DNA of 64,000 bases from Trichaptum fuscoviolaceum (lineage: Eukaryota > Basidiomycota > Agaricomycetes > Hymenochaetales > Trichaptaceae): positions 2,401,424 to 2,465,423 of the forward strand of contig CAJSYZ010000001.1 of assembly GCA_910574455.1 (NCBI GenBank), read 5' to 3'. The translations under genes and the position numbers were made by a program. Below the pieces are notes generated by a model. The model had not been told where the DNA came from, made no database searches, and saw only the letters and a list, made by a program, of their open reading frames with translations. How positions within the stretch are numbered: position 1 is the stretch's first letter; each line of letters begins with the position of its first letter. Below, in pieces: positions 1 to 64,000 of the stretch.

Positions 1-484
1 GTTCGGCTCAGTCTGTAAGGGAGTGGACGGGTGAATAGGTGAACAGGCCTCCAGAAGTTGATCGCGGGTGAAGGAAGAACTGCCTCATTTTTGGTCTTAA
101 TTGGAAGCCCTTGTTGCAACAAGCCCGAAGCTGAGTAGTAGATAGGCAATGTTGCGGACAATTGATATAGCTGAGAGATATGATGCGACGTAGACTGAAA
201 GCAATTGCACCGCCAGATGTCAGATCGCACTTCCAATGCAGAATCACGAGTGTGTCGAGGTCGCGCTCGTTCACGTTATGGAATGAACGTCGCTCCTGCT
301 TCAAGTTCGTACGGAAGAGCAGTAAGAAGGAGAGCAAAGATGAACTAGCTAGTAGTAGGACAGGCCGCAATGAATGCCACTCATATATTGAACTTGAAGT
401 TCCCACGGGTGCTTCAAGTTATGTTGAGATGATGATCGTACTGCCTGTCCCAATCATCACTCCTGACCTCTTCACAAGTATGCC
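1..484. promoter_or_regulatory. upstream region of the hamartin-like gene
   Basis: This 484-bp stretch precedes the first ATG of the hamartin-like gene. Open frames exist on both strands, but neither gives a recognisable product and no splice sites join them to anything, so I treat the stretch as promoter and 5' leader. A short AACTTGAAGTTC palindromic motif near position 390 resembles a motif that is very common in the 29-48 kb repeat blocks; a single copy may be chance. Confidence 0.4.
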
Positions 485-3483
485 ATGAGCTCAGAATCTG
501 ATCTCACAAAAAATCTTCATCTTCTCCTATCTGCCGTGCCTAGTGCGCCGAATCTGAGTGAAGTGCTGGAGCAGCTGGATGCACGAGTGCAAGACATAAC
601 ATCGGCTGAAGACTTTCCAAAGGCGCAACACGACTTTGAGGAAGAACTCCAAGTAATATACGACAAGGAAGTCGATCACTCACATATCCAGCAACTAGAA
701 ATATTTCTCGCATCTCTCTTCCAGTGCCGCACAATCCTCCCATCAGTGTCGATAATCTCGACTTGGTTCGACCTCCTCCTCCGACCTGCATTGCGGGAGC
801 CAAGACTTTCCTCCGTAGCTGTTGAACATGCTAAGCAACTCATCCTACAGGCATTGGAAGGCGAGGTATCGGATAAGTTAGCGAGCTTTAGGCGTCGACT
901 CCTGGATCTCTTCCTCTTGGATGTCTTGAACGAAAGTTCCGGTAAGGACATATTCGAATGGGCGGAGCTGGACGAGGCTCAGCGGGAAAAGAACTCATGG
1001 TGGAAGAACAACCTGGAAGATGTTCTCGTCAGATACGGACTGCATGCGCCTGAAGTGAGTAACATACGAGTTTGTTCAAAGAAACGCATAATTACAGTGT
1101 CTTTAGGAATTCATGTCCGTCATGAACGATGGCTTCCGAAGCCCGAGTTCACGGCTGCAGATCCTAACGCTGTTGGACTCTTTCATTACCCACCCTTCCT
1201 TCATCGAAATATCATCCTCCATCATTTCACACCCACTGCTTACAAGTCTGTTGTTGTCACTCGAAGTGGATAACTCTTCGACTGTCTGTGCAGTCGAGCT
1301 TGCCTGTGTGATAAAGCTCCTTCCTGTCGCTGCTATTGGGAGTTTCCAGGTACTTGTGGATTCGCTTCCGCGCTTGTTAGGAATACTGGGCAGGGTGATG
1401 TGTTGGAAATCTCGCAATGGTCGCACACAGCAAATGAACAAAGTTGCTTATTCCGATCTACTTGATTATAATGACGATACCCTCCTCGTTCAGGCAGAGA
1501 AGAACGAAGAACAAGACATCCTCGAAATCGTGGAGAACAAGCAACTCAAACTGACAGTCCGTGAAGATCTAGGCTGGGAACGACTAGAACGAACATTCGA
1601 CATGTCTACATCTTCTTTACCAGTTCCACGTCAATACTTCTCGATTTTGTACTATCTCTTCCCTTGCAACCTTGTACACTTTTTGCGACATCCAATCAAA
1701 TACCTCAACGACAACAATGTTGAAACTCCATTCACTGTGGGCTGGGCAGATGCTCTGGACGACCTAGAAATTCGGACAGCCGGTAGTGTGAGTCTAACAG
1801 AAAATATACATTGTATTAGTACTAAAGGGGCATACTCACAGCTACTAATCCGCTCATTCGTTATGCATTCGTCTGTCCTTGCGCATGATGTGCAAACGGA
1901 GCTCGCTGATTCTGGGAGATGGTCATCATCTGATGTCTCGCAAATCATCGGTGAAAGTATGATGCTTGATGTAAGCATAGTTTCACGAGCACCTCGAGGA
2001 GACACGTCTCCGGAGCAAACTTCCACAACTCCCAAATATGCCACGCTAAGTCGTGTGCGCGATGGGTATACCACCACTGTCCAAACACCGACAATACGAG
2101 CATCTGACCTTGGGATAACAATTCCTAGACAGCGCAAAGTTTCTCTACGAGAGATCATTGCTACATCTGTCGCACTCAAGTCTGGCGCGGATATCAACGT
2201 GTCAGACAATGCTCCATGTTGGCCTTCGATCTTGTTCACCCCCCCTCCGACATCGCCTCTCGTCCGCGCTAACTCATCCCCCAACCTTTTTGAGGCTGGC
2301 CCTAGCTCTCTCCCAAGCCCTAATGAAGTAAAGCTTCCAGCACAAATAAGCGAAACTATTGCGGGTCTCCAGAGGGAGGTTCTTCTACTTCGGACTGAGC
2401 TAAACTTTGAGTTGTGGCTCAAAAGAGAGAACGTTCGCCACATTAGTCGGTTACGAAAGGAAGATATCTTAACGAAGGGTGCAGAGGCCGAGCAGCAGCG
2501 ATTGGTCAGTTTCCTTGCGAATGAATACCTGCTACCTATTATTGATACCTTTTAATGCAGCAAAACATGCTTCGCGAATATCGAGCCCAGTTGCTTGAAC
2601 TAAGAACGGAGCTACAAAATCACCAAGCGCAAGCCGAAGGGATGAAGCAGAAATCCATGGAGTGGGGCACGTCGCTTTCAGGCAAACTTAAGGATCTTCG
2701 AGAGCAGAAGAAGCGGTGGCAGGCTGACGCTAATTCCTTAAAGAATGGGAACTTAGAGCTAAAGGTAAGGTGATACATTACATTCCCGATACTAATTTAT
2801 TGACATGTTTTGAAGTCCCAACTTGCGGCTCAGTCCAAGCTGCTGTCTGAAGCGACGAACAGGATGTTCGAACTGGAAACAGCTATCAAGAAAGATAGTC
2901 ATAAGGTTGATCGACTAAGGGACTACGAAAAGCGGATCGAGCAGCTTACTGCCATGCATCGCATGTGGTAAATGTGCTCTTTTAACAATGTTGTCATATG
3001 TGCTGACTGACTTATGTAGGAACAAGGATATTGTGCTATACAATGAGCAATCGAAGGAGATGTCACAGCTCATTAGTGAATATCAGAAGATGAAGTTGAG
3101 AGTTGAAGCAGCTGAAAAGGCGCAGGAAGATCTTGACAACAGAGCCAAGTATATTCATTTGTTCGATCTATACTGGGACTCGTCGCTGATGACATTGTCA
3201 TATTGATTCTAGAGCTGACGGTCAGCGAATACAAACTCTTGAATCAACTCTCCGATCTTCACGAATGAGTATCGACCAGCGCAGGCTTCAACCAGCCGAT
3301 ATCGCTGTTGCTCAGACTACGGACCGAGACATCCTTGCTTCAGCGAACAAGAAACTACGGGAGGAGAATGCTGAACTCCGTGACGAGATCGATGAAGTCA
3401 AGGCCATGGTTGAAATTTTGAAAGCCCAAGCAACTGGCACACGAGGACTCGTTAGTTCCGCATATGCGCCAACACCAGTGTGA
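485..3483 (+). CDS. tsc1: hamartin/TSC1-like protein, 6 or 7 exons
   Basis: Likely fungal hamartin, the scaffold of the TSC complex that restrains Rheb and TORC1 at endomembranes. Exons as read: 485-1054, 1107-2504, 2561-2764, 2816-2967, 3020-3148 and 3213-3483. All joins are in frame and give about 907 residues. The first ~450 residues are a helical, HEAT-like hamartin domain (for example ILTLLDSFITHP and LACVIKLLPVAA). The middle is Ser/Thr/Pro-rich, and from about residue 600 the protein is a long coiled coil (REYRAQLLELRTELQNHQAQ and later KKLREENAELRDEIDEVK). The segment 1788-1841 begins GTGAGT, ends ACAG, has a TACTAA-like branch site, and is 54 nt without a stop, so it is probably an in-frame intron; removing it gives 889 residues. 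The N-terminal match to the family is by recall and moderate; the architecture is convincing. Confidence 0.75.
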
Positions 3484-3736
3484 TCTCGAGCTTCAAGACG
3501 TCTGCATCGTTCTTCAACCTGTACTCATTTATTTCTGTAATCGCTCTCGCGATTGTATTCCCAAATCTCATGGACCTTATAATGCCGAATGCTTTTTTTA
3601 GGAGATAAAGAGTATTTTATTGTATGCCCTTAGTCGTAAGAATGAAAACAATGCTACAGTAACAGATCATGATGTAAAACACAAAAAATGCAAATGGGAA
3701 AGATGATAACTGAAAGCGATACAATCATGAAATTTT
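3484..3736. other. tail-to-tail intergenic region
   Basis: About 250 bp separate the stop codons of the convergent hamartin-like and Hsp90 genes. The stretch is AT-rich and includes an AATAAA-like tract region on each strand, as expected for two 3' UTRs. I see no gene here. Confidence 0.5.
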
Positions 3737-6058
3737 TTAATCAATCTCCTCCATGGCAGAGACTGCGGCAGCCTCTTCTGCAGGAGCCTCAGTGGTCGTC
3801 TCCGCTTCCGCAGCAGGCTCATCATCCACATCGAGGCCAAGCGCAATCATACGGTGGATGCGCTTAGCGAAGGAAGTGGGCTCGTCAAGAACGAATCCGG
3901 AGGTAAGGAGGGCAGTCTCGAAGAGTAGGTAAGTGAGGTCGCGGACGGACTTGTCTGCCTTGTCCTCAGTCACCTTATCTTTGAGGTTCTTGATGATGGG
4001 GTTGTGTGGGTTGAGCTCAAGGGTCTTCTTCGATGCCATGTAAGATGACATCGACGAATCGCGGAGAGCCTGCGCCTTCATGATACGCTCCATGTTGGCT
4101 GACCAACCGAACTGACCAGTGACGAGCACGCATGGGGAGTCAGTGACGCGGTTGGAAATCACAACCTTCTCGACCTTATCACCGAGAGCATCCTTGACGA
4201 CCTTGCAGAGCTCCTCGAACTGCTTAGCCTCTTCCTCACGCTCTTTCTTCTCCTCCTCCGTCTCCTCAAGCTCGAGACCTTCCTTCGACACGCAAACAAG
4301 CTTGTGGCCCTCGAACTCCTTAAGCTGGGTGATAGCGTACTCGTCAATGGGGTCAACGAGCAATAGGACTTCGAAGCCCTTCTTCTTGAGGGTCTCGAGG
4401 AACGGAGAGTCCTTGACGGCGGTGAGAGACTCGCCGGTGAGATAGTAAATGGACTTTTGGATCTCTGGCATGCGAGTGATGTAGTCCTTGAGGGAGACTT
4501 GCTCATCAGCAGACTTCGTGGAGAAGAAACGAAGGAACTCGGCGAGCTTGCTGCGGTTCTGCGCGTCCTCGTGAATACCGAGCTTGATGTTCTTGCCGAA
4601 GGCCTCGTAGAACTTCTTGAAGTTGTCCTTGTCCTCAGAGATCTCCTGGATGAGGTCCATGCATTTCTTGACGACATTCTTGCGAATGACCTTGAGGATC
4701 TTGTTCTGCTGGAGCGTCTCACGAGAGATGTTGAGCGGGAGATCCTCAGAGTCAACAATACCTCTGACGAAGTTGAGGTACTCGGGTATGAGGTCCTCGC
4801 AGTCGTCCATGATGAAGACGCGGCGTACATAGAGCTTGATGTTGTTGCGCTTCTTCTTGGACTCGAAGAGATCAAAGGGTGCTCTGCGAAACGAAATTAG
4901 TATGAATCCCAGAAATCAAGCTATAATAGAACTTACCGTCTCGGGATGAAGAGGATGGCCTTAAACTCAAGCTGTCCCTCAACAGAGAAGTGCTTGACGG
5001 CGAGGTGGTCCTCCCAATCGTTGCTCAAGCTCTTGTAGAATGCGGCATACTCCTCGGTGGTTATCTCGCTGGGGTTGCGAGTCCAAAGAGGCTTAGTCTT
5101 GTTGAGTTCCTCATTCTCAACAGTCGTCTCCTTAACCTTCTTGGTCTTCTTCTTTTTCTCCTCCTCATCGTCGACCTCCTCAATCTTCGGCTTGTCGGCA
5201 TCCTCCTCAGTCTTCTCCTCCTCCTCGTCATCTTCAACCTCCTACAAAAGTGAATATTAGTTACAAACTACGAAGGCCAAAGATAACAATCGCTTACCTT
5301 CTCAACCTCCTTCGTGACAGCGAGCTGAATCGGGTACGAGATGAACTCCGAGTGCTTCTTGACGATGTCCTTGATCTTCTTCTCCTCTAGGTATTCAAGC
5401 TGGTCCTCCTTGAGGAAAAGACGGACCTCAGAACCACGTCCGAGAGGTGGGTTGGTAGTGTCTTGGGTGATGGTGAAGGTGCCACCAGCAGCAGACTCCC
5501 AGATGTACTGCTCGTCATCGTTGTGCTTGGTGATGACCTGCACACGCTCAGCTACGAGATACGCAGAGTAGAAACCGACACCGAATTGTCCAATCATGGA
5601 GATGTCGGCACCGGAGTTTAGAGCCTCCATGAAACCCTAAAAAAGTGGCGTTAGTAAATAAGTAACGCATATAAGCACCAAGGACTGTGTACTAACCTTG
5701 GTACCCGACTTGGCGATCGTACCGAGGTTGTTGACCAGATCAGCCTTGGTCATACCGACACCGGTATCGCGAATGGAAAGGATCTTGTTCTCTTTGTCGG
5801 GGATGATTCGAATGTAGAGATCCTTTCCGGAGTCGAGGACCGACGGGTCGGTAAGGGAAGCGTATCGGATTTTGTCGAGCGCATCTGAGGCGTTTGAGAT
5901 TATCTCACGAAGGAAAATCTCCTTGTTGCTATAGAAGGTGTCTGCATAGAAAACATTAATCTTTGAAAAATAAGCGCTTAGAGGAGATAGAACATACTGA
6001 TGATAAGGTCAAGTAACTGGCTGATTTCAGCCTGGAAGCCAAAGCTTTCTGATGCCAT
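3737..6058 (-). CDS. hsp90: Hsp90 molecular chaperone (cytosolic), ends MEEID
   Basis: ATP-dependent cytosolic chaperone for kinases, receptors and other clients. There are five exons (5998-6058, 5697-5941, 5298-5636, 4937-5241 and 3737-4883) with introns of 53-60 nt; all joins are in frame and give 698 residues, normal for the family. In order: the N-terminal GHKL ATPase fold ([37 protein letters not shown]), a Glu/Lys-rich charged linker around residues 210-265, the middle domain ([30 protein letters not shown]), and the C-terminal dimerisation domain. The final five residues read MEEID, not the usual TPR-binding MEEVD. Two perfect heat-shock elements lie upstream, so heat induction is expected. 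Identification is certain. Confidence 0.97.
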
Positions 6059-6230
6059 TATGCTTCTTTTGAGGGTGTATTAGAGACTGCAGGGTATGTG
6101 AGCAAGGTAAGTGAATAAGTCGAACAGTAGTACTGACTGTAGGAAAGGGCTGAAGATGGAGGGAGAGCGAAAATTGAACAGGTGATGAACGCCCTGTCTC
6201 GATCTTCTTTATGTATGGGCCTTCATGAAT

Positions 6231-6243
6231 TTCGAGAACATTC
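6231..6243 (-). promoter_or_regulatory. heat-shock element 1 of Hsp90
   Basis: TTC-ga-GAA-ca-TTC is a perfect three-unit HSF1 binding element, 173 bp upstream of the Hsp90 ATG. The motif is seen directly; regulation is inferred from the established HSE consensus. Confidence 0.8.
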
Positions 6244-6314
6244 GACGCGCTCTTTGATACGCTTCCCACGGCTGAAAGCGTGGGCGCTCACTGGGCGCTT
6301 ACGGCTCTAGTATG

Positions 6315-6327
6315 TTCTCGAACCTTC
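6315..6327 (-). promoter_or_regulatory. heat-shock element 2 of Hsp90
   Basis: TTC-tc-GAA-cc-TTC is a second perfect three-unit HSE, 72 bp upstream of the first. Two perfect elements in 100 bp are very unlikely by chance and fit a strongly heat-inducible chaperone promoter. Confidence 0.8.
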
Positions 6328-9300
6328 TGGCAACCATCCCAATCCGTCCATCCTGTGCAGCCTGTGCAACGAACTACATGGTTTTCATCGTACCAGTGCT
6401 CCTGGCTTTTGAATTCTGTCTATCAGCACTGGAAATATTGATATATAACAACACAGCACGTACGAAGTTGACTGTGCAACAGCAATCGAGGTTGCTCTGT
6501 ATGGTCGTGGCAGTGCCTGATCAGCGCGCAGTGAGCCTTCCATCCTTTCGATCGTCTTCTGCGTGTTTCTTTCATTTTCTCCATGGGCGTTGTGGCAAAT
6601 TAACTTTCCAGTAACATCCATGCACTGCTTCCTTTCACGTAGCTCCTTCGATCTGGCAGGTTCTTTTAGCCGACCTGCAGCGAACGCGCAAGAGCATTTA
6701 CGATAGCGGTGAATTCGATGGGGAGTTCGAACTTACAAAGTGATGCGGGGAATGCAAGCCAAATGTCCCTCCTGAACATGGCACAGTTCGACTCACCTGG
6801 TAAACAGTGCAATGATACTGTGTGCGTAATATTTCGTGAGTATGATTCTGTGCTGCGTTCGGACGCACTCAATTATCAAAGCTACCTTTACCTCGTTTCA
6901 GATTCTGCCTTGCTTGATCACTGCTATCTCATACGTTGGAGTTGATAAGACAGTTGAGAGAAGTGGGTACTGTGCGTAGACTGGTTTCGCGATCGCAGGT
7001 AAGTACTTCGTCTATTTGGTCTCTTTCTTTGATGCATCACATACCTATGTTCGATACCAGGAGAAAACAGTAGTTCATGCGGGCCACATATCTGCAGTCA
7101 CAGTCAGATTGTGAGTATCGTGCACGAACTTGTGTATTTCTATTTTTAGCCAAACCTCTTGGTTTTCCGTTTTGAGCCCAATAAATCGCCTTGCTATGGC
7201 AGGACCATTCGTCGCAGATGTTGGCATTCACTGTGCACTACCCTGCTCGGTTGTTTCACCTTTAGAAGCGAACTCGCAAGCTGCAGTCCCAGTCTGCCAC
7301 TTTATGTACCGATGTGAACTACTTGTTTACACAAACCCTAGAGCCCTGATAGACAGGCTGTCTGCCTTCGGAATCGATCGCAATGCCCGCCCGCAAACGG
7401 AACACGTATTTTGCGCCCGATGTCAACCAGCACAAAGAAGATACTGAGCGTATCTTGCATTGTAGATGCTTCCGTATACGCTCGCTGCAACTGTCGGGAG
7501 CTAATAGTTAGCCTCCGCCCGTGCCTGATGTTAAACCGGTCGACAGGTGGTATGCTTTCGCCGGCGCTATCTGGCTTGAATCCGATTCTCCATTTGTGCT
7601 AGCAACCCTGATCTGCCGACGATGTACAACGTGTCATGACCATGCACATAAACGGAATCTTGCAACTCTATGTTGCGAACTCGAGGAACTCCATTTGTTT
7701 TACACTTTCTATAGGAAACGATTTTTTGCGAATGAACTGAATACTTCAGTGCATCCTGTCTTTCTCTGAGAGCTACGGTATACATAGCGGTGCTGTCCAT
7801 CTAACTTCAGCACAGACCGAAAATTTCTGACAGCATTACTCGCGGCCGGTTTCGTCTTGGGCTTTTCTACCAAGTGTCCCGCTATGCCTCGATCGCCGGA
7901 CATGGAATCCTACTGCGGCGTAGTGGACATTATTGGACACTATCATCAGCTTTCGCTGCAGCTGATTGGGAGCTAGTGCGGTGAGACTCACTGAGGCGAT
8001 ATGGAGTGCACTTCTGCTTCTACTTCTAAGACGAGATCCTCACCTCTATCAAGTAACATCCGATTTCTTGACTGGAACCCAGACCATACTTGATTCTCGA
8101 CACCAAGGCTAAGCAATCTGTCGTTGCGTTTATACGACGCGAATGCGATCAAAGCGAGTTCTGTGAACCCCTCTCTAAAGGTGTAATTCCCCTCCCATAG
8201 ATGTCGACCTTTGGCCGCTCGCCGAATCCACCGAATACCACGTTCGGGTCTGCATCTTGGTTCGGAAGTAACGAGGCACCTAGTGCCTCTCGCGTTCAGC
8301 TTGGTACCGAGCGCATCAAGGAGAGTCAATTTGATCAAACATACCGCGACATATCAAGTGGCCTCCTGTATGTCCTTACGACGCATGTTAGGAGTCGGCG
8401 GCACGCTCGACCGGCGCATGCACGAGGCACAGATGCACCTCTGGCTGTGGTTGACGGTGAGTACAGGAGTGCACCATGAGGTACCGGTAATTGCATTGTT
8501 GACTTAGCCTACAAGGTGCTGCGGGCGGAGGTATAGGTATGTAATGTATAGCCTAGTAGGACATGTGTGTTTCCTTACGCATGATCGCGAAGTTTCGGAT
8601 ATATATTACTGCTGGACCCTGTGTGTCTGTGACTCTTGTGTGTACATATGTATACTTATAGCCTCTATGCACATCTATGCAATATCTACGGCGGACTACG
8701 TCCGCGCCAGCCGAGTGCTGAAATCGATGAGCTGAGAAGACGCATGCCCTTCACAAGAAGTGACAAATGTAGTAGGAGGCACATCTTCGGCGTCGTGCTG
8801 TCAGTACAGAGTGCTTTCGTGTCCATGTGTAATATCTACGACACATTGACCACCGCGACGTATTTACTACGAACTACATGCGCGTGAGCGTATAACGACA
8901 CGTCGTAGACATGCGTGGAAAGCATGGGGTGTGGACAACAACGGACTTCGGCGAGTGACGTCGAAGCAAATTAGCCGGGTGGAAGAACCATCGCGTCGTG
9001 AGTCCACCGGGACCCACAAAGACAGGGAAGCTGCCGAACCGATCTGATAAAACTCAAATTCACGTAGGATATTCAAATTCCATAACAGCTACAACTTAGA
9101 AAGCGACTAAGACCGGGGGGGTCAAGTAAGACGATCAATAATGACTTCATGAATTGAAAGCTAGCGATCGCGAACCGGGGCCCATTCATCTCCGAGAAGA
9201 AGCTCGCCACCGAGCTATGCCACCTTAGCCGCAGATAGGGCACTTCCTCCTTCGCCTCGTGTTCGCAACACCCATTACCGCATTCTGACCGGCCAAATCT

Positions 9301-10032
9301 CCAACGATGAGTCGCGTCTCCAGCCGCATTTAGGTAGGAGCTTGGGAAACAGCACAGGGCGGGAGAAAGCCCAAATTAGCAGACACCGAAAAATGGTGTG
9401 TGGCGATAAGCTGGAAGCTGCGTGCGGGCAGAGCGCGGGTTGAAGGAGCTCTGTACGAAGCGAGCGATACGTATCCGGGTCTGCGCTCGTCGTGACACGA
9501 GGCTCAATCGAGGTTGTGTACAGAAATGGGCACCGCAGGCCGTTTACCACGACAGTCAGAAAGGCCCATCATGACGGGTTAAAGAGAATCCGCCACCTAT
9601 GCTTTAAATGTAGAAGGCTAGTGAGCGGGTCGGGTCTCTATCAGGAGAAATGACAAAAGCGGTGGTACTGGCACCGCGGAACGTGTGTTGATGGGGAAGA
9701 GAAGGCCAGCGCCCGTCCTTTGAGGAATCCGGTCCGTGGGCCAAGTCACAGCCTCGAACGGGAAGTGAAACGCAGCGAGTGCACTCTTGATGTATTTATT
9801 GTGATGAATCATAGGCCGTGGGTCGCCAGGCAGGAAGAAACGCGTTATTGTGCGCGCAGGCGCAGTGATGAAATAGTCAGCCGCTGTCTTCGACAATGGA
9901 CTTGGGAACCAGATATATGTAGTCTTTTGTCGAGTGATATGCCGTTAATACATACATATATCGATGTGCCAGTGGCTCAGCAGAGTCATGGAGACGCGAC
10001 GGGGGCATTTTTTTCTCCAAATGAATTGATAG
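6328..10032. other. gene-poor stretch
   Basis: I find no convincing gene in about 3.7 kb. Open frames are short (at most about 105 codons), overlap on both strands and give no recognisable domain, and I could not build a spliced model. The frame at 8201-8479 (start MSTFGRSPNPPNTTFGSASW) has a plausible start but no recognisable continuation. Base composition is mixed, with no array or terminal repeats that I can see. Possible contents are a long promoter, non-coding transcripts or old degraded repeats. Confidence 0.4.
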
Positions 10033-10070
10033 ACGCGTCGCGACGCGTCGTAGCGTGAAATTGAACGCGT
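10033..10070. promoter_or_regulatory. cluster of three ACGCGT (MCB-type) boxes
   Basis: Palindromic ACGCGT hexamers occur at 10033-10038, 10043-10048 and 10065-10070. ACGCGT is the MluI cell-cycle box bound by the fungal MBF (Mbp1/Swi6) complex at G1/S genes. The cluster lies about 420 bp upstream of the ATG at 10488. The motif is seen; its role is inferred. Confidence 0.5.
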
Positions 10071-10259
10071 CTCGGCTACACGACACGCGAAGACAATGAG
10101 GGGAGAGAGAGAGACGCATTGTGCTGCTCGATAAAGGCAGCTCAGGCGATGTGATGTTAAGGAGGGCAGGGCCAGCCAGGGTCGACCAGCCTGCCCTAAG
10201 GCGCCGCGACCCGCGCCGAGGGAAGGGACTGAGGCTTCGGCACGTTCCTCAGTCCCGTA

Positions 10260-10487
10260 CCCCATTGTCTCCTTTTATTTCCCCTTTCCCGCCCAATGGA
10301 CAGACGCCTGTCCGTCCCCCCCTCGCCGTTCCCTTCCTGTTCTGCTCTCTGAATCGTCGTTCCCTGCCACGATTTTCTCTTATATTTTGTATCACTAGCT
10401 GTATCTCTTAAGAACACCCGAGTCCACACAACACCCCACACACCTCCCACAACACGAGGCGTATCTACATTCCAGACACAACTCACT
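10260..10487 (+). promoter_or_regulatory. CT-rich promoter and 5' leader
   Basis: A strongly pyrimidine-rich plus-strand tract leads to an ATG in a good context (actcactATGG). Such CT blocks commonly mark transcription start regions of highly expressed basidiomycete and other filamentous fungal genes. There is a TATATT element near 10380. Confidence 0.5.
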
Positions 10488-11384
10488 ATGGCATCCATTC
10501 AGGCCACATCCACCCTCCACGCACCCTCGCCCCGACGCCCTGCCTCATGTGCAGCGTCCCAGTCGGCTGCATCGCCCATCGTCACCGCAAATGCTCCTAC
10601 ATACGTATGTGGCCGGCGTCGCGTCTTCGCTCTCACATATCGATGACTGACAGACCTCTTATGCGGCTATATGCTCACAGACCAGTGCTCGCTGTCGAAG
10701 CCCTCGCGATCCACCCTCGCGTCTTCTATCGCCCATACGTCTCATGGACCGTCGGGCACGCCCTTCCTGCTCCGTGAGCTCATCTCTTCCCTGCCGTGAA
10801 AGTCGCGTCGCTAACCGTTCGTCCCATCTACTCAGGCTTCCGCTTCCCCTCCATGCATCAGCACCAACGGAAAGAGACGGAGAACACACACTCGTGGCCC
10901 CATTCGCCATCGTCACTGTAAATTGCCTGAGTGTCCGATTGTCCGAGATGGTCTGTCCGTTTTCGACCAGCTACCATGGATTCCGATGGTAGATCATTCT
11001 CCGGCTGTTGATCTCATCCAGCCTTGGGACATTGCCGATCTGTCTCAACTGACATTTGAGAGGTCAACCCGTCCGGCTAAGACGACTGGACCTATCCGAA
11101 GTCGCAAGTCTTCGCTGCGTTCAGCACCGTTCCCCACGGACACGATTCCGGGCTTAGTTGCCTCTCCTGAGCTGTCCCCCTCGCTCCCCAGTGATTCTCC
11201 ATTACTCGAACTTCCCTTCGCCCGCGCTCGCAGGCTATCTTTCGGTGACGACCGGCCACACACTCCACCTCCACGCACTCCAGTGAGCCTCTCTGAAATG
11301 GATTTCCGGAATTTGATGCCTGTCTCGTTGAAAGACGTCGACAGGTTGGGACTCCGGCGGCAGTCTGACCGCTTCTCACCGTGA
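10488..11384 (+). CDS. unknown protein, ~261 aa, Ser/Pro/Arg-rich, 3 exons
   Basis: I do not recognise this gene. Exons 10488-10604, 10654-10773 and 10836-11384 join in frame across introns of 49 and 62 nt with canonical GT..AG ends. Residues 1-110 are low-complexity and rich in Ser, Pro and Arg. From about 110 there is a more ordered stretch (FDQLPWIPMVDHSPAVDLIQ, DLSQLTFE), followed by several basophilic phosphosite-like motifs (RSRKSSLRS, RARRLSFGD) and a Pro-directed segment (HTPPPRTPVS), ending DRLGLRRQSDRFSP. There is no signal peptide or membrane segment. The upstream ACGCGT cluster and dense phosphosites would suit a cell-cycle-regulated phosphoprotein, but that is inference only. Confidence 0.6.
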
Positions 11385-12723
11385 AGTTCCACGCCTTCTC
11401 ATTCCCCTTGCTTTTCTCATTGCATCTATCGCTGGTATCTCAATTTCTCGCCTCAATCAATGCTCATCATCACGACACTGAAGACACAAGCAATTTCATC
11501 AATTGCATAACATATTATTCCTGCAACATTATGCTTCATCTCTGGCAAAGCCAAGTCTATTTCATCACCCCTCATACATCTACTGTGCTTTACTCATTCT
11601 GGCTCTTCCCTTTCATCGGACCGTAGTAACAAATGCTATCATCCGTGTAACGTGTCTTTTCTCCTTATCTGCGTGCTCTTTGTTTCTAGTCCTCATTAGG
11701 GCACAATTTCAATTCTTTGACGTGCAGGCTTCCTTTTGGTCAACCTTTCTGATTTTCTTCCGTCTTCCCGCCTGTTTCGTCCGTTCGATGTTTTGCTTCC
11801 AGAACATTGGCCTATTTACTTGGGTTTGCATTGATTGTCCCCCTTTCCCCTTTTCTAACCCTTCACCTTGAGTCCACTTGCCTGCATTTCTGGTCCCCCC
11901 TTGGCTTCCTTGTACATGATCACGACGTCGTCACTTATCATTACAATTGGCTCCTGTTTGTCTGCCTCCAGTACTCTATAGCTATCGCATCATCATGATA
12001 TCGCACCAATCGTCCTAGTATTCTCGCTGTATTATTCATGTTATCGTGCAATTGCATTCGTCTCAATCGAGATTTCCGTCTATACTTGCGTCCCGACAGT
12101 CCTGAGCATTCAATTCGGTATGAACAAGTTCCTGGGTCGCTTCTTCCTGACTCGGTGATTTCTTTCCCACTCTGAGCAGAGAGCGTCTGGATCGTTCCGC
12201 AGATATCCATCATACTTGCTGTTATCTTGCGGTGGAACGTTCGGTAGATTTCCTTTCGATCAATGACAATGGACTTCGCCGAAAAAGCTGTCAAGTTCAT
12301 GATCAGCAGAGGGTCAGCTGGCCAAAGTCGAGAGATATCAATATACTTCCGCATAGATCAGTTCGTAAAGCCCGCTGACTTGGTATCGAGTGCATCAGCG
12401 ATGGTGCTGTTGACAACAGTTTGTTTGATGAATGACATCTTACAATACTATGTACTCGCATTTTGAGGTCAAGCAAATATTGACATCATGCATCGGAATG
12501 ATATAAAGTAAAATCAGTATTATCATGATCAATTAGCACTAACAGTTACGAGATGTTTGTCTGTCTACTTTGTGTAAGAAAGACTTTTCGATTTATATAG
12601 GATTTCTTGCGCAGTACGTTTCTCTGCGAAGACCAGGCGAATGTCGGCCGAGCGTACTAGTAGTGGTCTGTCATGATGATGATGCAGTGACGACGCACGC
12701 ATTACTTGTTTAGTGCATACAAC
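11385..12723. other. T/C-rich intergenic stretch
   Basis: About 1.3 kb without a recognisable gene. The first ~600 bp are very T/C-rich on the plus strand, which looks like a long 3' UTR or a transcribed pyrimidine tract; its open frames translate to Phe/Ser/Leu-rich strings typical of T-rich non-coding DNA. The rest shows no motif until the Gcn4-type sites upstream of SER1. Confidence 0.4.
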
Positions 12724-12761
12724 GAGTCACTGTATCGACACCGCCGACTTTGCCTGACTCA
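12724..12761 (+). promoter_or_regulatory. Gcn4/CPC1-type sites upstream of SER1
   Basis: TGACTCA at 12755-12761 is the exact general-amino-acid-control consensus, 117 bp upstream of the SER1 ATG. A second core, GAGTCA, lies on the opposite strand at 12724-12729. Amino-acid biosynthesis genes are the classic targets of Gcn4/CPC1, so control by amino-acid starvation is likely. Confidence 0.6.
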
Positions 12762-12877
12762 GTACGTCGATCTCATTGCCTCTCAACCGTCAATCAAGCA
12801 TCGTCGACATCAGGCCGCCACCAAACATTCGCGGGAACCTCTATCTGATAGCTGATAGCCTGCAGCTAGAGTGAGAG

Positions 12878-14229
12878 ATGGATCGCACGCAAGTCATCAA
12901 CTTTGGCGCCGGCCCATCCGCGCTGCCTGAGTCGGTGCTGGAAGACGCGACGAAGGCGCTACTCAACTTCCAGAACACGGGCATCGGCATCACAGAGATC
13001 TCGCACCGCTCGAAAGAATTCGGCGAGGTTGTCGCGCACCTCGAGCAGCTCATACGCACGCAGCTCGATGTCCCAGAGACGCACCACATCCTGTTCACCC
13101 AGGGCGGCGGCTCGCAGGCGTTCTCGAGCGTCGTGCTCAACATGCAGGCGCGCCACCGCTTGCTGCACCCGCACCTGACGGACGAGGAGCGCACGATGGA
13201 CTATGTCGTGACCGGGTCGTGGAGCAAGAAGGCGGCGGAGGAGGCGCGCAGGCTGGGCGGTGGACAGGTGAAGATCGTCGCGGACGGACGGGAACACTCG
13301 TCGGACAAGAAGAGCTTCGAAGGGATCCCTCCCCACGATGCATTCCAGTTCTCAGAGGACCCACTGCTCATATATTACTGCGAGAACGAGACGGTAGATG
13401 GTGTGCAGTTCTCTGCCGCAGAGGGCTCGGCGTCTGCTTTCCCGTACCATCTGCTGCCGCACAAGTATGGTAAAATACCACCCCCGCTCGTGGCTGACTA
13501 CTCCTCGTCGTTCATGTCACGCAAAATTCCGCGTCTGGTGGACCACGCGATTATCTTCGCAGGTGCACAGAAGAATATCGGGCCGTCTGGTTTGACAATA
13601 CTCATTGTCCGGGACGATTGCTTGGTCGATGTCGATGCAGCTGCAAAGATGGGTGCAACGCCCGTACCAATCACCCTTGCATACAAGACATATGCGGACT
13701 CGAAGAGCTTATACAATACCCCGCCTACGTTTGCCGTTTACGTTGCAATGTTGGTCCTAGAGCGCATGAAAGAGTCCGGTGGGCTGAGCGCTGTAGAAGA
13801 AATCAACAAACGGAAAGAAGAAAAGCTATATGCGGTTGTTAAGGAAGCGGAGGAGAAGGGGCTGTTTAGACTCAAAGTCAAGGAGGGCTCTCGTAGCTGG
13901 ATGAATGTTGTCTTCATAGGAAAGGATGCCGAAACTGAGCAAGCATTTCTCGAGGCCGGTGAAGCTGCGGGATTCAAAGCCATGAAGGGACACCGGTATG
14001 TCTCTACTTCAGTATGATCTTCTAATAATTAACACCTTGTCTTTCAGTTCGGTTGGAGGTCAGTCTCAATGAAATCTAGGAATCTAAAGTGCTGATTAGT
14101 TTTGCAGGTATTCGCATCTCAATATACAATGCAATATCAGAGCAGCAAGTGGACAGTGTAGTGTCGTTCATACGTCAATTCATTGAGCAGCCCCCGTCTG
14201 TAACAGATACATCACGGAATCGCGCCTGA
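12878..14229 (+). CDS. ser1: phosphoserine aminotransferase, 3 exons including an 11-nt microexon
   Basis: PLP enzyme that transaminates 3-phosphohydroxypyruvate with glutamate in serine biosynthesis (cytosol). Exons 12878-13995, 14048-14058 (only 11 nt) and 14108-14229 join in frame to give 416 residues, a little longer than typical. The start has the family signature VINFGAGPSALPESVLE, followed by TGIGITEISHRSKEF, FTQGGGSQAFSSV, VVTGSWSKKA and the PLP-lysine motif GAQKNIGPSG with Lys at residue 232; the end reads GHR-SVGG-IRISIYNAI, a conserved run that proves the microexon join. The TGACTCA box upstream fits amino-acid control. Confidence 0.96.
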
Positions 14230-15935
14230 GATTATGAATTTATTACGACCTCATAATAGAGTACCATACCTTATTAAGCATTGCCATTCCTAAAATGTGT
14301 TCTGGCCAGAATGTAATAGTTATTGACTTATTATCCTTACATAGTAATGAAATAATAGTTATTAATATAGTCTACAATTAAGTTAGAATATGTTGTTAAG
14401 GATTACATATATCCCACATGCAGATGTCAAAATAGCAATAATGCTGTCACACTAAGTACCAGTTTGGAATAGTAAGTCGGACATAATTAAACAAATATGG
14501 CAGGAACTCTTCAACTTACCGTGAGATCATAATGAAAGCACAATTTTTTGATAATAACTACCGGCTCGGGAGCTACAGAGTAACCGGTAGCTCGTCATAG
14601 CCCCACCGTGACGTCCCCGTGTGTTGTCGGAGACTGAATGTCCAAAAGTGGTTGTCTGGAGAAATTTTCTTTAAGTCCCCATTTTCGTCACTTAGCCCCC
14701 CCTCCACTGGCACGCTACGGCGCAAACACTTCGCGTGTTCGTCGTCTGAACTCTGTCGTGTACATCTTCGACACCGTTTTCAACAACAGCCAAGTTGCCT
14801 CCCGACAATGGATGACTTCTTTTCAGCCACGTCCTTACTCCGCCGTCGACGTCCACGACGATGACAACGTCAACCAGTTTCAAGTTGCCAAAGCCATTGC
14901 TGGAAGATTTAACTCCACCGACCGTCCCCTCTTCACCACAAGACTTACCCTTGCCCCTTCAACAACGACGACCGGTGTGGCGATAGAGAAACCCCACAGC
15001 GTCTCTGCTCCCTCGCCATCGACGCTGCTGAATGTCTGTCGGAGCGGATAGCAGCCAACCTTGTTACTGGTAACACCTCTCTCGCGCTTGACTTCGAGCT
15101 CAATGTACTCTAGTCTACTGGCGCCTACGCTCGATCTCACTGTTGTTTTGGCTGTGACATTGCATCAAGTCCTCGCAACACCAAACATACTCTTGGGTTC
15201 ATTGCTAGCCTCTTCTTCTGCAGAAGAAACAGCTTATGGTGCTATCTATCTTGCTCCAACTTGTCACCTTTGTCATCGCCTGTCTTACTTGTTTCTTGCT
15301 TTCTGGCTATCTTACGAGGAAGATGACAGTGCTGTATGATCTACCGAAGTCGGGTGCCTGCAACAGCTTTGAGTCGTCATGTCTCTCTGGGTCGACTACG
15401 CAACCCAGCTTGACTACCCGATGACACCCGGTGTTGCCCGATATAGAAATGCAAAATATAATATACCACCTTTTATCCTAATTTGATCTAAAAAGTAAAC
15501 AGGATTTAGTGAGTTCCCGGGGGCCTGGTTGCAATCACGAAGATAGTACATATTTGGACGAAGATTGCAAGGTTACTACAAGCTTGCCATAATAACTTGA
15601 TAATAGCTTGTAATAACATTATTTATTACAATAAGTCTACAATAGTCTAACTATATTGTAATTCTGCGAGAAATTACAATTTATTAAGTCGGTATTATCC
15701 GGAGGCCCTAATTTTTAATCATGTAGCAGTCGAATTTGCATAATAGCAATGCATTATTATCATTAATTATGCAGACTTGCAGCCTATGGTATCCTCAAGG
15801 CCAGCTTAGGGCAGGGACATTGCCAACTCCGACGCATTTTCGTGATGTAATTAGATATAAATTTGAGGACAATGTATAATTTTGATCTAGACTAAATATT
15901 GAACTATATATATTAAGTATGTGGATGTTTAACAA
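14230..15935. other. AT-rich spacer, possibly old repeat
   Basis: No gene is recognised. Two AT-rich blocks (about 14250-14540 and 15450-15930) share words such as AGTCTACAAT and flank a more GC-balanced middle (14590-15430) with open frames on both strands that give no recognisable protein. A small inverted repeat (GAGCTAC...GTAGCTC) lies near 14567-14595. The symmetrical AT-rich flanks could be remnants of a degraded mobile element, but I found no clean terminal repeats. Confidence 0.3.
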
Positions 15936-16031
15936 GTCACTTTGCCGGAGTGGTTAACGGGATCGCCTGCTACTTCAGTAGCTGAAAGCGGTTGTGCTTT
16001 GCACGCCAGAGTTCAAGTCTCTGAGGTGACG
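15936..16031 (+). tRNA. tRNA-Ser(GCT) with a 14-nt intron
   Basis: A full cloverleaf can be folded by hand. The acceptor stem GTCACTT pairs with AGGTGAC, the D-stem is CCG/CGG, the anticodon stem ATCGC pairs with GCGGT, the long class II variable arm is GTGC-TTT-GCAC, and the T-arm is CAGAG-TTCAAGT-CTCTG with discriminator G. The anticodon GCT is at 15969-15971, reading AGC/AGT serine codons. A 14-nt intron (15973-15986) sits at the canonical 37/38 position, and its GTAGC can pair with the anticodon loop GCTAC. A T-run at about 16034-16039 is the RNA polymerase III terminator. Confidence 0.92.
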
Positions 16032-16032
16032 A

Positions 16033-16039
16033 ATTTTTT
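16033..16039 (+). terminator. RNA polymerase III terminator
   Basis: A run of T residues starts two bases after the tRNA discriminator, as expected for Pol III termination; a second T-run follows about 5 bp later. Confidence 0.8.
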
Positions 16040-16272
16040 CAACCTTTTTTTCTTGCCTTTTTTGCTCATCTGAAAATTATCCTGCAACGGTTACGAAGGT
16101 CAGTGAAGACCAAAGTTTATACTATTGCAGTCCGTAATTTATTTTTTTGCTTCGGACTACTGTCAACATAGTGTATGGAAACCCAATTCGGTAGGGCTTT
16201 GCTATGACATGCTCAATTCTTACGCTCCCCTCGTTTTGATCCCTTGCCTGCCTACTAGGACAACTTGCTTCG

Positions 16273-17342
16273 ATGGGCAAGAAAGAACGAACGGCAGGAC
16301 CTACTTTGAGACGCAAGGGTCAAGATACTACACTAGCAGGTTCTTCAAAATCCAATGTTGTTGCAGATCCTCCGCAAATTCCTTCCTTTCCTCCCATCAA
16401 TCATAAGGACACCCTCATCAATGAAACTCTGGAAGCAGACCAGATAATCCTCATCCATGTCAGTATAGCATAGCCTCACGGTCTCCTCTGTCTGTGGATC
16501 CATCGTGGAAGAGATGCTCTGGCTGACGTATGGCTCATGTTATGGCAGGACGCATTTGATATCGAAGATTGCAGGCGATTCATCAAGTTCATAGATAGCC
16601 TTCCTCTGGAATTAACGCCACCGCCGAAGAAAGGAGAAGCCGAGAGGGTGAACCGTATGTCTTTCCGTTTTATTCGAACGTTGTGCGGGGACTCTGAATT
16701 TCAGAACAGATCGAATTTCAATCCCATCAAGGCCCTTCGCAGACGAGCTTTTCGCCGTTCTAAGTCCTCATCTACCGGCATTTCCATACCCACCGTCTCA
16801 AGTAACTGTGAAGAAGAAGGTGGCGGAACAGGAGGATGACTTAGCGGCACGGCCTGCTCATTCGTTCAACTCGAATATACGTCTCTACAAATATACAGAA
16901 GGCCAGCATTTCGGCTGTCATTACGACGATTGGTGTAGGGATGAAGACACTGGCGCACATTCGGAGTGGACACTTCTGATTTATCTTAGTGGAGAGGAAG
17001 ATGGTGTCGTCGGTGGTGAGGTCAGTTCTAGCGTTTACCATCTGATAAACCTATGGAAGCTTTGCTCGGAAAAATATCTGATTTTTTTTGCTGATTTTCT
17101 CTTCTACAGACTATATTCTACAAGGGGAAGGGAAAGCGGAAACAGATCATAAAACCGCCTTTGCGCAGAGGTCTGGCACTTCTTCATCGGTGCGTGGTTC
17201 GAAAATTCCGTTGCAAAGTACTTTGCTGAGTCGGACTAAAAACATACGTAGGCACGGGCATGAATGTTTACTGCACGAAGGTGCATTAGTACAAAAAGGA
17301 ACAAAATACGTGCTTCGATCTGATGTCATGTTCATGAACTAG
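16273..17342 (+). CDS. 2-oxoglutarate/Fe(II)-dependent oxygenase, prolyl-4-hydroxylase-like, 5 exons
   Basis: Non-haem iron oxygenase of the P4Hc type; the substrate is unknown. Exons 16273-16458, 16549-16654, 16710-17020, 17110-17189 and 17252-17342 join in frame to give 257 residues. The acceptor for exon 3 is the second of two AGs (at 16709); only it restores the conserved run VNHRIS. Residues 1-50 are basic and polar, followed by a helical lead-in and then the jelly-roll core: RLYKYTEGQHFGCHYDDW gives the iron-binding H-x-D, LLIYLSGEEDGVVGGE and TIFYKGKGK are core strands, and RHGHECLLHEG supplies the distal His. The late basic residue RSD near the C-terminus is the expected 2OG contact. 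There is no signal peptide, so it is probably cytosolic or nuclear. Confidence 0.85.
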
Positions 17343-19250
17343 ACAACTATAGGTATGATTGCTAGGGTAAACTCCGCACAGAGTTAGTGTACGATTATAT
17401 GTATATGTATGAGATTGTAGGAATAAATAGTATGTTCACAGTTTAGGTTGATGAAAGGATGGATACGGGGCCTCTGCAGATTTAGCAAACTTGTTCGATC
17501 ACCTCTGTTTGTTGAAGATATCATGAAGACAATTCTTGACCCATGACTTTACTGATTCATTGTGTGTGCTTTGATTTGTAAGTAACATTTTGCAAAAGGG
17601 CTTCCGAGTCAGTTCTTCTGCTTAAGGCCGAGGACGAACGTAAATAAACTTGTCTTATCACCTCTTTCTTAACAAATGCATACACCAAAAAGGTCGTCTT
17701 TAGCATCGAATGTATACTCTGTAGTGACTGTAGACGCACCTTTGCTTTACAAAAAAGATAATGACCCTACCGAAAACTACAGCTCCAGTCTACTCGGGAT
17801 TAGACGGACGTCTACAAGCAACGGAAGCCCAGTAGGACGGTAAATCAAGGTCAAGACTGATGCTCGAAAAGCACAGTTATACTGCATATATACACAGATT
17901 GGTTGGAGGCAAGCGGGCGCCCCGGAAATGTGCCATAATATCTCGAGACTTGGTGAGTCAGCCTCACGCTCGAGGCACGGTGGCACATATCTGGGGCAAC
18001 TTGCACTATTCCCGCCAACCGGCCAACAGCTAATCCAGTCAGCTAACAAAGTGTCGAATTCCAAGTGGCCGAACAAAAACCAAGGACGAGTGACTGAATG
18101 TGAAGTCTCTGCTTCCGTGCCCAGCAGCTTTCCGACACAGGGAATCCAAATGGACACCGACACCTGTATCCCCGCTAAGTTCGAGACCATAGACCAGGAT
18201 CTGTTGCTCCGCATTTCAAACACGCATGGGTGCGTTCCCTTACCCGAGGGAGTCCCGGGCGGGGAACCGGATATGCACCATCATAACTGCAGGAGAGTAC
18301 CGCTTCCAAATCACCATCCAGAGAAGAGGTCGCAAAATGAAGAACGCCCCCGCGAATTGAGATAGGGTGCTTGTGGGTGGTAGATTCTGGAGAAGATGGA
18401 TGGTGTAGTCCCCTCTTTTATGCGACTTAGATTCCAATGTAGGCGGCTGACCAGTGGCTGGCGATAGACCCGCGGGCGACGTTCTAAATCGTGACTATAT
18501 ACGACGAGACTGGTTAATTCCACAACTGAACCATCCTCGCCTCAATTGAAGTTCGTATCTTCGGAGTCCTGCATATCAAGCAATCTTCCCTACTTCCCCT
18601 TAGACTGTGGATAGTGACTGATTGTATGCAATCATGAGACTGCGCACCGAGACGTTGTACAGAAGGAAGTGAGTACACCTTCAAAAGACTGATTCATAGA
18701 CTTGGGAGGGGCATTGTAAGAAACCTTTGCAATTGTCAGAATGGCTGTACACCTTCATGCGTCCACGCATACTCCTGGGGTATGATTCTCCCCACATATT
18801 ATTGCACCGGATGCCAATAGTGCTGTCTGTCTCCTGAGAATGTCGGCCGTCCATAGAGAATAATTGTAAGAGGTTTTGTAAAATTCTCTATAGCAATCTC
18901 AGAATGAGATCTTGCTAGTAATTCGTGGAACGGTGTCCTTATGGAAAGAACCTGGTCTTCATCGTACAATACTTGATCAGAAGCCGAACCCGAAGCGTGA
19001 TGCAGACGAAGAGACCAGCATGGCGTGTTTCAGCAACTCGCGCTATGCTTGTCAGATAGAACAGTAGGTGGGTGTAGTGTGTATGCAACTACATAGTTCG
19101 TGGTGGATAGATGGTAAGAAGCAAAACTATCATGACGTTCTAAAGACAACCACCTTAAAGTTCTCACGCTTGATGACTACTACACCACCGAGTGGGTGCA
19201 AGACCAAAGCCACTTGACTTCACTACTTACGACTGGAAGACCAATTGAAG
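17343..19250. other. intergenic stretch between oxygenase and CDC5
   Basis: About 1.9 kb in which I recognise no gene. The longest overlapping open frames (17777-18523 region, both strands) give no domain and no convincing splice structure. The last ~150 bp are the CDC5 promoter and leader. Confidence 0.4.
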
Positions 19251-22268
<3,018 letters not shown>

Positions 22269-22644
22269 TCTATTTTCTCTCGCTTGTGATGTATACTTAT
22301 CCTGATTTTGTGCTACCCTTTTTATATCTCCCGTGTATTACTTACCTCCCTCCGAAGCACTGCATGGTGCTGCGAATAATGCTTATGATATGATATGATA
22401 TGATATGATGTGATGTGACATTGGGGTTGACCTTAAGTTTGAAGAGATGCATGTGAGTGGTACGTGCAGTATGAATCCATAATCTGAGGGAAACTCGCAA
22501 GACAATATGTGTACTAAGGGTCTTATCCGACCCACGGAACAAATGTGTAATTCTGTAACACCAGATGGCTTTTATCTGAACACGGTAAAGGTCAATTGCA
22601 CGGTGTACAGACCACATAGTTTATCAATACGTACATCATTCACT
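22269..22644. other. 3' region of CDC5 with a small pentamer repeat
   Basis: This spacer carries a short imperfect tandem of GATAT/GATGT units at about 22386-22418. No gene is seen. Confidence 0.5.
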
Positions 22645-22990
22645 CTATAGATTGGTGAAGGATCGGATATGTTGGTTATGAAAGATAAAGAATGTTATAA
22701 CATCAAAAGCGGAAAACGGAGGAATTTTTCGAAGCCAAAGGGCAACAAGTATGCACAGGGGCTCTGCTCCATCGTTGTCCGCTAATCCCCCCAAGTTTGC
22801 TCCAGCCACAAGGCATGAGCAGGCACTGCCAATAAGTGCTCCCTTGTACACCAACGAGGTACGAGACAGTGTGACAGCTGATAAGACGATGGACAACTCT
22901 CCGAAGTAAGTCCCCTTCGAGGCAGGTTGCGCATGCAGTCCAGAACGAAAAAGGAAGCCCAGTGCGAATGCTACACAATGTCGCATACGA
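22645..22990 (-). pseudogene. RTA1-like gene remnant
   Basis: The minus-strand reading contains GFLFRSGLHAQPASKGTYFGELSIVLS, which lines up with the conserved GMRFGLHTNPDAKGTYIVEYLFIVLS of the intact RTA1-like gene 1 kb away. Upstream and downstream parts of the domain are missing or unrecognisable, and no spliced full-length model can be built. I read it as a decayed tandem paralogue. A minus-strand open frame at 23394-23600 (KVEDYPVLLQLPSRRNLDEF) may be another part of the same locus or unrelated. Confidence 0.55.
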
Positions 22991-23806
22991 GTCTAGAGGC
23001 AAGGGCCGAGTAAAGGGGTTGAATCCGATAACTAGATATGCCGTAGATCCCGTTCTCCGGTCGTATCATTGTCTCGCGAAGACGGCTGAGAGAAGAAAAA
23101 TTGTATTTACAGTCCAAGGACTTTTTGCGACGCTTGTCAATCCATTTCATGGTATATACCCAAACGAATTGCAAGGAGCATCTTTAGACTCTAAAATATG
23201 ATGGAAATTCCAGCAGTCCGACAAACCGATATAGACGCAGACACATACCGACTTCCAGATCAGACGCACAGACTGATGACAATTTCGGGAGCGCAAAGTA
23301 GTCATACAGCCAAGCGGCCAAAGAGATAGATTGTAGACATATGTGACTGTCTACCAACAGCCTTAAGTTGACAAGGCGGCGACAGACCTACACTCAGACG
23401 TTGAGAGAAGAGATTAAAGTCGATCTATTCGAGTCAGGAGTGGTGAGATCAAGCACCACCATGCTTGGATTTTTACTTTTCCAGATACTCGAAGCTAATT
23501 TGCGAGCCTCTGAGTCTGCACTTGATTGCATCTGAAACTCGTCCAGATTTCTCCGTGAAGGTAACTGCAAGAGAACCGGATAATCTTCGACTTTGAACAC
23601 CTCTCGAGATGGCCCGGAATCAAACCCTCCAATGACAAAGACACACGCGAAAGAGAAATGCTATATGGATTAAGATCACGATATGATTAATGGTATCATA
23701 TAATACACCCGAAAAACGACTACTAACGGCCGTCAGTGAAACGTTATGCTGATGCAGTGTACGAAAAAAACACGTACGACTCTAAGCACATGAAAGCTAA
23801 CAGAAG
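22991..23806. other. spacer between RTA1 remnant and RTA1-like gene
   Basis: No complete gene is recognised. It holds the isolated 68-codon minus-strand frame at 23394-23600, whose composition looks coding but which I cannot connect to any family. Confidence 0.35.
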
Positions 23807-25147
23807 CTAGGGATTCGGATTGGCGGACTTCTCAACTTGTGGCCCATCACTTTCACTATCTCTCGGCGAACCCGTCTTTTCTAGTCTGACAGTACGAGGG
23901 ATAAAGCGACCCGGCCAAAATGGGACATAAACTGATACGGCGATGAAAAGCGGAAGAGTATCCAGCCCGTAGAAGATGCCCTCGTCTGTTGCGAGAGGTC
24001 CCTTGAAGCCTTGTGACAGCTCGATCACACGAAACACTGAACGGACCTGGTAAGAAGATCGTGAATTAGATCATAGCGTTGCCTTATTTAAAAGAGTATT
24101 GCTCACTAGAATCCCAATACAGCTGACGAAGAGTGCAATGGCAAGGGCTCGCCAGTCTTTATACCAAGGCGTGCTAAGAGTTGTATCACGGCTCCATACT
24201 TCGGGACGATATGTTCTCACACGGTAGACGAAACGCAGATACATGAGGGTGAACAGAATAAACGAGAATAATTGAAGCACAAGACCCGCAAGGAATATCT
24301 ATAAGCACGATTAATACGACTACGAAAGCGAACTACGAGTGTTATTTGAGTGCTCACATTTGATCCCAACCTGTTGGTCTTGATATCGTTTGCCGCGATC
24401 GAAACTGCTCCGCCTACAGCCTATAACATGATTAGAATTCGTGAGGTATCCCATGCATAGCTCATATGACTCACCTGGATAAGGAAAGTGACTAAATCAG
24501 AACAAACGAACAACGGTGTAACACGTCGTGGTGAAATGACAAGGTGTTCAGGAGCGCCAAGATATACTGCAAGCCGGCCTAGAAGAACGTAGTCCGCTGC
24601 GATAAAAGCGCAAGGCTATTTATTATATTAATTTTATCTTCTATAGTAGGAACGTTTCTTTTACAAACCGAAAGCACGATGAACAAATATTCAACAATGT
24701 AGGTGCCTTTGGCGTCCGGATTTGTGTGGAGTCCAAAGCGCATCCCGAGGCCGATTGAGAAGGCTGAAACAATGCACGTTAGTTCTTAAGGAATGCCCGG
24801 ATCCTAATATCTATACACACTGAATATTCCTATCGTCATTGCTAACATCCATTTGGCTCCCCACTTCCACATGCTTGCAAGGTGGCAAATGCCACTAAAC
24901 AGATACAGACCTACGAAACGACTTAAGTCAGTGGATGAAAAATGCTGATACTGTGAGCTTTATACGAACCCACTGCAATACCAGTCAAAACATTTGACGG
25001 AATGTATTCCAAAGGGTTACAGGGATCGAGCTTGGGGCCCAGCTGCGGTTCGCAGAAACGTTGCATCTTTGCGGACGCAAACGAGGCAAGGCAGGAAAGA
25101 GTAAGGATGAAGGAGAGAAATGCCGGAGCATTAGGTGACTTGGCCAT
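23807..25147 (-). CDS. RTA1-like seven-transmembrane protein, 7 exons
   Basis: Member of the fungal RTA1/lipid-translocating-exporter-like membrane family (S. cerevisiae Rta1, Rsb1), linked to resistance to sterol-pathway drugs and sphingoid-base efflux. Exons: 24970-25147, 24821-24910, 24669-24763, 24475-24615, 24358-24420, 24107-24298 and 23807-24046. All joins are in frame and give 332 residues. The N-terminus has a hydrophobic, cleavable-looking segment (FLSFILTLSCLASFASA). The family signatures follow: YIPSN near the start, SIGLGMRFGLH, DAKGTYIVEYLFIVLSP, AADYVLLGRLAVYLGAPEH, SDLVTFLIQAVGG and RSVFRVIELSQGF. The C-tail is polar and cytosolic. A decayed relative lies just downstream. Confidence 0.9.
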
Positions 25148-26107
25148 GGTAGTTAGAGAGCAAGATGAAGGCTAGCGACTTGTTGACACGCATGGGGATT
25201 TTGTAGACGTGACGGATGGGCTCTCTTTCAAGTTGAACTCATTCCTCGCACTCGGCGATTTCGACCCTCGCGTTCGTGCCGACATTCTCGGCTGACTGCC
25301 TTTCAATTCAAGACATGGTTGCCGATTTGGGAAGTGTGCCTTGGGGTGGCCGCCAAGGCCGTTCTCAGTCAGCAAAGTTTTTTGTTCACAAGCACCTTTC
25401 TCTGTTTCCAGACCCGCCGCCTAACGCTATTCTCCTTTCTTCTCCCGCGACTGTGTGGTTTTACTCCAATTTACTGTGATGCTGAAATTGAAACATAATT
25501 GTGTACGGCGTTGCATTCACTGTCGTGTCACCCTGAGCCTGAGACAGAACTTCACAGTGAGGTTGGAAGATTTTCTTCAGGGGAAGGGAGTTTTCGAAGC
25601 ATGCAACCAGTCACCTAGTTCGGCCTCCAGTGGACAAGATATGACACTCGGGCTATCGATCTCAGCCTTGCCCGACATGTGTGCACCAAGAATATACTCC
25701 TGTGACCGACACATAAATGTGTAATGATGCCTGGTCTCACTCGTAGACTCGGAGATAAGCTCGATGCGAATGTGAAGCAATTGTTCGCAGGACTCGGTGC
25801 TTCCATGTGCGCAGGAGTCTCCTGGCTGTCTTTCCTGCGCCATGATTCTTCAAATGACGCTGGCATGCTAATGAAGGGACTGGTCAATATACATATACAT
25901 ATTAATAGTACCAAGATAAGACACCTTTTGAAAATGCGTATGCCTGGCTAGCTCATGACTTCATGAATCTCCGTAAACTCGAGACCAGCCGGAATCAAAG
26001 TTCGTTCACTAAAGTGCGCAGGGTAGAATGTTGTCGTATGAATGGTGGGGAATTATGAGTAGGTAGAACACGCGAAGGAAGAGATGATGCCAGTGTTGAA
26101 TGTTCAA
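25148..26107. other. spacer between RTA1-like gene and the transposon
   Basis: Holds the promoter of the RTA1-like gene (minus strand) and about 700 bp with no recognisable gene. It ends at the left terminus of the large element. Confidence 0.4.
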
Positions 26108-26140
26108 CATCAGGGAAACTACTTTTTGCTTAAGGCGACT
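26108..26140 (+). repeat. left terminal inverted repeat of the large element
   Basis: Begins CATCAGGGAA and continues through CTTTTTG-CTTAAGG. Compared with the reverse complement of 51412-51446, about 27 of 33 positions match with one indel; the first ten bases are identical. Confidence 0.65.
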
Positions 26141-26175
26141 GACGCGTCCTGACGCTGCCTTAAATGGACTGAAGG

Positions 26176-26237
26176 GTTGCTATGCCTGTCTGAAATCTAC
26201 TGATATGTTGCTATGCCTGTCTGAAATCAACTGATGG
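26176..26237 (+). repeat. 31-bp subterminal tandem repeat, two copies
   Basis: Copies at 26176-26206 and 26207-26237 both start GTTGCTATGCCTGTCTGAAAT and differ at three positions. They carry the CTGAAAT-nn-ACTGA motif that recurs near the right end (51290-51410), as expected for subterminal transposase-binding repeats. Confidence 0.75.
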
Positions 26238-26859
26238 CCTGAACACACTGAAATAAGCCAATTTTCAGGACACACTCAGTACGTCAGTACATCAGGAGGT
26301 CAGTCAAGCATAAGTAAAGACTAAGTACAAGCATGTACAATTCAAATGTCATAGTAAGTACAAATCAGTACACCAGTAATTCAGTACGCCAGTATTGTAG
26401 GCTGCGCGCTGCTTTCCTCTCGCCTTCGCTGATAAGGATGTTCATGCTTTTCGTTGTTGGCTGAGCGACTCAAGCACATTTGCCTTGTGCGCTTCGAGAA
26501 TTGTCCGACTTCCGCCCAAGTGGCATATTCTTCCTGACGCCTGAAACAATTGTCAAACATAAATTCCAGAGTTCTTACTACGGGTTTTCGGAGGACTCGG
26601 ACATACTATTTTCAATCTGTTCCGAAAGCAATTTCTCTCTTGTCCGATTGCGCACGTTCTGATCATTTTCCCTCAAGGTCCATGTTCTTGAATTACCCTC
26701 CACCTTGAATGGTCCGCCGTAGCCGCTCGTGTCAATTCTCGTCACCGCAACCTATCGATCTAGCTCTGCTTCTACATCCTTGAGAAGCAGATTGCCTCCG
26801 GTGGGAAGTGGGGGTAGATCTCGGTCTGGAAGTTGTTTGTTCAATAGGGAGTTTTGGTC

Positions 26860-29310
26860 TGACGCCAGAACGATCGGTATATATCGCAAGTGTTCATACT
26901 CCTGGTTTGTTCCTTCTGGATCATCCGAAAAGTGTTTGAGTAAGGCTTTATACTGTAGCTCGAATGCACTTTAACAAGATGACTTACGGCCGTCAGCGAA
27001 TCAACAAGTATCCCATCGATATGTAGGCAACACTCATTATCTGCAACTTCGCTCACGTCGTAAGGCTTCAGAATAAGCTTTGTGATACGCATCACTACAC
27101 CTGTTCGGTCGTCCAGCGTATTGGCAAGCCGGATTTTCTGCTTCGCGAATGCCTGGATCATCGAAAGTACGTTCTCGGTGGACAACTGGCTGATTTAGGA
27201 GGTGGTCGTGAACTTCCCTTGCCCAGCTCGCTCTCAACTCACATCGTCTTATTCCATCAGCGACACAACTCACTTCGATACTGATTGACCAAGGACAGCA
27301 CCACCGTAGTCCTAGATTTAAGAAAGTAAGACCACTACAGGCCGGAACAAATGACTATTCGAGAAGAGCTCACTCGAGTGGTTGATCCATCCCCTCGCAC
27401 GAACGTACCACAGATCAAGTTCACTGTACCTTTCGTAATACCGATACCGTATCCGTGAGACAGAACTCTACCTTCACCATCGAGTCCTTGATGCCAACCA
27501 GACGGCACGACAGCGCAGCATGTCCGTTCCACACGACCTTGCTCGAGGTGAACTTGATAGCGTTGCCGACAATGTTCGTAATGACCTGGCGCAGATGCAG
27601 CGAGTCACCGATGAGCTGATCAGGAATGTCTGGGTAAACATCATATGTGAGGTCGAGGTTGTTTTGCGATGGTCGTACAACGAGAGTCTTGAGGTTACCG
27701 AAAACCGTGTGTCTCAGTGAATACCAAACTTGCTCTATCGTCATCCTGCCTGCTTCGAACGTAGTAATTAATCGAAATATTAGCAACTGAATTCGGAAGC
27801 ATCGGCGGCGGATTAGCTTACTCTTCGAGATATCCAAAATATCGACATTAATCAATAGCAGACTCCGAGCCAAACTATGCACCAGCAGAAGACTCTCGCG
27901 CTGACTCTTATTCAAATTGCTATCCAGCGTAAACTCTTTCATGCCAATGATACCGTTCATAGGGGTCGAATCTCATGAGACGTGTTCGCCAAGAACTCCA
28001 ACTTGGAGCGACTGGCAAGTTCGGCAGCTTCACGAGCGGCGGCGTTCTTCTAAATCGACTCGCGCAAGTAGTGCACAATTTAATTGATTTGATGAGTCTC
28101 AAAGGATTCCATCTCGCCTGAGCCTTTGACGGTGATGAAACACGTGAAGTCGCCGTTTATACTAGTAGCTGCAGTACTGATCTGCGCGAAACCACGCACT
28201 TCGGTCGTCAAGTTTCCGGCCATGGTGTCAACAGCCATTCTATTCGGAGTGCGTTCAGTAAAAACCACACTACACAATTCAGCGGAATGCTAGTGAAATA
28301 AACATACGTGATTTTTTGCTGTGACATGAACATTCTCGATTTCAGCTTGAACACCGAGTTTTTTCGTTCTGACTTCCCGCGCGACTTTGGTCACCCCCGC
28401 AGTGAAGAGAGCCAACTGGTCAACCATGCCATTGATGGCCAAGTCCAGAATATCACCCTGAACAGACACGCCCACGATCTCCTGCGTCAAGTCGCCACGA
28501 GCGACGGTCGTAGTCGCGACAACAATGGTACGCACTTGAAAGTTCACCTGCGTCAAAGAAAAGTGAGACAATTCTCTCCAAGACAAAAGCGCAGCATAGG
28601 TTGACCGCCCATTTGCTGTACTAGTAGTCACAGTCTCGAGCTCCATCGCCCCGCGAAGTTGTCCAGATCAATAATTGTCTAACACATTTAGCTTCGGTTA
28701 GATCTGTGTTGATATGATATGTTTGAAGAGCAAAGTATCCGAAATAGACGCATGTGGTTTCGCTGATGAATAAACCAGTATAAGCCTAGTAATATAATAG
28801 CAAGAAGAGAAGTCCGTACTTATAGTTCCAGAGGCTTCAAAGGTTGCGCTTATTCTCTTCCCTCGCATGCCCTCATAGATGTTCGCCACCGTAGTCCGAT
28901 GCTTGTGAACTAGATGTAGCGCCTAGGTTCACGCTACCTTCCGGCGACTTGCTAGAGATTGGCCGGGAGATGCTGGCAGCTGTTTCATGGAAAGATGTTC
29001 GCCTCGCGTCATCGCGTTTTTCACTATCGGAGGTGTATCACATTCAACTAGAGGTATGAAGGTGTCTCGCAAGACGGTATGAGGTGGTGTTCCGAGGCCG
29101 GGGCCGGGGCCGTCAGCCTGCAATTGACGGACGCGAGATTTACTACGTTGCAATGGCGGTTTCGGCGCAGGAAACTGATATGTGAAGCGAGGGGCATCCA
29201 AGGACACATGCGCAAGGCTGGCGCGGGATCGGTCGTGTAGTTCATCTGCCCCCTCATCAATAGCGTCCTCTGCCACCTCTTCAATCGTCAGCGGACGGCC
29301 CTTGCCCTTC
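26860..29310 (-). pseudogene. decayed group III (Nik1/Os-1-type) hybrid histidine kinase
   Basis: Pieces of a HAMP-repeat osmosensing histidine kinase appear in order on the minus strand. A possible N-terminal region (28929-29300) is followed by HAMP units ([36 protein letters not shown]), the H-box LANTSHEIR with its phospho-acceptor His (about 27970), MNGIIGM, LLLVHSLARSLLLIN, NNLDLTYDVYPDIPDQLIGD, the N-box VGNAIKFTSSK, a G-box remnant (TFVRGDGSTTR, then DYGGAVLGQSVSK) and the inter-domain LILKPYDVSEVADNECCLHID up to EYEHLRYIPIVL. Frames break right after SHEIR (27961-27965) and within the DTGIGI region (about 27440). Several HAMP units and the receiver domain are missing. Intron-like splice sites remain, so capture was at DNA level. 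It lies inside the large element. Confidence 0.8.
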
Positions 29311-30093
29311 CTTTCCTATAAGGCGGTGTCGACTCTAGTTGAAGACGAAGGATTGTTACTAATTTTTGATGAAGATCACAACAGTTGGTGATGCAACATG
29401 TATCGGCCTATCCTCAGCGGGTGTCGTTCGAAAGGTAGAAGATGCTCGCTTCAGCGTGCACGTCGGAGCTCCTCTCACTATAACAAGGCCGCCCACCTTC
29501 TCCTCTCCAGGTACTAAAGACAAATGTGAGTGATAAGATCAAGCAAGAAGCACGTTCTCAGACGTACACTATCGTTTTTTGGTTCATTCGGAAATGTTGA
29601 AGTCTAGGCGAGTTCAATACAAGCTTGAGGGTAGGATAAAACATAACTTGTTCAGGCCAATAAGTGGTCTTATGGAATGGGTGGGGGATGGCGGAGAAGT
29701 GCTCATAACAAGACTGGAGAACGTACACTGTGTCGTTGAGGGGACGCAGTGGTAAAAAGTTCAAGTTCAAGTTCAAGTGCAAGTGCAGTCCGAGTCACGG
29801 TGGCAACTTGAACTTGAACTCTTCAAGTTCCAATTTTAGATTTAAAGCTCCACTGGAAGCATCATCATGGCAAGCAATCCGAACAGCAGACAGACACCAT
29901 TGGCGACATCTTCCAAACCACTTTGATACCTCAGACTACGGTGATCATTCGGGAAAAAAAGGCAATTCAATAATAAATTTTAATCATGAATCTCCTGGCA
30001 ACTTTGAAAGACAAGAGCATGCGCACAACAATTTACTCGATAACTCAAGCACATTTGGTCAAACCTGCTACTGGTGGGCCTCAGCCTACTAGA
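29311..30093. other. spacer with short tandem AAGTTC block
   Basis: At about 29757-29836 there is a tandem of AAGTTC hexamers followed by an inverted copy (GAACTTGAACTC). These are the same words as in the repeat blocks further right. No gene is recognised. Confidence 0.5.
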
Positions 30094-30965
30094 TCAAGCC
30101 TCGAAGTTCTTGATGTACTTATCCGGTAAGGGTGAGTGGCTTTGGCTCAGGGCCAAAGCTACAGCAAACGTGCTGTGAACGTCAATAGCTGCATCTAGTA
30201 TTCCAGTACAGCAGATCATGCAAGTGAGAACTTGAAGATGGTTGATCTTGAACAACAGAATGATAACTTACACTCTTTTTGTGCCGCTGATAGCTCGTCA
30301 GCTGCCCAGTCACTCATTGTGACCTCACTACTCTTCTTGACGTTCAGCCCTCAATACTTCTCCCACTATTTTTTCGAGCTTGACAGTCGGAGTCGGATGC
30401 TGGAACCAGAGACGAGGGTTTAAGAGCAGTTGGGACCAGGTCGGGTTTTTGGGCCAGACTTCCGGGTAGACAACGCGTGCCCAATCTGTCAGATCGACAC
30501 AGGAGCGCACAGAGGTGCGAAACTTGCGCTTTATACGCACTGCGTCACCTGCCATTTCTTCTGTTAGGCCACCTCGCAGGAGAAAAGATAAGTTATTCAT
30601 ACCGTTGATTCCTGCGGAAATTTTCATGACTGTACCATCCCCAAGGAGTTGCGCCAACGTAGGGGGAAGGTCAGTAAGAGTATGCGTCCTGACTAGATAA
30701 ATGTGGTGTTGAACTGCGAGTTGGATGAGGTCCACGCGATGATTGGGCCCTTCTCCGCCACTTGCCCACTCGATGTCGATCGAGACAAATCTACTAGCTG
30801 GTACCTGTGGCAATGATGCATATATTGCAGTCACTGCATTGTCCACATCCCAGCCCGTGCGACACTGTATCGGAACTATATTATGGAGCCTATATTGATG
30901 TAATTCGGAGAGAGGTGTTGGTGGTACCCCGAGAAGATCAAGAAACGTTTGCAGTTTCTTGTGTA
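30094..30965 (-). pseudogene. 3'-5' exonuclease (DEDDy, WRN-like) with a frameshift
   Basis: The minus strand encodes an RNase D/WRN-type exonuclease fold: FVSIDIEWASGG (motif I, D-x-E), RVDLIQLAVQHHIYLV, TWSQLLLNPRLW, KLEKIVGEVLR, SDWAADELSAAQKEYAAIDVHS (motif III with Tyr and Asp) and a C-terminal PLPDKYIKNFEA. The last two parts join across an intron at 30195-30271. One extra base in the CCC run at 30348-30350 breaks the frame just before KKSSEVTMSDW. Motif II lacks the expected Asp (KISAGINGMNNLSFLL). A candidate first exon at 31013-31136 (starting MFSNLRTILLILLSL) does not join in frame. I read it as a decayed captured host gene inside the large element. Confidence 0.7.
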
Positions 30966-31204
30966 TCTAGCAACAAGTCAGTGTACAGATCTTGATATGA
31001 ATGAAACAAGTACCTTCGTTTGAGCCCTTGCTGTCCACCGTTGAACGAGCTGAAAGCGGAGGACGGTGCGGAGGTGCAGGCGTGCGTAATCAAGGGAGAG
31101 GAGGATGAGAAGGATAGTACGAAGATTTGAGAACATGATTCACGGTGGAATGGCTTGATGATGATCTTGGGGACAATACCCGCTCCCACTTCACACTTAT
31201 ACAA

Positions 31205-33400
31205 AGTAGTTGAAGTCAGTTTTCTGATTTCCCATTCTTCTAGAAAGAGAGAGGGAGCTATTAGTGTGTTGTACTATGACTCGGATAAACCGCAAGTTGA
31301 ACTGATAGTAGGAGATGACAAATGATTTCTTCCGGATGACTTGATTATAAGGCTTCTTTTCATTTTAAGCACAAACGAACAAGAAAATGAGTCATGTTAA
31401 CTCCGAAGAAGTCGGGAGGATACAACCCACTGCACAAGAAGCTGCTCCATCAGCTCTAGAAGGATTTCGAAGAAAGCCATGAGTAACTCACCATACAACA
31501 GTCATCCCTGTACACAACCCGAAACTTGAACTAGAACCGTGCCAAAATGGGAAATGGGCCAACTTGAATGCATCCCAACCCGCTTCGGAAGGAGTAATTT
31601 GCATGAAGGCGCGTTTCTCGTCCTCGGAGCTGAGGGAATTGCGCTGTCGGCCGATGATGGACTCATACTGCACATTGAAACCGAGTGTTCTCCGTTTAGG
31701 CGGCAATGGTGGCGGGGCAGAGGTGTTTGGCAAGGAATGGGAACACGACAAGTTGACAACAACTTGGATGATGTCGAAAATGCAGTTATATTTTTCCCTT
31801 TGCGGCATTTGCAAATTGAGTTGTGAGTCGCTTTGTCGACCTTTGTGCATGCAAGCGGAATATTGGGATGCATCAAACTGCCCGGTGATACATAGCCCCG
31901 TATATACGAATCCGACCGCGCAACTTCGCAACCTTCCCTCTCCAGCATCCTTCCCATGTTTTTGGGCTCTTTACGCCGCTCAGGCCAGGCGAACTTAGGA
32001 TTAGATGTCGATTGAGCAGGGATCCCTGAAGTGAGAGTAGACGGTAGGGATAGAGACTCGTCCCGACTGACTGCTCAGCGCGAGTCCTGTGGCCGCTTAT
32101 TGTTGAGCTTGAGATGGTCGAGGAAAAGAGGAACGATGGAACGAGAAGAAGCTGACGCGGCCATCGTTCCTTCCGGTGACAAGAAAGTCGGAGTCATACT
32201 GGAAAGTTGTCACTGATGAGTCGGGGATACAGGAATGTGAAGAAAATCATACCCATTTGCAGATTCCATACGCGAACGGATGTGTCCAATCCCCCTACCC
32301 CCACCCCAAGAAAAGAAGACAATATAATTTTCGGCGTAAATCTTATGCAGATGTTCTCGGAGAACGTATAGACATTCCCCGTGCCGATGCTCCAAAGCTG
32401 AAGAAGCCCGTGAGTATTATGATTCAAAAATTAAAAGAACAACTTACTCGAGAAGTACAGTAGTAGCTTTCGCTCACTGATTACTGCACGCATACATCCT
32501 CTCCTCGTGCCTGTGAGGGCCGGTTCAGTAACTTGCCTCTTTGCACATCCGAAACGTCGGTGATGCGTCTCGCAATTCAAAACCTGAGAGGAGCGGACCT
32601 CGGATGCAAGTGCAGCAACCAGTTTTAATGTCCTGCTCTCTGAGCTGGTCATCAGCCACCACTGACGATGAGCTCTCTGGCATAGCCCTGTCCCTCGGAG
32701 AAGGTTCACTCATGATATATGGTTACGGATGTAACCACTCTACCATCACAAATCGCTGAAGAAGTTTGTGTTGTCAACTGTGGAGGTGGACGCGTGCGCA
32801 TGTGTGCTCGCCATTGCTTTAGTCGGTGGGGGGATACGCGTCGGCATAAATCTGCGAGAGAATCCTGGGTCAAGAATTGGGGCGCCTGCTGTGGGCGCAG
32901 TAAATTGCGTAGACGGCAGTGGTTTCGTTCCTCTGCAAAAGCGGTCGAACTCCTACCCCCTTGGTTTCCATACGAGCCTAGAGCGGCGCACGAGTAGAAA
33001 CGCGTCGACCCACAGGGAGCTAACAAAGTAAGGCGCAGACGTTTTACGCGAGCTGCGCGAGGCGTTGAAACCGATAGAACAATTTGAGCGTGCCGAGACA
33101 GGCAAAGCGCGAGTCGGCAGATGCGCGGCGGAAGAAAGAGGTCTATCAGAGTTGTACAAGGTCCCGCATGGTGTTGGGAGAGAATCGGGACGTGCAGGAG
33201 GAATTCGATGTTGAAAATTGGTAGAAAAGTGAAGAAGAGAATCTGCGGTGACTTGGGCGTTGGGATACAGTGGTAGTTGAGGAGGAGGCCATGACTACGT
33301 CAGTTCGCTACTGAAAAGTCACTTGAGGCCATCAACGATATTATAGAGCTTACTCATCTTGGATGATTGGTTAAAGTGTGTCTGTAAGGTGGTTCCTGCC
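31205..33400. other. no recognisable gene, inside the large element
   Basis: About 2.2 kb. Overlapping open frames on both strands (for example 31564-31998 plus, 32525-32713 minus, 32176-32463 plus) give no domain I recognise and no convincing spliced model. It could hold further decayed cargo. Confidence 0.35.
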
Positions 33401-34080
33401 CTAGGCTGCCAGTGCCAGTGTGTAAGATGATCCCGTGTCAACTCAACTGTACATCCTACGGCAGCGGCTGTTCCTTTTTCCGATAATTGCGTAGGATGCG
33501 ATCAATAGTGGAGGGTGCGGGCCAAGATGTAATCCTGGAGAGCAGAACGTAGTGTTAAACAGAAAATACACCAGGACGTAAGACAACCTGAGGAAGTTCT
33601 CTGTTAACGAGCCTGGTTGTATGGCATGGTGACTACGGCCAGTGTTGAGCATCTTCAATGTCCACCAAGTACTATGCCTGTGGTAGCAACAACTTGAAGT
33701 TGAAGTCGACAACTGAGTGCCAGCCTGCCAGCCTTAGTAGTGAGTGCCACAACTTCAAGTTGAACTTGAAGTCACCGTGCCAGTGACCGGCGTGCCACTG
33801 GCACTGGCAGCCTGAGTGGCAGTGAGCCTGAGTGACTCCGACTCAGACATCACTGGCAGAAGAATTTGCCGTCCATGTCCTCTTCATCTTGCTCCCCGGA
33901 ACATTGAAGGGATGAAGTAGTGATGTTGAAGGCAACTTGAGCCAGAGGAACTTTAACACGGTGTATGTCCCCGAAACTTGAATGTTAAAGTAGAAGCACA
34001 ACACAAACAAGCCTTCGGGTACTACTAGTACGAGTACTAGTAGGCTAGTAGATACTCCTGGCAGCCTGGGGATGCGCTGC
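33400..34080. repeat. short inverted-motif block 1
   Basis: Dense in words that recur in later blocks: AACTTGAAG/CTTCAAGTT, CCAGTGGCAGTG-type words, GCCTGAG, GACTCCGAGTC-type words and ACTAGTAGTACT. Many form perfect or near-perfect palindromes. Non-coding. Confidence 0.75.
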
Positions 34081-34301
34081 ATCGTATGAGATGTGGTGAT
34101 CAGTATTTACAAAATATCTTCAAGTTGAAGGTCATATCATCACACAATCAAGCAAGACATAGGCGTTTTATTCAAGAAAAAGACGACACATCATTGTTTA
34201 CTATTATCGGAAAGACAAAGTCGAAACATCATTGTTTATCAGGAAGACAGATAGACTCGACGAAGTTTATACCGTGACCATATACTACGGGTAGTAGTAT
34301 A

Positions 34302-36610
34302 CTAGGACAAGGGCGTCAAAGATTTGAGTCGAGATACGCCTTCGCCGGTAATCCGAAACTCAAATGGCTCTTTGTAATGAGGATTGGAAGGATTCACAAA
34401 TCCTTCCTTGGAACTAGGAGGCTTCCGTGTTTGCTCACGCACTTCCTTTGCCCAGTCCATGCGCAGAGCCAAATAAGACTGAGGTGCCCGACCATAAGGG
34501 CCATGGTTCCCCACTATCTTGCATATCCTTTTAAGCACGTCCTGCTGTTCATAGGTAAAGAGTGGTTCCCCCGCTGTCAGGTGCAGTACGGATGGTGCGT
34601 TTTCTATGAATTTGAAGAGAGATTCGTCGTCACCATAATAATGTCGGTCGTGGATAAGTTTATTCAAATGTTGCCTGAGTGGAGTCTCGTTCATCACCTC
34701 AAAAACGACATGTTCAGAAGACGTAATCATCTGCATCGCGTTGGAAAGGATAACAGCTTTCTCCCTGTGCGTATTTCGCCGCTTCTCCAGATGCAGGATC
34801 TTCGATAATTTTTTTCGGTCTTCGTCATTTTCCGGCCACTTTCGCACTGGCACCGGGACTTCCGTGAGATTCGCCTGCTTGACAACTTCCGCTAGTGTGT
34901 TCAAGGATAATTGGTCGAAAGAAGCTGAGACTTCCTCAAAACTGCGCTGTATATCAGCTGGGAGAGCTTTTGGAGGAAAACCTTTGGCCGACGCATGGGG
35001 TATGTCCTCAGAGCCATAGTATTCGATGTCGCCCTCTTCGGCCATCTTTGCAAAGAATTCCTCGAAATAGAACTTAGGCAGGTCCTTCAGATCGAGGACA
35101 CCCTCTTCTGATGGATCAAGATTTGGGAACGGTTTGCACGTAAAGTCATCTATGCTGGCATCCCATGTGGACTCCTGCTCGTCAAGTGTGGTGGCTGGCT
35201 GTTGTGAATCCAACTTCTTCAGCTTGCGATTGAGGATGACATACAACCTTCGATGGAATTCGAAGATAAGATAGAAGCGCACAAGAAAGAAACGGAACTT
35301 TTCGATGGGTTTTGCGTCAGGCGACGGCTGCCAGGAGTTTGTGAAGGGGTATTTGGATTTAAGCTTTGCTCTCGCGTCCTCTACCAAGCTCTCCAGCCTC
35401 TTTTCGGCTTCCTTCAGCGTCTTGGAGGCCCGGCCCTTCTCTTTGTCACCACACTTTGGGTCATTTGTCGTCTCCACCCTCGCCATTGCTTTGCTTTTCG
35501 CCTTATCCGCGTCCTTGTATGTCGTATCCTCCTCGCGGAAGTCTGCTAACTTGTCTTCAATCCCTGCTAACCACTCTTCGTAGCGTGCTTCCTCTGAGGA
35601 TATGAGGCTTTCAGGTAAAGCGGTGAGCAGGTCATCAAACAGATGCCTTGCAATGGGAACCTTTCCGTCCCGGCGCATGGTTGGTTGGGCAGTGAACTCA
35701 GCGTAAAGCTCGTTTACACCTCTGATGAGCCCCGCTGTCTTGACACCGCCATCACCAGTAATGTCAAAAGGGGCAACCGATTCGATCTTGAATTTGTTTG
35801 GGAAAACAATGGCAAAAGCCATATAAAGAATGTTCCTGGCGTCCTCGAAGACGTGTCGTAGTTTAATACTACAAGCTGCCGCTTCGCTCTATGTGAGAAC
35901 TCATGAGTTTAATTTGTTTTGCAATAGCTTTCAAGATGACTTACCGATTCAGCTGCTACGGCAATGATTTGAAGCTCGCGTATCATGACAGCGAACGATG
36001 CTATAGTCCGCGTCAAAAGGTCGTCTTTGGAGCGGTCCGCCTTCCGTTCAGCATCCAATGTCTGGTCCGCCTTCCGTTCAGCATCCAATGTCTCCAAACG
36101 AGCCAGCTTTTCGTTCATTTGAAGCACCTTGTCGGTGGTGCTTCGAATCATATCAAATTGACTGTCAAGCCTTTTGCTAACATTAGCTGCCATGACGGAG
36201 TGTAGCGCATGGATGCCCTCCTCAGCTGCAGCCCTCGCAAGCATCGGGTAATTCAGGGTTGCCTGGTCCTTTATATGTTGTATCTCGTTGGAGAGAGAAT
36301 CGACTTTCTCCTGCAAGGTCTTTATTGTCTCCGAGTAATCCGTGTTCTCCGATTTGGCCGCCTTTTTTTTCGTGGCTTTCAGATCTTCCCTTTTTTTCTC
36401 AAGATCTTGAGATCCAACATTCCGCATCGCCCGATCCAGCCGTTCATCCACTTTCTGTTTTTCATCAGGATTCGCCGCCCGAGCTGCCGCTCCATCCTTG
36501 AGTTTTGTTATCACCTGGTTGAGAACTTTGGCAGTCTCGACCAGCTTTCCTCCAATGTCCGTCCATTCCTTGCCCGCTTTGTCCAAGTCGCCCCCTATCC
36601 CATTGAGCAT
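34302..36610 (-). CDS. unknown ~750-aa protein with N-terminal coiled coil, 2 exons
   Basis: Exons 35945-36610 and 34302-35888 join in frame over a 56-nt intron (35889-35944) to give 750 residues; the ATG at 36610 starts MLNGIGGDLDKAGKEWTD. Residues ~10-210 are helical and Lys/Glu-rich, with clear heptads (KTLQEKVDSLSNEIQHIK; LQMNEKLARLETLDAERK). A perfect 30-nt tandem duplication (36034-36093) repeats ten residues, TLDAERKADQ/R. The second exon is long, uninterrupted and globular-looking (SIKLRHVFEDARNILYMAFA, FYLIFEFHRRLYVILNRKLK, EVMNETPLRQHLNKLIHD). There are no catalytic motifs, signal peptide or membrane spans that I recognise. The frame is clean, so it is probably functional. It lies in the large element between two motif blocks; a role in transposition or as cargo is unknown. 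Confidence 0.7.
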
Positions 36611-36719
36611 GGTGACTGACAAGTCGCTAGTTGGGTATAGGAAAGAGATAAGAAGCAATCTACACAGACTGGCAATGTCACTCACAGGTTCGTTTTCAAG
36701 TCTTCGACACTGTTTGACG

Positions 36720-37908
36720 GCTTGGAGTCCACGTCCGACCCAGGTTTTGCCACCCCACTGCCAGTGGCACCGGCACTGGCGGCCTCGCTGACAGTAGAAT
36801 GGAATGTCATCAAGATGCAATTAAGCTCAGGCTGGCAACACTACTCACAATTCCAAATTGGATGTGTCTGGTTCCGCCTCAGTGGCAGACGTCAAATTGC
36901 CACTGCCAACTCCTAGTCCGACCTCAAACTCCGATTGTGACCTCAACCCGGGCCCTGCACTTGCAAGAGACTCCGAGTCGGACATGGAGACGCCGGGCCC
37001 ATTCACTGGCAGGCTGTCAAGAGAATGTCCTGGTCACATACTTTGAAGGCTGGCAACATGAATGACACTTACTTGATTGCTGATTTGCCACTGTCATCTC
37101 GCTGTACCAACTGAATGAGAAATTCAATCCATTTCACCATGTCTGACCGCGTCTTTATAAGCTCGGGCCACGGATGGGCTCCATTTTCGCCGGAAGAAAC
37201 TAGTCCTGTTTGGACTTTTTGTGAAAGAATTGAAATTACTACTAATACTAGTTTTTGAGACATGTACTACATACCAGCTCGTCTGGCATCATCTGGACCC
37301 AGTAGCAGCCTGATTTGGATTTGATTGGGAGGCTCAGGTAGCACTGGCATGTTAGCGTGAGGGACAACAGACATTCTGAAGGGATAGTCGTTGAGTTGCT
37401 GGCTTCAAGATGATGTGGGGGGCATCATGATGGGGTCCGCTGCCAGTGGCAACTAAAAGCTATTCACCGTCGGAACGTGAACTTGAAGAAGTTGATGGAA
37501 GTCGGATACTACCGCTGCCAGCAGGCCACACCGTGACTCAGGCTGACGGAGTGCCGTGAAGAGTAGTACTATATTTAAATTTAAGTACTCAGGCTAGTAC
37601 TACTATGCCAGTGATACTACTACTACTAGTAGTAGGACTTCCCAGCCTCACTGGCACTGGCAGTGCCACAGCATGAGTGCACCCGCTGCGAGTAGTACTA
37701 CTACCGTAACTACTAGTACTACTACTACTACTACTAGTACTTACTAGTCGAATTTGAAGTTGATGATCTCAGCAACTTGACAGCTCGGCCGCCGCAGTTC
37801 GCTTCGGAGTCCGAGTCCTCGCCGGATAGTACTATAGTAGTACTATACTTGTTTGTGTTTCACGGCATGATGATGCGGAGGCACCGTGATCATCATTATG
37901 ATGGTACT
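36720..37908. repeat. short inverted-motif block 2 (left part)
   Basis: Same motif families as block 1, here including long runs of ACTACTAGTAGTACT-type palindromes (about 37565-37750) and GACTCCGAGTCGGAC-type words. It overlaps the upstream region of the unknown 750-aa gene. Confidence 0.75.
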
Positions 37909-38291
37909 GGATGCCTTCCCGTAAGGATTTAGGACGACGATTCTTATCCTAAATCCTCTTCCGAATATTATCCGGGAACGGAGCCAACTTTCCGGTCGAC
38001 GTCGGTCGTCCTAAATTACTGAGATCAAGGAAGGGCTCTAAACATTACAGCAGCGTTCTCACATACCATATTTAGTAGAAGTGAAGATTATGTGACGCAC
38101 CCGCTTCCATTTTAAGCAATTTTATCTATGAAAATAATCCGGCAGACCTCACCGTGGCAACCGGAAAGGAATTTAGGACCCGTCCTAGATGTTGCTTACG
38201 GTTTAGGATGGCTGTCCTAAACCTGTACCTGACGGAGTTTCAAAGATTTAGGACAGCCTCCGCCGTCCTAAATTCTTACGGGAAGGCATCC
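37909..38291. mobile_element. 383-bp MITE-like element with 33-bp terminal inverted repeats
   Basis: The left end starts GGATGCCTTCCCGTAAG and the right end is its inverse; over 33 bp there are only two mismatches. The ATTTAGGAC/GTCCTAAAT word recurs inside in both orientations. ACT flanks both sides (37906-37908 and 38292-38294), a possible 3-bp target duplication, though ACT is common in the surrounding repeats. There is no coding capacity. Partial relatives with the same word occur at about 38353-38392, 38514-38552 and 38740-38765. Confidence 0.85.
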
Positions 38292-39320
38292 ACTAGAGTA
38301 GTGACGCAGCCTGCGGCTCAGGCTGAGTCGGAAGCCACCATACTCAGGCTATGCTTCCCGTACTAAGGATTTAGAACGGCTTTTTCGTCCTACAAGTAGT
38401 ATGTAGTACTAGTACTAAACGGCACGGCTCGGAGCCAAACTCTCCGTCTTGCCCGGGCCCTAAATTTCCAGGATCTAGCAGAGGGGAAGGGTCTGCCAGA
38501 TGGTCCGTGTCTAGGACAGTCGTCCTAAATGCCTGCCTTGCTTACCGTACTAGTAGTAGTATCAGGTAAGATATCATAAGTACACCCTGATACCTTACCT
38601 TCAAGTTCAAAGGTAAGTTATACCGCGGGTCTCCATGGACCGGCAGAACTTCTGCTCAAGGCCGGCGGTGGACGGGTGGCTTCAACCTCCCTAAATGCTT
38701 GCCAGCCTGAGTGCCAAGCGGGGTCTTATGGGTTTCAATTTCGGGTGTCCTAAATCCTTCATCCAGTGGCGCCACTGGCAGTGATACCGTGACTCAGGCT
38801 CAGCCTGAGCCTGAGGCTGCCACTGCAGTGCCAGTGGCAGTGAGGCTACTAGTTCTGGGAGGAAGGGCACTGCGTTCCGGAATTGCGTGATAACGCTCAG
38901 GGAAATCTGCCTCCCGTGCGAACGTCTTCAAGTTGACAAATGGGGGACTCGGACTCGGAGTAAGGGACTTGCCGGCGAAGCTCGGCCCGTTTTCTACTAC
39001 TGTAGTATTAGTAATAACTTGAAGTTGCCCCTCAGGCTCACTGCCAGTGGCACTCACTGCCAGTGGCTCACTCAGGCTACTACTAGTACTAGTAATAGCC
39101 TACTACTACTAGTACTACTCAGGCTGCCGGTGGCATGCCACGGTGGCGACACTTGACCTTCATTCCAACTTCACTCACCGTTTGAATAACCCTTGCCATT
39201 ACTTTCCTCTCAGGCATACTACTAGTACTACTACTACTAGTATTCCTAGTAGTAGTACTCACTGCACTGCCAACTTGAAGTAGCTCAGGCTCTTCGTTCA
39301 GTCACTATCAAATCTCCAAA
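38292..39320. repeat. short inverted-motif block 2 (right part) with MITE fragments
   Basis: Contains fragments of the neighbouring MITE family plus dense CCAGTGGCA, GCCTGAG, AACTTGAAG and ACTACTAGTACT words. It ends at the start of the next gene. Confidence 0.7.
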
Positions 39321-41144
39321 ATGTCAAGTTCTGATCTCGGGGATACTCCAAGCTCTTGCTTGGACACAGACGAGGACGAGGACGGTTCAGAATCCAGCTT
39401 TGGTCTCAACACTCACAGCTCAAAGTCCGCGATCATCGAAGACGAGAGCGAATACGAAGTGTATACAAATCCTGTAGAGGTTAAGTTCGGTAGGACCACA
39501 TATTATCTATATTTCAGTGTGTGGTTTGGCTTATCTTCAATGACTTGTCAGAGGACCTACCCTTTGGTTATCGCTCGGGAGCATATATCGATAGCACGGT
39601 GGTCCAGTCAATCACCAAAAGCTTAGAGTCCAAGCTAGAGCATGCAAATCGCTTCGGGTTTTCGTCGAACGATTTCAAGGAAACACTTGTTCTGGCTGAT
39701 CGGCTGGGGAGGTACTTTGATACGTCAAATCAGTATATCAGTAACCGGGTTAGGGAAGCACAGGCTCTGCAGAGGAAGACGGCTGTGATGCTAGACCAGT
39801 TTCGGATCAGTACATACCAGTACACGGACATGATCTTCAAGCTAGGTGAAGAACTAGCTATCCTGATGCGTTATACGGTAAGCTGCAAATTAAATCAAAA
39901 GCTTGAATGCACGTCTCTAACCGCTTGTTCTTATGGTAATGCGCTATAGCCCGAGGAGCCACTTGAGCTGCTTATCCGCAAGCGTGTGGAGGAATCAAGA
40001 TTGCTGTCGCCACGGCGTTCATATCTGTTCTTCCCGGCTTTTTCCCGTCAGGGAAACTCATCAATGTTTTCACTGGGGACGTCATCTGGGATAATTTCTT
40101 GTCTTGCTTAGTCGCCCGATATCATTCACACCATGCAATCGTGCGTTGGCAACGTAAATTTGAGGATGAGGAGGCCGGCAATCGATTGATACAGACAAAA
40201 TCTGTCTTTTCTGCCATAAGGATCGACATCAAAGGCACAAAGCTCGAGGAAAATGTTCGTCGTGAACTCTCTGCTCAATTGAAGCACTTTACGCCAGTCG
40301 TGGGCGTGAATCTTAAAGGCTCTACAAGCAGGCCCCGAAACCCAAGGCTTGCGCTCAAGTTCTTTCTCCCCCTACTTATTTGGTCATATAACGAGTGCAA
40401 GGATTGGATCGTCTTCCTAGACAAATGCCGGCGGAACAATTGCCAAAGTCGCCCGTTGGTCAACTCTCAGAAGCAGAAGTCAATTGTTCTGCGACTCAGG
40501 CGACTCCGACTGTCTTTCAATCCGGAACAGCACGAGAGGCTCGGCGTCGATGGAAACGTGAACTTGAACGTGCCGGTGGAGAAGCTGCTCTAGCTGACTT
40601 TCATCGACTCATTCAGAAGTCAATGGATATTCTTGGCGTCGACTCGGCTGATGGTGGAACGTCCTCATTGGAGAATAATCGACAAATCCAGCGCGAATAC
40701 GGAAATTATTCGGTTGTTCTGCGCAGGTTCAACTGGATCAGGAAATGTTTAATCATCCTCTGTGATGATTCGCTTCTGGATCTGTTGCTCATGAATGATG
40801 GTGCAATGCAGCGCTTCTCCAGGGAGATGGACTTTGCTAGGCTGGGCATTATCGAAGTGACTCGAGCCATTAGGCAATTTGACGATGCTGATCGCAAAGA
40901 TATAGACAAGGAAAGACTCGACAGGGCCGCCGAATTTCTCCACGAAGATATGGAACACATCGATCATGCCCTTATTCCGGCAGAGCAAATTTTTGACTCT
41001 TTACTCCTGAAGACAGTCGACGATTTACTTCGTAATTATGGTCCATTTTATTTAACAGATTATGGAATCCTATTTGCTCTTCTCGACAAATTGGATCCCA
41101 TCACGGACACCGACTCGGATGTCAATATGAGCTCGGCGATGTAA
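39321..41144 (+). CDS. unknown multi-exon protein, helical
   Basis: I do not recognise this gene. The best model starts at 39321 (MSSSDLGDTPSSCLDTDEDE, acidic N-terminus), splices at 39480-39517 (only 38 nt, the weakest join), and continues through a helical region (GYRSGAYIDSTVVQSITKSL, NQYISNRVREAQALQRKTAV). It then splices after LMRYT (donor at about 39879) to PEEPLELLIRKRVEESRLLS, once or twice more around 40050-40110 and 40370-40430, and ends with a long exon to 41144 (REARRRWKRELERAGGEAAL, RKCLIILCDDSLLDLLLMND, ending DSDVNMSSAM). The exon frames look truly coding, but several joins are uncertain. It is divergent from the 750-aa gene and convergent with the transposase gene, with repeat blocks on both sides; the two unknown genes may work as a pair. 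Confidence 0.55.
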
Positions 41145-41149
41145 CTGGC

Positions 41150-41900
41150 GGTTGCATATTGGACCATTCCCCGACACGAAGTGTTCTAGGGTTCACCAGC
41201 GCGCGATTCAAGTTTAAGTTGTGGCCGTGTTAAATTTTTATTTCGTTTTACTATGTTTATGACAAAAGTCAAGGACTCGGATTGTACTAGTACTACTCAT
41301 TCTATGCCAGTGCTTACTCCCTTTTCAAGTTTAACTTAAAGCTCCTCTCGCACTATGCTGCACTATTGGTAGTTAGTACTAGTAGCAACTATGTGACATC
41401 GTTTTCTTGATTACTACTATATACTGCAAAAAAATTATTTATTTATTCATAGCATATGCTTCAAGTTGATAGTACTACCGTGACTAGTACTACTAGTAGT
41501 CTGTGTTCAACTTGAACTTCAACTTCAAGATGGTTAAATTAGAACTTGAAGTAGTACTAGTAGTAGTAGCAGCCTGAGGCAGGTTATTGGTTCATTTCCA
41601 GTTGTTGGCAAGTTCCATGTTATTGTACACTTTTTACTTGAAGTTTTCTATGTTCATACTAGTAGTACTAGTACCAGTAGTAGTAGTACTCAGCCTGAGG
41701 CTGCCAGTGCACTGCAGCAGTGGGAAATTTTGACCACTGCCACTGACAGTGGCATCCGACATGATCCAACTTGAACTTGAAGTCTAAGATGCACCGACTA
41801 GTAACACTACAATTCTAGTATAGCTAGTACCATAATCCGTCACTGAACATTTAAATGTTATATCCTTACTTCATAAGTTTCAAGGTACTTTGTGAGCTAA
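41150..41900. repeat. short inverted-motif block 3
   Basis: Non-coding spacer between the convergent unknown gene and the transposase gene. It holds ACTAGTAGTACT palindromes, CTTGAACTTCAACTTCAAG, and GCCTGAGGCTGCCAGTGCACTG-like words of the same families as the other blocks. Confidence 0.75.
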
Positions 41901-41914
41901 ATGAGGGTTTATCT

Positions 41915-44900
41915 TTATTGTTGCCTACTTTCGTACAATGTTTCATGCATGTGCATGTCAGCAAATCGGTTAACATAGAATCTATTGTAAAAGTCCAGGG
42001 ACTCCTCAGGTGTCAATGACTTCGGAGGACATTCATCACCCTCTGGAACCCCAAGGAGGTGAGCTAAACGGAAGATACTCCCTAGAGCTATCACGGATAA
42101 CTTTGGAGTTTTTGAGTCACCGTGACGGGGGTAGCCTGACTCCGAGTCGGAGGTGTCATTCAGGTCACTCCGGCGAGTCCGAGTCAGCGGTTGACGGCAA
42201 CTTCCAATAGTACTACGCTGGCACGCGGTAGAGGTCTCTGACTCATACTCTGGCTCGACTATCCACATTCTTGTTTTTCTGTCAGGTGAGTCTCCAACGT
42301 TCTTGAAAAACTGGACAAGGGCGCATTCCTGACGTTCTCCATTGGCGGTGAAGGAGAAAAGAAGCATAACCCGAGCAATTCGCATCCCTGCAAACCCCTT
42401 TTTGCGAGAACTAACTTGGACAAGAACGACATCACGTCGTGGTTTTCCGCGCCAAGAGGGATTGGACCTGATCACCTCCCTCATTGCTTGCTCTATAGGA
42501 ATTGATTCGCCGCGGTAGGCGAAATACGCGGTAGCTGAATGGAAGATGGCAATGTCATTGCCCATGTCCAGTGCAAACTGTTGTTCGGCTATCAGGCTTT
42601 CAGAAGCGCTTCCGAGGTCATAGTATCCTAATTCGTTCAAGTTGCACCTTTCGTACTTGCAGAATAAGTATATTTTGATGAGTCGTCGGAGCTGTCGGAG
42701 TTCCGGATGGCCTTTTATCGCCGCAAGAGCGTTGAGCTGTTTGGGGTACAGCTTACTGGACTCTGTAAGGATAGCAACGAATAAGTCAGATATCCAGCGC
42801 CACAATTTGAAGCTCGTGTTACTGACGTTGTTTCGAAGCCATTAACATCAAGCTCGAAGGATCACTTCTACCACCTAAGCAAAACCGATGTTCTGTATTT
42901 TCCACATCATGAAGAACAACACTACTTTGCAGTCCTTCCACTGATGAAGTGCTGAAATCATCCAGGTCAGCAATTTCGTTGTGCCCTTGATTACCCACAG
43001 TGCCATCGAAGAAATCATCTGTATCATTGGCTGCTCCTGCCACACCAATACACTGCAACTGCTCCCTCTGATTCGGGATCCTCTCAGCATCATCCTCCTC
43101 CGGCTCTGACATATTCTTCCGCAGAACATCTCGCAAAACTTTCCACGTAGCCTCGGATAGCGTATCGTCTAGCATTCCACGCCGTTTGAAGTCTGACCTC
43201 GATGCAATAAGTTTGCTGAGTCGTTGGTTTGCTGTGATCATCTGGCCCAAGGGATCATTTCTGTTCGAGCGTCGCCACGTTTCTTTGACCGCATAAATAT
43301 GTTTATTCTCTGTAATCGATGAACACAGCCCGCTCGGTGCAGCAAACAGAGGGATCAATGTTGGATAATGGACCATAGCATGCTGTCGTGGTAGTGAAAA
43401 GTTATCCCGGATGCCCTTAGCTATGAATATTTGCCGATAACGGTGAAAGTGATCCAAAGAGGCTTTGATTTGATCAAGAGTTGAGGCTGTAATCGTGTAC
43501 CGACGCACAAGGTAACAGAAGTCTAGAAATGCACTTAATGTGCGAATCATATCATCGTGTGCAATGCCCACGATAGCCGGAAGATACACCTAAGCAAATT
43601 GCATCAAATATCAGCAAACCACTGCCTCGAACAAGATAAAAAGGTCACATACTTTCATAAGTGCCTTAGAATCATTGCCTGTCCATTGCTTGAAGCCTCG
43701 GCCTTCGGGGAATCTGCGAAGTCCAGGAAAAGGAGCAGCAACTCTGATTCTACGCGGATGTTAGCAATGGTATTTACATTAAACAACTTGCGAAAAAAAT
43801 CACCTTTTATCCACAATATCCAGCTCTGACGTGGTCAAGCTCTGACATATCCACTCGACAAGATGATCCTTGAACACGCCTTTGATGATTTGGTGCAGCA
43901 GGTCCGGAGATATGAGATCGCATATATCTGCGCGTGGAATGTCATTGGTGAAAGGCTACGGAGCAACGTATCAGTTGCAATATACGCATCCAATGAATAA
44001 TTTGAAGCACGTACCACAATGTCCTGGTGGAATCCGTACTCTTTCCGAATTGTTGCTTTATTCATGTTGTTGGCGTCTACCTGTTCTATCAATCGTTCGT
44101 GCAGCTCTTTTGTTCGAGGAATTGATACAAATTCCGGATTATCGAGGTCCTTGTGAGGCGCTGTGCATCTATAATGTCGAAAGTAAGTCATCACCACAGA
44201 GCTTGATTTCAGGAAAGCCTGAGGGCGGTAGTACTTACTTGCAGCACCATCCAGTACATATGGCGCAAAGGCTGACCTGTTCCGGATAATCGGCTATATA
44301 TGAGCCGAGTCCGAAAACCGACCTACGCAAGTGACCATCAGGGCACCGGAGAATGGTTTTCTGAGTGTTCATGATCATTGCGGATTTCAGCGAGATTAAG
44401 ATCCTCGATATAGACGAATGAAAGATCTGATGTCGAAAGTGCCGGAAGTCATCTGACTTTTCGTATTGCCGCTCAGCTGCAAAGCATCAGAAGTCAATTG
44501 AATAGATCACTATTAACACATACTCTTTGGTATTGCCAGAAATGCTATGAGCTGGACTGTATTCAGTTTCTGGGACCGCCGGGCCTTGTTTGATACATTC
44601 CCAATCGAGAGATACAAAGGATAGTATTCATTATTGCCAGTTCCAACAGAAACCGTTGTCTTATCGCTCCCTAAAATGACCGGGACGAACATAGATCCAT
44701 GGACTGCTTTATCTTCTGCGTAGATCTTGTTCTAAGTCAAGGATAATAAGTATCTGTGCGAGTTAATGAGTCATGACTTACAGCCTGTTCCCAAGCAAAA
44801 TTCCCGGACATGTAATTTCTGAAAACTCGTTCTTTGTCATTGATATTATTGGTGTCCTCCTTTGTCTGAAATTCACGAAACGGGACAAAGTCAAATTCGC

Positions 44901-45993
44901 CTTCTAAAGCCGGGTTATCCACCAAATTTCGGATTACTTCCAAAGGATCCCGATACCATACATCATATTCTTTCCTCTTCCATGACTCGATGTTCTCGTT
45001 TGTCGCTTTTTGGCCATTGTCGTTAGTGTAGAAGTTACTGAAGGATTTCCAAGATACATCACCGACTTTTGTAGTGTCAATGATCTTGTACAAATTTTGT
45101 GCATCTCCATCGAGCAGTGCACCAGCTGTATCCAGACTTGAGTCATCATTGGGATCTGTCGCGTCCAATTCGGGATATCTAATAGATTTTGCGTTCTCCG
45201 TGGACTGAATTAGTTGATAAGCCTTCATAATTCCGAGAAGCTTTGTTATGTTGCCAGCAGACATTTGCTCTTCGCGATAGAGAAAATCTGCGAGCTCGAA
45301 ATCTGCTCGGCACGAATAGGGAAACCAGTCATTTGACGCAGGTTCGTTCCGTGAAACGGGCGGTTCTTCCTTTTCTAAGAAGTTCCCTTCTTCATCGCAT
45401 GGAGTGGCTGCACGATATTTGGTGTCAGAATGCTAAAGTAAACTGGGGACATCATACTTAGCGCGCACCATTTAAATATCTGTGATACACCTTTAAGTTA
45501 TCATTGTTCTCTTCATAATCTCCAATGTCGGAGTCCAGATCAGCAGAAGATGGTCTTGGTCTTCAAGTTCGTCATCTCCAGTGTCAGCATGGGACAGGCA
45601 ATCAGGACCGTCTAAATCTTGAAGCAGCTCGTCTCGGCCTATGCTAAGCATCGAGATATCCTGTGTGAGTATAGAAATGTCGTAGTCGTAACTTGAAGAG
45701 TTGCAGCCACTTTCATCTTCATGATGGCCCTCCAAGTCTGTTGGAAGTTCAGGAGAGCCGGGAAGAGCTTGAGGTGTCGAAGGTCGTGCGGGTCGCTTGG
45801 GTGAGGAATCCAAGTCGTAACCACAAGCAGCAGGTCTTGTTGCAAATGATGACGGGTGAGCTGAATATTCATGTCTTGTCCTTGCGGATTGATTCTTGAA
45901 CCTCCTGCTGCAGAAGGAGAAGGTGCATCGAATAGTCGGGGGGAAGATATCTGTAAGATGAACGGGTTTGGGCCTTCGCCGAGTTACCGGCAT
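41915..45993 (-). CDS. Plavaka-family transposase, nearly intact, multi-exon
   Basis: Transposase of the Plavaka group (CACTA-related cut-and-paste elements of basidiomycetes). The N-terminus has one C2H2 zinc finger (RCTFSFCSRRFKNQSARTRH). Family blocks follow in order through several short introns: CDEEGNFL, ADFLYREEQMSAG, RKEYDVWYRDPLEVIRNLVD, NYMSGNFAWEQA, VPVILGSDKTTVSVGTGNNE, YYPLYLSIGNV, FGLGSYIADYPEQ, CTGWCCKC, PFTNDIPRADICDLISPDLL, GLRRFPEGRGFKQWTGNDSK, VYLPAIVG, FSLPRQHAMVHYPTLIPLF, GLCSSITENKHIYAVKETWRR, then a C-terminal domain (SNPSWRGKPRRDVVLVQ, MRIARVMLLFSF, MWIVEPEYE). Only two joins are doubtful: the one after the zinc-finger exon is off by one base unless a further intron exists, and one near 42820-42890 needs a 62-nt intron. 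It is likely active or recently active. Confidence 0.85.
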
Positions 45994-46470
45994 TAGTTCC
46001 AGTAAATTGAACGCTGAATTTAAAGTTGAATGGCACGCTCAGCGGTGACGCCCGCGTAGTAACAACTTGAAGTTAGTAGTACTACTAGTAGTAGTACCGG
46101 TAGCCTGAGTAGCCACAGCCTCAGGCTGTCAGTGACTCAGTGGCACCGCCGCCAGCCTGCCAGTGAGCCTGCAAGTGCCAGTGAGTAGTACTAGTACCAG
46201 TAGCACTGTGATAGTACTAGTAATAGAGCTAGCCTGAGTATCCGAGTGTCCAAGTCCGAGTCTGAGTCAGGCTCATTCCGAGTCAGCCTAACTTGAAGGC
46301 TGCCAATCACTGGCACTGCCAGTGCCAGCAAGTGCAAGTGGGCGTAAATTTTCCTTGAATAGGCGCCCTCATCTCCAACTTCAACTACAACTTGCACCTT
46401 TGCCAACTCGATTCACCATCGAAACTCATAGCACCTGTCAGCGTGCCTCGACTTGAAACACTGCACAAGA
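45994..46470. promoter_or_regulatory. shared divergent promoter packed with inverted motifs
   Basis: This is the 477-bp gap between the divergently transcribed transposase and accessory genes. It contains AACTTGAAG, a perfect ACTACTAGTAGTA palindrome, CAGCCTCAGGCTG, repeated CCAGTGnnnnCAGTG words and GACTCGGAC-type words. Such motif-rich regulatory DNA between a transposase and a second gene is what CACTA-type elements use as binding sites; that reading is inference. Confidence 0.6.
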
Positions 46471-49400
46471 ATGTCAACTCGAAGACAAACGCGGGCTAAG
46501 AATAGCAATCAGCACCCGGGAGCCATAGTCAATAAACTCAGAACACGTCGAACGAAAGAGGAGGTATTGAGGGAGAAAGAAGAGAAGGAGAGAAGGAGAG
46601 AAGAGCAGGCCTCAAAGCGTGGTGAGGCATTGAGGGAAAAGGAGGAGAAGGAAAAACAGAAGGAAGAACGGGCAGCTCTGCGCGAAGCTGCGGCTCAACA
46701 AGCCGCGGATGCGAGAGAGAAGAGAAAACTTGATGCGGAACAGAAACGGGCAGCAAAAGAACAAGAGGCATCTGAGAAGGTACGCAAAAAGAGAGCTGCA
46801 GCAGAGCAACAGGAAACAGCAATACTGGAGACGATGGAGCTTGAGAAGAATTTGTCGAAGGCTCTTGACATTCGCACCCAGATGGGCTCAACTGCACCTA
46901 AGCTGGCTGGCACTGACAAACGAGGGCTAAAAAAACCGAAAGACACTCCTGAAGCTAGTGAGTCCTTATCTTCAAGACAGCGACAGTCGAGTTACCAGAT
47001 ATTGGCATTGCAGGTTCAACGAACGAGGAAAAAGACAGCTTTTGTGAAGCTGAAGGCAATGCAAACTTTTATGTTCGTAAGTTGCATTACCTTTACGACT
47101 TTAGGTTTTGAAAGATGAACATATTGACTCACGTTATGATGCAGCCAATTCCGATGGACCAGATAGAGAGCGCGCAAAAAAGGCGAGGAAAAAGGACACC
47201 AGAGGTGCACTTCCTTTCCGTACTTGTGTGCAGGGCGCAAAGGCTTCAAGTCGTATCATAGGAGGCACTGGCTATCATAGTACGCTTGCAGGACAGGACA
47301 GCAGTCTTTCTGGTGAGGATACAGACATGATAGACTCGCCCAATACGTCGAAACGGAACGATAAGACAAAGCGACCTGTCAGGGCACTTCGCAACACAGA
47401 TGGATCCACTTTCTTCGGCGGAGAGGGCAGAAATCCTGAGATCGCAAGGAAGATAGTAGAAGATATTGACTTGTGAGTTTGAAGTCGTACTACTCAACCG
47501 TTCGCATCATAGTACGAAAGATGAGTTTCAAATTCAAACAAATTCAAGTTGATAGTAAGTGTGAAGCTTGATTTAAACTCAGCTACTTGAAGCTTATCAT
47601 TGTAGTACTACTTACTACTACTACTAGTAGTACTAGTACTGATAGCTTGAATGCGCCCGCCACTGCCAGTGGCAGTTTGAGCGTGCCACGCGTGCGCCAG
47701 TGACACTGCCAGTGGCAGCGACCGTGGCGGCCCGGCGGGTCACCGCCGTGCCACACTTCTTCAAGATCATCATGAACCCGAACGTTGCAGCTTCTTCACT
47801 TATAATGCTCACATCCTTATCTTTGTTTCAAGTTGTGAGCCTGGCTGACACAAGGAAAATTTAGGCTCCCCGCCTCGGTGCAAGAGGATGCAAACTTTAG
47901 TCCTTGGGAGGATGAAGGAGAGACAGTAACCCTCACGAGTTTTCAAGGTGTAAAGAATAGCTTTGCGAGCGAGCGACAGACGGCACATCTTGTTGACTCC
48001 GACACTGATAATGTGAGTTGGTTAAAGCATTCATTAGACTGGCAGATGAAATCTTAATATTTTGATTGTGCGTTTAATTAGGACGCGAGGAGACTTACAA
48101 TACCGCCCCAAGCCAATGTGAGTGCCGCTTAAAGTTCAAAGAAATCGTTCGATTCACAGAGACTATGCATCGGTGGAGTCCCATGCACAACGATGGCTAA
48201 TTAACAATGTTTCTGTATCGTATCAGGATGGAGCCAGCAATAAATCGAAGAAAAGGAAGCTATCCCGCGACACTCTCTCCGACTTGCAGGCTCCTACAAC
48301 GTTGGTAAGTGGCATCATAATGTCTTGCTTCGTTCGCGCTACTTATCCTTCCTTCTTTGTGCTCTGGAGAAGAAGAATATCAGGAGACAATCGGCCGTTC
48401 AGGTGAGTGTTTCACATCAAAGCATGGATCTGGTGCCGGACTTTCTTGTGTCCTTCGGCGTCGACATATCTTTACTTCATTACTTACCAAACCGTACTCT
48501 GAATAGGGCGCGAAAATGCAGAGAATCGCCAACTCCCAGCTTGATGTAACGGTAAGTTTATTCTGCTTTTACCCCCTCACTACTCACCTGTCATCTCGTC
48601 AGGAGGGTATTACTGTCGATGGACATAGAGAGCAATCGCCGGCGTTGTATCTGCAGATGCAGGTATGTGTAGGCATCGACACTCAATAGGACAACTTTCT
48701 GCACCCCTTTCTTTGGCAAGGATCTGGTCGTCTACTAAGCTTTGCTTATTGTAGGACAGCATGATCGCGAATAATAAGAAGAGGAAGTCACCGCCGGACT
48801 CTAACTCGCATGCCGTGGTAATTCTTGCATTTCCACCCAATATTCAGATCACTTCCTTACTATCTAAAACAGACTAGCATGAACGTGTATATGAAGAAGC
48901 CGTCATCACAGGCTGCCTCGACAGTTAGTGTTAATCCTTCTAATCTCCATTTCATATCATTTCTGATTAAGCAACAAGGATTTGAACCTCACTACTAGTA
49001 ACAAGAGTAAACTGCAAGACAGTCATTCTCAGGCTGATATACTGGTATTCAATTCTCTTCGAGCTTTTCTTGGTAACAATTCCTCTAATTGCTACAGATG
49101 AAATCTTCTACTTCTATTCGCAATTTGAAGAGGTCTCTGGCGGCTCATGCGCAACATATTGCAAGTGTGAGCTAATTGCTGCAATTGATTCGTGTACTAA
49201 TTCAAGGCTCCTTTAACAGGCAAGTGGTTGTGAGGTGTCGCTAACACCACGAGCACAATCACCTGCGATGACGACAGTATCCATCAGTCCTGAACCCGAA
49301 GTGCTCGCAACCAAGGCTCATCTTGGTCATCGCAAAGTCTCTCGGACTACTAGCTCTGTGCGTTAATCAAATCATGTCTATGATATACATCCACTAACTT

Positions 49401-50842
49401 GCAGAAATGCAGACATCTGTAGGGCTTGAGGACAAGGATAGAAATAGTATCGGAAGGGAGGGATCCCGCGCTCCCGGCAAAAAAAGGGCAACGAATCAGT
49501 GTCTCCCTCCCGGAACTCAGGCAGGCTGGACTCACATTCTTCTGCCTTCGCTGTATCGCGCAGTTGGAAAGTCCACAACTCCATGGCAAAACCCGGACAA
49601 TAAGTCCATCGGAGCCTTGTGGGGGAAGGTGTTTGATTCTGTCGAACTTAGTTACGACACGCAATTGGCCGACATCTGTTCTTTAGTTGAGTCATCCCTT
49701 ATTGTCTTTCATCGGCCATTTTGAATCAAGTATGATCTGCCCTGTAGGCAGCCCAGAGATGCTCTGATAGTTGGCGCAAGAAATTGTTCGAGAAAGCCGA
49801 ACAATCAATTTCGAGTTTCGTCGGCAACGAGCGTTCTAAGTCGGTGGAGACCGAAGAAATTGTGAAGATGTTGCAGACGATGGTCGACAAGAAGAAAGCT
49901 GAACCATTCCTCTGGGAAAGCTGGCATAGTATGGATAAGGTATGTAAAAATTTGCCCCATGTCACCCTTCGTATCCCTGCATTGACTCTGAAAGTACAGA
50001 AGCAAGGGTTGTTCTGCTCTGATCTTGTAATCTCAGTGTTGTCCGTACACCTAGTCTTGGCCCTGGGTCGGCATAAAGTACTGGATAAAAACACAATAGG
50101 AAAGCCTATCGGTGCCCTCGCTCTTGCGGCAACCGCGGTATCTATCTACTTCAGTTCTTATAGTGGCTTTATTCGCTGAATTTCTCATGAACAGGTCAAG
50201 GTTGCAATCGACAAGCAAGTGGCCCGGTTGCAAAAGATCAAAGAAGAGTTTGGTGGCGCTGAGTGGTACTTCACCAGTGCTCTGTGGCAGCCTCATACGG
50301 ACGACTATGTTAACTTATTGTCGAATTCCTCGTTTTTTACTGAATCAAACTGGGAGAAGGTCCGATCCCGCCTAGCAGCTTACAATTCCATTGAAGATTT
50401 TAGTGCGGGAAAGAACACCGAACTTGTTGGATCGGGTGTCACTGGCAGGGATTTCTCCCTGTATCTTGACGTTGGAGACGCGGATGCGAGCGGCGAGTAT
50501 ACATATGGCGAGGGCGCTACTAGAAGTAGTAAGTGCAAGGAGGATAAGGATAATGACGGCGAAGAAGTCGAGGATTTCAAGGATAGGGAAGACGATATGG
50601 AGGACGAGAGTGTGCTTGGCGAGGGAGACGAGGTCGAGGACAAGGATCAGGAGGAGGACAAGGATCAGGATCAGGATGAGAACAAGGATGCGGACGAGAA
50701 TTTCAGCGTGGGTTATGGACGCAGTGGAGGTTTTGAGGGCGAGGAGAATGACGCAGGCAGAGAGGACTGGGAAGGTGAGGGCGATCGCGAGGAGGACGAG
50801 GGTTCATTATGGGATTCGGCTACGGACGGCGCAGACTTTTAA
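46471..50842 (+). CDS. transposon-associated accessory protein with many small exons
   Basis: Starts MSTRRQTRAKNSNQHPG; a highly charged coiled coil follows (about residues 30-130, EEVLREKEEKERRREEQ...). Then comes a long intron (47473-47864) filled with the same inverted motifs, a run of about ten tiny exons (for example DARRLTIPPQAN, DGASNKSKKRKLSRDT, EGITVDGHREQSPALYLQMQ, DSMIANNKKRKSPPDS), and a conserved-looking domain (LPPGTQAGWTHILLPSLYRAV, SLVESSL, NKxxIGKPIGALALAATAV, EEFGGAEWYF). It ends in a strongly acidic Asp/Glu tail (about 50500-50840). From memory it resembles an expanded, uncharacterised Agaricomycete family. The divergent pairing with the transposase suggests a TnpA-like helper role, but this is inference. 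An alternative last exon may extend to 51015. Confidence 0.6.
47473..47864 (+). repeat. inverted-motif block inside an intron of the accessory gene
   Basis: This 392-nt intron (GTGAGT...TTTAG) is several times the usual intron length here. It holds ACTACTACTAGTAGTACTAG, GCCACTGCCAGTGGCAG and TTGAAGCTT-type words identical to those in the spacer blocks. Flanking exons join in frame. Confidence 0.65.
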
Positions 50843-51064
50843 GAGCAGGTCGATCTCTGGTGAGCTTCGGCTTTGACCCATCACCCCGCCACTGTATTCA
50901 AGCTCTTACTACCATCAACTTGCAGTGGCATTCGTTCTCTGAATATGCCGAGGAACAGCCTGCCAGCGAGGCAGAAGTGGCAAAATACAATCTGGTTCAG
51001 GATGCCGTGGTGTAGCTACTGAGGGACCGTGACACTGATGCACTGATTTCTACTTATTGTCTTA

Positions 51065-51274
51065 AATTACTTGTGGAAATGAAGTAATTCTGGAACCTCT
51101 TACGCACTTACACGCTTGAGTACTGCAAACCGACAGACAAAAAAGTCTGCTTATATGATTAAATGATGAATTACTTATGGAATGAACTACTTGAACCCCT
51201 TACAAACTTATACACTTGAGCACTGCAATTCGAATGCCAGAAAAAAACTTCTGATATGCTTGAATGCTGAAGAC
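51065..51274. repeat. ~105-bp imperfect tandem duplication near the right end
   Basis: 51065-51168 and 51169-51274 are two diverged copies: both begin AATTACTTnTGG, share CTTAnACnCTTGAGnACTGCAA, and end TGATGAA/TGCTGAA. It lies just inside the right end of the large element, next to the CTGAAATCAGT subterminal motifs. Confidence 0.75.
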
Positions 51275-51411
51275 TGAATGCCTGAAGTACTGATTTAAGT
51301 CGACGGCACTGATTTCAGCAGGCCCCTTCCTGAATAATGAAACCACATGCCTGAAATCAGTAAATCAGTAGAATTTCACTTCCCAGGGCTTCAGTAAATT
51401 TCAGACCGTTT

Positions 51412-51446
51412 AAGTAACCTTAAGTGAAAAAGAAGATTCCCTGATG
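51412..51446 (-). repeat. right terminal inverted repeat of the large element
   Basis: Read on the minus strand it starts CATCAGGGAA and continues through CTTTTTCACTTAAGG, matching the left end at 26108-26140. CTGAAAT/ATTTCAG motifs follow inward at about 51290-51410. Confidence 0.65.
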
Positions 51447-51764
51447 AAGTCTATTCCACGTGCCACTGCAGTGGTGGGAACCCTGAACCTATCTCAGATC
51501 TCTATTTCTGTATGTCATGAACGACCCTCTAAATTTCTCTCATAGCGAGACATAGGATATCTTCAGCTCTGAATACCGAACACCTGCTACATGTGCTGAC
51601 GCCCTCTTTACTTCAACATACGTCCCTGATCATTGTACATCTATTGAAAGGAGGACATCCTCAGTAACCTACCAGAAATTGGGAAACCGGTTCGTTTGAC
51701 GTGTGTAGTCCAAAGGCCCGAAGCCTTCAAGGCCGAACTTGAAAGAGAAGTAGCTATAGAGAAA
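51447..51764 (+). promoter_or_regulatory. 318-bp promoter region of Trs130, abutting the transposon
   Basis: The region between the right end of the large element and the Trs130 start codon. It begins with a CCACTGCAGTGG palindrome at about 51463-51474. No ATG in frame with Trs130 occurs upstream of 51765; the in-frame TGA at 51645 closes the frame. Confidence 0.5.
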
Positions 51765-54700
51765 ATGCAAGGACAGCGCGTTCGCATTACCGTTTCTGCT
51801 CCTCAGCAACTCACGTCCACGGACCAATGGGCTCTAATATGGTCTGGTCTTGCTGCTCAGTTTCCTCTTCGCAATCTGCACTGGAAACCCGCCACAAGGA
51901 CATCAATACGAACGATACAATACCTGGATATCAACATAGTCGCGCTCGAGACAGTGAAGGAGGAAGGCGCCTCTCAGATTCCGGCCAGCATATTGGACAA
52001 GCCGCTGCTGAACATATATGTGGTGATGTGCGAGGTGCGTGTCATTGATTCGTTTGTGCCTTCTAGCCTGACGGTTTGTGGCACCGTGTAGGACAGCGAC
52101 ATGTACAAAAATGTTGTCAAGAAACAGATTAAAGATTGGCACACTCAAGTTTCATCGAGGAAAAACCAAGACTGGTTGATCTTGTTGCTTTCGAGGACAG
52201 ACGTTAAGCAGAACCATGGTGCACTGGCGAAGATGCGGGGTACTCTGTTGGACAGGATCCGAGCAGACTTCAATGTGGATAAGAAAGACCGGTATGTCAT
52301 ATCTACAAATGCTATAAGACAACCTGTTTCATCACCATGACAGATGTGCCCAACTTAACTGGTCAAACGATTTGTCCAACGACTTTAAGAATCCCGCGGC
52401 ATGGGCAGAGGTCATATCTAAGTTGAAAGAAGGAATCATTGCGGCGTTTGATTCTGCTGTGACACTGCGTGAGGAGGAAGTACGGCGTTCCGAGAGTCAG
52501 AAGACGATGCCTGGCTGGAACTTCTGCACGTTCTTCGTCCTCAAGGTGAGCTCCCAGTTGTACCTCCCTTTCCCCATTTCTTACCACCGCTGTGTATCTG
52601 ATAGGAGAGCCTAGCTAGCTCGTTTGAGGGCGTCAATTTACTTGATGACGCACTTTTGCAGTACGACGAGCTGGAGGCTTCCTTCTTCCAGGTCTTGAAG
52701 GACAAGACGCTCTGGTTCGGCAAGTTCATCGAGCCTGCTCCCAATGACGACTCCCTACCTCTGCTTTCTGTGACGAAGAAGCCATACAGGGACCTTATCC
52801 TAGCCAATACGATATCAGTCTTTGACTTCCGTGTGTACTTACTGGCCCGTCAATGCAGCTTACTCGGGCAAATGGGAAAGATTGTCGAGATTGCACATAA
52901 GGTATCGCTATTCCTTGGTACATTCAGTAAGGCTTTGCGTGAAATTCAGGTAATTTGTGTGTTTATATCTTTTGTACTCTCATTGATTCGCACGTATATG
53001 CTTCTCTAACTAGGTCATGTTACCAGATTTCTTTATTGAATCTTGGGTCTATTCTTCGGCGATCAGTGCAGTTGATACATGCGAAGATTGGGCCCGGAAA
53101 CTAGATCTGGACTCTGTGAAATTGGCACATCTTAACGCTGCGAAGGGTGAGCTACTACAAATTTCACGTAGTCAAGTAAGCGCCGTATCCTTCCGCTATA
53201 ACAACTGATGAGCTCATTCACTGCCTAGCTGGATAAGCTTGGTATCAGACTCGGGTATTTACCAGACGAGCCGCCGTTCTCACTATGCGCAGTTGGTTGT
53301 GGGTCTGCATCAAGCGACAACGTCACATCGCCGACGGAGAAGCGCCTGTCGAGAAGAGTAACAAATGCCGACATTCTGAAGATTCTACAGGAGAAAACGC
53401 CGTTTTATGACTTATACGTACGGCTGACGAATCGTGCTATTGACTTTTATGTCAAGGCAGGTCGGCGGAAGTTTGCTCTGAGATTGCACGGAAGCCTAGC
53501 GGCTTTGGATCTGTACGTGTGGTTCTCTCTGCTTTATATCTTCGCGTCTTGTTTATCCGCGTCAGACTTACTGATAATATGAAGGTACCGAGGGCGACAA
53601 TCGGCAGCTTTACAAACATTCACGTCCTTACCAGCCCATTATGCACCCCATCGATGGTCCAGTCTGGAATCATATATGCTATTCCAAAGTATTGAGGCGC
53701 ACGCTAGCTCACAATCCAATCATGATCGACAATGGGTCCACACGGCTATGGCGTTCCTAAATGCATTCGTTGAGGATGCAAGGATGGATCTGCTGGTTGG
53801 TGTGCAGGATAAGAAAGAATATGTAAAGACCTTGGTGGATGCACTTCTGTCTACGGCAGCAAGTCTTGAATCAGGTCAGTACAAACATATATATATATAT
53901 ATATATATATAATCCTCTTATTTATGAACGACTTTAGATGTCCCTTTCCAGGATTCTGCGCTCTTCGTGGTGGAAATCGTGTCGAAAAGTGAGCGTTGTG
54001 CTGGCGAACAAGATGGCTACTTCCTTGACATCAACATTACCAACAAACTTCCTTGCGTGAGTCGCCTATGTTAAATATGTAAGTGACTACAGGCTACTGA
54101 CACTCATATAGGAGATTGAAACTGAGAAAATTAGCTTGGAATTAGTTGGCAGGCACGGGGACAGGCTCTCCTTCAAGAGTGATGCTGTAACTATACCTCC
54201 GGGACAGTCGATGACCACTCTGTTTTGCCCGGTATGTGTTGCGGTTCTACATACAGCGTTATCTGACCGAATTCAGATACCTCTCCCAGGCTCTTACCTA
54301 ATAGATCGAATAGACATTCGTGTCGGACATCTAATCTTTCAATGGACCTACAGCTCGAAGCAGAAACGTCGGCAGTCTGCCATTCTGCAAGAGAAACCGC
54401 TTCAAAAGCTTGTTAAGTTGTCTCCAGACCCAGATGCAGTGCAGGTACAAGTACAACAACCATCCAACGGTACGTAGTGCTTATAAATACGTTCTATTTT
54501 GGGTTAACATCTTCTGTTAGTGGAGATCGGCGATCTTTCAAAACTCGAGGTCTCCTTGACTTCCGGACGTAACGGCCTAACACGCGCTACCCTAAAGTTC
54601 TCGTCACCCGACGTTAGCATATCTCCCAGCACGGGTGTCTGCATCTGTGAGTGAATCACGACCAACATTTTTTGTGTACCGAAATAACGTCTAATAAAGG

Positions 54701-56355
54701 TGGCGATGCTGACATCACATTCTCGGAGGAGGGAGTGACGATAGCGAACGTTACTGAGAGACAGGCTATACCCTTTTGTCTATCCCACTCGGGTGGCAGT
54801 GGTCAAGATCTTCTCGTAAGCCCCCAAATTCTTCATGGAAGGCTGTCACTGACGTCAAATATTTGAAGGTTAATGTTGATATCGAATATGTGACTACGAG
54901 TGAACCCGGTATTACAAGAAGATTGAAGATGCAAAAGGCTGTGGCCACATCACTTGCACTCACTGTAAACGTACAAGACTTCTTCCGCGGAGAGAGGTAC
55001 GAAAGCTATTCATGTAGATACATGAAGCTTATCCCTTTCGTCCCAGGCTTTTGATGAAATTCACCATATCCACCACTAACTACCAGCATCTTCGGATTTC
55101 GTCCGTTGAACTCAGACCAAGCAATGATGAGTCTATGAAGCTGGACGTTCTCGGCGGCGGCGTCCAGCAAAGGTTAATCGTGTGTTCTTTTTCTACCTCA
55201 CCTCCCAATCAAGGATGCTAATCCCCGACATAGACGGTCACACCTGCTCAACCGGCCACTTTTATGTTCCACCTGTCTCCCAAGGGAGAGAGTTAGTGTT
55301 CTTTATGGCAAATATATAGTTTCCGAACTGACGATTCCCACAGTCATCAAATCTCTGAAATTGATAATCAAATATAGGTTGTTACGCCAAGGTGCGCTTC
55401 AGATATCTTTCTCTTGTTTATTTCGCTAATGGTCTGCTTGCAGAGGTTGAATCTTTGATATCCCGAAATGTCAAGTCATGGTTGTCAGATGTTAAGGAAA
55501 CACAAGTGCAAAATACTATACAGGCGTCACTCATCCAAGCATTGGAGAATAGCTCTTCGTGGGTTGATATGTATGAATGTACTGGTGAACTGTACATACC
55601 CGACGTTGAGTTTGGTGGCGTATTTCCTGAATATGAGGATCGCGTGAAGAAGGTAAGTATGTGATGGTTATGTCGAGCTCATACATACCTAACAGTGACA
55701 AGCTTGTCGCCCAAAGTTTATCCAGTTCGCCGAGTGATGATTGCAGACAGTTTACAATCCCGGTAGATTTACCCTGTGTGGATGTAGGTCATGATAACCT
55801 CTTGAGCTAGTTTTCATTTTTAACTTGTTCAAAAGATTCTGGCAACGACTTGCATACGTCTATTAGCAAATCCCTTCGACAGAAACCCAATGTCTTGGAG
55901 ACAGTCAAGACCTCTGTTTGCGGGTCAACCTATAACTGCAGTCCTATCTATCAATACATCTTATAGGTGGTCTGCTAATCATGAGAAGGCCCATGGAAAG
56001 TACCGCATACGGTTTGAAGTGGAGGAGATGATCAAAGACTGGCTAATTAGTGGACAGAAGCGAGGTGACTTCGTCACAAAGGCAAGTGATTATCATCTTC
56101 TCTAGATTGATAAACTTATACTGTCTTATACAGGACGGAGGTACACATACAGTTTCTTTCACATTAATGGCTCTTCGGCATGGTGAAATACCTTTACCAA
56201 AGGTTTTTGTTACTGCCTTCCATACTCGTGAAGGTTCCACTTCCACACCGCCTCCGACTTTAGAGACATATCAGCAGCATGGCGCAGAGAAGGTCCATAT
56301 TCTACCTCGCGGAGGGAAAACTACCTTCATGGTTAATGTGATGAGGGAGGTATAA
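51765..56355 (+). CDS. trs130: TRAPP-II subunit Trs130/TRAPPC10-like, many exons
   Basis: Large subunit of the TRAPP-II complex, the Rab11/Ypt31-32 exchange factor at the late Golgi. The ATG at 51765 starts MQGQRVRITVSAPQQLTSTD. First exons: 51765-52034, 52092-52291, 52344-52545, 52605-52949, then from 53014 onward; all checked joins are in frame. Family blocks: LAAQFPLRNLHWKPATRTSI, KNQDWLILLLSRTD, LDRIRADF, KDRCAQLNW, PGWNFCTFFVLKESLASSFE, LLQYDELEASFFQVLKD, FDFRVYLLARQCSLL, LAALDLYRGRQSAA, SLPAHYAPHRWSSLES, and a beta-rich C-terminal half ending ALRHGEIPLPKVFVTAF...FMVNVMREV. An (AT)n microsatellite lies in the intron at about 53880-53935. The gene is tail-to-tail with ALG3. Confidence 0.88.
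53887..53911. repeat. (AT)n microsatellite in a Trs130 intron
   Basis: A run of about twelve AT dinucleotides directly after the donor region of an intron. It probably varies in length between strains. Confidence 0.9.
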
Positions 56356-56489
56356 TAATTTCTTCATCCCTATCCCCTTTTAGCCCTTCAGCGGAGCCCA
56401 CTACGGCTTTTCGCAGTATACGTAGATGCTTTCATTGTTATCACCATCCATCATAGTGCAATATATATGTATATTAGCTGTCATGTAAT

Positions 56490-58010
56490 TTACTCTACTT
56501 TTCGTGTAGTTGTCGAAATGCAACCGCCGTGCCAACCTAGCCATATACCAGCCAGGAGAACAACGTTTGCGCTCACCAACAAGGCAGAGGAGAAAGGCGT
56601 TGAAGGGAATACATTCCATGCGTATTCAATTCCGAAGATTAATGCTAGTCTATTAAGGAAGATGAATTCAGTAAAATCTTAAACACATATCCTCTTTCCT
56701 TACTTTATTGGCATAGGGAAAGGCGTTCTCCAAGCTAAGAATGGGATTTGCTGAGCGTACCAGGAGTAGAACTGGTAATGTAGTGAACGCGCGAAGACTA
56801 TTCCGATGAGATTCGACGTCATTAGGACAGTTACAATGTCTAAGAGGAGAAGATGAGTTTGGTTGAAAATGAGTACAATACTAAAAGAACATTCACAATC
56901 GGATGTTAAAGGTTTGAGTGAGCCCTTGAAAGGATTCCTCAGACTCGTGCAAAGTAATCCGAAAAGTCCACCATCGGTATCACACCATTTCACATGGGCA
57001 AAGGCCAACAGTGTGCAAAGGTGTCCAAACAGGAGTCCTTTCGCTAATGCAGGATCGAGGAATAGGTCTTCGCCTAAGAAGCGCCAGTTCACAGTCCACT
57101 TAAACAAGAAGACTCGAGACAGATCAAAAGCCCCAGCAAGGTACTGCAGAGGGTATTCTACCAAGAAAGGTTTTCCAAGGATGGCTTGGAAAAGTACGAT
57201 CAGAAGACCATAAAGGGCAGCATGTATAAAGCCTCTCCGTCGGAGAAGAATGATGAACAGTCCCGGGATGTATAAGAGGACGGACATCTTCACAGAGATG
57301 GCAAGGCTGTAAAAGAAATCGTCAGCGAGGGTGGCCCATGAAAGCAGAGAAACAAGGCACCTAAACAGAATACATGCCATGCTATCCCAACCTCTACTCA
57401 AGGCCAATATGGCTGCCTGGGCCCCAACTACTGCCCAACAGTCGTTAAATAGCCTCAAGACGTATATCGAGTGTAGCCTCTTGCTCAGTGGTAGAAGTAG
57501 CAGGACGTAGTTAGGGACGTTTCCTGCCTGCAGGTACGTAGCGGCGCTGAGTGTTTGCGATGCAAGATAAAGTAATCCGTAGATTTGCTGCGCAAACCGA
57601 ACATTCAGTCCAGTTGCTGTTAAATGATAGAGCCATTCGTGAGTGTAGACGTGTCCTGCCGGGTAGCTTTGCCGTTGAGTATAAGCGTCCGTGACTTAGT
57701 TTGTTGAGAGAAATTACTTACACGAGAGGGCCCGTTGGTCCAGAGATTTCTGCATAATTTCTCTCTCCCTTGATGTACAACTCTACTTGGTACATATATG
57801 TTTCCCAGTCGATCTCCGTGTCTGTTGAAGTTGCATGTCAATGACCTCAACTTTAGGTTCAATTGGAGGATCGAGCTTACAGCGAATGAAACGAATAATA
57901 AGCTGGGTTAATAAAGCATCCCCTGTTATCACAAGTAGAGCCAAAAGGGGAGCATATCCAGGCTGGAAGAGGAGAGCCGCGCTCAATCGTTTGATGGAGC
58001 TCAAGCTCAT
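56490..58010 (-). CDS. alg3: ALG3, Dol-P-Man alpha-1,3-mannosyltransferase, 6 exons
   Basis: ER membrane enzyme that adds the sixth mannose (alpha-1,3) to Man5GlcNAc2-PP-dolichol in N-glycan assembly. Exons: 57881-58010, 57722-57821, 57361-57666, 56897-57306, 56704-56839 and 56490-56649, giving 413 residues. Signatures: [38 protein letters not shown] block (here [20 protein letters not shown]), several membrane helices, [51 protein letters not shown] and [12 protein letters not shown]. Two introns (57307-57360, 54 nt; 56840-56896, 57 nt) are stop-free multiples of three; removing them restores [12 protein letters not shown] and [11 protein letters not shown]. The last intron (56650-56703) hides the true C-terminus from a simple reading. 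Confidence 0.95.
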
Positions 58011-58326
58011 AATCTCAAATTCTGGTGACCGGAGCGAAGTCTCTGACTCTAAGGATCAGTCACTCGTCGATGCTGAGAGCAAACAAGATGTCGCGCAGAA
58101 TTGGCACCGCAGGAAGAGAGGTGATGGGAGAAATGTGAACAACTTGAGGTGCGGTGAAAGTCAGTCACGGTGACGTGGAAGACGCGTCGCGTCGCGTGCA
58201 TTTCTCAGTGTCTGATGAGAATTTTGTCTACAATTCAAGCAAATCTAAAGGCGAGGTAGCATCATATATATATAAATATATGAGTTTTACATTGATGAAA
58301 ATGTTTACAATTGAAAAAAGGTGTAA
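58011..58326. promoter_or_regulatory. ALG3 promoter with ACGCGTCGCG run
   Basis: 316 bp between the GH5 stop and the ALG3 start on the same strand. It includes ACGCGTCGCGTCGCGTGC at about 58183-58200 and an AT-rich 3' UTR-like tract for the GH5 gene. Confidence 0.4.
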
Positions 58327-60507
58327 TCAAGCATTCACCGCTGACCCAACGATAGACTCAGCATCAGCAAGACCACGGTAGAACCACGCTGTGTAGTAGT
58401 CCTCCGTACCAGGAGCAACAGTGTTCGGACCTAGTGCACTAATACTGTCGGTAACGTACTGACCCTTGAACCCAAGTCTCGACATTCCATACTGAGCAAA
58501 AATCTTGGCCGTCAAGAAACCATCCGAGTAGCCTTTGGTTATGCTGACTTCCATTGACGTTAGTCCAGTTGGCGAAGGAGGAGCGGCCGAGCTGGAACTA
58601 GAACTGTCGCTGTCGTCTCGTTTGTACCATCTTGAACGAGTGTGTGAGAGCTTGGATCGGTGGTGAATCTCGTTGAAGCGGTGCGAATGCGGGTGCTTAT
58701 ACGCTGACCTCTTGGCTATCGATTCAGAAGAGCGCTTCGCTTTATATCCGGAGGGCGCAGGCGCAGAATCGGCAGTAGCAGTAGAAGTACCAGAGTTCCC
58801 CGAGTCATCAGTTGAACCACGTGTGCCAGCCCTATCAAGAACCTCAGTCATGGAAGGCAGCTCCATCTCCGATATAGCCCTAGCGAAAGAAACAGCCTTC
58901 GATGGTGATGTAGCAGGTGTAGAATTGTACGAGAAGAACGTCTCCGGAAGAGTATTACCGACCGCGTTCTTGAAGCACCAGTCCAGATCAGTGTCACAAT
59001 CTTCCTTCATGTAGCCTATGCAGCTGTTATTAGATAGTATTCAATAAAAAAAAGGTGTTCACTTACTCCAGAAATGCCAACCAGAGGACGTATTCGCGTA
59101 TACTTGCATCTGGCCCTGGCAAAACTGCTGGCGCAAAGACATGGGGTCATTCGCATTTGCTAAACTGTCTGGTACAAGCGCGCATGACCACTCTCCAATA
59201 ACAAGGTTGCGACGCTCTTGCGAGGAGTCCGTGGAGAGCTGGTTCATAACGCTCGTTTGCACCATGTTTGTATCCTCTGTAGCATTATGAGTTTGATCGT
59301 CAGGAGTGAAAACGAAGTAAGAGTGATGGTCTTCCACGACAAAGTCGCTGCGCTTCGAAACATAATCACTGAATTGGTCAGGATTAAACGCATCGTGAAT
59401 GTAGATAGGGAAGGACGCTGCCTCTGGTGAAACTTGTCGCATTACTGTGATTGCATGGTTGTCTAAGAGAGTAAAATATATAAGTTGCTTCCTGATGTAT
59501 AAATTGAACCAACTCACAAAAGTTTGGGAGGGAATCATCGTCATTCGGTTCGTTCAGTATCTCGATACCAACAACATTTGTCACCGGAGTGAGTTGTTGC
59601 ATCAAGAAGGTCAACACATCGATTGTCTTGTCCATGTTAGTCAAATTGTAAAAGTTGACCTGCCCGTCAGATATGCCAGAGTGGGGTTGTCCGTTCTGAC
59701 TACCCGGGGCACCGTGGAGGTCGACGAGTACGCCCATGCCAGCCTCAGCAGCCCAGTTGATCGCGCGCACAACGCGACTCCAAGAGTTTGTGTATACATC
59801 CGCGACAGATTCAAAGGGAGTACCTTGACAATACAAAGGACCAAGGTTCCAGTAGCCAATTGGTATCCGCACAGTGTTGATCCCTATCGAAGATAGATAC
59901 TCGAAGTCAGACTGATTGATAAAGGTATCCCAGTGATGTTCCACAAGTGCACGAGCATTCGTAGTGTTTCCCCAGCCGTTAGCTATATCAATTTCGGCCA
60001 TCTGGGGACCATCGGCACAAGTAAAGAGCGATGGAGTCATCCATTGTTCGTGGACAAACCTGTAGTTGAAGAAATCAGGATCAAACAGTAAACATAGAGC
60101 ACAACCGGTACTCACCATGATCCCAAATTGACAGATTGCTGCTGCCTGTATCGGAAGACATTAGCCTTTGCTTGATCAAACGGAGGAAATGTCTGAGATA
60201 GAACAGGTGGAGGGTCGTAAGGCTCCACATAACAAGAGTTCGCCTTTGCCAAGTTCATGAATGGGGTGCTTTTCTTCGGTGATGAGCCGTCGGGGTTAGG
60301 ATCTTCTGCTTCGAGTAAGCCGCCAATGATAGGCAAATCCGTGAGTTTAGGAAGCCCGAGACCGTCCATAACACCGTCAACAGCATCGATAACACCATCA
60401 ATGGGGGCTGTCAGACTTCCAACAAGATCAGGGATAGGCTTGAAGATACTCTGAGTAAGACCGAGGGCTTGAAGAAGAGCAGCAATTTGTTCCGAAGAAA
60501 GAAACAT
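58327..60507 (-). CDS. GH5-family exo-beta-1,3-glucanase-like protein, 4 exons
   Basis: Likely a cell-wall beta-1,3-glucanase of the GH5 exoglucanase type. Exons 60116-60507, 59518-60059, 59067-59462 and 58327-59015 join in frame to give 672 residues. The (beta/alpha)8 core is clear: NLGSWFVHEQWMTPSLF, GINTVRIPIGYWNLG, GMGVLVDLHGAPGSQNG, the acid/base Glu in GIEILNEPN (about residue 301), DHHSYFVF and the nucleophile Glu in LVIGEWS (about residue 402), then GWHFWSYM. Residues ~1-95 are a hydrophobic, Gly/Leu/Pro-rich lead without a classic signal peptide. About 190 residues after the core form a Ser-rich linker plus a conserved-looking end (KGYSDGFLTAKIFAQYGMSRLGFKGQYVTD), an unusual extension. 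The gene is head-to-head with PIG-H. Confidence 0.88.
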
Positions 60508-61102
60508 GTTGGTTGATGCAAATGAAAGAGGCTTGTAGAGAGTGCGAGGGATAAAGAAGTTAGCTGACCGGCAGCGAGAAAGAGAATGTAGGGCTCCTGG
60601 CCGAGTATCTGTGAAGAAGGAGAAAGAATGGTACCGGCCCACAAGATGGTAAGATACTAAGGAATGACAAGACACAGAAGGCGAAGATTTTGTAGTGTCC
60701 TGGGCTGGGTCATTGGGTGTCAGCCCAACTCCTGTCCCGCGATCATCCACGCAGAGATATGACCGTTGATATTGAAATGACCTCAATGGCTCGAGCTTTG
60801 CTTCCGAGAACTGTTTGAGATTCGCTGGTTTTCAGTTTCAGACAGCATCATTGTAGTATGTAGATTGGTGTATCAGCGGAGGAGTACAACTCGAAGTTCG
60901 GAAGTGAATGTTTGTACAGTATTCAACCCGTTCTGGAAGCGTGCGCCTTCCCTGGCACTTTACTTCAAACCCAACGTTATCCATCGTTTGCGCGTTCTCC
61001 AGAGTCCTCAACCAGTGCTTGCTTGTTTCCTTGACTTGACAAGCATAGAATGCTTAGAAACTCCTGATAGCATACGCCTACACTAGCTCGACGAGATCGC
61101 GG
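60508..61102. promoter_or_regulatory. shared promoter region of GH5 and PIG-H genes
   Basis: 595 bp between two divergent start codons, one for a wall-glucan enzyme and one for a GPI-anchor enzyme. No specific motif stands out to me. Confidence 0.45.
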
Positions 61103-61813
61103 ATGAACGATGACCATTACTGGCATGAAGTGACAACTCGCTTTCCTCAGTTTCGTGTCATTTCAGCTTCAAATTTCAAAGAATATCGATTCTACGGCTA
61201 TGCTCCGAGTACTGGAAAGTCTGGTATATGGAGCTTAGCTGACGCTGCTTGTGTCGCTTTCTTGTCGTTCGTATGTTACACCGTCAGTGCTGTCAATGAT
61301 CATACATTGTCGATCCGAGTCTCACTTAACATATATGTCAGAGTGATAATAGATGGACGCTATCAGCGACTATCTGTTTATTGCTATTATATGGGTATTG
61401 GAGATGTACCGCGGTAGTATATGGTGTGTCTCGATCATGTTGCCTCTGAGAAACATACTAATCCGTGTGTAGAATCAGTAATCGCTCTTCCTCAGTGCGG
61501 CATTCAACTGGAAACACATAGAGGATTACCGTCTATTCCGCTATTCGTCCAGAGGAGGTTTATTCCCGTTACATACTTAAAGGACATTTTCATAAATGAA
61601 GCACTTCGTCGATGGAACGTTCGATACTACTTGACCGCCCTCGTGCATCGACCGGATGGTTCATACGAGCTTGCCGTTGCATTTGAGGTGAAGATTCGAG
61701 TTGCATGTTTGCAATATGAAACTGAACATGCGTTATATCAGAACTTACTTCCGCGCCTTCCAGTTCTACTTGAGGTTTTCCGCGATGTTAGAAGGCAGAT
61801 GCATATGGAATAA
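61103..61813 (+). CDS. gpi15: PIG-H/Gpi15, GPI-GlcNAc transferase subunit, 4 exons
   Basis: Subunit of the ER complex that makes GlcNAc-PI, the first step of GPI-anchor synthesis. Exons 61103-61270, 61342-61423, 61473-61687 and 61742-61813 join in frame to give 178 residues, a typical length. After a polar N-terminus there are two hydrophobic helices (AACVAFLSF and ATICLLLLYGYW). The PIG-H domain follows: ESVIALPQCGIQLETHRG, RRFIPVTYLKDIFINEALRRWN, VRYYLTALVHRPDG, LAVAFE and LLPRLPVLLEVFRDVR. The last intron (61688-61741) is 54 nt, stop-free and in frame, so a plain reading wrongly includes it. Confidence 0.9.
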
Positions 61814-61998
61814 TGATCATGTATATTTAATGCCTGTCGTGTGGGAACCTATATTATCTACATCCAATATAATCTTATGGGTATTACAACAAAGATTGCG
61901 AGCGTAGCTTGTGCTTTGTGGCGTGAAAAAACGAGTCTAAAATGTAGGTGCACTGACGAAAGAACTAGCTTTCAATTTGTATACAAGAAAAGATATTT

Positions 61999-64000
61999 TC
62001 AAGCCTCGGAGGTCCACGCATGCCCGTCTCTAGAACCCTCTTCGCTTTCGTATGCGCTAAGCAGTTCGTCGTAACCTTCATCGTCGCCTTCGTCTGCGGC
62101 ACTCTCGGTGTGCCTATGGAAGCTTGTTGTGGAGACCTTCCTAGGGCGAGTCGTCCGTCCATCTCCAGAGATCTTCCGCGTCCTGACCTCCTGGTCCTCT
62201 GTCGAGATCTTCCGAGAGCGCCGGGGTGTCCGCCCATCAGTCGGAGAGGTAGATGTCGGGAAAGCAGACGCTTTGGGAGTCGTAGCTAAGTCGATCTCCG
62301 CGTCGAAGGATGGAGCGGCAAGGGTGTTTGGGCTCAATGCTCCTTGCTCTGATAAGGGGGATTGCAAGCCCGAATCACGGAGACGCAACGTCGACAGGCG
62401 GCTTTGAGGGCCATAGCGTTTCGCGCGTAAGCGCGGCGCGGTTCTATTGGACGGCGAGATTTGAGCAACAGAGGAGTCAGACGTATCTTCGACGCCCTGA
62501 GGACTCGTCGGCGATACAGATTTCTTTTGTAACCTCTTGGACTGTGGGGCAGGATCGAGAGGAGGCACCGCAGGCTCGCTAAATTCAGCTGATCCTCTAT
62601 TTCGGTCTGGGATCGAGACACGGACGGTCTGTTGACTCAAAAGCATGCTTGTCACCGGTGTTCGAGGAGGAGGGGAAGACGGTAATGTAGAGGGAGAATC
62701 TGGGATAGCTACTTGTTCCCAGCCCCGTACTGAACGTGTTTCCTCCTCCGCAGACGTACGACTCCTTACGCTACTATCTCGCGGAGACATTGGTAATCCA
62801 ACTCTGGATTGAAAGAGACCTTCACGTTCCGACTGCGATGAAACCGACCCGTTCCTCTCGCTGCGCGTCACCCTGAAGCCAGGCGCCATAGGAGACATGG
62901 ACGCCCTATTGAGAGGTACAAGTCGACTAATTGATGTGTCCGAATCCCATCCGCTCGCCATACTCTTCGGTGATACAACAGTTCCCGAATGGATGGAAGA
63001 CATAGAGGATATCGAATCACTGTGCCGGGGAGCCTGAACTCTGGACCTCAATACGTCAGTCCATTGGGGTGTAGGAGTGGTATTTGCAGACCTCGTAACA
63101 TGGTTCTGCGGTGATGGCGTGACAAGCGACTGGGGATTGAGAAGAAGGGGCCGAGGTGCTGACTTCGAAGGCTTAGGTGAAGCTGGATTCAACGAGGATA
63201 GAGACGGAAGGACCGCTAAGCGAGCGAACGATTGTGTCCTGCTGTGCGATACCGGACTCGGCGCCGACTGAGCTGAAGTCACAGATTCTGGGCTTTCTGG
63301 GGCAGCTAGTCCCATAGCTTCCTCATGTGTGAAGAGACGAGAATCCCTAGGAGGCCTGAAAAACGTAGGTCGAGGTGGCGGTGAGTAGACATCTGATCGA
63401 TCTATATTCGGCACGGAACCACGTCTATAGCCTTCAAAAGTTTGTTCGGCCAATCTCTTACCCACAGGAGTACCTGCAGTCGAATCACTCCTTAGTCTGT
63501 CGAAGGATGGGCCGTCGCTCGGTGGTGCGCTTTTGGCACTCCAAACATCCAACGCCTTCGCGGAGATGTTTGTACTGACTTTAGAGAACTTCGCAGCAAC
63601 GTCGCTCTGCCTGAGCTTCGCGGCGTAATTCCAAATACTGCTTGTAGCAGAATTCGGTGGAGATAGGTGAACTGATTTCTCCTTGTCTGGAACAGGAGGT
63701 GGGGCGGGAGAACGCTCACGAGATGGTGAAGGCGATGGCGACAGAGAATCTGGTGACGGAGGGACATCCAAAGCGCTTTGATTAGTTAAGCCCCGCCAGA
63801 CCGTTGACTTTAGACGGGCGGTCCATCCGGAGTCGTTTGAAGCTAAAGAATCTGACCTGTCGTGCCGTACATGGTTTGCCTCGCTTTCCGTCTCATCATC
63901 CTCTGTGTCGTCGTCATCACTTTCAGGCGACACCTCAGTTGAAGATGTCTGATTCGTTAATCCCTTCCACACGGCATCTCTTATCTTGCTTCCAATGCTG
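61999..64000 (-). CDS. unknown Ser/Pro/Arg-rich protein, 5' part beyond the window
   Basis: One uninterrupted minus-strand frame of at least 666 codons, open to the right edge; the true start lies outside. I do not recognise the family. Short related modules recur at the visible N-terminal end: IRDAVWKGLTNQ, then LKSTVWRGLTNQ, then SSIWNYAAKL, separated by acidic and Ser-rich linkers. The remainder is low-complexity, rich in Ser, Pro and Arg with many SP/TP and RRxS sites (for example SLSPSPSPSRERSPAPPP, RRSRKISTEDQEVRTRKISG), ending GYDELLSAYESEEGSRDG. It has no membrane segment. The repeated W-x-G/Y-L modules may be binding or amphipathic-helix motifs. Confidence 0.8.
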   Translation of the reverse strand, partial: SIGSKIRDAVWKGLTNQTSSTEVSPESDDDDTEDDETESEANHVRHDRSDSLASNDSGWTARLKSTVWRGLTNQSALDVPPSPDSLSPSPSPSRERSPAPPPVPDKEKSVHLSPPNSATSSIWNYAAKLRQSDVAAKFSKVSTNISAKALDVWSAKSAPPSDGPSFDRLRSDSTAGTPVGKRLAEQTFEGYRRGSVPNIDRSDVYSPPPRPTFFRPPRDSRLFTHEEAMGLAAPESPESVTSAQSAPSPVSHSRTQSFARLAVLPSLSSLNPASPKPSKSAPRPLLLNPQSLVTPSPQNHVTRSANTTPTPQWTDVLRSRVQAPRHSDSISSMSSIHSGTVVSPKSMASGWDSDTSISRLVPLNRASMSPMAPGFRVTRSERNGSVSSQSEREGLFQSRVGLPMSPRDSSVRSRTSAEEETRSVRGWEQVAIPDSPSTLPSSPPPRTPVTSMLLSQQTVRVSIPDRNRGSAEFSEPAVPPLDPAPQSKRLQKKSVSPTSPQGVEDTSDSSVAQISPSNRTAPRLRAKRYGPQSRLSTLRLRDSGLQSPLSEQGALSPNTLAAPSFDAEIDLATTPKASAFPTSTSPTDGRTPRRSRKISTEDQEVRTRKISGDGRTTRPRKVSTTSFHRHTESAADEGDDEGYDELLSAYESEEGSRDGHAWTSEA

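Follow-up and report, generated by a model that had tools for sequence, protein, structure and literature searches.

Autonomous cut-and-paste elements are usually a few kilobases long, and fungal transposons of giant size with cargo tend to be equated with Starships, tyrosine-recombinase elements of the Ascomycota. Among DNA transposons the closest described system is PlavakaB, of the CMCT clade, which is defined by 5'-CATCA..TGATG-3' termini, by a 2- or 3-bp target duplication and by C(2)C and H(3-4)H motifs between the second D and the last E of the transposase (PMC12730594, Kojima 2025); some PlavakaB families of Agaricomycetes have an extra TET/JBP gene (PMC12730594). Other relevant systems are the EnSpm/CACTA elements of the red alga Chondrus crispus, which reach 16-20 kb with 4-5 ORFs (PMC6431247); the Pack-TYPE/Pack-CACTA elements of plants, which are non-autonomous and hold pieces of host genes captured within a terminal-inverted-repeat transposon (PMC8903248); gene-carrying fungal Helitrons of up to 14 kb, which replicate by a rolling circle (PMC6431247); Starships, which are large and gene-carrying (PMC12134995); and the VANDAL elements of plants, whose VANC anti-silencing proteins are sequence-specific (PMC5735166, PMC10398659).

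Here we describe a block of 25,339 bp (positions 26108-51446) in a window of 64,000 nucleotides, the whole stretch analysed, from contig CAJSYZ010000001.1 of the mushroom-type fungus Trichaptum fuscoviolaceum (assembly GCA_910574455.1). This block is a single mobile unit. We consider it very likely (probability about 0.9) that it is a DNA transposon of 25.3 kb, belonging to the PlavakaB lineage, which has its transposase gene on board and has recently multiplied to dozens of copies.

Set beside the PlavakaB families described in the sources above, the element differs in its several extra genes and its captured host fragment and probably in its length of 25.3 kb. It shares with the Chondrus crispus elements a DDE cut-and-paste enzyme, membership of the same wider clade and enlargement by extra ORFs, but belongs to another lineage and kingdom, is larger and has sister families with which it shares cargo. 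Since the algal elements already span 16-20 kb (PMC6431247), size alone is not unprecedented, a qualification to the suggestion in an earlier note on this DNA that the block is a giant cargo transposon. Like Starships the element is large, fungal and gene-carrying; unlike them it has a DDE transposase, inverted ends, a 2-bp duplication and dozens of copies. Like Helitrons it is a fungal DNA transposon that acquires host gene fragments, whereas smaller size and rolling-circle movement are Helitron features. The literature searched, PMC12730594, PMC9674265, PMC8290104 and PMC8955403 among it, yielded no account of a Plavaka that is giant or bears cargo.

In this mushroom-type fungus, 25 kb of DNA that include unknown genes and a piece captured from the host are moved by a DDE element present as dozens of near-identical copies, so a Plavaka-type transposon can mobilise whole gene blocks. 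This opens to testing the upper size for cut-and-paste elements that spread, the gain and trade of cargo, and the reason for diversifying change of an element-borne gene between copies within one genome.

Table 1. Features of the 25.3-kb block and its flanks (positions in the window).
Feature	Position	Strand	Basis
Target-site duplication, left copy (AA)	26106-26107	.	AA flanks both sides
Left terminus and subterminal repeats (CATCAGGGAA..., CTTAAGG, CTGAAAT-nn-ACTGA)	26108-26310	+	Sequence; genome matches to 42-bp end
Broken host histidine-kinase fragment (HisKA and start of HATPase; frames interrupted)	27421-28667	-	PDB and sub-cut-off Pfam matches
Cargo block common to the 20-kb sister family, 90-98% identity	29883-33137	.	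Pieces of three sister copies
Open frame, 212 aa, weakly 3'-5' exonuclease-like	30328-30966	-	Pfam E 0.011 (below family cut-off); PDB E 0.075
Gene g34, orphan, modelled 867 aa, five exons	34302-37140	-	Splice model; without internal stop in both full copies
Hypervariable segment of g34	35309-35591	-	Substitution clustering between two full copies
Largest palindrome-rich spacer, TACTAGTA, TAGTACTA, GGCACTGCC-type motifs	37141-39320	.	Motif counts
Gene g39, orphan, modelled 520 aa, five exons	39321-41144	+	Splice model; position of gB in sister family
Palindrome-rich spacer, g39 to transposase	41145-41914	.	Motif counts
PlavakaB transposase, modelled 1168 aa, C2H2-like N-terminus, D/D/C(2)C/H(3)H/E	41915-45993	-	PF18759; homologue motif conservation
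Palindrome-rich spacer, transposase to divergent accessory gene	45994-46470	.	Motif counts
Accessory gene region, divergent from transposase, weakly DUF6532-like (models 46471-47476, 49407-50842)	46471-50842	+	DUF6532 match under the cut-off (E 0.002)
Right terminus and subterminal region (...CCTTAAG...TTCCCTGATG)	51170-51446	+	Sequence; genome matches to 41-bp end
Target-site duplication, right copy (AA)	51447-51448	.	AA flanks both sides

Boundaries and transposase

The block opens with CATCAGGGAAACTACTTTTTGCTTAAGG at 26108 and closes, in inverted orientation, with CATCAGGGAATCTTCTTTTTCACTTAAGG at 51446. The ten outermost bases of the two ends are identical and both contain a CTTAAGG block; beyond base ten their sequences differ, and CTGAAAT-nn-ACTGA motifs are located inside the left end. 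Related inverted ends with these very features had been proposed in the earlier note and are borne out by the sequence, as is its description of ordinary host DNA outside the block, where matches to RTA1 (E 4e-54), TRAPPC10/Trs130 (E 1e-100) and ALG3 (E 2e-95) are found. A 2-bp AA duplication around the block is a feature absent from that note.

The presence of a Plavaka transposase, claimed from the outset, is supported by a match to Pfam PF18759 (E 4.1e-91) obtained with an earlier spliced model of 1147 aa. The C(2)C region was missing from that model, and comparison with ten homologues gave the corrected 1168-aa model of Table 1; the splice models of all element genes are predictions from sequence. 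Among 7,992 scored candidates, 1084 are homologues of the transposase at E <= 0.001, and PF18759 is present in all of the best 120. The motifs GSD, IAD, CCKC, HAMVH and ITE follow one another in this order, and across the best 120 homologues conservation of the catalytic and zinc residues is close to complete: both D residues (119/120 each), the C pair (119/120 and 114/118), the H pair (119/119 and 118/119) and the E (119/120). We read the D and E residues as catalytic. Comparison to a sister family, B, gives dN/dS values of 0.20 and 0.27. In the window copy the transposase gene is open, with every catalytic residue in place, and purifying selection has acted on it. For one transposase exon, prokaryote genomes were scanned and yielded no relative.

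The termini (CATCAGGGAA at 26108 and TTCCCTGATG ending at 51446), the 2-bp duplication and the C(2)C/H(3)H motifs all agree with PlavakaB, and by these marks the class assigned in the earlier note, which is right, can be narrowed to that lineage. The element is set apart from TET+ Plavaka, no TET/JBP dioxygenase having been hit by Pfam among the element models and the subset of ORFs scanned, and from Starships, no tyrosine-recombinase domain being present in the ORFs scanned.

Copies in the genome

The 59.1-Mb genome contains 105 matches to the 42-bp left end (66 exact, 5 with one mismatch and 34 with two) and 80 exact matches to the 41-bp right end. Because backwards-pattern controls for both ends gave 0 matches, these numbers are far above chance. 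The ends listed occur on all 12 contigs. Pairing them, as the earlier note had proposed, yielded 64 pairs in inverted orientation: 19 span 25,336-25,444 bp, a distance similar to that in the window, 7 are shorter and 38 are longer, although some long pairs may be mismatched partners. The closest pair is at least 22 kb apart, and ends without a partner number 16 of 80 (right) and 8 of 71 (left).

Of the 19 copies tested, the window copy among them, 18 are flanked by matching 2-bp target duplications; the exception is L015/L033 (AG/CT). One further complete copy is 99.61% identical to the window copy from end to end and has the same order throughout. In it single-base insertions, which may be real or sequencing errors, break the modelled transposase (two), g39 (one) and the accessory gene (one), and the frames of g34 and of model 46471-47476 remain open. 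For all 20 of the 10-kb left regions fetched, the longest matching piece is 99.5-99.94% identical, and the transposase region was recovered at 100% (rounded) in 36 of 36 scored places out of 377 candidates, 32 of them complete. That the stretches compared are mostly 99.5-99.9% identical indicates a recent spread. Summed spans of the family of the window element (family A) and of family B amount to approximately 5% of the genome, a figure that includes nested insertions and some overlap between spans.

Twelve of the 20 left regions are unbroken over 8 kb and eight are interrupted. Three of the interrupted regions resume after an overlap of 6, 7 or 10 bp, as nested insertions would, and five do not resume within the stretch covered. 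For the 20 left regions covered, variable cargo was set aside as the source of longer copies. A search of the same genome for an empty site corresponding to the joined flanks of two copies gave none, the matches being to their own halves only or to their own halves plus partial repeats.

Single-element status, which the earlier note had inferred, is now shown by the recurrence of the same end pair, in the same orientation and at a distance of 25.3 kb, at other sites, by the 2-bp duplications and by a second complete copy aligned end to end. That segmental duplications or repeats in the assembly, and not transposition, account for the copies is very improbable. Left flanks are common to L016/L017 (98.8%) and to L022/L023 (99.3%) over 400 bp, so a few copies have been duplicated together with their flanks; among the 19 joined flanks, however, only these two pairs match in this way, those of L021, L025, L029 and L048 showing partial or weaker similarity to other loci (in two cases because a sister element adjoins the copy), and both the 2-bp duplications and the presence of ends on every contig argue for transposition. 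Less credible still is the view that two smaller elements face each other by chance, or that a small element sits within unrelated host DNA, the 25-kb unit being an accident of the locus: the ends do differ past ten bases and some are unpaired, but 64 of the 80 right ends have a left partner in the same orientation and none closer than 22 kb, contrary to the earlier note's caution that each end might belong to a smaller element, 19 pairs agree in length to within approximately 110 bp, the second complete copy has the same order and the duplications match across the pair, so that two separate smaller elements are rejected on end pairing.

For a single 25.3-kb transposon, movement would begin when the transposase binds the ends, at CATCAGGGAA, together with the CTGAAAT repeats next to them, followed by excision of the element and its insertion into a 2-bp target. 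Copies would be gained via donor-site repair or replication, and those with interrupted frames could be mobilised by enzyme from intact copies. The left third of the element acts as a cargo bay that gathers blocks in common with sister elements as well as pieces of host genes, from a histidine kinase in the present element and from a glycosyltransferase-5 gene in family B.

Captured fragments and sister families

Two decayed host-gene copies had been recognised in the earlier note. The histidine kinase holds: positions 27421-27972 match a PDB sequence at E 2.5e-15, the Pfam matches to HisKA (7e-4) and HATPase_c (0.003) fall short of their cut-offs, and we read 28290-28667, which has no Pfam or NCBIfam match, as part of the same gene. 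The exonuclease-like copy is a weaker case, being a single open frame with a match below cut-off; one of its bases is missing from the second full copy, and its dN/dS between families A and B is 0.64. A captured host fragment between inverted-repeat ends is what Pack-TYPE elements display; unlike them, the present element bears a transposase gene alongside the fragment, open in the window copy and interrupted by the two single-base insertions in the second complete copy.

Family B, at 20.0 kb and with 31 end pairs, has related ends and a related transposase together with another captured host fragment (Glyco_transf_5, E 1.4e-8). The cargo block that it has in common with the window element is 98.3%, 96.1% and 90.8% identical in pieces from three sister copies, whereas transposase DNA (41921-43566) is 77% identical between the families; in the same vein, dS is 0.10 for the exonuclease-like frame against 0.61 and 0.70 for the transposase, values obtained from different B copies. 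Given a sister family with a different host fragment and a much younger shared block, cargo seems to have been exchanged between families A and B. The sister families, the sharing of cargo, the hypervariable segment of g34 and the specificity of the spacer motifs lay beyond the reach of the earlier note.

Orphan genes and spacer motifs

Of the two intact unknown genes reported previously, g34 and g39, each has an open modelled frame in the window copy, whereas a single inserted base breaks that of g39 in the second full copy. Homologues are scarce: two for g34 among 7,997 scored candidates and one for g39 and its counterpart gB of family B among 7,995, all with the source tag 'lgn' and nameless. 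The similarity between g39 and gB extends over 64 residues (BLASTP E 4e-4), and both occupy the same place and strand beside the transposase. No Pfam match above cut-off and no DNA-binding domain was found in g34 or g39. The two structure models, one of the g34 exon among them, are poor (mean pLDDT 38 and 32), fair confidence, for a helical prediction, being confined to residues 101-179 of the g34 exon, within which most of the variable segment lies.

The variable segment, 283 bp in length, holds 29 of the 60 substitutions that separate the two full copies; 0.67 are expected, and the maximum in 2000 uniform shuffles was 7. In frame, these amount to 27.2 nonsynonymous and 0.8 synonymous changes. 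The segment falls into discrete classes among 40 scored places, with length changes of 3 and 9 bp. Outside it, just one of the 452 residues of the main exon differs.

The element, and not the host, is probably what benefits from the products of g34, g39 and the divergent accessory gene. We hypothesize that those of g34 and g39 take part in a fast-evolving, copy-specific interaction with host silencing, with host proteins or with the element's own spacer motifs. The strongest competitor, which we regard as somewhat unlikely, is that the element carries g34 and g39 as passengers, trapped from the host or from a foreign source, in slow decay and with no part in its spread. The dearth of domains and homologues fits such passengers, as do the interrupted g39 and the lack of g34 from the portion of family B compared; against them stand the open frame of g34 in both full copies, the near-identity of its main exon outside the variable segment, the 3- and 9-bp length changes, and the retention of a g39-like gene at the same place in family B despite strong divergence.

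A selection-free origin of the g34 variable segment, through short gene-conversion tracts or subfamily differences, is unlikely. The discrete classes speak for it, and one of them, at 92-93% identity, looks like a subfamily because all five of its places are near unpaired right ends. The class that is 9 bp shorter, however, is present in ordinary paired copies, and the neutral expectation is approximately 21% synonymous changes, against 0.8 of 28 seen (P 0.011, from one pair of copies); conversion may still supply variants.

The spacers raise a further and more doubtful idea. Motifs of the TACTAGTA type are dense in the spacers and almost absent from genes and host DNA: ACTAGT occurs 30 times in 8.7 kb of spacer, never in 11.8 kb of gene spans and once in 38.7 kb of host DNA, and TACTAGTA itself 27 times in the window where 0.51 are expected. 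All three 6-bp indels between the two full copies fall within the largest spacer, each the gain or loss of a unit of spacer-motif letters. Conceivably, then, the products of g34, g39 or both are sequence-specific anti-silencing or self-recognition factors that bind these motifs in the manner of VANC. The likeness to VANDAL elements (PMC5735166, PMC10398659), a fast-evolving accessory protein together with dense short motifs in non-coding parts, is an anatomical analogy. An orphan gene with a conserved body, a variable part and apparent diversifying selection would suit such a factor, but the lack of a detectable DNA-binding domain in either gene would not; the motifs could instead represent terminators that form hairpins, or what is left of small elements, and 51 of the first 100 motif sites listed lie outside paired copies of families A and B. 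As unlikely is the broader reading that this lineage of fungal cut-and-paste transposons is of modular giant design, with host cargo that can be swapped at one end and a rapidly diversifying orphan gene whose variants recognise the element's spacer motifs or shield them from recognition. Were it true, it would provide an independent fungal counterpart of the sequence-specific anti-silencing of plants, letting elements of 20-25 kb reach dozens of near-identical copies.

The divergent accessory gene is present as a region, as the earlier note had described in outline, and its two models may be parts of one gene. Over parts of this region a third family, C, has DNA that is 72-79% identical.

Ends and copies of the element

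The earlier note described related inverted ends and inferred from them a single transposon. Both end sequences proved to be as described when re-read in the window, where AA (2 bp) is duplicated at either side of the block 26108–51446, and the sequence outside is host (flanking genes RTA1, TRAPPC10 (Trs130) and ALG3). The genome containing the window (59.1 Mb, 12 contigs) was searched with a 42-bp left-end pattern, which gave 105 matches with up to two mismatches (66 exact, 5 with one and 34 with two), and with a 41-bp right-end pattern, which gave 80, every one exact; backwards controls for both patterns gave no matches in the same genome. Ends were paired with the nearest correctly oriented partner within 90 kb, using the 100 left ends listed (of 105) and all 80 right ends.

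Among the matches listed there are 64 oriented pairs (the left end is exact in 59, has one mismatch in 4 and two in 1). The same ends pair elsewhere at about 25.3 kb, as a single element predicts: 19 pairs span 25,336–25,444 bp. Another 7 are shorter (22.2–24.9 kb) and 38 longer (25.6–75.6 kb). No partner was found for 16 of the 80 right ends, or for 8 of the 71 left ends that have no more than one mismatch. A matching 2-bp target duplication was found in 17 of 18 further copies with both flanks read (TA 8, CA 4, AA 2, TG 2, GA 1); the sole exception is the copy at loci L015/L033.

Features of the element
Feature	Window position	Strand	Remark
Element	26108–51446		25,339 bp
Additional residues in histidine-kinase fragment	27749–27822		about 20 residues
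Block common to family B	29883–33137		90–98% identity
Exonuclease-like frame	30328–30966	−
Orphan gene g34	34302–37140	−
Variable segment of g34	35309–35591	−
Largest spacer	37141–39320
Inverted repeat	37905–38295		in largest spacer
Orphan gene g39	39321–41144	+
Transposase	41915–45993	−	modelled 1168 aa; splice model corrected from earlier 1147-aa version
Accessory region	46471–50842	+	models 46471–47476 and 49407–50842

A second complete copy, at C1:4909960-4935295, and the window element form a single alignment of 25,358 columns at 99.61% identity, and the transposase region is 100% identical (rounded) in all 36 places scored of 377 candidates (complete in 32). Twelve of twenty 10-kb left regions match the window over the full 8 kb at 99.7–99.94%, and eight are interrupted. 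In three of these the element resumes beyond a foreign stretch with an overlap of 6, 7 or 10 bp, as would be expected of nested insertions; the other five show no resumption inside the stretch read. Because mean pairwise divergence is only 0.07% (13 sequences, 7.9 kb; CpG transitions are 19 of 38 substitution calls), the spread of these near-identical copies (family A) is recent. Left flanks common to L016/L017 (98.8%) and L022/L023 (99.3%), each over 400 bp, imply that adjoining DNA was included when a few of the copies were duplicated.

Two loci have unusual arrangements. In L047/L048 (C11:2441161-2467001) the copy's first 287 bp are tandemly repeated at the left end and a left end of a fourth class lies about 200 bp beyond the right end, possibly an abortive self-insertion. 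At L029 1984–2002 (C3:4500379-4500437) 8 bp separate a sister-family right end from a family A left end, so that two giant elements stand nearly back to back.

A giant element with PlavakaB features

The Plavaka transposase that had been read from the sequence was borne out by Pfam (Plavaka, E 4.1e-91, run on the 1147-aa model). The best 120 homologues, which come from basidiomycete fungi where a species is named, show conservation of its D, D, C(2)C, H(3)H and E residues. PlavakaB, as described in PMC12730594, has CATCA..TGATG ends, a short target duplication and the same residue pattern; by ends, 2-bp duplication and residues the window element matches this description. Because these tested features agree, we place the element inside known PlavakaB: it is a giant version, new as such. 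No giant Plavaka came up in the literature examined (on Plavaka, giant transposons of basidiomycetes and giant cargo elements), which includes few subscription papers. In a red alga, EnSpm elements enlarged to 16–20 kb are described, and the Helitrons of fungi are up to 14 kb long (PMC6431247); the giant Starships use a tyrosine recombinase (PMC12134995), whereas the window element has a Plavaka transposase.

Genes and cargo

The divergent accessory region does adjoin the transposase on the opposite strand; its Pfam match to DUF6532 (E 0.002) is below cut-off. Between transposase and left cargo sit g34 and g39. The window models of transposase, g34, g39, accessory region and exonuclease-like frame are all free of internal stops. 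Of these, g34 and the 46471–47476 model remain open in the second complete copy. There, single-base insertions interrupt the transposase (two), g39 (one) and the 49407–50842 model (one), and the exonuclease-like frame is one base short; these changes would be either real mutations or sequencing errors. The two unknown genes called intact are therefore both open in the window copy, with g39 interrupted in the second. Two decayed host genes had also been proposed: one stands as a broken histidine-kinase fragment in the left third (PDB match, E 2.5e-15), while the other, the exonuclease-like frame, is open and weakly supported. The additional residues, which separate two kinase stretches, have the look of an intron that was retained; if so, the fragment was captured as genomic DNA and not as a spliced copy.

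Database searches gave 2 homologues of g34 in 7,997 scored candidates and, for an alignment of g39 with gB (the family B gene at the place of g39), 1 match in 7,995, a near-identical relative of gB. These sole homologues found (P0001, P0002 and P0123) are from short contigs (source tag 'lgn') and 84–98% identical; other sequenced samples thus seem to contain this element or close relatives of it.

A variable segment in g34

The window and second complete copies differ by 60 substitutions in 25.3 kb, 29 of which fall in the variable segment of g34 (expected 0.67; maximum 7 in 2000 uniform shuffles). Counted over the segment in frame, nonsynonymous changes outnumber synonymous ones by 27.2 to 0.8 in this one pair (P 0.011). 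For a third allele the two counts are 20.2 and 0.8 in comparison with the window (P 0.048), and 6 and 0 in comparison with the second copy, which is not significant (P 0.24); the three comparisons are mutually non-independent. Elsewhere in this exon, 452 codons hold a single synonymous and a single nonsynonymous change. Two database relatives agree with the window at 56/73 and 44/73 residues of the segment and at 427/430 and 380/429 outside it. Length changes in the segment are 3 and 9 bp.

Among 40 scored of 64 candidate places, the segment matches the window at 100% (rounded) in 20, 92–93% in 5, 91% in 2, 90% in 3, and 90% with 9 bp less in 10. The 9-bp-shorter class is found in ordinary paired copies. 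All five 92–93% places (C5:7675819, C4:2183060, C3:875453, C7:5629632, C11:1755318) are close to unpaired right ends, so this class probably marks a subfamily, which suggests A-like elements with a different left end or cargo. The pattern looks like diversifying selection on a discrete set of alleles; gene conversion may be the source of the variants.

Sister families

Among the matches listed, 28 of the 29 left ends with two mismatches to the family A pattern belong to family B, a sister family of about 20 kb. It has 33 exact left ends and one with one mismatch; its right-end pattern has 199 matches at up to three mismatches, of which 40 are exact. There are 31 end pairs, 17 of them at 20,037–20,214 bp. 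Its left part holds a different captured gene (Glyco_transf_5, E 1.4e-8). gB (modelled 572 aa) has the place and orientation of g39 and weak similarity to it (E 4e-4); g34 had no blastn match in the 8 kb of family B read from the shared block into the transposase.

The transposase stretch read in family B is 77% identical to the window in DNA, and its two exons show the signature of purifying selection between families (dS 0.61 and 0.70; dN/dS 0.20 and 0.27). The exonuclease-like frame of the shared block gives dS 0.10 and dN/dS 0.64 (from a B copy other than that used for the transposase). Since 0.10 is far below 0.61 and 0.70, the shared block is much younger than the transposase split; the simplest reading is that the families exchanged it, or that one captured it from its sister.

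The remaining 159 right-end matches have 1–3 mismatches, one variant being common to the 60 listed. Two of these variant ends (L055, L056) belong to a third family, with 72–79% DNA identity in the accessory region and, in L055, 71% at the transposase start. The fourth left-end class has 17 matches.

Spacer motifs and a possible mechanism

There are 30 copies of ACTAGT in the 8.7 kb of spacer, none in the gene spans (11.8 kb) and one in the host sequence (38.7 kb). The window has 27 copies of TACTAGTA (26 inside the element) against 0.51 expected. For TAGTACTACTAGTA the genome-wide count is 611, compared with 9 for its backwards control. The first 100 of these 611 places divide into 49 within family A or B spans (5.4% of the stretch covered) and 51 elsewhere, some of the latter in recurring clusters that may mark other families. 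Five triplets of near-constant spacing (~3.4 kb, 520 bp) outside paired A or B copies (C1:2563766-2567718, C1:3592934-3596890, C1:4539902-4543851, C1:4669328-4673293, C1:5013659-5017611) point to a further repeated element that carries this motif. All three 6-bp indels between the two full copies are in one spacer, each gaining or losing a motif-like unit. The two third-family loci contain few copies of the motif.

The analysis shows a mobile unit that has terminal ends and a short target duplication and has recently multiplied. Its transposase gene is open in the window copy and under purifying selection between families, and it contains captured host fragments as well as a cargo block that is younger than the split of the transposases. 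The transposase would move it by cut-and-paste, and copy number would rise via repair or replication. We hypothesize that g34, g39 or the accessory protein might use the spacer motifs to evade silencing or tell copies apart. The anatomy resembles that of VANDAL elements: in their VANC proteins, conserved parts stand beside highly variable ones, and these proteins are described as binding short motifs in non-coding tandem repeats (PMC5735166, PMC10398659).

The largest spacer also holds a 51-bp inverted repeat (82% complementary, arms 289 bp apart) with GTCCTAAAT repeats nearby, possibly a small nested element.
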